A stretch of 64,000 nt of DNA from Tribonema minus (Eukaryota > Sar > Xanthophyceae > Tribonematales > Tribonemataceae), in NCBI GenBank assembly GCA_017506865.1, contig JAFCMP010000146.1:62001-126000 (forward strand). The letters run 5' to 3'. The notes under the pieces were generated by a model that had not been told where the DNA came from, ran no database searches, and saw only the letters and a program-made list of their open reading frames with translations. Below, in pieces: positions 1 through 64,000 of the stretch. A program made the translations under genes and the position numbers. Position 1 is the first letter of the stretch. The number at the start of each line of letters is the position of its first letter.

Positions 1-499
1 CGGCTCACTGGCGGCAACGCTCCTGCATGCCGGTGTGCGCGGCTGGATGCGCGGCACCGCTCGCGCCGACGCCGCACCTGCGCCTGCGGGGCGATGAGCA
101 GTGCGTGACGAAGCCACACCGCGCCCGCCGCGCGGTGTCATGGGCACTGAATCAGTTTTGTGCGACCCCCCTCGTGCCCCTGCTGCCATGACCGGTCAAC
201 GCAGCCGAGGGTCGGCAAGTGACAGTGTCAATCTGCAACCCTTGCGTGCATGCGTTCAGCCTCTGTCCTCAATACCCCATACCTTTTTCCCACTGCTTGT
301 GGAAGCGGCCGACCAGCCCGGGGCCAGACCGCCAGTGGTGGCACCCCCTTTGAGCCTACCATCACCCCTCGACAACCTGCGCCTAATCTACTCCCCCCCC
401 CCCCCCCCCGCGGGGCCCAACCCACTGCAGTTTGCAGTGCACAGCACCAGGGGGTACTCACCCCCCCCCCCCCACTCCCCTCTGCCCAACCCACTGCAG

Positions 500-1036
500 T
501 TTGACGTGGACGAGCGCCAAGAGGTGACCGCCGCGGTGCAGCCCGCCGTCGCCGTGGAGCGCATCTTCGCGTACCTGCGCGCGACCCTGACGGCGCGCGT
601 CGCGTGCGGCTGCAGCGCAGGGCGCGCGCCGCCGCCGCCGCCGCCGCCCGCCGCCGCCGCCGCGTCGCCCTTCGTCAGCGCGAGCAGCGGCAGCAATGGC
701 ATCTTTGCGCACGGCGGCGGCGGCGGGGGCGCTGCAGGCGCGTCTGCTGCTCGCCCCGCAGCAGCGGCAGCGGCGGCAGCGCCCGTGTCGAGCGCTGTTG
801 GGTTTGGTGGCGAGGGCGGCGCGCTCGGCGTGCTCAAGCACGTGCGGCTGCGCAAGGGGCTGCACCTGCGGCGGCGGCGCGCGATGGCGGCTGCGGCGGC
901 GGTGGCTGCGGCGGCGGGGCGCGGGGCGGGGGGGCGCGGCGGCGGCGGCGGCAGGGGGAGGGGGGGGCTGTGGCCGCGGCTGTGGTGGCGGCGGCGCAGC
1001 AGCAGCGCGAGCGGCAGCGACGACGAAGAGGACGAT
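500..1036 (+). other. TMEM94-like exon with Ala/Gly/Arg-rich insert
   Basis: Open phase-0 exon from the acceptor at 498-499 to the GTGAGT donor at 1037. It begins FDVDERQEVTAAVQ and VERIFAYLRATLTARVA, then runs into Pro, Ala, Gly and Arg tracts and ends in an acidic SDDEEDD. The first 40 or so residues look like ordinary folded sequence; the remainder is GC-repeat low complexity that could be a disordered loop. A copy of its acceptor plus first bases lies at 424-440. Placement in TMEM94 rests on frame continuity with the next exon, not on residue identity. Confidence 0.5.
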
Positions 1037-4000
1037 GTGAGTGAGGGCGATCAGCCAGGGTTAGGGTTAGGGTTAGGTCAGGATAGGGTGAGGGTGAGGA
1101 TTAGGGTAAGGTTAAGGTGCTGCATAGCGCCGCGATGGCAGTGGCCCGGCCTCGCCAAAAGCAGATGCGGCGAGGGGGAGCATTATCTCGGTCCTGTTGC
1201 ATTACCTGTGCCTCACAGTGCTTGTGTGTATGTTGCGCTGCGCTAAGCCATTGCATCCACGGCAGCGGCAGAGCAGGCCAGGGGGCTGGCGTGAGCGTGC
1301 TTCAGCCATGATTACTCCCATCACGGAGCTTCGTTTGAAACGTGTTGAGCGCTTTTACCGCCTGCAACATACCCGCACTTGAGTGACAGTGATGGCCGCG
1401 GATAAGCAAGGGCTCATAAAGCCCACATTCTCTATACCATACACCTGGCTTCATTTTCCACCTCAACATTTAGCATTGCGTCTCGTTGCATGGCGTCCGG
1501 GCCTCGCAACTTCGTCCTGGATGAGTTCCCCCTGACATCCCATCAAAACTCAGGTTTTCTCCAGCAAGGACCCAAGTACAAGTAGCTGTGCTCGCTGTCC
1601 ATGCTTGACATCAGTTGTTTGTGGTCCCTTCTCATTGCTGCTCGCTGCTGCCACAGGAGGTGTCACTGGCCGACATGGGGATATCGCAGCACGGGCATCA
1701 GCCCGCAACCTCAGGTACATACGGTATATGTACTTCTAAGATTTGCATATGACATGTATCAACTAGGGGGCTTGCCGCTCGTGGCAGGCATGCGAGACAG
1801 GCACCCACGGTACTCCACACATATGTTGGTCCTCCCATGTGAAGATAGCCCCTTGGAGTGCATTTGCGAGTGCTGAGTGAGGGGGGCGCATTTCGCTGGC
1901 CCAGGCTGCTCCGCCGTCATGACGATCAGAAGCTGCGCTGTGGTGATGCTCAGCAACTGAACTAGCCATGAATCATTTCCTGCCGAGCAGTTCCGGTCCC
2001 ACAAAAATTGATGCGAACGATTTCCTGCCGAGCATTTCTGGTCCCACAAAAACTGTTCAAAACAAATGCAAATCTAGGTATGGTATGCAGCGCACCTGCT
2101 TGGCAGAGATGGGCGGGCGGCACCACAATTAGGTTGGCCCTAACCCCGCCTAACCCAAAGCCTGACTTGCGCTCGGCGGTGACCCATGTGAAGTTGATGA
2201 AATCGACAATACCCCTACTATCCGTGTCTGCATGAAGTGCAATGCACAACTCAGCGTGTTCAAGAGCGTGGCCCTGGCCGGCTGGTCAAAGACCCCGCTT
2301 CCCCCCTTGCTCCATGTGCTGACACGCTTTGCACGGTGCTCATGCGGCAGTTCAACGGTGTGACTGGTTGATGGTCCCCTCCTCCTGCCGCTCCTCACGC
2401 TCCTCATTGCGACTGTTGGCCACTGGATAAAGACCCCTCCCCCCCCCCTTGATGAATACCCCCCCACCCCGTGTCTTGCTCCTCATTGCCCTATGACAGA
2501 GAGCACCGTCAGCCGGTGGGCGGTGAGGGCGTGGGGCGGCCAACCGCTGCTGACTGCATAAAGACCACCCCCCCCCCCCCCCTTTCTCTGAATAAAGACC
2601 CCCCCCCCTGCTCCCCCCCCCCCCTTGATAAATACCCCCCCCCCCCCCCCCCCGTGTCTCGCTCCTCATCGCCCCTATGACAGAGAGCACCGTCAGCCGG
2701 TGGGCGGGGTGGGCGTGGGGCGGGCGGCCGCTGCTGCCCGTGCCGCTGCTGCGCAGCCGCCTGCTGGAACGGCTCGGCGCCGTGTCGATGCTCTGCATGC
2801 TCGACGAGGACACGGTGTGCGAGCCGCACGCCGCCGTCGAGGAGCTGTTTGTGCTCGACGCCAAGGTGCGCGTCCGCCGAATGTACCGCGAGCGTGCGTT
2901 TTTATGTATGCTGTCGTGTGGTGGTGGCAGGAGGGCGCTGTCTGCACAGCGCTGTGAGATGGTTGCACTGGTGAGATGCTTAAGCTCCTACCGGCAGGAA
3001 GTATATACCGTGTGTCACACGATGTGTGTACCTCAAAGTATATACTTCAAAGTACAAGTTTGTTTCCTGTGTTTTTGGCAGGTGGGCGATGTCCGTACGG
3101 CGCTGTGAGAAGATTGCCCTGATACGCGAGCCGCGGCGGCACTCGTGCACGCGTCGACATGTTTCACATATGCTCTGCAGGCGTGGTTTGGGGAGGGAAG
3201 GGGAAGGGGGGGGACAAGACGCCACGGTCCAGAGTGTGTCACCTGCTGCATGTCATCGCAGGATCAAGTCCATCTGACAGTCTGGTGGCGGAGGGCGATT
3301 GACTCTGTCTCCGCCACGCAGTCTGCTCCCGCTGGCGGTGTAATGGGGGGATCAGGCATAGGATGGGTGCTTTTTGCAAGCCCCCGGGGAAGCTGGCATC
3401 GTGCAAACTGTGGAATCATGGCGCACTCCAAGACAGCGCTCAACCTGCACACGTTCAGGCGTCTGAGGCCCCGCATCGCACCACACTTGGGCACACGCAC
3501 TCGCGTCGCTCGAGCATTGCTGGGGTCGTCGGGGGGTGATCCACGCCAGCGTACCTGTAATTATGTGCTCCCATTACTCGAGCGCGCCACCACAAATGTG
3601 AATCATGTGCGCTGCGTCGCTGGTGCGCACACTCGGCAACATGCCGAGGTATGATGCAATCATGGTGGTGTTTCCAGGTGGGGGTTGCACGGTAACAGTG
3701 CGCAACCGCTCAACGCCCACGTTGGCGTCACGCGCTGTGCAGCATCCCCGGCAGTCGGGGGCAAAACATAATGTCCTTTGCTTATATATATTTATATACA
3801 CATGTGTTGTCATTGCTTTGGTACGCACATGCAACGTTGTCACGCGTACTTCCCCAAGCGCCACGCCAACCGCGTCGCGCAAATGCCGCCTTCGCCGTAC
3901 CCGCCGCCAGCAGCTGAGCAATGATGCCTCTGCGGTGACGCTCCGCAGGACGAGGGTGGCACGGGGACAGTGCTCGACCTGCACACGCTCGCGTCTGAGA

Positions 4001-7000
4001 CGGGCGTCCACTTTGAGGACACGCAGTGGTGGACGCATCTGTCCACGCTCAAGCCCATTGGTCTCACGTGCCTGCTGGCGGAGGCCCGAGGCGCTGAGGC
4101 GAGTCTCGTCACGCGGTTCTTTGACTTGAAGTTGTACATCTGAGACTTATCTGTCCACGCTCAAGCCCATCGGTCTCACGTGCCTGCTGGCGGAGGCCGG
4201 GGCGCTGAGGTGGGTCTCCTGCCCGTGACGGAGTAATTTTCAAATCGACGTACTTTTCATGTTGAAGTAATTTCCATATTGAGGTTCTTTATCTGGGACG
4301 CACCTGTCCGCGCTCCAGCCCATTGGTCTCACGTGCCTGCCGTTAAGGCCCGAGGCGCTGCGGTGAGTCTCTTCAAGTGATTCTCCAACCTGAAGTTCTA
4401 CATCTATGACGCACCTGTCCACGCTCAAGCCCATTGGTCTCACGTGCCTGCTGGCGGAGGCCCGAGGCGCTGAGGTGAGTGATTGCATGTTTCTTCACTT
4501 TGAAGTTATACGTCTGGGACGCACCTGTCGACGCTTAAGCCCATTGGTCTCACGTGCCTGCTGGCGCAGGCCCGAGGCGCTGAGGTGAGTCTATTCAAGT
4601 GATTCTTCAACTTGAAGTTATACATTTGGGATGCACCTGACCACGCAAGCCCACTGGGCTCACGCGCCTGCTGGCGGAGGCCCAGGGCGCTGAGATGGGT
4701 CTCCTGCCTGTAATTTGAATGCTGCTCCAACTTGAAAATCCACATCTGCGAGTATGTGTAAATGTTCGAGCCCATTGGTCTCACGGCGGAGGCCCGAGGC
4801 GCTGAGGTGGGTCTCTTGCCGGTGATTGAATTATTCTTCAACTTCTTGAAGTTCTACATCTGTGACGCACCTGTCCACGCTCATGCCCATTGGACTGACG
4901 TGCCTGCTGGCAGAGGCTCGAGGCGCTGAGGTGGGTTTCTTGCCTATGATTTGAGTGCTGCTTCAACTTGAAGTCATACATCTGGGACGTGCCTGTCGAC
5001 GCTCGTGCAAGTTCTGTCACGTGCCTGCTGGCGGATGCCCAAGGCGCGCTGATGTGGGCATCCGAGTGATTCTTCAACCTGAAGTTATACATCTGGACGT
5101 TTGTGTCAATGCGTGCGCCGATTTTCGTACAAGGCCTGCTGGCGGATGCCCGAGGCGCGCGCTGAGGTGGGTGATTTGGCCTGTGCTCATCAAACAATTG
5201 TTCAATTTGAAGTTACACATTTAGGACGCACCTGTCGACGCTCGAGACCAGCGGCCTTGCACGCCTGCTGGTGGAGGCCTCAGCGCTGTGCTACAATCTG
5301 GATGCTCAGCCGTTGTGAAGTTGAAGTTTTGCAGCAGGCGAGCCCACCGACCTCACATGGTGGCAGAGGCCCAGGCTTTGACGTACGACTATGTGCTTGG
5401 CCCCAAGAGAACTGACAAAGGTGTAGCTCAAGGTGGAGTGTCCCTGTCAAAACTTGCAATTCGCTCTTTTTAACATCTGTTACGCGCTCGCGGCTCGTGT
5501 CGTACCGCAATACTTACATGAAGGAGCACTGGCTTGTCGAAAGCGCAAAGCTCCGCCCTGCTGCCCTGCTCACATGAGGTGGCACCTCTCGGTCCCACCT
5601 GGGGTACGCTGTTCTGTGATACAGGTGAGCAGCAGGCAGGGTGGCGATCCCAAAAGTCGTCAGATGCGGATGTAGAAGTATGCAACTGCCAATCAGCGTG
5701 TTTCACCTGGCAACGCTGCTCTGCGCCGCAGGTGAGCGGCAGGCAGGGCAGCAAGGTGGCGCCCCCGAGCCTCGTTGGATGCGGATGTCCGCAACTGCCA
5801 ATCAGCGAAACGCATACCGCTTAACCAAAGGAGTAGCACAGCAAGTTGACCGAAACGTGCACCGAAACCGGCACTTGTTTCAAGCGACACCGCTGTTCTT
5901 CTGCGCCGCAGGTGAGCGGAAGGCAGGGCAGCAAGGTGGCACTCCCGAGCCTTGTCGGCGCCAGGGGCGGCGCCTACAGCCGTGTGGACGACGCAAGTCA
6001 CCCCCACCCCGCGCACCTCAAGCACAGGAGGGGGCCCGACGTCGCTCTGCTGGAGCATGTGAGCCTGCGCTTTGTCGTTCGTGCTTTGCACTTTTTCACT
6101 GAGTGAGAAGTAATACACCGGTGTTGAAGCATGTGGTGGTATGCGCGATGGAGCTGTATAGCACCTCAAGCATAGGACGGGGCTCGATGTCGCTCTGCTG
6201 GAGCATGTGAGCCTGCGCTCTGCGTTTCTCACTTTGCGCTTTGCAATGTGTGAGAAGTACTGCATTGGTGTTGAAGTATGAGCGGTATGCGTTCTGCGGC
6301 CACTGCGGTTTGGAAGGGGTCGTGTAAGTGGTTCGAAGTTTTGGTGTTGGCGCATGCAAGGCTGTTTTGACTAGAGCATGCAACGCTGTGCCAGTTTCCT
6401 TGCCCTTTGACACAAGCTGTGTACTTCAGAGGTGTCAGTTAAATGCGCCGTTTATGGCCTGATAAGGAAATCCATGCTGGCGTTTTCGGAATGCTATTGA
6501 AAAGCTCAGATCGATGCTTTCGAGAGTGATGAACTCACTGACATCAAGTGCGTGTGCCTCTCCCTTGGCCGCACGTGCATCGAACAGGTTCGCCACACCA
6601 TGCCCATGGAGCATCTGCTCGACCTCTCGCGCGAGATTGGCTTTGGCGAGGCGGACCAGGTGAGTCACAATGTGAAGTTGAATATACCTGTTTGAAGTTG
6701 AAGTTGAAGAGGTGTGGAAGTTGCGCAGTGGCGCAGCGAGCTCACATCGTTCGATCTCATTCACTGCAATCTTTTCGGTACAATCGGGAGACGTCACGCT
6801 GCAAACCATATGTTGAAGAATGCTTGTACTGTATGTAGCACTTCACGATGGTCACCTGTATGCGCTTTGGCGTGCCGTTGCGCGATGTTTGCGATGGCTG
6901 CTGAAGCGCACAATTATCATGGCGTGACGATGGCGCGTGATGATTCACGGTGGTGATGCTCAGTGCAGTTGCGCAGAGGGCTTTCCTTGCGCTTCACGCA

Positions 7001-10000
7001 CTGTTCATACCCCATGATGACCATTACCGTTGTACATCCTTGCGATGCGCCAGCTGTTCAACGAGTGCGGCGGCTGTTGCTGCTCATGATGATCACGAAG
7101 TTGCGCACTTTGTCGACAGCAGGTTTCGTTGGTGGCTGCTTGTACCCGCCTGCTGCGCTATCACGCATCACACCAGTGTAGCAGACGCCCTACTCTGAAA
7201 CCTAACCTGGGATCCAGCCCTAGCAGTGAACCTCACTAAAATCACACCATGCATTCTGGTGAGCAGATGGTGTTTCGAGAGCGGAGACGCATCCACGTCA
7301 TCAACCCGAAGCTGGCGGCGAGCAGGGTCACGGAGAATGCCCACGCACAAGGCAAGTGCACTTAGTATGTGGTTGTATTGATTCCCCCGTTCCTTCCCAT
7401 GCGAAGCCTTGATCCGCTCCCATGCGCACAGTGATCACCTGCATGCGGCACCCAATGGTCCGTGCACACAAGCGCGTCTTCGAACATGCCTGCGAATAAC
7501 TACAAGCGCCGGTCATGACACTCATTCGAAGCTGAAAGCGCAGCAAACCGGTTCCACTCTGCGGTGGCGCAGATCACCCTCCGGCGCAGGGCTGCGGCTC
7601 CAGCGCTTGCTGTGCGTCGGATGCGCGGCAACAGCGCCGCCATAGCGCTGTCGTTCATGACGCCGGTTTGCTGCTACAAGTCAGATCGCACCCCTGCGCG
7701 GTTTCACGCGCTCACGGGTTGGAGAGACGATTGCGGCGCGGCACAGCTCAGCCGCACGCCAAAGGCAGCTGATCAGGCAGCCGCGCCAGTACCTGCACTG
7801 TACGGTGCGAGCACCACTTCATCCTGCCCTTGAGAGGGGTGGGGGGTCATTGAACTCAACATTTGCTCCCCGCGCCTACTTGAGATCACACCGCGCACGG
7901 ACTCACGTGCACAGTAAGGAGGCTCGGCGATACGGCACGATAAAGCTGCATGTTCAGGACGCCGTGTTTGAGGCCACGGGCACATTGCACGGTGCAGCGG
8001 CTCAGCATAGCTCATGGTGTCCTACTCTTGACAGGGGCGCTCACTGAACCGTACGGCTGCTTCCTGCACGCAACACGCACTTCGAAGTGTGAGATTGCGC
8101 ACGTGCACAGTTTTGCAGGGCACGAGGAGACGCGGCGGCGCGGCACGATACAGCCGCACGTCAAGGGCGTCGTGGTGGTGGACCGGCGCACACGCGCGCT
8201 GCAGCTGCTCAGCGTATTTCATACTTCAGTACGCATTTCCTCGGGAAGACAGGGGCTCACTACACTCTGCAGCTGCTTCCTTTTAATAAGGCTGATGGGC
8301 CCTGCACGGTGTCCCGTGCAGGACACGAAGAGACGCGGCGTCGCGGCACGATACAGCCGCACGTCAAGAGCGTCATGGTGGAGGACCGCCGCACGCACGC
8401 GCTGCAGCTGCTCAACGTATAGCATAACAACACTCTTACAGCTGCTTGATCGCGTCTGTGCGCGGCTTCCTCACACGCGCAGGGCACGAGGAGACGCGGC
8501 GGCGCGGTACGATCCAGCCGCACGTCAAGGGCATCATGGTGGAGGACCGGCGCACGCGCGCGCTGCAGCTGCTTCCTTGCTTGATTGCGTCGCGGTTTTT
8601 GCCCACATGCGCAGGGCACGAAGAGACGCGGCGGCACGGCACCATTCAGCCGCACGTCAAGGGCGTCGTGGTGGAGGACCGGCGCACGCGCGCGCTGCAG
8701 TGCTCAGCTTATACTTCTATCATTCAACGCTCTTACAGCTACTTCCTTTCGATGAGGCTGATGTAGCGCTCTGCTTGGTGTCTCGTGCAGGGCACGAGGA
8801 GACGCGGCGGCGCGGCACGATTCAGCCTCACGTCAAGGGCGTGGTGGTGGAGGACCGGCGCACGCGCGCGCTGCAGCTGCTGAGCGTCGGCAACCCGTCG
8901 CTGCTGCTGACCATGTGCGCCGACTACTGGGACGGCAGCACGATATCGGCAATCCCCGCGGCGCTCAAGAGTGCGATCCTCGACATGTACCAGCAGTGGA
9001 GCCTGGTGCGCGACTGTTCATTTCATTGTTGAAGTACTTCAAGCGCTTCGGTATGGTTGTGGCAGAGATGAGCGGTGACGCAGTGCGTCGTGGTCAAGAG
9101 CGTGATCCTCGACATGTACCAGCAGTGGAGCCTGGTGAGCGCTGAGGAGCAATTATTCATGAATGAATTCATTTCATTTCAGTGTTGAAGTTCTTAATGC
9201 TTCAAGCGATATCGGCCATCCCCGCGGCGCTCAAGAGCGCAATCCTCGGCATGTACCAGCAGTGGAGCCTGGTGCGCGACTGTTCATTTCATCGTTGAAG
9301 TACTTCAAGCGCTTCGGCATGGTTGTGGCAGAGATGAGCGCTGACGCAGTGCGTTGTGGTCAAGAGCGCGATCCTCGACATGTACCAGTAGTGGAGCCTG
9401 GTGAGCGCGCAGGACCGACTATTCATGAAATGCATTTCAATTCACTTCATTGTTGAAGCTCTTGATGCTTCAGCACTTCAGTGTGGTTGTGGCAGTCTGA
9501 GAGATGAGCGCTGACGCAGTGCGTTGTGGTCAAGAGCGCGATCCTCAACATGTACCTGCAGTGGAGCCTGGCGAGCGCCGATGAGAGGCTGCTTGTTGTG
9601 TGTATCATTGATGTCCTGACTGCTTCAAGCGCTTTGGTATAGAAGTAGGTCAGAGACGTGAGCCGACGCAGTGCGTTGTTGTTGAGAGCGATATTTTTGG
9701 CGTGTGCCAGCAGTGGAGCCTGGTGAGCGCGGAGGAGCGACTGCTCATTTCATTGTTGAAGTACTGCATACTTCAAGTGCTGAATACGTCGAGCGCTGAA
9801 TACTTGAAGCACCGACTACCTCAAGCGCTGAATACTTCAAGCGCTTCAGTGCGGTTGTCGCAGAGACGAGCGTTGCTGCAGTGCATTGTTGTCGAGAGCG
9901 CCATCGTTGGCGTGTGTGAGCAGCGGAACCTGGTGAGCGCGGAGGAGCGACTGTGTGTGTACCGTTCAAGTACTGAAAGTAATAATTCTTCGGGTGCTGC

Positions 10001-13000
10001 AGCCTCTGCCAACAGCGTACCAAGTCTGTAATGTTCAAGTATGGCGATCTTCAAGTGTTGCAGGCTGGTGAATCAGAGCCATGTGTTAGTTTGGTGCTTG
10101 GTTGTGCGTTGGGCAAACGTACGTCCATTCGCACGGCCTCCGGAACACACATCATCTCGTCATGGTCAAGAAAGAAATTCCGCACAAAAGCACATGTATG
10201 ACTGCTGTTGCTTGACAATAGTTTGTACTTCAACTGACAATTGTCTTCACATTTTCCTTTCTTAGTTTTGGGGAAAACACACTATTGCCTATTTCCGACG
10301 CTGGACATTTGATAATGTGTCAGTTGCCTATCTCAACTGATCGGATCACCGTCCTCCCCCCCCCCCCCCCCCCCCCTCCCCTGCTGCATCTGTAATCCCG
10401 TGTAGGAGGACCTCGACGTGGTGGCGTTTGCCTACAGCCCCGTGTCGTACACGGTGCAGCCCTTCCTGTCGACGGTCTCGCGGCACCCCAACTACCTAGT
10501 CTACCCCTCGCACGGCCGCGCCAGGTGTGCACAGATGAAGTTGAAGCTGAATTTGATGTGAACTTCTTGCACAGGGGACCATTGAAAGCGCATTGGTGTG
10601 CGGTGCGGCAGTCACGCAGTTGAAGTTGAATTCGATGTGACGTTCATGCAGAGGGGCCTTGAATTCACTGGGATTTGCTGATGCTGCACAGGGGCCTGGG
10701 ATGGCGCAGTCGTGCAGTCGCCGTGCAGCAGAAAATGCAACCTTGTGGCGCAGGGGCCTGGGCTGCTTCACGCGTTGATTGGGACAAGAGGGCGACAGGC
10801 CATAGCACACAGTTGGTGCGTGCGGTTTCACAAGTCACCGCCGCGTGCCACGGCCAGGATGGCAATGTTGGCTCCATGTGCATTGAGAGTTACTGTGGCA
10901 ATCAGGCCGCGACGCAGTCAAGCGCGCTGCGGGGAGTGTGTGCGTTCAAGCGTGTGTGTTAACGCCTTACTGCTCCTATAATAATCAATCATCACCTTGC
11001 AGTTGAAGAAATGCACACAAGGAAGGCTTCAGTTCTTCCCTGTGGCGACTCGACGACTGAGCACTGCCCCACGGAAGTCAGCGATGTACTTCTACATGGT
11101 TTCCTCAGCAAGGAAGTATTGCTGGGATGGCGACAGCCAAAGCAAATGTAGCAGTGCGCAGCAAGCAGCGCACCTCCACGTCCCTTGTCGCACACGTTTA
11201 TGTCCACGGGCGTCGTCACCACACCATCAGCTCACATACAGTCCTCTTGGTGTCATTATGTTGTCTTATCTGGTGGTCCGCAGCAACCCTAACCCTAACC
11301 CTAAGGTCCGCAGCACGGTGAAGACGAGCTTCATGACACCTTCGGATTGCTGTGACAGGTCTCGGGGATCGCGCTGCGGCTGCCGTGCTCCGGTGGTGTC
11401 TACAGTCATCCTGGCCTCACCCCCCCCCCCCCCCCCCCTTCCCCCCTTCCCCCCCTTCCAAGCTCCTCCGCCATCTCTGTCTTGCGCCCAAGTACACAAG
11501 CACAGGCCATCCCCATACCCAATCCCCCACAGCAATATAACCAAAACGTCATGCCATGCGAAAATCTGAAACCGATTCTGCCCGCTCCGCCGCGCGCTGC
11601 ACCCCCACACCTCTGTGCGCGAGCAGGACCAAGTCGAATCCTGTTTCGGGCTCCAACATGAGCGCGTCGACGCACCGCAAGCGCCTGCCACACGCCGCCG
11701 CGTCGCACGCGTCCGCGCTGAGCAACAGCCACGGCCACGGCAGCCACGGCAACAACCACGGCGGCAGCCACCACAGCCACCGCCACCATCAGGTGGGAGC
11801 GCCGCGATCGATCTGCCGCGGCGCGCTCAAGTGTTTTGCGCCAAATATCAAGACAAACAAGTAAACAAGACTTACTCATGTAGACCAAATCCTGCAGTAC
11901 GTATCCTTTTTCTCTTTTTATTAAGTGCCTGGCATTGTTGTTGCCTCGTGGAGTAGCGCGCCTCAGCGCTCAGGGCGCGCGCTGGCAGCTAGGGCTAGGG
12001 TTGAATTGGCACGCTCAGCCAGGGGGCGGGGTCAAAGGTCCATGGGGTCTGATCGCAGGGCTTCTCGTTGAGCCGTGGACACGCCTGTGCCCTGGTGCGT
12101 CCAGGGTGTGCCGTCAACTCGCGCTCAGGGTCGCCGTGTAATTTGGCGTCGAAATTGCTGCAGGGGAAGCGGAACGTTGATTTGACCGCACACGCATCGG
12201 TGACACGCATCTGCGCAGCATGCATCGCCTGGTACGGGCAGCTACAACACTGGCCGCAGCAGCTACACCGGCGGCAATCGTCGAGCTTCGCTGATTGCGT
12301 TGTTTTTACAATCTTTCAATTTCATTGTTTGAAATCCTTGCTTTTGAACAATACCTACAAGCAGGCAAATGCATACATGTAAATCTAGTTATGATGCTAT
12401 GCGCTTCTGCGCACGTGCGCGCGCACACCCGGAAGCTGTTTCGGGTGCCAGCGGTGGCCTGCAGGGCGCCGCTAGTAAGGAGAGTGGCCCTACGCGTTCA
12501 GTGCCTGCGAGCCAGGCTGCAGTCACTATCAAGACCATTGCAGTATGGAATTCAGCACTGTTTAACTGCTGATGCAGTCCTGCTTGCGGTTTGCGTTGCG
12601 TCAGTGTATGCTGCGAAACCGCCGTCTCAACTGCAACGCCCACTGCGCCTGCACTGCGAGCCGCAATCAGAGTGAAAGTTTATGCCAGGCGTCATCATGT
12701 CTTAGAGTTAGCTAGGGTTAGGAGGGTTACATGTGTGATGCGAATACTCTTGACCTGGAACACCAATGCTGCCGCAAAGTTCACAAACTGCCCCCCTTGC
12801 TAATTTTGGCTCTTTGCCCACCATCTTTGCCGGTGTCGTTAATGCAGAATGGGGACATCCCCTCAGGCAGCCAGCACAGCCACCACCACCAGGTACAAGT
12901 CCAAGTTCATCAAAGTATGGCAGCAAAGTGCATAGTGCATTTGTTCTTCAGAATATACGCCAGTGTTCCCTCCGGGTTCGCAGCTTCTTTGCCAATATTT

Positions 13001-15460
13001 TTTTTATCGACCATGCCCTTTGCCGTCTGTGTCTTTTCATGGTCGGCGTTGACGGCACACGACGCGCCGCAACACGCCATTACGCGGCGGCGCTTCGCTC
13101 ATGCTATTGCTTATTTATAATAAAGCACAAATGTGTGTGAGTTAACGGGTTAAGGTGCCATACACGCACGCGCAAAGGGTAGGCTCATCGCCCAAACCCC
13201 TAGCAATAATCATACCCAGCACGCCCCGCTCTCAGTTTGCGCTTCATTCCGGCGAACTTGAACAATGTGTCCAGTAGACACAGCCTGTTCCGCCATTGGA
13301 GACTCATGGCACACGCCGCGCTGATAGACACAGCAGTGCCCTGGGTACGGATCGTGACAGTGCTGATAGCCACGGCGCCGAGCAGCGCTGCGACAGCGCC
13401 CGCATGCGCATAGCCACATCTGCAGCCTCACCCCTCCTGCGTGTGCCTTGCGCTCGCGTGCTGCCGCGCAGTCGGCGTTCCGCGAGCACTCTGCCGGTCA
13501 CTCGGAGCCTGCGCCGCCGAGCCGCAGGGGCGAGCGCGCCGCTTCCGCAGGTGACAGCGGCGCCGCGCTCGACGACAGCGCGAACAGCATCACGGATATC
13601 AGCGCTCAGCACAGGAGGGACCACGGCAGCGCTCCGCAGGTGCGCTCTCGAACGCCGTGCATGGCAGCACCCTTACGTGTCAGCGGTTACGGCAGTTTTG
13701 GAGAGATGCGACGTGCCTTCGCAGGCCACCACACTCTGCTGTTTGCTTTGATCGCCGCGGCAGCGTCGCGACACGCCGCAGCGCGCTGATGTCGTGTTGC
13801 TTGTGCGCGCAGGCGGCGGCGCGCGCGCACGCGCGGCGGCTGCTGGCGCGGCAGCGCTCAAGCAGCTGGGACGGGCGCACCGGCGCCGACGCCGCAGATG
13901 ACAATGACAACGAGGGCAGCGAGCGTTCTGCGGATGAGGGAGTCGGCGGGAGGGCGCCAGCTGCCGCAGCATTCACGCAGGTGATGCCGCTGCTGTGACG
14001 CTTGCGAGACTTGGAGGTGCTGCATGCGTCTGCCAGAAGGACCTGGTGACGCTCAGCGTTTCATTGCATGGCTTGCGCGCGCGCGCGTACGCGATGGGAG
14101 TATGCTTACCGAGATCTGGCGATATGTTTGGCGTGCGGATTTGACTGCAATAGGCGAAGATTTCAACAGGTGGCAGCCACTCTTGTCCTGTGCTCGTCAA
14201 GTCAACCCCTGGCAGGGGGCACCGAAGTCTGATTTGTCCCGGCGGCATAGACTGACCGCTCACATCTACGCTGTGATTGCTGCTTTGGCGCGCGCGCAGT
14301 CAACCCCAGTGCCGCAGGGAGTCGACGCGATGGCAGCCAGCGCTGCACCGCCTGGTGCCTTTCCACCCGCCGTGCCGCCTACGCCAAGTCACACGCAGAC
14401 AGAGCCACGAGCCGGCGCGGCCGCTGATTCAGCTGAGCACCTGCCCGCTGCAGCAGCGCTCGGCGACGCGCCGCCGCCGCTGCCAGACGCGTCCCCGCCA
14501 CCGCACGCGCCGCCGCAGCACGCTGGCGAAGTGGTTGCGGCCGCCGCCGCCGCCGCCGCGCCGCCGCCCGCGGAGCGCAGCGAAACTGCCGCAGCCGCGC
14601 TCAGCGAGTCCCCCCCCTCGCCTGCATCCCCCCCTGCCGAGGCACCGGATGTAACTGCCGTTGCGGGGGATGGTGGCGCGGTGAGTGCGACGGGCGCAAC
14701 GGCGGCGGCGGCAGCAGCGGCGGCGGCGGCAGCGGCGGCAGGCGCGGCGGACGGCGCGGATGCGGCGCAGGCGTTGGCGTCGCCGCCGCTGCCCGGCGCT
14801 GCGCGGCCGCCGCGCAGCCGCCGGCGCAGCCTCCGGGGGCGATTTCGGGCATCAGGGGGGGGGAGGGCAGGGCGAGCTCCAACTCGAAGACGAGGGGGGC
14901 GGGTGGGGGGGCAGCGGCGAAACCGTCGGCGAACGCGCAGGTGCGGACAATGATGATGGTTTTATCAAGATGTTGGAGTGTCCAGATAAGTGGCACGCCA
15001 TGTGCCGAGTTGGCAGTGAGCGAACACGATGCTAATACATCCAAGTATATGAGCAGAGCTTTTGCGAGCATTGCGTGGCGCGCGATGCAGATGCTCACAA
15101 CAGTGCCCAACAGCACGGCAGCAACAGTTGAAGGGTGGAGGGTTATGCTGCCGCTGCGCTTAAACGTTGATGTCCTCTGCCCTTGTCTGGTCGGAGTTGC
15201 ACACTCTCCCTTGACGACCGACCTCTATCATAACAGCCCCCTCGACATATCTTCGCCTTGTTTTGCTGCACGCAGCTCCCGCAAGCGGCTTCTGTTGGCC
15301 CGCTCACCTCGGCGCCCCCAGCGCCGCCCAACGGCGAGGAGGGCGCACAGCACCACCATGAGTCAAAGTCAGAGTCTCAGGTGACGCCGCACGCAGGCCT
15401 GCCGGAGCTGCGCATCAACCCCGCAGAGCCGCCCACGACGGCAGCGAAAGCTGCAGGTTC

Positions 15461-15492
<32 letters not shown>

Positions 15493-18400
15493 GCAGCGCG
15501 ATGTCGCCTCGCACTGGGCGGCGCCGCTACTCCGTGGACGACTTCCAGGTGCGCAAAAGAAATAAGGAGGGTGTTCGATTGTGTGATGTGGCAAAGCAGT
15601 GCCGGCGCAGTGCCCGGTGAGCTAGCACGCCGCGGCGTGATCGCTGCTGACTTGGGGTGAGGGTTAGGGCTGGGTTAGAATTAGGGTTAGCATCAGCTAA
15701 CCCGTGACCGAAAGACAGGCGGTCCAGCTAACCCTTGTCAGTGGCGTACGATGACTGCGTCGGCACCGCTGAGAGTGACCTGCGCGCTTGTTGACTAATC
15801 CTAATAATTGTTGCGGCGCGTCAGCATGCGTCGGGTGCTGTGTGGAGCTCTGCAGATTGCAGCGTGCGGTCATGCGATTTCAGCTGCGCGTTTGGCTGTA
15901 CCTACAGATGCGCTGTCAATTCAAAAGTGTTGACGAAATCAGGCAGACTTTTCAGCACGCATTGGGCCGCACCGCTGCAGGCGTGGCACGCGCTGCGCTC
16001 TGCGCTCGCTCGTCGATTGCAGCATCGCTTGCACACAAGGAGGATTGCAGTGCCATACACAACCCTGATTCGCTGACCCCCTCCCTCCTCCATCAGCGCG
16101 CCAACTCCTGTGCAAACCTCTGCAGCATGAATGATACACAGTGGTGCAAAGAGTACACTTTGAGATGATAATATGTGACCCACAACTGGTCAAGATCCGC
16201 CATTGCTCAAACTGTGCTTCTGAGCGGATTGGCGTGCCCGAAAGTACTCGGAACTACTTCGAAGTATGCAACAGGAATCTGGAGACTGATTTGGGATGAT
16301 TGAGGGACACCACTTCTGGTAGCTCTGACTGATCGTGGATGCGCACAGCCTGCGTATGTGTATGTCATGCGCGTGCCGTCATGCGCGCAGTGGCGCAACG
16401 TGTACTTTGGGATACCTGCCTCGATCACGAGGTCGACCAAATGTCGCCACCGCCACCAGCACAGCGTCGATCCAGTCGCCAATTCTGCCATCAGCCGCCA
16501 CCGTGCCTTCCTCATCTCTTGACGTCAGGTTGGGGTGGGGGCACCCACAACCACCAAGGGGCGGCGGCGGCAGGGGGGGTCCAAGGCGCTGTTCGGCAAG
16601 GCGGCTGCAGCAGCGGCTCAGCAGCAGCGCGCGCTCGCCGGCGAGGACCCCGCCGCCGCGGACGCGCTGTGGGGGCTCATGCACGAGCAGGTATGTAGGT
16701 ATTGGTTCGGTGTGAGTGGAACTGCACCAGCAGGTAAGTAGGTACTGGTTTGTGCGCCAGCAGGTAATTAGGTATTGGTTTGGTATGAGTGGAAATGCAC
16801 GAGCAGGTACGTACATAGGCATTGGTATGGTATGGGTTGGAAAAATGCGGTGGGTAGAGAAGAGCGTGCGCTGTCATGAATTGCTGCGTTGACTTTGCAG
16901 TCAGTCAGAAGGTCAGGTGTGCTGCGTCGTGTGCCAGCGATGAACTCCCTCTGCACCTCAGGTATTCCTAGGGATAATCGCGTCCAACGTGCCCACGAAG
17001 AAGGGCGTGACGTCTTTGATAGAGGACACGGGGAACATGCCTTAAAGAGCGTGAAGTCCTTGCGAAGAGTCTGGGATAGGCAGCGGCCTGTGGCATCACT
17101 CTTTGCTTGGGCACCGCCCAGCAAGACTTGGCACACTGTAGCAGAGTACATACTGTAGTGAACTCTTACTGAACTCTTGATGAACTCCCTCTGCCCTCAG
17201 GTGTTCCTCGGAATGGTCGCCTCCAGCGTGCCCCCTAAGAAGGGCATGACGTCACTGATAGAGGACATGATGGCATCGGGCGTGCGCTTCGTCTACTTCT
17301 CGCCGCGAAACATGCGCCGCAGCAAGGTGAGCGGGCGCGGGCGCGTCGCTCTGTTGAAGTTGAAGCGAGGACGCACGTCAAAGTAGGCATGCATGCGTAC
17401 CCACTATCAAGATTTGTGCTGTGCGGATGCGAGGTTCTTGCTGCATTCCTCGGCCGACCAATGTGCAGCGGATCTGCTGCGCAAGACAACGCGCGTGCAG
17501 CATGCCTAGCGGACGCAACTCTTGGTGGTGAGGCTCGGCAGTAACCATGCGAACCCACGCGTACAAATATTTATGCATTGCACAAGGCACGTCACCCAAA
17601 TACGCAACTTCAACTGCTGCATGGCCGGCCATCGCTGCACACCCGGCAGGCCATCGCGGAGAACATGGGCATCGAGACGGACTGGAACTGTGCAATTTCG
17701 CTGCGCCCGCTCGACGAGCCCAACACCCCCGACCCCCACCGCATGACGTCCACGTACGCCGACTGGGACGTGAAGGTGAGCGCAGTGCGGGGGTGGGGAG
17801 CGTAGCGTCATCGGCAATTTGATGAAGTTCAACACCACTGTACGCGCATATAGTATGCTTTGAAAATGTATCATACGTGGAAGTTAGCTTGAAAACATTA
17901 TTGGGGAACACCCTATCCATGAATCCAGCGACCTTCAGGATGCGAATCGCCTATTGGATATGGTATCACAGTATGTCAGGCAGATCATCGCCGCTCCTCC
18001 CATTTCTGCCGGCGACGCCGTATTCGTCGCAGTGGACGCATCAAATGTCCGCTGGACTGCACGGTCAAATTTTTTTTGGCTGTGTTGCACTTGCACAATG
18101 TATTATTGCAGCCACCCGGTTCCAAGCCGGTGAATCCAGTCAGTGGAAACCGACTTCGTCACGCACAGCTGATGCCACGATGGTGCATGCAAACAGCTGC
18201 ACAAGAGCCTTTCAGCCCTCAGAGCGCTCTATGAGCAACTACGACTCATGGTTCAAGTCGCAAGCAGCCACGTAGACTCAGCACATCGCTATCTGAAAAG
18301 TGCTGGCCTCACTGTTGCTGCTGCGCCGCGCCGCTGCTCACTTCCACCGGCAAACTTCAAGTCGCGCGCCCGTTCCCAGGACTTCCTGCGACGCGGGGCG

Positions 18401-21400
18401 AGAACTACGGCTCTCCACTGTTGCCGGCTCGTCGTTGCTGCTGCACCGTGGCGCTGCTCAACTCCACCAATGAAGCGATCGCTGCTCGCTGCTTCGGCTT
18501 TGTGCTGCCGTGACTTCTTGCGACGCGGAGCGAGCACTGTGGCTCTCCAATGGTGCTGGCTCGTCGTTACTGCTCACCATGGCGCTGCTCGAGTCCATCT
18601 TCAAACTGAATACTGCTGCGTCTGCTCGATGTGCGCAGGCGCGGCTGCCCCACGGCATCGCTGCGATCCGCGAGCACATCCGCAATGTGAGTGAACAGAG
18701 GCCGCATGCGCTGGCGTAGTGAATCGGCCAGCGTTCAGCTCTCCGGTGCTTGACGAGCTTACCTGCATGCCTCAAGTGGGTTGTTCCTTTTGGCAGCTGC
18801 ATTAATTTCCCCCATCTATGCGCAAGTCGAAATGAGTACCACTGACTTGTACACAATACGAAGGGGAGCAGCATGCCCTGAAGGTTGGTAATCAGCGCAC
18901 ACAACTGTGATCAAAGTATGTACAGCTTTTGGAACCCAGGGTCCATGCAAAGTGTCGTTGCAGGCATGCGACGATCGTGAAGTGGTTTAAAACACGCTGC
19001 ACACTGCTGGAAGTCCGCATCACAGCGACCCTGCGTGCTTTTCACTGCATCAAATTTGTGCAGCCTTTGCCGGGCAAACGTGATTGTCATGGGCCTGGTC
19101 CACAATGCTGTTTCGCGCGAAATGCTTGCAGGCACGCAAGAAAACGTCTTGCAAGCAGTTGCAAGCGTCTTCTTAACAGAAGATGGGTATTGCCCCCAGA
19201 AACTTGGTACTTCACCATGCAAATTGTGATTTTTGTGTATTTGACACTGTTACCGCCCCACCAAGTGCCGTGTGAGTGCAGCTTAGGGTTAGGGTTAGGA
19301 TTGCTTGCACCAAATCACACAGATTTTTAGTTTTGAAATGGCATGCACACACTCAGCGCCTTTTCGCGCCTTTGTTTCATCCCCCCGTGGGCAGGTGGAC
19401 AATGTACCATTGCTGGTGAGCCTCTTCACGGACGCCACTGCGCAGACGACGATGGAGATGCTCAAGACACTGCAGGTAATGGCGGCAGCATTACGCGTCT
19501 CTCTTTTTTTTGCATGTGACAAGGAAAAGGTCTGCAGGCAGGTGGTTTTCGATGTTAGCGACGCCTGGTAATGTTGTCGGCAGCAATCTGCATCTCTGTC
19601 ATCATGTCATGCATGCTGTGCTGTTGTGCAGCAGACCCGCAGTGTATCAGGGGCAGAGACATTTTTCCACTGCAGCATTGTAATTTGAGCATGTTTGGCG
19701 ACGACGTCACGAAAACTGTGATTACGAATGGCGCAATTCCAAAATGGACGTCCTGCGCGGACTGTACATGCAAAGCTGGTGCGCAGTTGCATGCTTTGCA
19801 TCAACGTGCATTTAAATTGTTTGTCTGAAACACCTTTTCATACTGTAGGACTGATATTGTACATCCCTATTAGAGTTATGTAGACTCACTTTTGTTTGAT
19901 TGCAGCTATGAAAGGCGTCACATTTCAGCTGGACGTGCGTGTTGGGCTCACTGCAGACCTGTGCACAGTTTTCTGCATATTTCACAGCAATGTTGCAAGT
20001 TTCCCCTTTCTGTTTCAAAAAGCATGAAGTTGAAGTTGACAGATGCGAAAGCTTTCAATACGGATTGAAAAACAGTAGGAAATTTCAACGGCGTAGGCTG
20101 CTTGCTGATTAGCACCTAGTCCACAAACTTGCTGATTCTATCTTGGCTTGGGGCAACAGTGCGGGGATGCACTGCATGCCCCCCTTGATCGAAGCTACCA
20201 CTGCGCGCTGCCGTCTAAGCAGAAAGACCTCCTTTTGTTGCACCACTGACATCATTCCTCGTTTCACCCCCAAGTCTGAAGGTTAGGTTAGGGTTATGGT
20301 TAGGGGTCAGGGTCAGGCTGCATGCGCAGTTACGCACGGTCCTTTGCCGCTCCGCGACACTCACCCGAGCTTCCGAAGCATTTACAATCGCATGCAGTCA
20401 CGCACGTCCTAAGCACATTCACCGCCGCTGCGCGGCCGGTAGACAGAATGGCAACACAGTACTCTGTCCGGGTCCGTCGTACCGCGCCGCCCAACGCCCT
20501 CCTATCCAAGGCGGCGGTCCTGTTGTTACGCGTACATGTGATGCCGTTCCGATCGCGCAATCGCGACCCCACTCCTGAGGCACCCCAATGTACATGCAGT
20601 TACGCACGTCCCAAATGCAATCATCGCCGCTGCACAACCCGCAGGAGTACGGCGAGACGGTGCCCTGCATCGGCACGTCGTACCGCGCCGCCAACGTGGG
20701 CCTCTTCCGCGCGGCAGACCTGTCGCCATGCGCACATTCGATGCCGTTCCTGATCGCGCTCTCCCTCTTGAAGCACCCCGAATGACATGCAGTCACGCAC
20801 GCCCTGACCACCGCATCGCAGGAGTACGGCGAGACGGTCTGTTTAGGCACGTCGTACCGCGCCGCCAACGCGGGCCTCTGCCGCGCGGCAGACCTGTTGT
20901 TTCGCGTGTATTTGATGCCGTTTCGATCGCTCGATCGCGGCCCCCCTCCTGAGGCTCCCCGAACGACATGCAGTCTCACGCGTCCTTATTGCATTCACCG
21001 CCGCTGCCTCGCTGGCAGGAGTACGGCGAGGCGGTGCTGTGCTTGGGCACCTCGTACCGTGCACCTTGCCCAAGGCGGCAGTCCTGTTGCTGTGCATACA
21101 TTCAACGCTGTTCCCAATTGCAACCTCACTCCTGAGGCACCCCGAACTGCGTGCAGTTACACATGCCCTGACCGCACTCACTGCTCCGCCGCGACCGGCA
21201 GAAATACGGCGAGACGGTGCGCTGCGTAGGCACCTCGTACCGTGCCACCAACGCGGGCCTCTTCCGCGCGGCAGACCTGTCGCCATGCGCACATTCGATG
21301 CCGTTCCCGATCGCGCTCTCCCTCTTGAAGCACCCTGAACCGCATGCAGTTACGCACGTCCTGACCACCGCATCGCAGGAGTACGGCAAGACGGTGCTCT

Positions 21401-24400
21401 GCGTGGGCACGTCGTACCGCGCCGCCAACGCCCTCCTATTCAAGGCGGCGGTGCTCTTACTACGCCTACATGTGATGCCGTTCTTCATTGCTCCTCCACT
21501 CCTGAGGCACCGCGCATGACATGCGCAGTCACGCACGCCCTGTCTGCATTCACCGCTGCGCTGACAGGAATACGGCGAAACGGTGCTGTGCGTGGGCACG
21601 TCGTACCGCGCCGCCAACGCGGGCCTCTTTCGCGCCGCGGACCTGTCGCTGCTGCAGGCGGGGCTGCCCATGAGCCAGCCGCTGACGTCGCTGCCGCGCG
21701 CGTCGGCCACGCAGCTCTCCGCCGCCGACATCCGCTTCAACAGGTAACGCGCGATTTCAGGCTCGTAGAAGTTGAAGTACTTGGCACCGCTCGCCGCCGG
21801 TGTGCAGTCTTCGGTGCCTCGCGGCGCTCATGTGTGATACAACAGGTGAGGTGTGTGCATGCGCGGATGCGTCGACGTCCTGAGCGCATCTCGATACGCT
21901 TCAACAGGTAGGGCTTTTGCTTTCTGTGCTGGCCTACCAGCTAGTGCGGTCTTGCTGGTCGGTCGGTGCCGAGCGAGAGGAGTGATGCACACGAACCCCA
22001 GCATCTCCAAATTGCCCCCCCCCCCCCCCTCTGTGTCATCAGACCCTACCCCCTCACAGCAGCGAAGGGCAGGGTGGGTGGGCTTTCGCTGCTAGCCGAC
22101 CAGCTGGTACTCTGCTTCAGCTGTGTGCCTGGCCTTGCTGGTCGGTGCCGAGCGAGGAGTGATGCACGTGCTGCTGCCTCTTCCAGACTCTTCGCAAAAC
22201 TTCACACTCTGCAAGGCCTGTTGCACTTTTGCGGGCAAAGTCTTGTCGAAGGCTCTCACGGTCGACGTGTGTGCGGTGGCCGAAGTCATGGATGCCGGCC
22301 CCTTCCGGCTTTGCTCTTGCTGTGGAAAGGTGTCGAAAGTGGCCATTGCACAGCCTTGGGGCGATGTCACGCTAAACAGTATGAAGCTAACGTGTCCCAA
22401 AGCATAGAACTTCAAAGTGCTTTGTGCGCAAGTGGTGTCTACCATCTACTTGCTGCAGTAAAGAAGACTACATCAAGTATATACTTCAAGTATTTCTGTG
22501 CACTACCTGTGCCTAACAGATACCGTGCCCCGCTTCCTCTGCTCTGCGCCCCGCCCCTGACCACCACAGCGCCATAGTGGGGCTGTGCACCGCGCTGCCG
22601 CTCGCCGACGTCCTCAACCCCGGCGCGGAGCTCGACGATGCGCAGGCAGTGCTCATCGACCTGATACGCGAGGGCCGCAGGCTGCTGCTGAACGCCTACC
22701 AGGTTGCTACGCCTTCCTGCACATTGTGTTGTATGATATCATTGCTTCACATTTAGGTGTATGATAGCTTCTCTCGCCATTCTTTTATTCTCATTTGAGC
22801 TGGATGACGCGCAGTGACCTGATACGCGAGGGCTGCAGGCTGCTGCTGAATGCCTACCAGGTTTAAACGTCTTTCTTTATACTTCTATTTAGTTTGCAGG
22901 TTGTTCAGATTTCATTTGTAATTGCATACTTCGAAGTATTACAACAGATTCTTTTGCCATCTTCTTATTTTCTTTTGAAATGGCTGAGCATCGCGCGTCG
23001 ATTGCGCCCCTCGCACCGCAGTGGTGCAGGCATTCGCGCAACGAGGTAGGGACTGCTTTGCTGCGGGTGTGTTGTTTGCACACACCGCGTGCCCGCTGTA
23101 GCTCCTGTGCGTGCGGTTATCAAGTCCAATCGGTGGTGGTTGCTGAGTGCGTCCGCAGCTGAATATGGTGACACTGATGAGCAACGCGCTGCTTTTGTTG
23201 GTAGTCGCAATGTGGGCAACGAAATGGCGAGCCTGATTGGCGCAAGCTTCTGCGCATAACTTCACAGTTTGTCTTGATGCAATGTGCTGGTCAGGCGCAT
23301 ACACGCGGCCGGTATATGTACATGGCATCATGACGGGCAACTTTCTGATTTCCAGTATTGCTGTCAACAAAACGCCATCTCCTCTGCTACATTAGCAGTG
23401 CTAAGTCCGATGAGCGCGTGCCCGCGTTCAGCAATCAGCGGTCTGTCTTGATGCAATGTGCCAATGAGGCGCATACACGCAGCTGGTGCGCACTTCGTCA
23501 CAATGGGCAACCTCCTGACTTTCCAGCGTTGCTGTCAACGGATCGCCATCACCTCTGCTAATTTCGTTTTCCTCCGTGACTGCACGTCTGTACTCCCCTG
23601 CTGCAGGCATGCGCATTCGCGCTGTGGGCCGTGTGCTCGCTGTCGTTGCTGCTGCTGCTGTCCAGGTAAGAGATGCTTTATCGCCTACTGTAAGGTATGC
23701 GCTGCCCATCTACACACGCTACTGTGATGCATACACATGGCTAGGGTGAGGGTAAGCTTAGGGTTAAGGTTATGGCATTGTGTTCGTTCAGAGGGCACAG
23801 CACGTGTGGTCTCATTTGTGCGGCATACGGCAAGCTGAGGCGCGCCATGCATTCACATGCGTGTCATCACGCCAGTCATGCTGCACACCTGCCATGCGGC
23901 GTAGCGTGTTGCAATGCGTTACATCATTTCAAAAAAGCGCACAGGACTCACATTATAGCGCCTCCTTTGCATCGACCTACGCTGCAATCAACCCGAGCAG
24001 CAGCGTAACATGTGCCGCTGGCACCATGCACGTCATTGCCCGCATCTACATCAATCGATCTCTCTATGGTTCGCTCACCTAACTGTATTCGTGCCACGTC
24101 TATCTCTTGCTGAAGCATGCCACGTCACCTCCTACCTTCGCCAAGCCACACCTCTTGCTGAGGCATGCCACATCACCTCCTACCTTCGCCATGCCACATC
24201 TCTTGCTGAGGCCTGCCACGTCACTCCTCAACTGGGCCATGCCACATCACCTGCTGAGGCATCCCACGTCATTCTCTACCTGAGCCATGCCCCATCTCCT
24301 GTTGAGGCGTGCCGCGTCATTCCCTATTTGAGCCATGCCACAGCTCCTGCTGAGGCATGCCACGTCACTTCCCAAGTGAGCCATGCCACATCTCGTGCTG

Positions 24401-27400
24401 AGGCATGCCACGTCGCTCAGTTGCCACATCTCGTGCTGAGGCATGCCACGTCGCTCCCCAACTGAGCCATGCCACATCACCTGCTGAGGTATGCCACGTC
24501 GCTCCCCAACTGAGCCATGCCACATCACCTGCTGAGGCATGTCACGTCGTTCTTTTCACTGGGCCATGCCGAACCTCCTGCTGGTGAGCGCAGCACGACC
24601 CCTGTGAGCGTGCCGCCGACGCCTGCTGAGGCATGCCACGTCATTCCCTAACTGAGCCATGCCACATCCCCTGCTATGCGCAGCGCGACCCCCGTGAGCG
24701 TGCCGCCGACGCGTGCTGAAGCGTGCCACGTCATTCCCTAACTGAGCCATGCCACATCTCCTGCTATGCGCAGCGCGACCCCCGTGAGCGTGCCGCCGAC
24801 GCCCAATGGCGTCGACGTCGCGTGGCTGCTGTGCGTGGTGCTGCCGCTGCTGGCCATCTCCCTGCTGTCGGCGCCTGCCACACCTGGACTCATGAGGTAT
24901 CGCGTTGGCACCGCATGTGTGATCGTGTTCACAAAGTGCCTGACTTGATTTGATGGTGTGCTCTGTGGGCCACTGCCTGTGTTCTGAGGCCTCTGGACAC
25001 TCGGTCTCATGAGGTGACGCATAGGCAACGTTGTGCACTGGCACTTTTAGTGCACCAAGTATCCCCAATCTCAACTCTGTGCTCTTCAAACATTTGCATG
25101 CGGCAATAAAGCACTTAGAGAAACGACATCGTCTGTGCGCTGTGCATAGCCTGCTTCTGGCACACGGGCGCAGCACCAAGGGCCTTGTGCATGTGCGATG
25201 ACGGCCTGCCAAGGGCGGGCGAACCCCTGCCGACCCATGCTCGCGCCCCCTCGCTTGTGTACATGCTTGCACGAAGGCACTGATGTATGGTATCCGCTGG
25301 CCTGTTGCGTACTGCACCCCCCCCCCCTCGGGTACTGGCAGCGCATCGTCCCTTCCACCCCCTCCGTCCCCCTGTTTACCCGCAACGATTCGCGAATCGC
25401 AAGTGACAGCAGGGGTGACCCACTCCCGTGGAGTCATGCGATCCGCTTTCCTGCATGCCGCTCGCGGCACGTCACCAACAGGGATGGTCATCTGTTTCTC
25501 ATGCCGCATGGCACTATGCTTGCCCCGTTGCCGATGCCCTGCGCAGGAAAACTTCGCCTGAGAAGAACGCGGACCGCAACGTGACGGTCTTCTTCAAGGG
25601 GCGACATGCCGCATATGTCCTAGGGCGCGCGCTGCCGACCGTTGTCGGCGCCATCATCATATACCTCTACACTTTTGGCGTCTTTGTGGAGGCTGAGGTG
25701 TGCTCCTCATATATCTAACCGCAATTGGGTATCTGCGTTCTCTAAAGCATTTGTGAGTTCGTTCATGTGAGGCGCGTGCCTAGGTCAAGGCCTGAAGATT
25801 GATGGTGATACTCAAGTATTCAAGTAGATCAGTGCTGACGATCAGCAACAGCAGCAGTCATTTTGCTGCCAGCACTGCGATGTTGTTTGCATCCACAATC
25901 GGAGTGCGCGAATGGGAGCATTCCTGATCCAAAGCGCAGTTTACATGAGGAATAGGCGACTTAATTGACTACCAGCACCGCCTTCAGTCTTGCGCTGAAT
26001 GGCGGTGTTGATAATATGTCCCTGGCGCTTTGCTTGACCACCCAAACAGGACGAGCGGTGGGCGAGCGAATGCGATGGCGACGGTGGCCCGCCTGCCGTT
26101 GTCCAGATACACTGGTGAGTGGCCAGTGCTCTGCGTCAATGCCAACCGCGTTCAGCAGTACCACATGGTATATGCGGTTGCTGTGTCAGCAGCAATCGGT
26201 GATGTGCGTCCCTGCAGGACAAGTATGTGCGTGCATCAGGACCAGTATGCATCCGCGCACATATCGGTGTGACTTGAGAGCCCAGGGCTTCTGAATGACA
26301 TGAGCCCACATTACACATTGAGAACGAGGGCACGACCAGCACTTCACCAACATTATGAAATTTCTTCTCTAGTTCCTTGTCTCACCGCCGCCAGGCGCAA
26401 GGCCCTCGAGCAGCAGCAGTCCTGCATTGCCTACCAGCTAGGGCTCTGCTGCAGCTGCGTGCCTCGCATTGTCGGCCCGTGCCCGACAACACGTGACGGC
26501 ACTACGCTGCTGCTTCCCCAAGTCCTTCTACAAAAACCTCACAATCCATCCGCTACGCCTGATTTTCCGTCCCTCTTCTCACTGCCAGGTGCAAGGCGCT
26601 CGAGGAGCAGCAGTCCTCAGAGGGGGTCCGCCGTGCCTCGGGCCAGGCGTTCGACCTCTGCCTCGCCGAGTTTGTGCTCGTGTGCGCGCTGCAGACGCTG
26701 GGCTTCATGCACCGCACCGCGCCCGCCATGCAGGAGCGGCCGTGGACCGTGCGCGCGTGGCAGGTGTGCGCTGCCGTCGCGCTGCTCGCACAGGTACAGC
26801 CGGACGAATGTGTCATGTCGAAGTTGGGTGCGGCCAGACAACTCTTGTACCTGTTGCAGTTGATGCACCTCCAAAAGTCACATAAATTTGAGGCCGTGGA
26901 CCGTGCGCGCAGGGCAGGTGTGCACTGCCGTCGCGCTGCTCGCACAGGTGCGGCCGGACAATTCTTGTACTTCATGTTGAAGTTGACGTACCTCCAGGAG
27001 CCGCAAAGTTTGAGGCTGTGGGCGGTGCGCGCGTGGCAGGTGTGCGCTGCTGTCGCGCTGCTTGCACAGGCACGGTTGGGCCATAATTGTGTCACGTTGA
27101 AGTTGAGGCACCTCCAGGTTTGAGCGATCACAAAATTTGCACCAGATTGCGCGTGAAGTAGATGGACTTTGCAGGAGTCACGTCCTCGTTGTTTTGAAGT
27201 TTCATGCGCATAAAAACGACTAGGCTGTTCATCCAATTGAAAGTTTTCGCCAAGCGCCAGGTGGATGTTGAAGCCATCCTTGAGGGTTGTGGACAGGCTA
27301 AGTATAATTTTCACAGTCAGAGTCCATCGACATGCTACCACCCTCGCCCATTTCTCACCCCAGCTTCAGAGGCTCTGCTCCTCTGACTGGGCACTGGGGG

Positions 27401-28777
27401 CATGCGTGATCTGATTCAGCACCCTCAGCAGCAGCAGCAATCTGCACTCTCTACAGCACTGATCGTGTTCAGAAGCGGCCGACCACACCTCTGTGAATAT
27501 GGTAAGCGTCCGGCTCATCTGGCGCTGCGCTGCTGCCCCCTGTCCGACGCTGCGCAGCTGGCCTACACGTGGGTGGCGGCGGCGACGCGCAGCTCTGTGG
27601 GGCTGCTGCTGCAGACGCCGTGGGAGGTGCGTACATGACTTTGCTTGAATTGAAGAAGGGTGTTGCCTGTTTTTCAATGCCTAGTGGACTCTTTGTCAGA
27701 ACTGTGGTGGGTGCTGACTTGTGCGTTTGCAGTATCTGTCGCTCTGCACTACAAGTACGGCGGCTTTCGCGCATGATTGGCTCTTGCTGCGGAAACTGCG
27801 CACATCTATCAACGATGATGTGAAACAGCATCAGAGGGGAAGACTCAACATTCAAGCTGCTGACACATGGTCGCCTCATGCGCCTCCTGCCTGCGTCATC
27901 GCCGCCCCCGAATGAGCGTCGACGCGAGCATGCACAAGAAGACCCTCACCGCCTTCAATCACAACGGAGTATGAATAGTATGCTGCCCGCCTTCGTGCAC
28001 GACTGCTGATTAGGTGCCACGCCGTTCTGCTCTCTTCCGTGGCAGGCGCTAGCCGTGGCTGCTCTGTGGCTGTTTGCCGTGCTGGCAATCGGCAAGGTGT
28101 CAACCGGACGTTCAATGCCTTTGATCGCGCTGAAAACATTGCAGCTCCCCCTCACCTTGTTTACGCACAGCCTCTTGATCAGAATGCCACCCCGTTTCGC
28201 GGCCGCTCCCTTCACGCGCCAGGCGCTGGTCGCAGGCGCGCTGTGGCTGTTTGCCGTGCTGGCCATCGGCAAGGTGTCAACCGGACAACGCGTTTGATCA
28301 CGCCAAAGAGTTTGCTGCGTCCTCCCACCTTCATGCAGGGCTGGCAGTCAGCATATTACCAGACAGCATCTCACCAATGCCACCTCGTTTCGCTCTTGCC
28401 CTCAGCATCTCACCAGATGCCACCTCGTTTCGCTCTCGCCCTCCTCACGCGCCAGGCGCTGGTCGCTGGCGCGCTGTGGCCGTTTGTCGTGCTGGCCATC
28501 GGCGAGGTGTTAAGAGGACGTTCAATGCCCTTGATCACGCCAAAAAAAAATGCAGCTCCCCCCCATCTTATGCACAGCTATTAAGCAGAACCTCGCCTAA
28601 AGCACTTTTGCGCTCTTCCCACGCCAGGCGCTGGTCGCGGGCGCGCTGTGGCCGTTCGTCGTGCTGGCCATCGGCGAGGTGTTCATCAAGCGGCGCGACG
28701 CAGCGCTGCACGGGCGCTACATGACGTTCCTGCGCCTGGAGTTCAACACGCGCCTCGGCATGCACTCGCCGCGGTGA
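500..28777 (+). CDS. TMEM94-like P-type ATPase-related membrane protein (5'-partial, 24 exons)
   Basis: Multi-exon gene colinear over its whole length with animal TMEM94, as recalled from memory. Exons read: 500-1036, 2686-2865, 3949-4098, 5912-6058, 6549-6659, 7267-7351, 8791-9005, 10406-10524, 11627-11792, 13472-13639, 13813-13980, 14300-14680, 15276-15548, 16529-16690, 17201-17326, 17650-17775, 18639-18686, 19395-19475, 21568-21743, 22570-22702, 23607-23665, 24774-24896, 25547-25697, 26596-26793, 27558-27626, 28628-28777. All junction phases agree, giving about 1430 residues and a stop at 28775-28777. Diagnostic matches include HLSTLKPIGL, VDNVPLLVSLFTDAT, VRFVYFSPR, GIETDWNCAISL, and the C-terminal LEFNTRLGMHSPR, where human reads LQFETKLGMNSPF. 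TMEM94 is an ER P-type ATPase-like protein reported to move Mg2+. No start codon or first membrane segments are in view, so the gene continues to the left. Exact use of individual acceptors and donors is uncertain where they are tandemly duplicated. Confidence 0.85.
1056..1078 (+). repeat. TTAGGG tract 20 bases after a donor
   Basis: Three to four TTAGGG units begin about 20 bases into the intron after the 1036 donor of the TMEM94-like gene, with decayed units to about 1117. The motif reads TTAGGG on the coding strand. Confidence 0.85.
2686..4098 (+). other. TMEM94-like exons at the P-type phosphorylation position
   Basis: Exon 2686-2865 contains LLERLGAVSMLCMLDEDTV, aligning with the region of TMEM94 where P-type ATPases carry DKTGT; human TMEM94 reads VDKQG there as I recall. 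The aspartate is kept but the KTG signature is not, so classical phosphoenzyme formation cannot be assumed. Exon 3949-4098 carries VLDLHTLASETGVHFED and HLSTLKPIGLTCLLAE, which match the TMEM94 segment around LHLTSLKPLGLNVLL. In its first copy the 3' end of this exon is followed by GCGAGT rather than GTGAGT. Confidence 0.7.
4018..5300 (+). repeat. 11-copy tandem array of an exon 3' end plus donor
   Basis: Units begin near 4038, 4150, 4305, 4415, 4525, 4639, 4763, 4870, 4990, 5107 and 5230, with a period of about 105-155 bp. Each holds the code for STLKPIGLTCLLAEARGAE followed by a donor-like GTGAGT or GTGGGT (GCGAGT in unit 1), then an intron piece with a TTCAACTTGAAG-type motif. Divergence grows towards the right end. 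Only unit 1 carries the upstream half of the exon. Confidence 0.9.
5575..5975 (+). repeat. Tandem copies of an acceptor and exon 5' start (5912 exon)
   Basis: Three units share an acceptor followed by GTGAGCGGCAGGCAGGG-like sequence and a GTGGCGCCCCCGAGCC-like stretch, near 5630, 5731 and 5912. Only the last leads into the open exon 5912-6058. The exon's 3' end is also copied once, at about 6162-6290, including its GAGCAT and GTGAGCCTGCG donor. Confidence 0.75.
7700..8890 (+). repeat. About 7 tandem acceptor-side copies of the 8791 exon
   Basis: Copies of the acceptor plus roughly the first 95 exon bases (coding GHEETRRRGTIQPHVKG) start near 8119, 8322, 8489, 8620 and 8791, with degenerate versions near 7715 and 7915. 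Spacing is about 130-205 bp. Some copies differ by only a few bases from the full exon; the oldest are barely recognisable. The long open frame at 7950-9032 is a by-product of this array. Confidence 0.9.
8970..9935 (+). repeat. 7-copy donor-side array after the 8791-9005 exon
   Basis: The exon end coding AILDMYQQWSL and its donor recur near 8973, 9101, 9229, 9370, 9540, 9690 and 9900. Between copies lie CATTTCATTGTTGAAG-like and CTTCAAGCGCTTC-like sequences. Donors vary among GTGCGC, GTGAGC and GCGAGC. The next exon starts at 10406, so any of these donors could be the one used. Confidence 0.85.
10356..10376 (+). repeat. Poly-C run (21 C) serving as pyrimidine tract
   Basis: An uninterrupted run of 21 C lies 30 bases before the exon starting at 10406, followed by TCCCCTGCTGCATCTG and the acceptor. 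A nearly pure C pyrimidine tract replaces the usual T-rich one. Similar runs precede other exons of the window (2635-2653 before 2686; on the other strand 33515-33528 before the HDAC exon at 33495). Confidence 0.8.
11285..11305 (-). repeat. CCCTAA tract in a TMEM94-like intron
   Basis: Three CCCTAA units. This is one of the few tracts in which the coding strand of the surrounding gene reads CCCTAA rather than TTAGGG. A looser CCCTAACCCC piece with the same orientation is at 2140-2158. Confidence 0.85.
12840..12892 (+). repeat. Copy of the His-rich exon 3' end and donor
   Basis: Sequence coding SGSQHSHHHQ followed by GTACAAG repeats the end of the 11627-11792 exon (SHHSHRHHQ, then GTGGGAG). 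No phase-consistent exon around it is needed for the model, so it is treated as a donor-side edge copy. It could instead be a small additional His-rich exon. Confidence 0.55.
15652..15692 (+). repeat. Degenerate TTAGGG tract
   Basis: GGTGAGGGTTAGGGCTGGGT and AATTAGGGTTAG, about 105 bases after the 15548 donor, in sense orientation. Confidence 0.7.
16681..16815 (+). repeat. Four tandem donor sites with about 40-bp period
   Basis: The exon end GCACGAGCAG with donor GTATGT recurs as GCACCAGCAG/GTAAGT (about 16724), GCGCCAGCAG/GTAATT (about 16755) and GCACGAGCAG/GTACGT (about 16798), each followed by AGGTATTGGTT-like sequence. It is the smallest-unit donor array of the window. Confidence 0.85.
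16945..17030 (+). repeat. Extra copy of acceptor and 5' half of the 17201 exon
   Basis: After an acceptor ending at 16961 the sequence codes VFLGIIASNVPTKKGVTSLI, closely similar to VFLGMVASSVPPKKGMTSLI at 17201, then diverges. The shared TGAACTCCCTCTG sequence before both acceptors shows that intron and exon were duplicated together. There is no usable downstream half, so it would be a dead-end or short alternative exon. Confidence 0.8.
17047..17158 (-). repeat. Dispersed 130-bp repeat, copy 1
   Basis: Shares AGAGTCTGGGA, CATCACTC and CACCGCCCAGCAAG-like blocks with copies at 49185-49315 and 50950-51078, and with the reverse complement of 21930-22010, 22083-22240 and 26428-26545. This copy is reversed relative to its host gene. 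Confidence 0.7.
17201..19475 (+). other. TMEM94-like P-domain-like exons
   Basis: Four short exons with the best family identity in the gene: 17201-17326 (VFLGMVASSVPPKKGMTSLI and RFVYFSPRNMRRSK), 17650-17775 (AIAENMGIETDWNCAISL), 18639-18686 (ARLPHGIAAIREHIRN, only 16 residues) and 19395-19475 (VDNVPLLVSLFTDAT and EMLKTLQ). Junctions are all phase 0. The block matches FAEKMGLETGWNCHISL, AKLPRGIHQVRPHLQN and IDNVPLLVPLFTD of human TMEM94 and corresponds to the hinge/phosphorylation-domain-like part of P-type ATPases. Confidence 0.85.
19281..19302 (+). repeat. TTAGGG tract before the 19395 exon
   Basis: CTTAGGGTTAGGGTTAGG, about 95 bases upstream of an acceptor, in sense orientation. Confidence 0.8.
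20280..20315 (+). repeat. Degenerate TTAGGG tract at the left edge of an exon-edge array
   Basis: GGTTAGGTTAGGGTTATGG and variants directly before the seven-copy array that ends at 21640, in sense orientation. Confidence 0.7.
20330..21640 (+). repeat. 7-copy acceptor-side array before the 21568 exon
   Basis: Acceptor plus exon start (EYGETVLCVGTSYRAANAGL) recurs near 20445 (degenerate), 20645, 20820, 21018, 21206, 21378 and 21568, with intervening copies of a CGCACATTCGATGCCGTTCC-like intron piece. Period is about 170-200 bp. Only the last copy continues into the full 176-base exon. Confidence 0.9.
21930..22240 (+). repeat. Dispersed 130-bp repeat, copies 2 and 3
   Basis: Two head-to-tail copies share GGCCTACCAGCTAGT or GCCGACCAGCTGGTAC, CTTGCTGGTCGGTGCCGAGC and GAGTGATGCAC; the second extends to CCAGACTCTTCGCAAAACTT. 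They lie between the 21743 and 22570 exons in sense orientation. No open frame; no clear polymerase III boxes. Confidence 0.75.
22805..22864 (+). repeat. Donor-side copy of the 22570-22702 exon end
   Basis: The sequence coding LIREGCRLLLNAYQ and followed by GTTTAA repeats the end of the preceding exon (LIREGRRLLLNAYQ, then GTTGCT). A single extra copy, lying about 110 bp downstream. Confidence 0.8.
23740..23776 (+). repeat. Degenerate TTAGGG tract after the 23665 donor
   Basis: CTAGGGTGAGGGTAAGCTTA and GGGTTAAGG, about 75 bases into the intron, in sense orientation. Confidence 0.65.
24095..24772 (+). repeat. Minisatellite of about 45-50 bp units in an intron
   Basis: About 14 degenerate units alternate TGAGGCATGCCACGTC with CTGAGCCATGCCACATC and a CTCCTGCTG link. 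The right end merges into three copies of the acceptor and exon start at 24774 (near 24590, 24677 and 24774), whose shared part codes SATPVSVPPTP. Long minus-strand open frames here are artefacts of the periodicity. The units are contiguous, with no unique spacers, so this is not a CRISPR array. Confidence 0.85.
26388..27120 (+). repeat. Edge copies on both sides of the 26596-26793 exon
   Basis: An acceptor-side copy (CAGGCGCAAGGCCCTCGAGC) lies near 26393. Two donor-side copies of the exon end (TVRAWQVCAAVALLAQ) lie near 26890-26950 and 27010-27070, each followed by a donor and by GAAGTTGA-type sequence. Both edges of one exon have therefore been copied. Confidence 0.85.
26428..26545 (+). repeat. 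Dispersed 130-bp repeat, copy 4
   Basis: CTACCAGCTAGGGCTCTGCT, GTGCCTCGCATTGTCGG and CAAAAACCTCAC blocks, a more diverged copy directly before the 26596 exon, in sense orientation. Confidence 0.6.
28040..28630 (+). repeat. Three extra acceptor-side copies of the last TMEM94-like exon
   Basis: GCGCTGGTCGCAGGCGCGCT-like sequence after an acceptor recurs near 28046, 28223, 28458 and 28628, coding ALVAGALWPFVVLAIG. The intron pieces between (TCAATGCC, CGCCAAA and CTCCC-type) are also repeated. The last copy continues to the stop. Confidence 0.9.
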
Positions 28778-30342
28778 CCCTTGTGCTCTCCTGTGGTGCC
28801 ATCTGGCTGCATCAATGTCGGGCATTGTTGGCGCGGGCACGGCCGCTGGTCCGAGACACCGTGCGAGGAGCCAGCAGAGCTGCCGCCGGCAACAATGCTT
28901 ATGTGGCACCTCGCTTTTGGTGCGTCTACACAGCGCCAGCGTGTGGCAGCACGTGCTCGCCACAGCAATGTCTAGCGATTGAGGCGTTGCTGATCACACG
29001 ACATCAGCATGAGCGTCAGCACAAGTGCCACGTGTACTGGTCAAGACAGCTGCAGCATACGAGCAAGTGGTGGCTCAGCAGATGCGGCGGGCTGCTGCTG
29101 CGTGCCCATGCACGCTTGGCACACCCTGGCGGCGGCGGCGCCGTGCTGATGCCCGCATGCTCACAAGTTCCGCAAGTTGACACCCGGAGTCACCATCTCT
29201 TACCACTTGTCTGCCGGTACGGCACAGGCGGTTGCACCGGTGCAGCAGTTGCCACTGCCATTCATCAGAGACTCAAGCGAGGAACCTGCGTCTAAGCGCG
29301 GGGCTGCTCTCTGCGCACCGACGCCGGCCCCGCGCCGCAAACGCTGGCGCCAGCTTCCTGACATTGCCACCGCGTCAATGCGCGTTCGAGGCGCCGCCCG
29401 CTGTCGCTGCAGCGCTGGTTCAGAGACTACTGTCGCTGCACTTGCACCTTTCAATGGCCCGCACCGCTGCCCCGGTTCGGGGTTGAAAGAAGCATGGTTG
29501 TGATCTCCACCACCACGGCTGTGTCAGGCGGATGCTGGCATGCAGCTGCCCTGTTTAATGCTCAATTTTGACACCATGATCAATAGCGCTGAAAGCGCCT
29601 GCTGTGTGTGTGCCTGGCTACCGTTGAGCAACGCTGACAGCACGACGCGTGCAGCACATAGACTGTGTCAAGGCGACTTTGTACGTTTTTGCCACCTTGC
29701 CGAGCATTCCAGCACAGCTGCTGTGTTTGAAGAAGGCAGCGGATCATGCTCATTCGCCCCACCGGCTCTGCAGGGGTCGTTGTTGTGCGGGCCAGCATTG
29801 GCACGCTGCCAAGTCAGATCTGTCCCACAGCACCAGGCCTGGTCGGATGCAGTCTTCTGCGGTCATGCATGTCTGTTGATGCCAGCTTGGTGCTAAGGCG
29901 GGCTGGCTCATTCAGTGCCATGAGACACGACACAAAGTCCCCATGGCCAGCACTCATTGGAGCGAATGCATTCAACCCTCTTGCTGCCACAGCATGCAAT
30001 CATTGCGCATGCGCATCATGCCTGACTCTGCCCATGGCCCTGGAACACCACTGAATGTGAAACCTGGAAGGGCGTTGACAACCCACAAAACTTAAAAAGC
30101 TGCCAAGTGCATGCAAGTCCACAGTACTCCTGACAACGCTTGCATACTTGAAAAATCATTAAAGGGGTCCTCAGCGCAAAGCGCAATTGTGCATGCGCAA
30201 ACAGCAGTCCAGCCAGCATTGAGGTTCATGGGCTGAAGCAAGCCAGCATTGAACAACAATCAAGACATGAGGCACAAACGCTGACGGAGTGCAAATGCAG
30301 GATCCAACTCTCGTCATATTGTTGAATTAAATGCAAGTGTTT
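28778..30342. other. Convergent intergenic region
   Basis: Lies between the ends of the + strand TMEM94-like gene and the - strand deacetylase gene. I see no exon with family similarity, no RNA gene and no clear repeat array. It presumably holds both 3' untranslated regions; no certain polyadenylation signal was recognised. Confidence 0.5.
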
Positions 30343-33300
30343 CTATGGCTCTAAGAAAGGCTGCAAAGTCATGTGTATTGCGCATGCTGTCTCCTCGACA
30401 GCGTACCCTCCCTCCAGACCAAACACCACCTTGTTGCCGAAAGCCCCGCGCAGCAGCTGCGCGATTTCCCGATAGTTCTCTGGCTGCATCGTGAGCGTTG
30501 CGAGTGGGTCCGCCTGTTCGCAGTGCGCGTGTGCATGGCAAATGATACTCTGTAGAAGTGCAGTAATGTCCCACCAATGGCTTGACGCTTGTGTGTGGCA
30601 GTAACACCCGATATTCTTGCAAGCTTCGAGGTGAGCTGCAATGAAGTGATATAGAAGTGTTCAACTGCATGCGTTTGTGAACGTGTGCGATGGCCTGGCA
30701 GCAGTGTCAGCAGCTGTAACTTCAACTTCAAGTTCAAAAATTCACTGACTGCCCACACCGTACACCATCACTGAACATCTGCACCGGTAAGTGCATTGAT
30801 TGTTTCTTTCTGCTGCAGTGTGGATGAATTGACGCGGGAGTGCGCCTGTTCTGACCCTAACCCTAACCCTAACCCTAACCCATTAGACTTATGAGCTGTC
30901 GGCTGCCACGACGCTGCAGTGTGTCGCGTACTCGTGCGGTCACGAAACAGCGCGCAAGTTTGCGTGCAGGACAACCGACTCAGGCGACACGCAATGTTGT
31001 GCGACGTGAAAGCTTGTGCCCTGTTATAGCTACTCATCGCAGTTGTTTGCAGCACAACAGAAAGCCAGAGCAGAGCACACCGTTTCTGGCACTTCCAGAA
31101 GATGCAATCAAAGTGCCGGTGTGTGGCCTCAACAAGCCAGCGGCCAACGCCTGCTGCCCTAAAAGCAGCGCTTAACAAATGTGTTCCCCAGCAGCGGTCG
31201 CTGACAAAACCGCAACTTCAGGGCAGCAATGCTCAGCAAGTGGTGACTCACCTCCAGCGCGTCGTAACCAGCGCTGACAATCAGCAGCTGAGGGTCAAAC
31301 TCCACCAGCCATGGCAGTGCTTCCTCCTGCGAAACGGCGCATGCACGAGGTTCAAGTGCCACATGCAAGTGTAATTCCTGCGTGATTTGTGCAAGCGTGG
31401 TGGGGATCTCTCTTGCAGCGTGCAAAAGTGGTGTGATGTTTGCTGAGCATTCTCCTACATGTGCAGTTTTTCACAAACGTACATGACAACACTGCATGGC
31501 CAACGCTGTGTGCCCCAGTATCCCCCCCCCCCCCCCCCCCCCCCTCTCAACAGGACAACGCTCGGTCATGTCTGGGTGCACCATCATCAGTGCTCAGACA
31601 TGTTTCCGTGCGAGCGGGGGTGCATTGCGAAACCAGACTTGCGCAAACCACAGCGACAGCGCCATCGGCACCACACGGAAATAGTTAGTAGATACTGCAG
31701 TCAGTACTGGCACACGGTTCCATGCGCTCTGTTCAAGCGCCACAACATGAGTTCTGCTCCGCTCTGTTACCCTCAAACCCTGTGCGGGGCGCGTTTGACT
31801 GCAGTGCTCAAGCGCCACAACATGATGTTCTGCTCCACCGTGTTACCCCCAAAACTCGTGCGTGCACCACAGGGGCTTGCTTGCCGATGACTGACCCCAC
31901 ACATCTGGGCTGTGAGCTGCGCCAGCTGGCTCCCTGCATGACCACCCAAGCGGCGCGCCTCACGCGTAGTAGCAGAAGGTTACATGCATGAAACACTACC
32001 CCCAAGCCAAAGGAGCCACACCAAACCGACGCACACGCCGGCGTTACCGCATGCGGCGCAGCTAACCCCAACCCTAAACCTAAGCAGCAACGACAGAGGC
32101 GGGTACCTTGAAGCGCTTCTGGTGGCACACGCATGCGGTGCAGCTAACCCTAACCCCAAGCAGCAACGACGGATGCGACTACCTTTAGACGCTTCTCGTA
32201 GCACACGCATATGTGGCGCGGCTACCCCTAACCCTAACCCCCCTAACCCTATGCAGTAGCGACAGATTCGACTGCCTTCAAACGCTACAGTACGCTTCTC
32301 ATAGAACATGCACATGTGGCGCAGCTAACCCTAACCCTAACCCTAACCCGAAGCAGTGAAAACCGACAGATGCGCCTACCTTGAAGCGCTTCTCGTAGCT
32401 CTCAGCCCACGTCCCCTTCCCCCCGCCGAAGTACTGCGGCTGAACTTCAAGTTGCCGTAGGTTCTTGTGGGGGCCGCCTGCGAGCTCCTCCGTGCCTGTG
32501 AACGGGAACGAGCCGGCCTCGTGCAGGGAGCAGTAGCGCAGCCGTGCGTCCTGGCGGGCGACGGCGGCGACGCCATTGCCAAAATGCACATCGAAGTCCA
32601 GGAGGGCCACGCGCTCAAGGCCTGCGGACATACGGTACGTATGGGAGGTGCTGCTGAGTTCCATGTACTTGGTGCTAAGCGCTGTTGTACTTCGACATGA
32701 TCTTGAGGCAGTAGTTTTTGAAGATTGTGTTTGAGTGTTGGGTGTCGATGATCGCGGCGGACAAAGGCTTTGCCAACAGAGCTGATGCGCGCACGCACGC
32801 GGGGCAGCGCGCGCGGCAGCGTAGCCGCTGCCCGTGGCAACAGCGACGCCATGGTCACGCACGTTTTGAAGTTATGGTCAAGCACATGTTGAAGTTACGT
32901 AGTGCACTGCGCTCAACACTCACCAAGGGGACATCAAGGCATGGTGGCTGGGGCTGCCGCCCGAGCACCATCGACATCTGTCGCCTCAATGGCACAGGCT
33001 TGGGTGCGGTACACCTGAACCTGAAGTCGACCGCGCGACGCATCAAACGCGCAACAGAACTCTCACTTCAACTTCAACTTGAAGTTGAAGACGCGAATTG
33101 CACAGCGCGACGCAGCGCTCACCCAGCTCGTCCAGCGCGAACCGTGCCGCCGCGCCGGCAAAGTTGAAGAAGCATCATTTGCCCTAAAGAGCACACGGGT
33201 TCGGGTGCTGTACACCTGAACTCGCAGCGTATCAAACGCATGGCGGAAGCTCGCACTTCAACATGATGTTGATCGAAACAGCAGACGCTCACCCAGCTCG

Positions 33301-35033
33301 TCCAGCGCGTACATAGCGGCCGCGCCCGCAAAGTTGAAGAAGCAGAATCCCATGGCGGCCATGGGCGTGGCGTGGTGGCCGGGCGGGCGCGTGAGCGCAA
33401 AGGCCGGCGTGCCGTGCGTCACGGCGCTGTCGACGGCGTCCAGCCAGGCCGACGTCGCGCGCACGCACACGTCGTACGTGTCCTTCGTGACGTACCTGCC
33501 ATTGTCAAAGGGGCGGGGGGGGGGGGGGCACATTGGTGTGTCCTTGGTCATGTACCTCCGTATCTTTGTGACTTTAGGAAACGACAGGGGGCAAGGCTGG
33601 GGGGGGGGGGGGGGGGGGGCAGAGCAGCGATTACCTGTCGCCAGCGAGGTGATAGAACGCACAACAGTCGGACGTTATGTCGCCGTCCGTGCAGCGGAGG
33701 CGGGCCAGCAGACTGTGTAGGCACGCGTCGTAGGAGGCTGTGCCCTTGCGCGCACGGCGATGAGTGCAGGTTGGGCAAAGCTGACATCAGCAAAGTGACT
33801 ACATACTGACTGCTCGATGTTCGTTGCAAGCGCAGTTGCTCAGCAACTTGGAGGGCATTGGCTGGGACGTTTCCTTTCGTCTTGTGTTCACGCGCATGCT
33901 GTTGGCAGCCGCACTGCTGCAGCTGCCGCCGCCGCCGCCGCAGCCGCAGAAGTCAGCGTCACCCTGCTGCAGTGCCTTCAGCAGGGGTAACTACATGGGG
34001 CAGTGTCAATGCACGCAGCAGTACTCTGCGCATGTGGCAGACTCACGTGTCAAAGTCGACGTTCCCGCCGCCCCTCCTGCTCATGGCCGCAATGTCCTCA
34101 ATGTACCAGTCCTTGTGCACGCGGTGCAGCGCCCTGAGGAAAGGAGCTGTATGAGCTGCGGGTTGATGCTTGGGCGACCATGGGCTGAATGAATGAATGA
34201 AGCAGTTCTTCGGGCAGCAATTGATGGGGCAAGCGTGGCAACGCACAGGTTGGGCACAGAGAGACAGCGATATCACTCTGCTGCGTCGATTTGAATGGAG
34301 CCACCCTCTTGCCACTGCTATCAACAGCAATAATCCACGCAGCCCGCTGCGCGCATGACTGCTGAGAGTTGCAGAGCATCGCCAGTGCAGCCTGTCGCCG
34401 CCTCGACATGTTGAGTACCACGATTGCAGCCAGCAGTTTAACTAAGTGACGTGCAATGCCTGGTAGGAACATTCGACTGTTGCAGACGGCCACTGGCTGT
34501 TGTCAAAAGGTGTTGCTGAGGTGGTTCATCATGAAATCATATGCCTGGCGATGTGAATCCACAGACCACATAGTCTGCATCGCCGAGAGTGAACATTGAT
34601 GCAGACACGTCTCACCATCGTCATTGAGAAATTTCAATGCCGACGATCCATCATGAGAAGGAGTTGGTCCTGGAGGTATATCTTGTGCAAGGCACGCCGA
34701 AAGTACAAGACGAGATGCGACGTTTCTAGTTGAAGTTTACTCCTACTTCAAACGTGGCGGCACAAAGCGCGGCGCTAAGAGCATGACCAGGCATGACTTA
34801 TGCGATGCATATGTGTGCCTTGCCAGACCCACCGCTATCACACATAACTTACCACGCACCTCATGACTTTGTCAAGTGCGTCCGCATCGCCACTCGCCGC
34901 AGCAGGAGCCACCATGCCGATGCCTGCCACACCCTGCAGCAGATCCGCAGCAACTGTGGCCCTCGCGGGACACTCGGAGTGATCCGATCTGGCTGCATGG
35001 CGGGTGTGGCTTTCGTCATAGATCACCTTCACT
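30343..35033 (-). CDS. Histone deacetylase-fold enzyme (5' exon not found)
   Basis: Minus-strand gene with exons 35033-34860, 34133-34047, 33495-33293, 32621-32380, 31326-31252, a probable 10-codon exon 30635-30608, and 30479-30343 (stop at 30345-30343). All phases fit, giving about 315 residues. Motifs in order: VKVIYDESHTRHAARSDHSE (N-terminal family start), ALHRVHKDWYIEDI, ALTRPPGHHATPMAAMGFCF (active-site His pair), RVALLDFDVHFGNG (metal Asp and His), FDPQLLIVSAGYDALE (metal Asp) and VVFGLEGGYAVEE (catalytic Tyr). The enzyme removes acetyl groups from lysines, or from polyamines in related families, using Zn2+. The class II/bacterial-like RPPGHHA and SAGYDA context places it in the arginase/deacetylase superfamily; the exact class is open. 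The first exon with ATG lies somewhere right of 35033. Confidence 0.88.
30853..30882 (-). repeat. TTAGGG tract in an HDAC intron
   Basis: Plus strand reads CCCTAA four times, so the sense strand of the deacetylase gene reads TTAGGG. It lies between the 31252 donor and the 30635 exon. Confidence 0.9.
32095..32400 (-). repeat. 4-copy HDAC exon-end array carrying TTAGGG tracts
   Basis: On the sense strand the exon end coding YEKRFK and its donor recur four times (plus-strand positions near 32380, 32275, 32180 and 32106). Each is separated by a segment holding several TTAGGG units (plus strand 32325-32350, 32220-32251, 32137-32158, 32044-32081). Donor copies vary: GTAGGC, GCAGTC, GTAGTC and GTACCC. 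Only the 32380 copy is attached to the full exon. Telomere-like tracts are multiplied as part of the unit. Confidence 0.85.
33105..33175 (-). repeat. Donor-side copy of the HDAC PPGHH exon
   Basis: Sense sequence coding CFFNFAGAAARFALDELG followed by GTGAGC repeats the end of the 33495-33293 exon (CFFNFAGAAAMYALDELG, then GTGAGC), about 180 bp further into the intron. The copy is in frame but has no known acceptor of its own. Confidence 0.85.
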
Positions 35034-39882
<4,849 letters not shown>

Positions 39883-40850
39883 TGACCTAGGTTGTTTGCG
39901 GAGAGAGATGAAGGCGTCACGTCTCCTTTGGTGACTTGTGCTCCTGCCATCGCAGCCACCATCGCACGACACTCGCAATCGCCGCCCCCCTTGCGCCGCT
40001 CGTGCCACAGAGGGGGGAGGGGAGCTGGGGGGCACTTCAGAGGTGTGCATCAAAGAAGGAAAGCTTAGAGCGCTGCTGCTGCTAACGCTGGTGCCGTCAC
40101 CAGGAAAACAGCAAGTCCATTCTGGCCACTTTAGGCTTCTCTTCGGCACTGGTTCGGTGACCCACTCCGTGCTGATTCGGTGGTGATGATTATGTATATG
40201 TATCGGTTATTGCCGAATCGATCGCCCATTCCGTTCGAGCGATTTCGGCCTGATTCGGTCACCAAGTCTGCAATTCGGCTCTGTTTCCAGGCACAATGCA
40301 TAAACAATGAATAATATGATTGGCCCAGGTTTCGGCTCAGTTTGCTTCCTGCACTTCTGATGACACAGCACACAGGGGCATATCACCAGCATTTCAGCTC
40401 ATCAAACTCATGGAATGCACATGCCATTGGCAAAGCAGCATGGATCTACAGAGACCTAAGGGACTGAGACATGATGACTTTATGGTGCCCAATATTGTCT
40501 ATGTACCCTACCGAAGCCTCACAAGTCATGTACACGTCGAGTTGACCAACGAAACCTCAGCTATAGTGCCATGTGATGAAACCTCAGCGATAGTGCCATG
40601 TGATGGAACACAGCTGAAGTGCTCCGGATATATATATTATTTCTTGTGGGAGCCCCACATGGCCTGTGCGGTGTGTATAAAACACTAACAGACAAGTGCA
40701 GGCGACCGCCGCCTACAACATATGTACTTCCTTCAGAAGTAATTACTAATGGTACTGTGGTTACTGATAGTACTGTGGGAGGAGCCCTACACGGCCCGTG
40801 TGGTTTGCATACCACACGACCAGATAAGCGCAGGCGACCGCCGCCTACAA
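39883..40850. other. Intergenic region after the E2 gene
   Basis: No gene recognised. It holds repeated GATTCGGTCACC-like motifs near 40150-40262, a direct repeat around ACCTCAGCTATAGTGCCATG at 40553-40605, and two copies of AGGCGACCGCCGCCTACAAC near 40702 and 40829. Likely the E2 3' untranslated region plus repeat debris. Confidence 0.5.
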
Positions 40851-40859
40851 CGCTTCCGT

Positions 40860-41970
40860 GTGCCTGCGAGCAGCACAGAGACCAGATCCACAGTCCGACC
40901 GCTCAGCTGCGTGCTGCGCACGTACGCAAGCACGCGCTCCGCCTCCTGCCGCGCAAGCGCTGCCGTTCGGCGGGGTGACCACAATGCGCCGCCGCTCAAT
41001 GCCGCGTCGCCACTGCACCACCCGGCGGTCATCGCCAGCCTGTACGCGTGGCCGAGCGGCGCGCCAGCAGCGCAATGAATGCGCGCGTGGCCTGACCCAA
41101 GCGCCCAAAGCGCTCCTGCACAAAGGGCACAAAACACACACCGCGCCGCGTCACGGCACCTGCCATACCGCACGCGCCTCTCCTGCTCCGCCTCGTGCGC
41201 CGCAAAACCATCAGAAAGCGCCGCGTCGGCTGCCGCCGACACCACATACTTGGCCACCGTGGGCGCGCACACGCGGTCGTCCAGCACCACGCCCTTTCGA
41301 GCCACATCAGGATCGCCGCACAGAGCGAGCGTGCCGGGCAACACCACGGTGTCGGCGCGGTCGCCGTCATAGTTGGACTCCCCGCCGCGGTCCTCGTTGA
41401 TGAAGTACAGCGCGCCGCACGACCGCTGCAGGCCTCGCAGACATCGCTTGTGCACTTCGTGCGTGGCCACGCAGCCGCACATTGGCTGGGACCGGCACCC
41501 AAGTACGTGCACACAGGACAGCCGCGCAGTCGCGCTGCACCGGAAGGGGTGCGTTTCACCGCTGACGAGCCACGGCTCCACGAAGAGAGCCATCAAGGTC
41601 ATGGTCACTGCAGCCTTGGGGGTCATGGCGAGCGCTGTACGCCCAGGAGAGAGTTCCCGGGCCGCTTTGGCTGCGCAGCTGAGCCAGCAGGGGCTTGCCG
41701 GCGCCGCCAAGCGGCCGCAGGGCATGCAGCCCGAGCAGCAGGCGCCACGGCAGGAGGGACAGACGAGCGGAACGGTAGCACTGAGGGTGCACACGTCCGT
41801 CAAAGACGTCATCGTCGTCTGCGCCATCAGCGGCCAGGTCGTCACCGGCACGCGCCAACAGCTGCACCAGAGGCGGCACCCGCTGCTCCCCCTCACGCGC
41901 TGGGTCGTTAACGGGCAAGGGCGGGCCGCAGGCCTCGGACTGCTCAGGCTGGCAGCATGTGTAGCACCAC
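40860..41970 (-). mobile_element. Decayed fragment resembling the post-RT region of an algal non-LTR element
   Basis: GC-rich minus-strand coding-like stretch spread over more than one frame. Recognisable pieces are a Cys-rich CDRWCYTCCQ segment near 41950, then RADTVVLP, VVLDDRVCAPTVAKYVVSAA with an ERRVRYG ending, and FVPFVQERFGRLGQATRAFI. This order (DxRxxxPxxxxY, E-RR-YG, FVPFVxExxGRLG) is what I recall downstream of reverse transcriptase in non-LTR elements of algae. No reverse transcriptase core is visible, so at most a 3' fragment is present and it looks old and broken. A broken host gene is the alternative. Confidence 0.4.
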
Positions 41971-42159
41971 CGATCGCAGCTGCCAAAGCCTTCCTCTCCA
42001 TGTTCTCAAGCGCCTCAGGATGTACATCACTTGAGCGAGCAAGTTCAACTTCAACTTGGCAAGACGCTGGTTTGCACAGCTCATCAAGCCATTCCCTTGA
42101 TCTTGAAGCACAGCGCCCCCCAAGAATAGAAGACGCAGGCAAACTTGACTTGATCAACA

Positions 42160-43480
42160 GTGTTTGTGCGAGTGCAAGCAGCTTTGCTCAGATGCCTTGA
42201 ATGTATACATTTCTTCAGACGAGCGCCATCGCAAGGCGCATGCAAGCACGCATCAGCTGGTAAATGCCATGCAGCCACCGTTGCAGCAGAACAGCGCACA
42301 GGAGCCAAGATGTTGACAATTCACCTGCTTGCGCCACGAGGCGCAAGACAGAGACTCGCAACAGAGCGCTTTGGAGGCACTAAACTTATAACTTGTTGAG
42401 ACTGTTTATTGATACATGTAGCTACGCTAAAACACGCAGGACGCAAAAAAAACAGTGTGAGCAGCTCGCTCGCCCGCCTCCAAACCAGTCGAATGGAGCG
42501 CCATCGTGTGGGTTGCACACGGAACAGCCACACCCCCCTGCGCAGCAGCTCAAATTACTTACTACCATGCTCGCCGCCGACACAGCACGTGCGCTGCTGC
42601 CGCTAACAGTTCATTACCCCCCCGCCCTCTATGCTGCCTCCATCAGAACGCCCGCAGGAGGCGGTGGCGGCAGAAGCTGTTTTCCAAATCTAAAGCACGG
42701 ACGCACGCTGAACGCCCTGGAGACGCAATCGACCGGCGTGAGTGCGCCTGTGCACGTGTGCAGGCATGCGCACATGGCGCCTTATGCACGTGTGCAAACT
42801 TGCGTGCATCGCCCCCCCCCCCCCCCCCCCCCCCCAAAATAGCGACGGCACACAGTTGGGGCAGACCCGATGGGAGAAGACGTCAGCCGGCGGTAGGCCT
42901 GGCCATTTGCAGCGTGAGCCGCCGCTGCTTTGACCACTGCGCCATGCACGGTCAGCGCGGTTTAGTGCTTGAGCCAGCAAGTGAGTCGGCAGTGCCTGAT
43001 GACACACCTAGGACAGTGGCCGCCACATAGCTTGTCGCGTGTGCGTGACATACACCTGCAACAGGGTGCCGGCCGGCGGGGTGGCAAACGTGCCGCTGCG
43101 GAGCAAAACTATCAGGAACGAGGGGGGCCGGGATGCACGCGCTTATCAAGCCACGCAGGCGGCGGAGGCGGCACGGGCGCCGGCGGTGACTGCGGCAGCA
43201 GCGGCAGTAGCTACATTAGGGAAACGTTACTGCTGGTTGCCGGATATCCGCAGGGCGACGGGTGTGGCAACACAAAAGGCGGTCCAGCCCACTCGGAAAA
43301 CAGCGGCGGAAACGAGAGCGCCGTCGCGCAGCATGCGCTCTGCTCGTGCAGCGGCAGCGGGCATGAGAGGCTCACGACAGCCGTGCGCGTCGCGCATTCC
43401 TGGCAGCGGCAGCGCGGGATGAGGCGGGGAGGGGGGGGGGGGGGGGAGGGGGCTCTTGAAACGATGCGCGGCTGCCGCTC
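42160..43480. other. Intergenic region before the ArfGAP 3' end
   Basis: No gene assigned. A 24-base poly-C run lies at 42812-42835 and a G-rich run near 43428-43446 (poly-C on the sense strand of the neighbouring ArfGAP gene). The C run is flanked by two CACGTGTGCA-type motifs. Probably the ArfGAP 3' untranslated region at the right end. Confidence 0.5.
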
Positions 43481-44273
43481 TCATTTGGCGGCGGCGGCGG
43501 CATTCGCGGCGGCGTCGGTGTTGCTGGGGAAGGCCTTGCGCGCTATCGCGGCGATGGCGTCCTGAAGGTAGTCGGCCATGGCCTGCTGGCTGTTGCGCAG
43601 CGCGAGCGTGCGCGGGACGCAGCCGTCGGCGTCCTCCGCGGCGACGCTCGCGCCTGGGGCGGCGGTGACAGCGGCAGCGTGTGGTTTGGTGGTAAGCGCA
43701 TGAGGCACACGCGAGCAGTGTCATTGTTCACTGGCGCGTGATGGCACGCTCGGCAGCGTCGGGGCGCGGCGCTCGGAGCGATAAAACCTCCACATGACCC
43801 ACCGGTACCGGAGCTGTAGTACGCAAACAGCGCCATTGCTACCAGAGCGGAACTACGCTGATTGCACCCGCTGCAAACCCGCCAAAGCACCCGCTGTTTC
43901 CGAAGCCACTCACCGTTGTTGACCAGCAGGCACGCGACCTCCAGCGCGCCAGCGGCGGTGGCATCCGTACATACTGAAACACCTAGTCCACAAGTGGTAT
44001 ACACTGCTGCCAACGAAGCAGCGCCACCGCTACCAGAGCCGCACTGTACCGATTCGCACCACAGCGCTCACCATTATTCACCAGCAGGCATGCGACCTCC
44101 AGCGCGCCGGCGGCGGCGGCGCGGTGCAGCGCCGTCGACCCGTCCGCGTCGCGCGCGGCCATGGCGCCCTTGCGCTTGGGCAGCCGCGCCAGCGCCGCGA
44201 GCGCCGTCGCGACGTCGTTCTTGTCCGCAGCGCTCAGCAGGCGCTGCTCCGTGGTGCGCTCGTCGGGAAAGGC
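43481..44273 (-). other. Ankyrin repeat exons of the ArfGAP
   Basis: Exon 44273-44072 codes TEQRLLSAADKNDVATALAA, then RDADGSTALHRAAAAGALEV and LLVNNG. Exon 43653-43481 continues ASVAAEDADGCVPRTLALRN and AMADYLQDAI before an Ala/Asn-rich tail and stop. The join across the intron makes one continuous ankyrin unit, supporting the exon calls. About two and a half repeats. Confidence 0.85.
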
Positions 44274-47200
44274 CTGCGCGCGGCAGCGGCGGCGCACGGC
44301 GCAGAGGGGGGGGCGAGGGGGGGTCAGGGGGCGCGGTGGGTGTAGCAGAGAGAGGGGGGGGGGCGGGGGGCGCGTTTCGTGGCCCGCTGCCGATGGCAGG
44401 CGCTGCTCTGTTTTGGGCTGTGAGAAACGGCAAGAGGAATGAAACAAATGCATCCCAGCGTCTTCATGTAAAGCAAGTGGAGGTTGAGGGGTCATAAACT
44501 TGTGTGTTTCTGTTTTCAGGGTATTGTACTGGATGCCACCAAAAGCAACAGTAGCACATGCTAAAACGAAGGTACAATGCGGCTTATCACAGCCAATTCT
44601 GTTGCAGTACTTTATCATAGAAGTAATTTTCAAGTTGACTCGTCTGAACCTGCTCGTAGCAAGTGATAGACCATATGACCTTCTTCAGAGCAGCATGCGC
44701 ACGTGCCACAGTGGTGTACCTCTGGCTACAATCCCTGTGTTCAGAACTTCAACTTCAACTCACCTCGTCCACGGCCACAAAGAGCGACTTGGTGTACTTG
44801 TCGGTGACGTAGCGCTGGCGCTGCTCGTCGCTGGCCTCCGGCGACAGCTTACTGTACTCGACCTGCCAGAGCGGAGTGCACGATAACAACACCCCTCGCC
44901 GCTGTGAGCACAGCCGGCGTGCATCGCATGATGCACTTACCGAAAGTGCTATGTGCCACACACACGTCATCATCGCTAATGTCATCATGGTAGTGCACTT
45001 CATAAGAAGCAGAGAAGGGGGCACACGCCTTGCCTCCTGCGCAACCGCCTCATGTCGTCGGCTTCAAAATTGCTGACGACAGGAGCACAGCCAGTGATGT
45101 CAGACAGCGGATAGCACCTTCTAACAAACAGGCGAGGAGGGCAGCACGTCGAAGATTGCTATTTAAGAGGGTTTTGAGGGGCCATGCTGACCCCGTACAT
45201 GCATACTGCAAGGTACTAGGCGCAGCGCATCTGATGATACCACTGACATCGCACGTCATCCTCCACTGCACGCAAGCATACAGTTATCATACCTCCCCCG
45301 CAACCGCTTCAACTTGTTGTCTTTAAGATTGCTGATGACGGGAGCACAGCCGAAGATGGCAGACAGTATATGTGCGCCTTCAGAAGAGCAGGCGAAGAGG
45401 GCACTGCAGCACAACTTACATCACCTTGTAAATTCTGAGTCTGTACGTATATACGTGCATGGCTCCCGGCGCAGCGCATCTGATGATACCGCAGAGATTG
45501 CACGCCACCCTCGACTGCACACGAATCTACAGCCATCATGCAGGGAGATGACGCATTCGCTAGCGACAGGCGTTGTCCGTGCGCAGGGCACTCACCTCCG
45601 TCGTGTCCCCTTCCCACAGGTCGTTCGACCTGTCGTTGCCGATGGCGAGCGCCAAAAACACGTCCCCCATCTCCAGTGTAGCGCTGGACAGCGCCTTTGT
45701 CTGCGGGCCCAGGTCAACGCGCAGGAGAAACGGCACAAGGGGGAGAGTTGATGCCCAGCCAAACTTGTGGCGAGACCTCTGATCCGTCGGAAGTCGAGGG
45801 TTCGATGACGATGAGCAATCGGGAGCAGCGCCCCCCCCAGTCGACAAGCTTCATGGCCGCAAACGTGGCAGCCGAGGCAGCCCAAGAGACCTTGCCCTTG
45901 CCGCTGCCTCAGCTGCCACCTTGCTCTTGGGCTGCCTCAGCTGCCACGTTTGCGGCCAGGGAGCTTGTCGAATGGGGGGCGCTGTTTCTGGGCCAGGCTG
46001 CTCGTGGCCTTGCCTAGCTACGCAACAACACAGCAGCCATCACGCTGAGCCAGTCACGCAGTAGACGATGAGCAACCAGGAGCGGCGCCCCCGCAGTCGA
46101 CAAGCCCCCTGGCAGCAAACGCGGCAGCCGAGGCAGCGGCAAGAGCAAGGCCAGACGAGGCCTGTCTGAGCAACCAGGACATTGCCCCCCGGTCGGCAAG
46201 CTGCCTGGCAGCATACGCGGTAGCCGGGGCAGCGGCAAGGGCCTCGCAGCCCCAGAGGCATCTCTCTCTGGGCTGTGAGGCCTCTCTGGGCCTTGCCCTT
46301 GCCGCTGCCTCGGCTGCTGCGTTTGCTGGCAGGGAGCTTACCAACTGGGGGGCGCTCTTTCTGGGCTAAGCTTCTCTTGGCCGTGCCCTGCCGCTGCCTC
46401 GGCTGCCACGTTTGCTGCCCCAGGGCTTGTCAACTGCGGGGCGCTGCTCTTGGTTGCTCATCATCTCCAGCATGACTGGCCCGGCGTAGTGGCTGCTGTG
46501 CTGTTGCGTGGCTAGGACAGGACGCAGCCACAGCCGGTCGTCCGTTCAGCCGTCGATTGCACCCAATGAGTTCCCTGAACGGTTACGGCCAGGAAAACGG
46601 AAAAACACTCACACGCACAAGAGCTATGGGTGGCAACACACTGAGAGGAGAACACAGCAATGCCTCACATGCGAGTGAAGCTGATCAGCTGGTGCGATGA
46701 GGGCGAGGAGAGCACGCTTGCGTCTGCTTCTGCCTGCGTCTTCCAGAGCGCCATAATCATGCACGGCGGAACCTGCAGCGCACAACTGTTGTCTGCAAGC
46801 CACGTGCAGCAGCAAGCCCCTGAGCTTGAAGCCTGTCACTGGCTGCGGGGGTAGACCCGCCCTTTCTCCCCCTCTCTGTCTCCCCACCACGCGCCCATCG
46901 CAACGAGCGCTGCTGCAAAAGACGCACATCGATACACACGAAAATCCACTGCCGTGAAAGCGGTCTATCGATGCATACGGTTCGCGCGCGCTACGCACCT
47001 GCGACGCGCCTGTCGCCGTGTGCGCCGCCGCGCACTGCCCCTTATCAAAGTCCTTCAAGAACTATAGCAATACTCACGCATTCGCTGCCGCAAAAGCGGT
47101 ATATCGATACGCACACTGCGTTTGCGCGCGCGGCGCACCTGCGAGGCGCCCGTCGCGGTGTGCGCCGCCGCACACTGCTCCTCACTCAAGTCCTTCAAGA

Positions 47201-50200
47201 AGTATAGCAATACTCGTGCACTCACTGCCGCACAAGCAGTACATCGATACACGCACACTGCGGTCGCGCCCCCTACGCACCTGCGAGGCGCCCGTCGCCG
47301 TGTGCGCCGCCGCGCACGCGCCGCACACGAGCACGCCCAGCCCGACGCTGACGTGGCTCGGCTCCGCGGCGCCGCAGTCCGCGCACATGTCGTAGCTCTC
47401 GCGCAGGAATGCGACGGACGCCACGAGCCGCGACTTGTGCAGCCGCTGCAGCGGCGCCGGCGGCGAGTTGCCGCTCTTGAAGCGGCTCTTGTACGGCGAC
47501 GGCGCCTCAAACGGCAGCACGCGGCTGCCGCCGCCGGCGGCGGCGGTGCCCGCGGCAGCGGCGGCGCTGCCGCTGCTGCCGCCGCTGCGCCCGCTGTCGT
47601 TGGACGGCGCCTGCGTTGCGGGCGTCGTCGCGCTGGCGGCGGACCTGCTGCTGCTGGTCGGCGCGCTCTTCGGCGTCGCCGGCGCTGCCGCCGCGGAGGA
47701 GGCGCTGCGCGGCGTCTTCGGCGCCGCCGCCGCCGCCGCCGCTGCCGCCGCCCCCGCCGCTGCCGCCGCCGCTGCCGCCGCGCGCAGCTCCCCCGGCGTC
47801 CCCGGCGCGCGCGGCATGTGCGGCGTTGTCGCGGGCGGCAGCAGTGTCTGCTGCGACTGCGACGGCGGCGCGAGGCTGGAGAGCTGGAACATGGAGGCGG
47901 AGCCCTCGGCGGGGCCGCGCGCGGCGGCGGGGGGGGCGCGGTACGAGGGGGATGGGGCGCTGCTCGGGCGGACGCTGGGGGGAGAGGGGGCCTTCGTGGA
48001 GGGCGTCGTGAGCTCCGGCTGGTTCGACTGCTGGTTTGGGGAGCAGTTCTTGGGTGGGAGCGGGGGGACGCTGTAGTCGCTCAGCAGACTGCTGGTGGGC
48101 AGCTGACAAGCGGACGTTGAGGGGTGGGAAGTGGGGGGAGGGGGGTGAGAATAGGCTGCGCGCTATGGGGACGTTGGTGATAATGCACTTGCAATCAGAG
48201 GAGCGCTTCACGAGGTGAGGCAAGAGGTGATAGCTGGCAGATGCAAACCGCGTGCGGCTGATGCGTTCGCGTGGCACCGACAACAGACACAAGATGTGCA
48301 CAGATGCCATTGGCAAGCGTTGAAGGCCCACAGGCTGTGCGGTTTGACTCAGCCATGCAAGCAGTGATTGGGGGCATAAGGAATCATCACTCCAGCCTGA
48401 CACTTTCTAGAAACCATGCAACTACCCTTCCGTTTGTACAGTTGAAAATGCCGACGGCCATACATACCGCTAGCAGTGGGAGGCCTCGCACCCAAGCACA
48501 CACAGACACTTCGGAAGCAGAGACTCTGTGAGGCACATGCCATGTCCACAAACTGAGCGATGCCACCATACACGAGCGTCCCTGCAATCATAATTTGATG
48601 AGGGCGCTGCATATTGACACAGCGCTCAGCGGCGATGCGCGCGCACCTGCGAGCGGTGGAACGCTCGCAACACAGCACAAAGCGATACTTCAAAGGAGCA
48701 ACTAGTCAATGCGCCCGCAACGCAACACAGGCGTCCCTGCCATCATAATCATTGTTCAACAGTCACGCCCATGAGCGTGACACATCGACTAAGCACACGC
48801 CGCGGCGATGCACGCGCACCTGCGAGCGGTGGAACGCCTCGCACCACAGCGCAAACTCGTACGGGCCCTCCGCCTGCAGCGCGATGGTCTTGCGGTCAAA
48901 CGTGGTGATGTCGATGCGGTAGCGCCGCTTCTCCGTGTCGCTCACGTTGGCCTGCCAGCCGAGGGCCCCCGCGCCAACGTGGCTCAGGAGGGTGCGCGTG
49001 CCGGCGACGTAGCCTGGCGCGCGCGCGGGCAGCGATGCTCCGCGTGAGACCGCAGCGCTTTAGGGTGTTGTGCGTATTCGCGTAACCAGCGCGCCAAGTG
49101 ATGACAAAGCTTCGAAGGTTGACATTTTGGTGATGATATTGAAGAAAACTTGAACATGATGGTGATGATGGGAACAGGCCTTATGTAAGGAGAGCGAAGT
49201 TTTTGCAAAACGTCTGGACAGGCAGGAGCATGTGCACCACTGCTTGCTTGGCACTGACCAGCAAGACTAGGCAGACAGCTGAAGCAGCATACTAGCTGGT
49301 AGGCTAGCATAGAAAGCGGTTCCTAGAGAACTCCGCACCTTCGTCGCCCGGCGCCTGCCAACAAAACAGCCCCGAGCGCGTGAGCTCGAACCAGCGCCGC
49401 ACCCACTTGCGCGCGAAGCGCGTCTTGTGCGAGCGGTGCAGGTAGCCTGCGCGGATGCAGTCGGCGGGGCGCTCGCTCGCGCCGAGCTCCGGCACCGTGT
49501 CACTCCACGCGCGCAGGCAGTCGGCCTGCGCAAACACAGCAGCGCTCAAGCGGTGAGGGACGCGCAGCTCGACTGGGCCTGTCCGAGCTTCAGTGAGGTT
49601 AGAGATGATGTTGAAGTTGAAGTTGAAGATACAGTCCGCGGGGGCGCTCCCTCGCGCCGAGCTCCGGCACTGTGTCGCTCCACACGCGCAGGCAGTCGGC
49701 CTGCGGTAGGGCTAGAGTCAGGTTGAATGCGGCGCGCGCGGATGGAGAACCGTGAGCGGCGCTGCTGAGCAGTGCTGCTGTGCATTCACTGAGACCGCCA
49801 ATTGTGGCAGCAGAGGACGTTGGTGGTGGCGTGCCTGTGCGTGGTTCATGCGGACAGAGGCGCTGCCGTGCAGCTCATGCGCAAACGCAGCGCTCAGGCT
49901 GTGAGGGACGCGCAGCTCAACTGGGCTCGCCCGCATGCGGGGCGCTGCGGAGTGAGCTGTGATATGATATTGAAGTTGGAGTTGAAGGTGAAGTCCTTGA
50001 CGCGCGCTACGCCGCATTGAGTCCGAAGTCTCACGTCTGACATCATGACATGCGCGCCCGTGTACCTCTAAGTCTGCCTAAAAAGTACATTCCTGCTATG
50101 TTACGCGGCGCCGCATGTGACCTGCACGGCGCCGTGGGCCGGTGCGATTCGGCATCTTCCAGACGTGCACCAGCGCCAAGCATCGCCCTGTGCATGACGA

Positions 50201-53200
50201 CGGCCCATGTGACGGCTCCAGAAGACAACATGATACACCTTAAGAAGTACAAAACATGCGCCTCTAGAGAAGCTCCAGCGGCATTCTCTCCGTTGACTCT
50301 GTGCTGCCGGTGCGGCACCTGCGCAAACCGTCGCCGCGGCCGTGTCCTCCGGGTGGGCGGTACACAATCTGCCGCAAGACGCGGAGTCTGGTTGCACGCA
50401 CGCGCGACACACTGTAAACAACGCACTTGTATTCTCAGGTGGTTTATCAACTTCAACTCAGCTCTTTGAACTTGACAGCCGCACGTCACCTGCGCAAACG
50501 CCGTCACCACGGCGGTGTCCTCCGGGTGCGCGGGCGTGCGCGGCATCGCAATGTGCGCGCACTGCGGCGGGATGCGGACAGCTCCGGCAATGCGCGCGCG
50601 ACATACTTGAAGTATCACACAGGTGGGTCTCCGTGTAGAAACTGCAACTGTCCCCTTTCAACATCCAAAAACAGCACGTCACCTGCGCAAACGCCGTCGC
50701 CACCGCCGTGTCCTCGGGGTGTGCGGGCGTGCCCGGCATCGCGATGTGCGCAAACTGCGGCGAGACGCGGACCGTGATGAGCGACTCCAGCGACGCGCGC
50801 ATGCCCGCCGCGCAACGTGCGCTGAGCGCGTGCTTGAGGTGCGCGCCGTGCCCCTTCCACGGCTGCCCCTCCGAGAGCCACGCATCCGTCTCGTCCTGTT
50901 TTGCAGGGGTCGCGGCGGCGGCGGCGGCGGGAGAAGAGGGGACCAGGGCTTAAAAAGAGTGAAGTTTTTGCGATGAGAGTCTGGGAGAGGCAGCAGCATG
51001 TGCATCACTCCTTGCTGGGCACCGACCAGCAAGGCTAGGCACACAGCTGTAGTGGAGTACTAGCTGGTAGGCTAGCGGGAGAAAAGGGGGCGTGTGAGGC
51101 GACTAGATATGTTGCCGGGTTGGGAGGGACTGACGGGTGCTGCGCGTTTCGCAGTGGTGGGGGGAAGGGGGGCGTGCGAGACGACCGGCTACCTGGTCTC
51201 GGGGGGGCTTGACCAGTGTGGACACACATGCCTTTTGGGTACATTCGCGGGTCATGGCGGCGTGGGGGCATGGGCTCATGTGGGCTGGCTGATTGGTACA
51301 GAGTGCGCACGTACGACGCATAACCACTGTAATTGATACATACGGTGTGGAAGGTGTAGTATGCGTGCCTGATTGGTACAGGTGGGAATGCTCCAGATCT
51401 ACGCAGACACAAGCGCCGGGTGAGCGCCGTGAGAGAGGTTTAGGATTGGTTAGCCTGACCCTAAGGTAGCCCTGAGCGTGTGCCTCTGCCTGAGCACTGA
51501 AGCGCTCTCAGCGTGCGTGCATTCGCCCCCCCCGCGCCAGCAGCGCAACTGTGTCAACGCTGTAGTGAAGGCGCGACACGAGACATGGAGGATGCCAGCG
51601 TTCGGTCTTGCAACGCACTCAGAAACTGTGGACGCGTTGAGCTGAAAGCAGCGACCTGCAGGGTGCGTGCTCGCGAGCGGCGCTCGTGGAGCACTGCCTC
51701 AGGCTGCTGTTGCGCAGATTTGAATCGATTTCATCCTGCTTGCTGACGCGCGACGCGGTCAGCAAGGTATGGCCTGGTGCCGGCGTTGACTGGCATCACG
51801 ATGGATCGCCATAGTGCTGGCGTCGATGGCGCCTCCACCAAGCTCTCAAACTTCAACCTTTTCACTTGATAGCGCTTACGTACTGTGGCCGAAGCTGGGC
51901 AAAATCCGACCGCAACCACACCATTTGAATTCTCGCATGCCCTTGCACCAATACATTGGTTCCTGGTACACACCATCCCCCTTTTGTCCGCAGTCATACA
52001 CATCACCAGCACTGCCACAACGAGCAGCGATAATGATGTACTTGAAGAGTTGAAGTAGTTGCTGCGCTATACATACCTTAGAGCTCTGCGCGTCGTCGAA
52101 GACCTGCTTCATCGCGCTTTATCCGCAGCCATACATATCACAACACTGCCACCTGCCACCACAAGGAGCGGTTAATGATGTACTTCAAGACTTGAAGTAG
52201 TTGCTGCGCTATACATACCTTGGAGCTCTGCGCATCCTGGTACACACCATCCCCCTTTTATCCGCAGTCATACACATCACCAGCACTGCCACAACGAGCA
52301 GCGATAATGATGTACTTGAAGAGTTGAAGTAGTTGCTGCGCTATACATACCTTAGAGCTCTGCGCGTCGTCGAAGACCTGCTTCATCGCGCTTTATCCGC
52401 AGCCGTACACATCACAACACTGCCACCTGCCACCACAAGGAGCGGTTAATGATGTACTTCAAGACTTGAAGTAGTTGCTGCGCTATACATACCTTGGAGC
52501 TCTGCGCATCGTCAAAGATCTGCTTCCGCGCGCTCGCCACAGCGGCGCAGTTCCTCAGGTGCTCTGTCAGGCTGTTCCCCAGCGCGAGCACGCACTCCGC
52601 CAGCATCGACGCCTGTCCCCGCAAGAGCAACACTTCAAGTTGAACATTCGTGGCGCGTGCGCGCTTACAGGGTGAAGCGCAGGCGTTGATCCCGGACGGC
52701 AATATGAGGAATACACCAACTTCAATGATGCGCTTCGTAAACCTCTACGGTGGCGTACTTGCTACAACTTCAAAGTGCGCGCTCGTCGCAGCACTGAGGC
52801 CAAACATATGTTTACTTTACATGAATAAAAAACCAGAGGGTAGTGACTGGCTACAGTTGAGCAGTGCAGGGCACGCAGCGCGCTTCCTTTACACAAAAAA
52901 GTGTTCACGATAGTGCAGTTGCCATTCACGAGGCCAGACGCTGCGCTCCGCCTGCCAGTTAGGGGAAGACATCGGCATGCAGTGACTCGCACACAGGCGA
53001 ATTGCTGTGAAAAGCGTAGCGCTGCAGCGTTGTGAGAGGGCGCTCTGCGGCTGCACCATCTTCACCGCACATTCCCTTGCTTCAGCACAATGCACCACAC
53101 ATGCTGCCCAGCATGAATTGTTGCACACATGAGTGCATCAGTGAAGCAGCGGTTGCGCGCCTGACCAACGTGCCGTGCCATGACGACCATGCGCAGTCAC

Positions 53201-55290
53201 GTCAATGGAGAGTCCTTCACCGAGCCACTTCACCTTGAACAATCGATGGGCTGACATGTATGTACACGAGACGCACTCCACGTGCACTGGTCGTACTGTT
53301 TACATTCCACAAATGCCTGCAATTCAGCGACGCACTGCCACATGCAGCACTGCTTTCCAACAGTACACCTTTTGGAGCGTCAAGCATATAAGTTCAAGCT
53401 GCAAAAACTGTGTGCGGTGACGCTCACATGCTTCTGGTGCGCCACGTCCTCCTCTTTGATGCACTCAAACACTGCCTTTGCTGCGTCCGCCTGAGCTCCC
53501 CCCGCACCCCCCACCGTCCACACAGCCCCCGCGCGCCATCGCCACCACCGCACACGCCGCAGGTGTAAGTGTATGAATAGAGACAAATTGCATGATAATG
53601 TCAGCAACAATGACAGTGCTTGCGCGAAGCCAGGATAGGCCAAGGCCGTGCAGTCACTGACTGCCACCACAGGAAGTGTGTATACGCAGCTGCCACGGCA
53701 AGCTGCAGTGCAAAAGCTACTCAGTGGGAATGGACTCTCAACACATGAACTGCCAGAGTGAGCAAGCAGCCATTCCACGGAGGAGCATTGATGTTGCGCT
53801 TTAACAGTTTCATGCATGTTGAAGTTGAAGCAAGCGGATGAACTTCAACAAGGTCACAGCAATCATGACAGAGGCTGCACTGTATGTCAGGCAGTTAAGC
53901 TGATACAACGAGGTATACTCACTGGGCGTGACGCAAATGGCCATCAATTGTTGCGACAGGCTTCATATTGGCCATTGCAGCTCTGAGGCGACAAAGCGCG
54001 TGAGCTGATGCAGCCCGAACGCACGGGATAATCAATGCAAAACTAACAAGTGCACTGTAGTGTAGTGCATTGAACTCTACCTGGCAGGCTGACTTGACTC
54101 TCAAATACGCACTCGCAGTTTCTGATTTGCACAAGTTCAACATGGTGTGGGTCAACTTCATGTACTCTCGCACAAGCTTCAACATGGTGTGAGTGAACTT
54201 CAAGTACAGCAGAGACCATCTTGACACACACAGCGGTCGTACCTGTGCTGCTGTGAGATGCGCCGCGGCGTCGGTGACCTTGTGCGAGCTGCTGCACGAC
54301 AGGAAGTCCGCCAGAGCTCTGCATCGCGACGTCAGCAGCAGCAACGCAGCAGCAGAACCGCGCCAACGTGAGAAGATGCACAGAGTCAAGTACAGCTTTG
54401 CTGCCCAGCGGCGGCTTCAGGTGATGACTTCAATTCTGCACCACAGGCATCGCCACTTCTATCCCGAGGCATGGGTTGTCACAAGAATGAAGGCGTGCAG
54501 GGTGATGTGTGCACTGCTGGAACTCCGGTATTGCCACTAATCCGCGTTTGCGACTTCATGCCTCGCACACGATGCTCTGGCAATGTAAACGACCTGCTCG
54601 ACTACAGAAAAAGGCCTGCACCGTGCGCAATGGCAGCGATGAGTAGCCTCGAGTGTGCTTCAGTTCTGAGAGCAGGCTCGCCTCCCAGTGCACCAAGAAC
54701 AAGCGTCCAAAGCGCTCCACATGTGCACGCGTGCTCACGTGAGTTCTGACAGCAAATTCAACTTCTACCCTCACAAGCACAACACTTTCACAAGCACAAA
54801 TCCCCCCGAGCATGGCGGCGGCGGCGCGGCAGCGGCGGCGGCTGGCTGCGCTCTGTCACCCTACAAAGATCATCGCAGCACGGATGCTGACAGACGGCAG
54901 AGCTCTAATCCGCTTCTCGCGTATGTTCTACAGCAGCGCTCGTCTTTCACGCGTGCAGCGGCGGCTGGCTGCGCGCAGTCACCCTACGGAGGTCATCGGC
55001 GCACGGATGCTGACATATAGCAGAGCTCTAATTAGTAATTATGCTTCTCATGTATGCTCCGCGGCAGCGCTCACCTCTCGTGCGCGGCGCTGCGCGCGTC
55101 CGCCGCGCGCCGCGTGCTCTCCAGCAGCGCGCTGCACGCCTTGCGCTTGGCGCCGACCGCGCGCACCGCGCCGCCCACGTGGTCTACCAGCTGCGCCTGC
55201 GACGTCTTCACGTCGCGCAGCAGCGTGCCGACGCTTTGCAGCGCCTTGGACAGCGGCGCGGACGCCTGCGGCAGGTGCTGGAGGTCGGCG
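43481..55290 (-). CDS. ACAP/AGD-like ArfGAP with BAR-like, PH and ankyrin regions (5' end not resolved)
   Basis: Minus-strand gene with exons about 55290-55075, 54318-54243, 53490-53428, 52612-52493, 50895-50683, 49525-49339, 49013-48820, about 48030-47281, 45700-45596, 44862-44764, 44273-44072 and 43653-43481 (stop at 43483-43481). Phases agree throughout if the 48030 acceptor is used, giving about 800 residues. Order: helical BAR-like region, PH domain, low-complexity linker, ArfGAP zinc finger, ankyrin repeats. This is the architecture of ACAP proteins and plant AGD1-4, which bind curved membranes and act on Arf GTPases. The zinc-finger cysteines are intact but the catalytic arginine is not present. 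One or more upstream exons are likely missing. Confidence 0.82.
43905..43980 (-). repeat. Donor-side copy of the ankyrin exon end
   Basis: Sense sequence coding TAAGALEVACLLVNNG followed by GTGAGTGG repeats the end of the 44273-44072 exon about 155 bp further on. Flanking intron pieces (GGTAGCGGTGGCGC-like) are also repeated. Confidence 0.85.
45800..46520. repeat. Foldback element with long inverted repeats in an ArfGAP intron
   Basis: The arm at about 46013-46155 (starting CCTAGCTACGCAACAACACA) matches the reverse complement of about 46375-46518 (ending CTGTGCTGTTGCGTGGCTAG) over about 140 bp, with a further inverted pair inside. A second, smaller hairpin of the same family occupies about 45805-46012. 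Shared inner motifs are GCAGCCGAGGCAGC and its complement. No open frame or transposase is present. It resembles a non-autonomous foldback/MITE-like element; target-site duplications were not certain. Confidence 0.75.
46980..47290 (-). repeat. 3-copy donor-side array of the ArfGAP zinc-finger exon
   Basis: The exon end (AHTATGASQ) with its GTGCG donor recurs near 47281, 47145 and 47000 on the sense strand. The pieces between share CGATATACCGC/TTTTGCGGCAGCGAA-like and CTTGAAGGACTTTGA-like sequence. All copies carry Thr where Arg is expected. Confidence 0.85.
48620..48670 (-). repeat. Donor-side copy of the PH exon end
   Basis: Sense sequence TTGCGAGCGTTCCACCGCTC followed by GCAG and GTGCGCGCGCATCG repeats the end of the 49013-48820 exon and its intron start about 175 bp downstream. 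Confidence 0.75.
48820..49525 (-). other. PH domain exons of the ArfGAP
   Basis: Exon 49525-49339 codes ADCLRAWSDTVPELG, then the PH start AGYLHRSHKTRFARKWVRRW followed by FELTRSGLFCW. After a short insert, exon 49013-48820 codes RYRIDITTFDRKTIALQAEG and the C-terminal helix PYEFALWCEAFHRSQ with its invariant Trp. PH domains bind phosphoinositides. The basic KTRFARKWVRRW strand is compatible with that. Confidence 0.85.
49185..49315 (-). repeat. Dispersed 130-bp repeat, copy 5
   Basis: Sense strand (minus) reads GCTAGCCTACCAGCTAGTAT, CTTGCTGGTCAGTGCCAAGC and GTTTTGCAAAAACTTCGCTC, in an ArfGAP intron between the two PH exons. Confidence 0.75.
49605..49715 (-). repeat. Acceptor-side copy of the first PH exon
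   Basis: Sense sequence coding ADCLRVWSDTVPELGARERP after an acceptor repeats the start of the exon at 49525. The adjoining upstream intron piece GAGGGACGCGCAGCTC occurs at both 49556 and 49909, showing that intron and exon were copied together. Confidence 0.85.
50300..50700 (-). repeat. Donor-side copies of the 50895-50683 exon end
   Basis: PAHPEDTAVVTAFAQ plus donor recurs near 50490 (with PPQCAHIAMPRTP before it), and a weaker version lies near 50320-50380. Period is about 190 bp. Confidence 0.85.
50950..51078 (-). repeat. Dispersed 130-bp repeat, copy 6
   Basis: Sense strand (minus) reads GCTAGCCTACCAGCTAGTAC, CTTGCTGGTCGGTGCCCAGC and CGCAAAAACTTCACTC, immediately upstream of the 50895 ArfGAP exon. 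Best match to copy 3 at 22083. Confidence 0.75.
51961..52509 (-). repeat. Near-identical 274-bp tandem duplication at a donor
   Basis: Positions 51961-52234 and 52235-52508 agree almost perfectly (a handful of differences seen by eye). Each copy contains two exon-end-plus-donor pieces coding IFDDAQSSK or VFDDAQSSK-type sequence, so the exon end at 52493 has three further copies in tandem. The very low divergence marks a recent duplication or recent conversion. Confidence 0.9.
54825..55085 (-). repeat. Tandem copies around the 55075 donor
   Basis: A unit of about 130 bp (CTGGCTGCGC..CACCCTAC, then GGATGCTGACA and GCAGAGCTCTAAT) is repeated at 54837 and 54963 and runs into the true exon end at 55075. 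A related donor-like GTGAGCGCTGCTGCAGAGC also lies near 55670 on the sense strand. Confidence 0.7.
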
Positions 55291-57728
55291 TGCGCGGTGG
55301 CGCTGCGGCGGCGGCGCGCACGGTGTTTCGATGACGACGCATGATGAGGTTCATGTTTGTGCGGCGTGTTGGTTTGTGGTGCACTCAGGCCGTGGCACAC
55401 GGGCAAGTAACAGCGAGTGTACCGGCGCGATGCGTGCGATGCGACGCTGCGGCAGCGGCGCTCGCGCGTGGCGTTGACGTGTGAGGTCTGTCATGTGTTT
55501 GGCGGGGACGTGACCCGCTGCGGCGCTGCCACAGTGCACATGTGCGAATGACGAGCAGTCAGTTGAGGTCAGATAAATGCTTGACCATGGAGCAAGAGCA
55601 CAGGAAGATGTGAGTGCTTCAACGAACTGCACCTCCATGGGCAGCGTCGCATGCAAGTCTGCTAGCTCTGCAGCAGCGCTCACGCGCATGAGACTGCCGT
55701 GCCTGTAATTCACCAAAGCACTTGGATCCAATGTACATTGACTTTATACTTGCAATATCAGTGCAACTCAGTGCAATCTGACTGCATAACTTTGTTGACT
55801 GTAGAACAACAGTGTCCAGGGAGCATGCTGATAATCTGCAGCGCCATAAATTGTGGCCGTCATTGCGACGGCAAGCATGTTGGCATGCGCCATGCCGCGG
55901 TCGCAGCACCACAGCCACTGCAGGATCGTTGTCATCAATGCGCTGTTGGCTGGGTATGATGAGTTGAGTGCACAGCGCGAATGCGCTGCAGAGCCAGTGT
56001 GCTCGAGTGTGAATGAATTTCCAAAGTACATGAGGGAAACTGAAGTGCACTGCAAAATGCGGGGCGCTGCAGCGACATATACGCACAGTGCTGCCTTGTA
56101 CATGTCAGGCAGTGTTGTGTGACGTGCTCAATGCTGCACGCCTCAAAAAAAGTTGTCAAGATGTGGCAACACCGTACTGACGTGATGAGAATGCACAGGG
56201 ACATCTGCCTGTCCAAGCTAGAGCCATCCTAGAGGACTGCATTGAACACTGTAGAACAAATTCTCTACAAGGGAGTAACTGGCATGAAACCTCGCGTGGC
56301 TGGCTTTTGATTAAACAGTGGTTGACCAGGGAGCATATGCACCTTCACGTTGCATGGCATCATAAGCGATCAAGTCTTCAAGGTTGGTGGCAATCGCAGC
56401 TGCAAAGTGGCTCAGATTCAGTAGCGGATGAAGGCAAGCCTCATGCCTATCATATCGCCACTTGGTGCGCTCAAGCATGTCCAAGCTTCTCTGAGCAGGT
56501 GATTGGGGGCAACGCCCACCTGGGACCTCATCAGTGCATGTCTGTGCAGCAAGGACAACACTCGACGGGCCACGTGTAACATGGAATGGCCTTGCATGAT
56601 CAATAGCCATGCCCTGCTCAATGCATGAATACTCAGACTCTTCGTTGGTGCGTTTCACCGCCAACAAGAGTAAATCAACACTGGAAGTTTGCTCAGGCTT
56701 CCTCTTCAGCACCTGCAACAGCTGCGAGCGTTGGCGCGCGAGTTTGGTGTACATAGTGACAAAGGCTCGGCCTTTTTGAAGCACGCTGTGACAACTTGTG
56801 GGCACATATCTTTGACACACGAGCAGACTGTATAATACGAGTGCCAGCTCAAAGCCACCTCTGCTGCCATTTGAGCCTACACCCCGATGCATGCGCAAAT
56901 TGCATCGCACTTTGGTTCATCGGCATTCAGCACCTTCATCGGCAACGCAGCTGCCAGGCAAAGAGCTGTACGCATGTGCCCTTGCAGCGTACTAATTATG
57001 AATTATTACATCAGATGCTGCAGCTGCACGGCATGGCACGTCGACGATGCGTGCTATTCCGAATGCTGTCCAACCTTCTTTTGAGGATTGATTGTAAGCG
57101 GGGTGAGCAATCATGACTTACGTCAAAGAGGCACCCAGAGAGGAGCATGCGTTCTGCCATGCAGCTGCTGCAGCCAGCCAGGATTCCACCTCCGCGCCTA
57201 TCCGCTTCAGCGTCGCCAGTTTGTGCAGCAATAAAGCTCTTTCGCTCGCCCTGTTTTCCAACACCATGCCCACAGATGAGCCGCATGCTCCTTCCGCGGC
57301 CAACATGGCGCCCAATCCTCGGACGAGCCTTCCAACGTCTCAAACTCGAGGTTGGCGACGCTGAACGAAGATTGGCACGCAGCACAGCAGGAGGTCTGCC
57401 CTGGAGGTACACACTTGATCGGTGATATGATCACCCGGCAAGTCATGGTGTCGCGATAAATTGACGATCGGTTAGATTGACCGATGATTCCTACCTGCAC
57501 TCTTTGCACCTCACGCCACTCTTTGCTTCATCCCGACTACCCCCCAAACGGCTCTGCCATTGCTGAGCAGTAGATCGCCTTAGCACAGCCCCAGCACGCA
57601 GCAGCAATCCAGAGGTGAGCTGAGTCCTTTCACTTGAACTTGAAATTTGAAATGCTCACCTTCTGATCATATCCCTTGCCTGCCCCTGCAAATCTGTGCA
57701 GGAGTCGCCAGAAGCACCGCACGGAACG
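55291..57728. other. Divergent region between ArfGAP and beta-trefoil genes
   Basis: Should contain the missing 5' exon(s) of the ArfGAP and the promoter and leader of the beta-trefoil gene. No exon can be assigned confidently. No repeat array apart from the donor-like piece near 55670. Confidence 0.45.
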
Positions 57729-60700
57729 ATGGACTCCCTGCTCAACTTTGGCATGTCTAAGGTGGACGGCGCAGCGGAGGCAGCTGGCTTTTCTCCCTGG
57801 GGGCAGAGCGCCGCCTACTCTGTCAAGAATGCCGCAACAGGTACACAAGCGCCAAGCTCTGTGCAGCACGGAAGGCATCATAGCTTGTTTTGTAAGATTC
57901 CTTTATTTGCGTTGCAGCTGACTTCGCGTGTGCTGCACAAAATCGTGTTTGAGGATAGATCATTGATCGCAGCGCGCCGGATCTACGTTTGGCTGTACCA
58001 GATAAGCTGCTGTACCTCTTCTATGATTATGGCAGTGGTGGTGGTGCCAATCTCAGCCCAGCTTGGCGCCTCTTGAGTTCTAGATTTTCGTCTGAGCTTG
58101 AAACTGCAACATTGGCTGTCATGGTTCCTTAGAGTTCCAACAATCCTTACGGCTTCACTGCGACCACTGTGGTGTGATTTCGTTGGTGTGGATGGTGAGC
58201 ATCCATGGGCTTTCCTCACATTGGCCTTGACATCCTGATGATCTACGCTGCAATCCTCAAAATTGAAAGAGACAAATCTAGTAAGCGAGCCCACTGCAAT
58301 GCCAGGGCAAGCAGCAGGGCAGCAGGCTTGAACTTCAACTTATCCGTTGCGGTGGTACTGAAGGCCCTTCAGGATGTAGCGTCGGGGGGCACTGCCGTTT
58401 ATGCAATCTGTCTTGCTGCACACAACATAATCTAGATAGCTAGGTCATGTAATACATCACATAGGCATCAACCAAGCTGTCCAGACATCAGGCATTTAAC
58501 TTCGCGGGCACACCAGGGTGGTGGGCTGGGACCAACTCATTCGCGACACAACTTCTCAGGCGATGCTGTGGCGATGACCTGATTCTCTGCCGCAGCTCCA
58601 CTGCTTCCTTGCTGACTGCTCATCAGGCATTCAGCATTCTCGCGATGACCTGGCAGTGGGTAACCTGCACTTGCGAATAATCTGCCGTATTCATGGAGGG
58701 TCTTGCTATGTAAGTAGCAGGTGCCCCGCTAGTGTTGAATAATTTGATGATTGTTTTCTGGTGGGGAGCCTGAACCAGCAGACCAGTGTGAGACCGCAGT
58801 GTCACATTCTGAAGCGCTGGTCGGCGATGACACAGATGCATATCAACTTTACGCACTTCAACACCTGATGACGTGCAGACAGAACAATCTTATGGCATAC
58901 CTGGCACATATCGCTGAGCCGCTTGCTGCAATGAGGGATTGCATGCCGACAGCGCGACTGGCCACGCCTCCAAGTCAGTGCTCACCCTACGCTCTGCCCT
59001 CTGCTGCTGCTGCTCATACTGCTATATGTCACTCTGCTGCGCGTTGTCATCAGGCATGTACCTGGCGGCCCACAAGGACGGGGAGCTGGTGGCCGAGGAC
59101 AATGATCTGCAGCACCACGACCTGGTGTGGCGCATCTTTGAGCACCCCAACGGTGAGGCCACGTCATAATACGACGACTAACCACACCTTGTCACTTAGA
59201 GCTCTACGATCTTTTGATTCGTTTCCATTATAATATGTGCCTCGCAGAACCCTGATGTCACTGCGGAGCCTGTACACGGTCAGCGTACGCTGTTGCAATG
59301 CTGGCCCGTTGTACGATGGTCATGTCTGCTCCAGGTTGCGGCGCGTTCTACTACTGATTTACTGAGTGAGCAGTGTTGAGCAGTGCACACTTTCGAAGGG
59401 CGAAGCGAAATGTGCTCAGTTCCATTTTATGCTAGCAGCTTTAACCTCTGCACAACAATGGCACTTTGGCCGCCGTTGGCAGCGGCTGCGATGACTCGAG
59501 TCATGATCATGAGCTGAATGATGTAGCCAAAGATAAAAAAACACAATTCAATTTCATGTTTTGAGTTAAACCAACACAAGCAGGGCAGGATTAATTTGCG
59601 AGTGCTATGATAACAGCAGTTCTAGAACAGAGCTCATGGAACTATAAATGCGAGAATATTATAATGATCAACATCTCTATGCACACAGAAGTCTTTGTGA
59701 CCACTGCGGATATGGTGGTACTGTTTGACTCGTGGCCAATTGCTGCAGCAGTGGCGACCACGGTTATTGGTGGAAGGCGCTTGCGGCCAACCACTCCTTG
59801 TCACCTAGAGCTCTACGAACTTCGTGTTCATGACATGATTACATTTCTTGGAATGCTATGAGGTCCCCATGCCGCATGCGACTTGCTTTGCTGTACTGGT
59901 CCTGCAAAACAATGGGTGGTGGTGTTGTGTGGTTTCAGGCATAACACCCGGAGCTGGCGTTAATAAATACTATACTTTCTCGTGCTCGTGCATGCAGCCA
60001 GGCAGTGTGGCGTCCGCAGAGTTGCCCGCGTGGACCTTATCTCCGGGCCACGTGGCTGCAGCCAACAGTCAAAGTATTTTGGACTACTTTGTTCATGTAC
60101 ATACTACAACTATTTATAAGTACGTATGTTGCAACTAGGTTTCTGGGGCAGTCACTTAAAAACTTCGTTCAAAGTCATCAATGACTCATTTCAGCTTATG
60201 GTAGCTGTTGCCCCCTGGACTCTATTTGGACGCAGCGTCTTTTTTTCCTTGAATCAATATATAGAAGTATCAGTCTGTTCAATATCACCCATGGCCCATC
60301 TACTGTACCTAGTGTGCGGCTGCCGTCCTCGCCTAGACTCTGCATGCCATTGGACACGACGACGCGGCGTTGCAGTCCCGCCACCTTTAGGGTTAGGGTT
60401 AGGGTTAGGGTTAGGGTTAGGGCACGCGACTGCATGCCATGGCACCGTAGCCAGCACCGACTTCACAGGATGACGCCAGCTCGGTACCAGACACGACAGC
60501 CATGTATACGCACTCAGTAAAGTAATGCGCATTCACTCATCCTGTCATCTGCTTCCACTGCCACAGGCAGCGTGGCGCTGCAGTCCTGCCACGGCACTTG
60601 GCTCCAGGCCCACGGCAACTCGCCCAACTCTACCGCGACAGAGCCGGCGGCGGCCGCGCACTGGAAGCTGGGCCGCTCCGGCCATGGCGGCCACACTCTG

Positions 60701-61631
60701 CAGTCCCACAACCACCAGTTCCTGAGCGCTGTGCCGCCCGTGGAGGGAGAGGTGAGCTTTGATGATCATCCGATTCGCTTCAGGATGGCAATACTTGTGT
60801 AGTCGAAGTAGAAGATAGTATAAAGTGACAGTAGTATAAGTTCCTGTTGCTGTACTGGTAGCAGTAGCAGTGATAGTCAGCCTTTTGTTGACAACATCAC
60901 ATTGGTAGCAGTGGAGCGCTGTGCTGCGTGTGGAGGGAGAGGTGAGCTTTGATGATCATCATTTCAGGGGCCGCAGTGCTTGCAGAAGAAGCGCATGGTA
61001 AAACTTGTAGAAAAAGCACCTGGTAAACTGCATCTAATGACGATAGTATCAATGTCTGCTGCTGTAGTGGTAGCAGTAGCAGTGATGGTCAGTGTCTTCG
61101 GTTGACGAAGTCACATTGGTAGAAGTAGCAGTTATAGTCAGCATCTCTTGTTGGGCCAAATCACATTTTTTTGTGTGTTGTATCAGCACATGGCAGTACA
61201 ACATAATGTGACAGTAGTACAGATTTCTATTGTTGTATATTATGCTAGCGATAGCACTGATGGCCAGTGTCTCTTGTTGTCAAAGGCACCTTTTCTGTGA
61301 GTGGTCAGCCTGCTGTACATCATCTTCATTGAAGATTGGAGGTTCAGTGTGTCTGTGCGCTCGAGGCCCTGGGATGGCCAGTTCTACAGCTCTCTCAGCC
61401 ACCACAAGTTGAGCTATGATTCATCCAATGAATTTCATTGGCTATACTTCAATGCATTTCAAAGGATGCCCCCTGTGGTCTTCTCACTCTTTGCCGCCTC
61501 CTTCCAATCGTGCGCGCCAGCCTGCAGTTCTCCTGTACTCGGAGGCAGAGGGCCCTTCCAGCACCTGGGTCGTGGGCCCCATCTCCGCCACCACAGCGCT
61601 GCTGAGCCGTGCTGAGGGCGCCGTCTTCTAA
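57729..61631 (+). CDS. Fascin-like beta-trefoil protein
   Basis: Exons 57729-57840 (ATG, MDSLLNFGMSKVDGAAEAAG, ending SVKNAATG), 59054-59152 (MYLAAHKDGELVAEDNDLQ, then VWRIFEHPN) and 60567-60751 (SVALQSCHGTWLQAHGN, HWKLGRSGHGGHTLQSHN and HQFLSAVPP) join in phase. The continuous sequence shows the beta-trefoil/fascin pattern of V-L-x-S-x-H-G-x-Y/W-L-x-A repeated with W-x-F/L strands. Further exons include FSVSVRSRPWDGQFYSS with HWLYFNAF near 61335-61450 (borders not resolved) and 61528-61631, ending SRAEGAVF and a TAA stop. Fascin-like trefoils often bind actin or sugars; ligand and location are unknown. Confidence 0.6.
60386..60422 (+). repeat. Six-unit TTAGGG tract in the beta-trefoil gene
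   Basis: The longest perfect interstitial tract in the window, TTAGGG six times in sense orientation, about 145 bases before the acceptor at 60565-60566. Confidence 0.95.
60905..60962 (+). repeat. Donor-side copy of the 60567-60751 exon end
   Basis: GAGCGCTGTGCTGCGTGTGG followed by AGGGAGAG and GTGAGCTTTGATGATCATC repeats the exon end and first intron bases from 60723-60770, one copy about 185 bp downstream. The intron around it also carries repeated GTAGCAGTAGCAGTGATAGT motifs (60865, 61070, 61125). Confidence 0.85.
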
Positions 61632-64000
61632 ACCGATTACAGGGACAAAGACGCTCACGGCTTACGCCTCGTTGGCTGCGGTGAGCGGCGGCACTGCGCA
61701 GCAAGCTCACGCTGCGGCTTTCCTGTCCGTGATGGCCAGCGTTCCTGCCGCTGATGGCCGCGTGAGGGCCTCCTAGGGTTGTCTTGTTGTGGTACTTGTG
61801 CCACTAGTTGACAGTACATACATGTGCCGCCGATTGAAGAGCCACCCCCCTTTCCCGCCTAGCCGACCCCCCCTCCGATCCCCACACCCCTCCTGCCGCA
61901 TTCCCGGTTGCTCTTTGCGGTGCATACCGGGTGCAAATGCCCCGTGTACTGTGCAGCGCACCCGTGAAGTGTACAGGGCAACCACGTCCGAAACACATCC
62001 CAGGCGCACCACGGCAAAGCTGGCCGCCACAGCCCAGAGGGCATATGAGTGTGCAGCCATGCGCCACTACGACCTCTGTGCCTTCACCAAATCCATTCTA
62101 CCTACTTGCCATACTCAGTTTCCCTTCCCCCCCGCTCTCCATGGAGTATATTCCCTCCCCCGGCACCTACCGATCGAGCTGGCTGTAGCCACGGGTTGAT
62201 GTAGAGCATGTGACAGCACTCCCTGTTCTTCCCCCCCTCTCTTTAGCAGAACCACGGTTGTAAGAGCATGCAACCTTCCGATTTGGTTTTGGTCATAGTC
62301 CCCCCGTCCCTGTACCAGTGCGCTCCGTCCTCCTTCCCCTCGGACATCCCATCAACTGTGCTGGTGCAACAGATCTGCACAACCCCCACAGCTTCCGGTT
62401 GAGCAATGCTTCTCCCCCCCTGTCAGCTTCCTTTCTCACCGTGACCCCTTCTAGTAGTACATGGCAGTTGAGAGTCTTCTCCTCAGCGGGGGGCACCAAT
62501 GCATTACGCCAGTGCTGGATGAACACAATGGACATGACCTTCTGAATCATCAAGTGATGGGCGCTTTTTTCGGTGCATGTGTGTCTTCATTATTGCCGCA
62601 GCCCTGCCAGTGCACGCACCCATGTGACCAAGCAGCGGAGGTACTCTTTGCACTGTGCGCAAGTCTGCATTGCGCTCGCTGATATGCTAAGCAATTGACC
62701 GTTCCAAAAAAGCAACGCGTGCGGCAATGTGTGCGTCTGCAGAGTGATCTGCTTGAGTCCATCAGCTCTTAGTGCACAGCATACATGTACTTCAAGTACA
62801 CTATAGGCACTTAAGGTTGCTATAACTTACTTGAAGCAGCTCGCTGTCTCAGCGCACAATGAGAGCACAGATGAACTCGCTGAGCTTAGCGCAGATGCAT
62901 TGCTGTGCGAATGCATGCGGCCTGTCCAGCCAAGCAATTAAGGTAAAGCATGTCCTCTGCGCGGTGCATTTGTGCATCGTCGTCGCTGCCACATCACAAC
63001 ATGGTATGCATGTCACTACACTATACATGCAGCACACAGCCGCGCAGTGCAACAGCATGAGGTAGAAGAAAGTGTGAGTTGAGTGAATGATATCATATGC
63101 AATGCTTGTTCCAGTGCCAGACCAACACTTGCAGCTTCTCAACAGTGACACGCCTTCACGAGGACACCACCCTTCCAGCATTTCCTGACACTGACATGGT
63201 ACTAGCATGGCCGCCTGTCGTGCTTTCTGCGTAAGCAGGTCCCAGCAGGCAATGTGTAAGAGGTGCATTTTTCCTCAACAGCAGCTGACACGGGCGGTGG
63301 AGGCATGCTGCATGGCGTGTTGTGGTCGGTGCAGCGGCCGCAAGCCGATGCAAGCGGGCGAGCCCGGAGGGTGCGTCGCAACTTGAAGTTGCCTTTGCGT
63401 GACTTGCATATAGGTCCTTAGCCCCTCGCGTCAGCGTCGTCATCGCCGTCGTCGTTTGCACATTGCTGACACTACCTCTTGGCCCTGGTGAGTCATTGGT
63501 GGCGCTTGAATTAGCTGTTGTGCTCAGGGCGAACCAGACTCAGACTCTTGGTTCCTGGTGCAGAATCCGCACCAGCGTCAAAGCCTCGGTCGCAGGCGGC
63601 GCGTCAACTCGCTTGAAAGACACTGCTGGCAGCGAAGCAGCAGCCCCATTCTGTCGTCTTGTCGCTCTGCAAGTGGGAAGGCAAGCACCATGACGCATGA
63701 ACTGGGTACAAACGAACTAGCAATAAGTGTGACGTTGTTGAGGTTTTTTGCACGGGGCTAATAATCAGGCAAGTCACTTGAAGTTGAACCAATAGAATGT
63801 GCACTTTTGCCACTGCATGCGCTCTAGCTGCCGCCCGCGCGCCCCTACTTGAAGCTCCGGCCGGAGCGCTGCCTTGCTGCAGGCAGCGTGTGGCTGACAC
63901 AACTTAATGTTGTAGAGGCACTGCAGAACTGAGTCGTCTTCAAACAATTTATGCACAGAAGCCTTGCTGCTGGTGCAGCATGGCAAGGTAAAAACGGTAC
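61632..64000. other. 3' flank, no gene recognised
   Basis: Beyond the stop of the beta-trefoil gene I find only short open frames without recognisable motifs on both strands. No RNA gene, array or mobile element is evident. A gene beginning to the right of the window cannot be excluded. Confidence 0.45.

Follow-up and report, generated by a model that had tools for sequence, protein, structure and literature searches.

Tandem copies of exon-intron borders in the introns of four Tribonema minus genes

In the window analysed here, a 64,000-nucleotide stretch of Tribonema minus DNA, introns carry tandem copies of short stretches that span the adjoining exon-intron border, and spare splice sites consequently lie there in rows. 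The repeat unit consists of an exon edge, the splice site and intron, and 49 such decoy borders were anchored in 23 arrays (Table 1), with donor copies lying downstream of the exon and acceptor copies upstream. Spacings fell within 110-240 bp for 44 of the 49 decoys (median 154; full range 43-374 bp). The arrays occupy 9,638 of the 37,613 intron nucleotides, or 26%; the preliminary description, which had them account for much of the intron length, overstated their share. The outer splice sites are probably unused.

Detection and placement of the arrays

Gene models were built with a custom HMM trained on this one window, and parts of them are backed by Pfam and PDB. Thirty-five of the 72 HMM exons were kept, three of them with ends shifted by hand (6058, 32462 and 49525), and 37 were discarded as decoys, tiny or unsupported; one UBC exon was added by eye, giving 36 curated exons with 67 borders. 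In the edge test, the match of a 45-nt exon edge within the adjoining 1500 nt had to outscore all 150 distant stretches. A significant edge copy was found at 24 of the 67 borders (12 donor, 12 acceptor), whereas the same test on the non-adjoining side was passed by 2 of 67 (Fisher, 1.2e-6); one of these two belongs to a 57-nt exon with overlapping edges. With 24 borders passing this test and 23 border-anchored arrays, the earlier figure of at least 25 borders was about right. Border copying itself, the described contents of the copies (exon code, splice site and some intron) and their geometry were likewise borne out, whereas the claim that the phenomenon lacks a precedent was not.

Three passing borders (acceptors 3949, 44273 and 60571) yielded no border-anchored copy in the border scan, and the arrays at 500 and 16690 are blastn pairs that fail the edge test and are nevertheless counted among the 23. 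The border scan supplied 45 of the decoys and four were placed by hand; arrays inside one gene are not independent of each other. As controls, 45-mers from exon interiors were positive in 2 of 36 cases and those from intron interiors in 22 of 138, eight of the latter lying inside or beside border arrays; both controls used a slightly different threshold and a search of both sides. Self-blastn of the window returned 128 repeat pairs (113 direct, 15 inverted), and Tandem Repeats Finder called several of the border arrays as head-to-tail copies. Rfam (gathering threshold) and tRNA scans of the window gave no matches, and a search of viral and genome contigs for related loci confirmed none.

Table 1. 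Border arrays in the window. Copies are given by border position (h, placed by hand). Basis: B, self-blastn; T, Tandem Repeats Finder; E, edge test; S, border scan; F, filler match; P, pairwise alignment.
Span	Strand	Gene	Type	True border	Copies	Basis and remarks
389..519	+	TMEM94-like	acceptor pair	500	~431 (h)	B (offset 66)
2459..2736	+		acceptor pair	2684	2500	B, E, S
4031..5290	+		donor array	4098 (GC donor)	4209 (h), 4362 (h), 4474, 4584, 4694, 4806, 4930, 5051	B, T, E, S
5720..5952	+		acceptor pair	5932	5752	B, E, S
6013..6291	+		donor pair	6058	6206	B, E, S
8114..8887	+		acceptor array	8791	8119, 8322, 8483, 8615	B, E, S
8941..9953	+		donor array	9005	9134, 9271, 9400, 9570, 9722, 9932	B, T, E, S
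16680..16813	+		donor pair	16690	16733 (short, weak)	B, S
16939..17267	+		acceptor pair	17201	16962	B, E, S
20450..21649	+		acceptor array	21568	20645, 20822, 21019, 21202, 21379	B, E, S; 20822 added later by hand, outside the 49 decoys
22658..22863	+		donor pair	22702	22860	B, E, S
24102..24803	+		acceptor array	24774	24684, 24594	B, T, E, S; runs on into a 48-bp intronic tandem repeat
26395..26620	+		acceptor pair	26589	26395	E, S
26738..27118	+		donor array	26763	26917, 27039	B, E, S
28023..28683	+	TMEM94-like, last exon	acceptor array	28628	28046, 28223, 28456	B, E, S
33112..33344	-	deacetylase	donor pair	33293	33123	B, E, S, F
43909..44120	-	ArfGAP	donor pair	44072	43914	B, E, S, F
46949..47326	-	ArfGAP	donor array	47281	47139, 46999	B, T, E, S
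48618..48855	-	ArfGAP	donor pair	48799	48626 (splice site lost)	B, E, S, F
49454..49705	-	ArfGAP	acceptor pair	49525	49700	B, E, S, F
50313..50772	-	ArfGAP	donor array	50683	50490, ~50338 (h)	B, E, S, P
51961..52534	-	ArfGAP	donor array	52493	52351, 52219, 52077	B, T, E, S
60724..61126	+	fascin-type beta-trefoil	donor pair	60751	60941	B, E, S; two adjoining units

The placement of the arrays is non-random with respect to borders. Of 30 repeat arrays, 23 straddle a border against 5.7 expected, and when visibility was equalised the excess was 10 of 17 against 3.2 expected (p 3e-4). Seven rows (14699, 31730, 32050, 39550, 40649, 49539 and 61006) had first been omitted from the intron-only list for low complexity, for lying outside the four gene spans, or for lying beside a border array; restoring them as intron-only gave an equalised excess of 10 of 24 against 4.7 expected (p 0.011). 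A masked analysis with a containment rule yielded 10 of 23 arrays, a rough figure since that rule scored just 15 of the 23 even when unmasked.

Content and divergence of the copies

Under strict extension the nearest copies hold 4-95 nt of exon edge, mostly 20-95 nt; none holds the full exon, and whole-exon duplication was rejected for this reason. In 12 of the 23 arrays the nearest copy ceases to be strictly homologous no more than 9 nt beyond the splice site, counting into the intron. Eleven of these 12 fillers match further into their own intron (p ≤0.04 against 200 distant stretches), the matches sitting within 34 bp of a copy's place or, once, of twice the period, which indicates that whole units were copied. 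For the filler of the 26589 array no match was found further into the intron, and that of the 49525 array was matched on the exon side too (p 0.04). Two-unit duplications are present in the 52493 array (274 bp, 98.9% identity) and in the 9005 array (266 bp, 91% identity), and by inspection intron types alternate along the units of the latter. Inspection revealed no clear age order of copies with distance from the exon and no excess of multiples of three among decoy distances.

Decoys were compared with each other in nine of the ten arrays with at least two decoys, that at 24774 being excluded. The exon edges of decoys were more alike than their intron flanks in eight of these arrays. Among the nine, three rest on a single decoy pair and one, at 50683, includes a badly anchored copy; the 26763 array was nearly equal (0.200 vs 0.224) and the 52493 array opposite (0.286 vs 0.067). 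This unequal divergence of exon and intron parts argues against simply neutral decoys. The comparison also showed a sharp conservation step at the splice signal, with GCAG unchanged in 14 of 14 scored acceptor pairs. As first anchored, 18 of 19 decoy acceptors retain AG and 24 of 30 decoy donors retain GT; once three sites had been re-anchored by eye, the counts rose to 19 of 19 and 26 of 30. Flanks have diverged at 15 of the 20 decoy acceptors, yet these 15 keep a pyrimidine content of 0.62, compared with 0.61 at 35 true acceptors and 0.49 at 678 background intronic CAGs, the copies near 48626 and 50338 being badly anchored in this analysis.

By codon position (first/second/third, in 22 of the 23 arrays), pooled differences between decoys and true exons numbered 33/39/99, and those in single-decoy arrays 13/15/38. 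Changes private to one decoy numbered 30/20/35, and changes on the working-copy lineage 2/1/9. The lean toward third positions in these two sets, pooled and single-decoy, is compatible with some coding constraint on the decoys; we attribute it tentatively to synonymous substitutions in the working copy, which multi-copy arrays count repeatedly, together with a higher third-position mutation rate. The role of coding cassette exons was rejected for the decoys since their specific changes lack a clear codon pattern, and selection for coding probably does not maintain the outer copies.

With decoys excluded, 16 of the 18 TMEM94-like exons match human TMEM94 (1.8e-30). The sole strong stretch of this match (7.9e-21) joins 9005 to 10406 and 16690 to 17201 without decoys; the other stretches are weak (0.11 to 44), so that homology tests the inner site at a minority of array borders. 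Ankyrin matches continue from 44072 to 43653, and an ArfGAP match bridges 47281 and 45700. Protein matches cross few of the array borders, and at those they do cross the innermost splice site is the one that the protein requires.

Proposed origin and alternatives

The explanation we favour, and hold to be reasonably likely, is that these are border-straddling tandem repeat arrays anchored by a constrained exon edge, with the innermost copy spliced. Segments usually of 110-240 bp, mostly with 20-95 nt of exon edge plus splice site and intron, were duplicated in tandem, as the sequence shows, and multi-unit duplication, as from unequal exchange or slippage, would have enlarged some arrays, as is partly shown. 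With the innermost copy spliced, the protein would be unchanged and the outer copies would become intron; protein homology supports this at a few array borders, and we infer it elsewhere. Since tandem duplication of a border keeps the protein intact only when the inner copy is spliced, the position of the full exon at the inner end of the array needs no special rule. Selection would then fix the exon edge of the working copy, the edge would stay similar between units and keep serving as a site of exchange or conversion, and border arrays would endure and expand while repeats confined to introns decay. The greater likeness of decoy edges than of intron flanks and the 23 border arrays against 5.7 expected both point to this last step.

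One alternative scenario is that the outer splice sites function, whether redundantly or in regulation, and are retained by selection; the copies would mimic exons and gather splicing factors, or would serve as alternative sites. It would account for the conservation step between decoys with its invariable GCAG, for the mostly intact AG and GT, and for the true-like pyrimidine content of decoy acceptors with diverged flanks. That content, however, may reflect inheritance alone, and several decoys are related to one another; GT is lost from decoy donors about as fast as the exon edge changes, and the codon pattern of decoy-specific changes is not clear. We regard this scenario as unlikely. A low probability is also given to duplication specific to borders, in which transcription, splicing-linked R-loops or phased nucleosomes would cause breakage or slippage and yield repeats of about nucleosome length. 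The equalised excess (p 3e-4) and the concentration of spacings around 154 bp are consistent with such a mechanism, but the excess falls when the seven rows are restored, no hallmark of the mechanism was found in the window, and part of the excess could arise because border repeats last longer.

Insertion of a mobile introner-like element with long target-site duplications would place an element between two exon edges, and strict homology that ends beside the splice site in 12 arrays would fit this arrangement. Such an origin is highly improbable: the match of 11 of the 12 fillers to further units deeper in their own intron disfavours target-site duplication by an inserted element, and no self-blastn pair links the fillers of two arrays. 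Quite improbable, in our judgement, is the broader proposal that borders are preferred birthplaces of tandem repeats in this lineage, with the copies kept as working spare splice sites in a genome-wide redundancy that also makes introns grow.

Known systems and implications

Tandem exon duplication, in which whole exons are copied with both splice sites, resembles the present case in that exonic sequence is copied within a gene; here one edge only is copied. Minisatellites have units of about 10-100 bp and are polymorphic in length between individuals; the arrays share their head-to-tail copies, with spacings mostly above that unit range. Turri, Cuin and Porter reportedly described in 1995 a minisatellite in human IFI6 (6-16) that provides multiple splice donors, its unit said to be 12 nt. 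This minisatellite supplies several splice donors at one exon through tandem repeat units, as here, and the case concerns one gene and one donor border, with two downstream units used as donors (PMC4526556); the present arrays, in contrast, involve 23 borders, both donor and acceptor, spacings mostly of 110-240 bp, and outer copies that are apparently unused. In the potato RdRp gene a tandem duplication crosses an intron-exon boundary and takes in the acceptor with a portion of the exon, a geometry shared by our acceptor pairs; there a new intron arose, whereas here the copies sit in an existing intron and form arrays (PMC4974935). Within this window of a single species the copies are the exon's own edge in the adjoining intron, which sets them apart from intron gain by tandem duplication, where an intron appears at a new position. 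Introners share with our arrays repeated sequence at intron borders; Amoebophrya introners carry inverted repeats along with direct repeats of 3-5 nt (PMC7789003), and introners insert copies in many genes (PMC7789003, PMC9860276). They form a many-gene family, whereas each array here copies its own exon edge, and no sequence common to many introns emerged, as no blastn pair joins the fillers of two arrays. Single precedents, namely IFI6 and potato RdRp, are known, and our literature search found no description of exon-edge arrays spread over many borders.

Gene predictors are liable to call decoy edges exons, as the window-trained HMM did here. If such arrays are common in the genome, with naturally duplicated exon edges lying by the dozen beside their working originals, they would represent a direct route to the lengthening of introns and the origin of cryptic splice sites, a test system for the choice of the spliceosome among near-identical sites in a row, and a gauge of the rate at which unconstrained exon edges decay.

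Genes and copied exon edges

The genes of the window (GC 52-64% in 4-kb steps) were modelled with our own HMM, supplemented by Pfam and PDB searches, and the gene names in the preliminary description were borne out.

Genes, dispersed element copies and telomere-like tracts
Feature	Position	Strand	Support
TMEM94-like gene	500-28777	plus	PDB 9ywq, 1.8e-30
Histone deacetylase gene			Pfam 2.7e-32
Ubiquitin-conjugating enzyme gene			Pfam 3.9e-21
PH-ArfGAP-ankyrin gene		minus	Pfam and PDB searches
Fascin-type beta-trefoil gene			Pfam 2.8e-5
Dispersed element, ~115-145 bp, four copies	17030-17158, 22082-22222 (reverse), 49170-49317, 50938-51076
TTAGGG-type (telomere-like) short tracts, within or near genes	1057-1111, 30854-30881, 32048-32399, 60387-60422

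The curated set of 36 exons provided 67 testable borders. Of these, 24 have a significant copy of the exon edge within the adjoining intron, as compared to 2/67 on the wrong side; the proposed copying of exon borders into adjoining introns was thus upheld. Anchoring yielded 23 arrays with 49 decoys (outer extra copies of the border; 45 from the scan, four placed manually), and a further copy, 20822, was placed manually and used in the later decoy-to-decoy comparisons. Neighbouring borders in arrays are 43-374 bp apart (median 154; 44 of 49 spacings at 110-240 bp), and arrays cover 9,638 of 37,613 nt of intron. As controls, exon-interior stretches had local copies in 2 of 36 cases and intron-interior stretches in 22 of 138, eight of the latter at coordinates within or beside border arrays.

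Other repeats were also observed. The motif AACTTCAA/TTGAAGTT occurs 43 times on both strands of the window (4.3 expected, an approximately tenfold excess), mostly in introns (e.g. 6660-6740, 10525-10630 and 44700-44763), and GAAGTTGA was found 20 times in sense versus 5 in antisense across five gene spans, shortly downstream of several donors. Two genes carry the dispersed element copies, 76-86% alike, in their introns; the copy at 50938-51076 extends 11 nt into a modelled exon. The TMEM94-like introns carry long poly-C runs (e.g. upstream of 2684 and 10406), several close to acceptors, and their poly-C octamers have a strong sense bias (70 sense versus 4 antisense).

Content of the copied unit and coding constraint

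By strict extension at each border, the nearest copy contains 4-95 nt of exon (median 46); its intron portion is shorter than 10 nt in 12 of the 23 arrays. Copying of the exon edge and splice site only is countered by the fillers of these 12 arrays (the intron sequence between true border and nearest copy): eleven match sequence deeper in the same intron (p ≤ 0.04), no more than 34 bp from the position of a copy or, for the array at 49525, from twice the period, and the duplicated unit therefore included intron. The 49525 filler gave p 0.04 also on the exon side; for the 26589 filler, the sole exception, no match was found deeper in its intron. The intron part of the unit has diverged far more than the exon part. 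When decoys were compared with each other, the working (innermost) copy being excluded and three of the nine arrays consisting of one pair only, exon parts differed by approximately 9-20% and intron parts by 22-55% in eight arrays (unrelated 60-mers differ by 58%); in the ninth, at 52493, the order was reversed (29% versus 7%).

Changes private to one decoy were distributed 30/20/35 over codon positions 1/2/3 and those on the working copy's lineage 2/1/9, the pattern expected if coding is limited to the working copy. Counting against non-coding decoys are the decoy-true differences, both pooled (33/39/99) and in single-decoy arrays (13/15/38); by our calculation, neutral decoys would require third-position mutation to be about 1.4-1.5 times faster, of which the decoy-private counts give a hint. 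At a few array borders only, homology identifies the innermost copy as the one needed by the protein: exons without decoys and human TMEM94 are collinear over the 9005 donor, beside which lie six decoys, and from 16690 to 17201, the ankyrin repeat match runs across the 44072 donor with decoys omitted, and the 47281 donor is spanned by the ArfGAP match, from its listed span. The protein match is weak or absent at the remaining array borders.

Decoy splice sites look usable: as anchored, AG is intact in 18/19 and GT in 24/30 (19/19 and 26/30 after three sites were re-anchored by eye), and diverged acceptors have kept a pyrimidine-rich appearance. At donor 4098, as modelled, the working site is GC (GCGAGT), and several of its decoys read GTGAGT or GTGGGT.

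Border preference and origin of the arrays

When units of the observed lengths were placed randomly, excluding placements that were wholly exonic or contained a whole exon, 19% were expected to straddle a border. Straddling was observed for 23/30 repeats versus 5.7 expected (p 9e-12; placement p values are guides only, and arrays of one gene are non-independent). The first intron-only list had omitted seven other local repeats; including all of them gave 23/37 versus 7.2 (p 1e-8). Uncorrected for visibility, the preference is firm. Border repeats, however, remain visible for longer because exon edges decay more slowly. Counting only border arrays detectable from intron parts alone (roughly 10/23) gave 10/17 versus 3.2 expected (p 3e-4), or 10/24 versus 4.7 (p 0.011) with the seven repeats, a less certain preference of only two- to threefold. 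Local tandem repeats without a curated border lie at 18301-18626, 23267-23560, 45033-45539, 45807-46453 and 54832-55072, the last of which adjoins donor 55075 and holds a decayed donor; some, this one for example, may be border arrays too.

In the literature searched, arrays of this type at many borders of many genes were not found. Single precedents are a minisatellite supplying multiple splice donors in human IFI6 (PMC4526556) and a tandem duplication crossing a boundary in potato RdRp (PMC4974935); in Drosophila, tandem duplication has been invoked for novel intron positions (PMC2891723). Introners, as outlined in PMC7789003, differ from these arrays.

A border hot spot for duplication and selection for spare splice sites are both possible explanations. 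The one we propose is that tandem duplication over the exon-intron border is tolerated, since the mRNA would stay the same as long as the innermost site is spliced. Multi-unit growth is seen in two duplications, one of 274 bp (98.9%) and one of 266 bp (91%). The exon edge, constant in one copy, would keep units alike there and promote further exchange or conversion, which would account for the well-kept exon edges and for part of the border excess.
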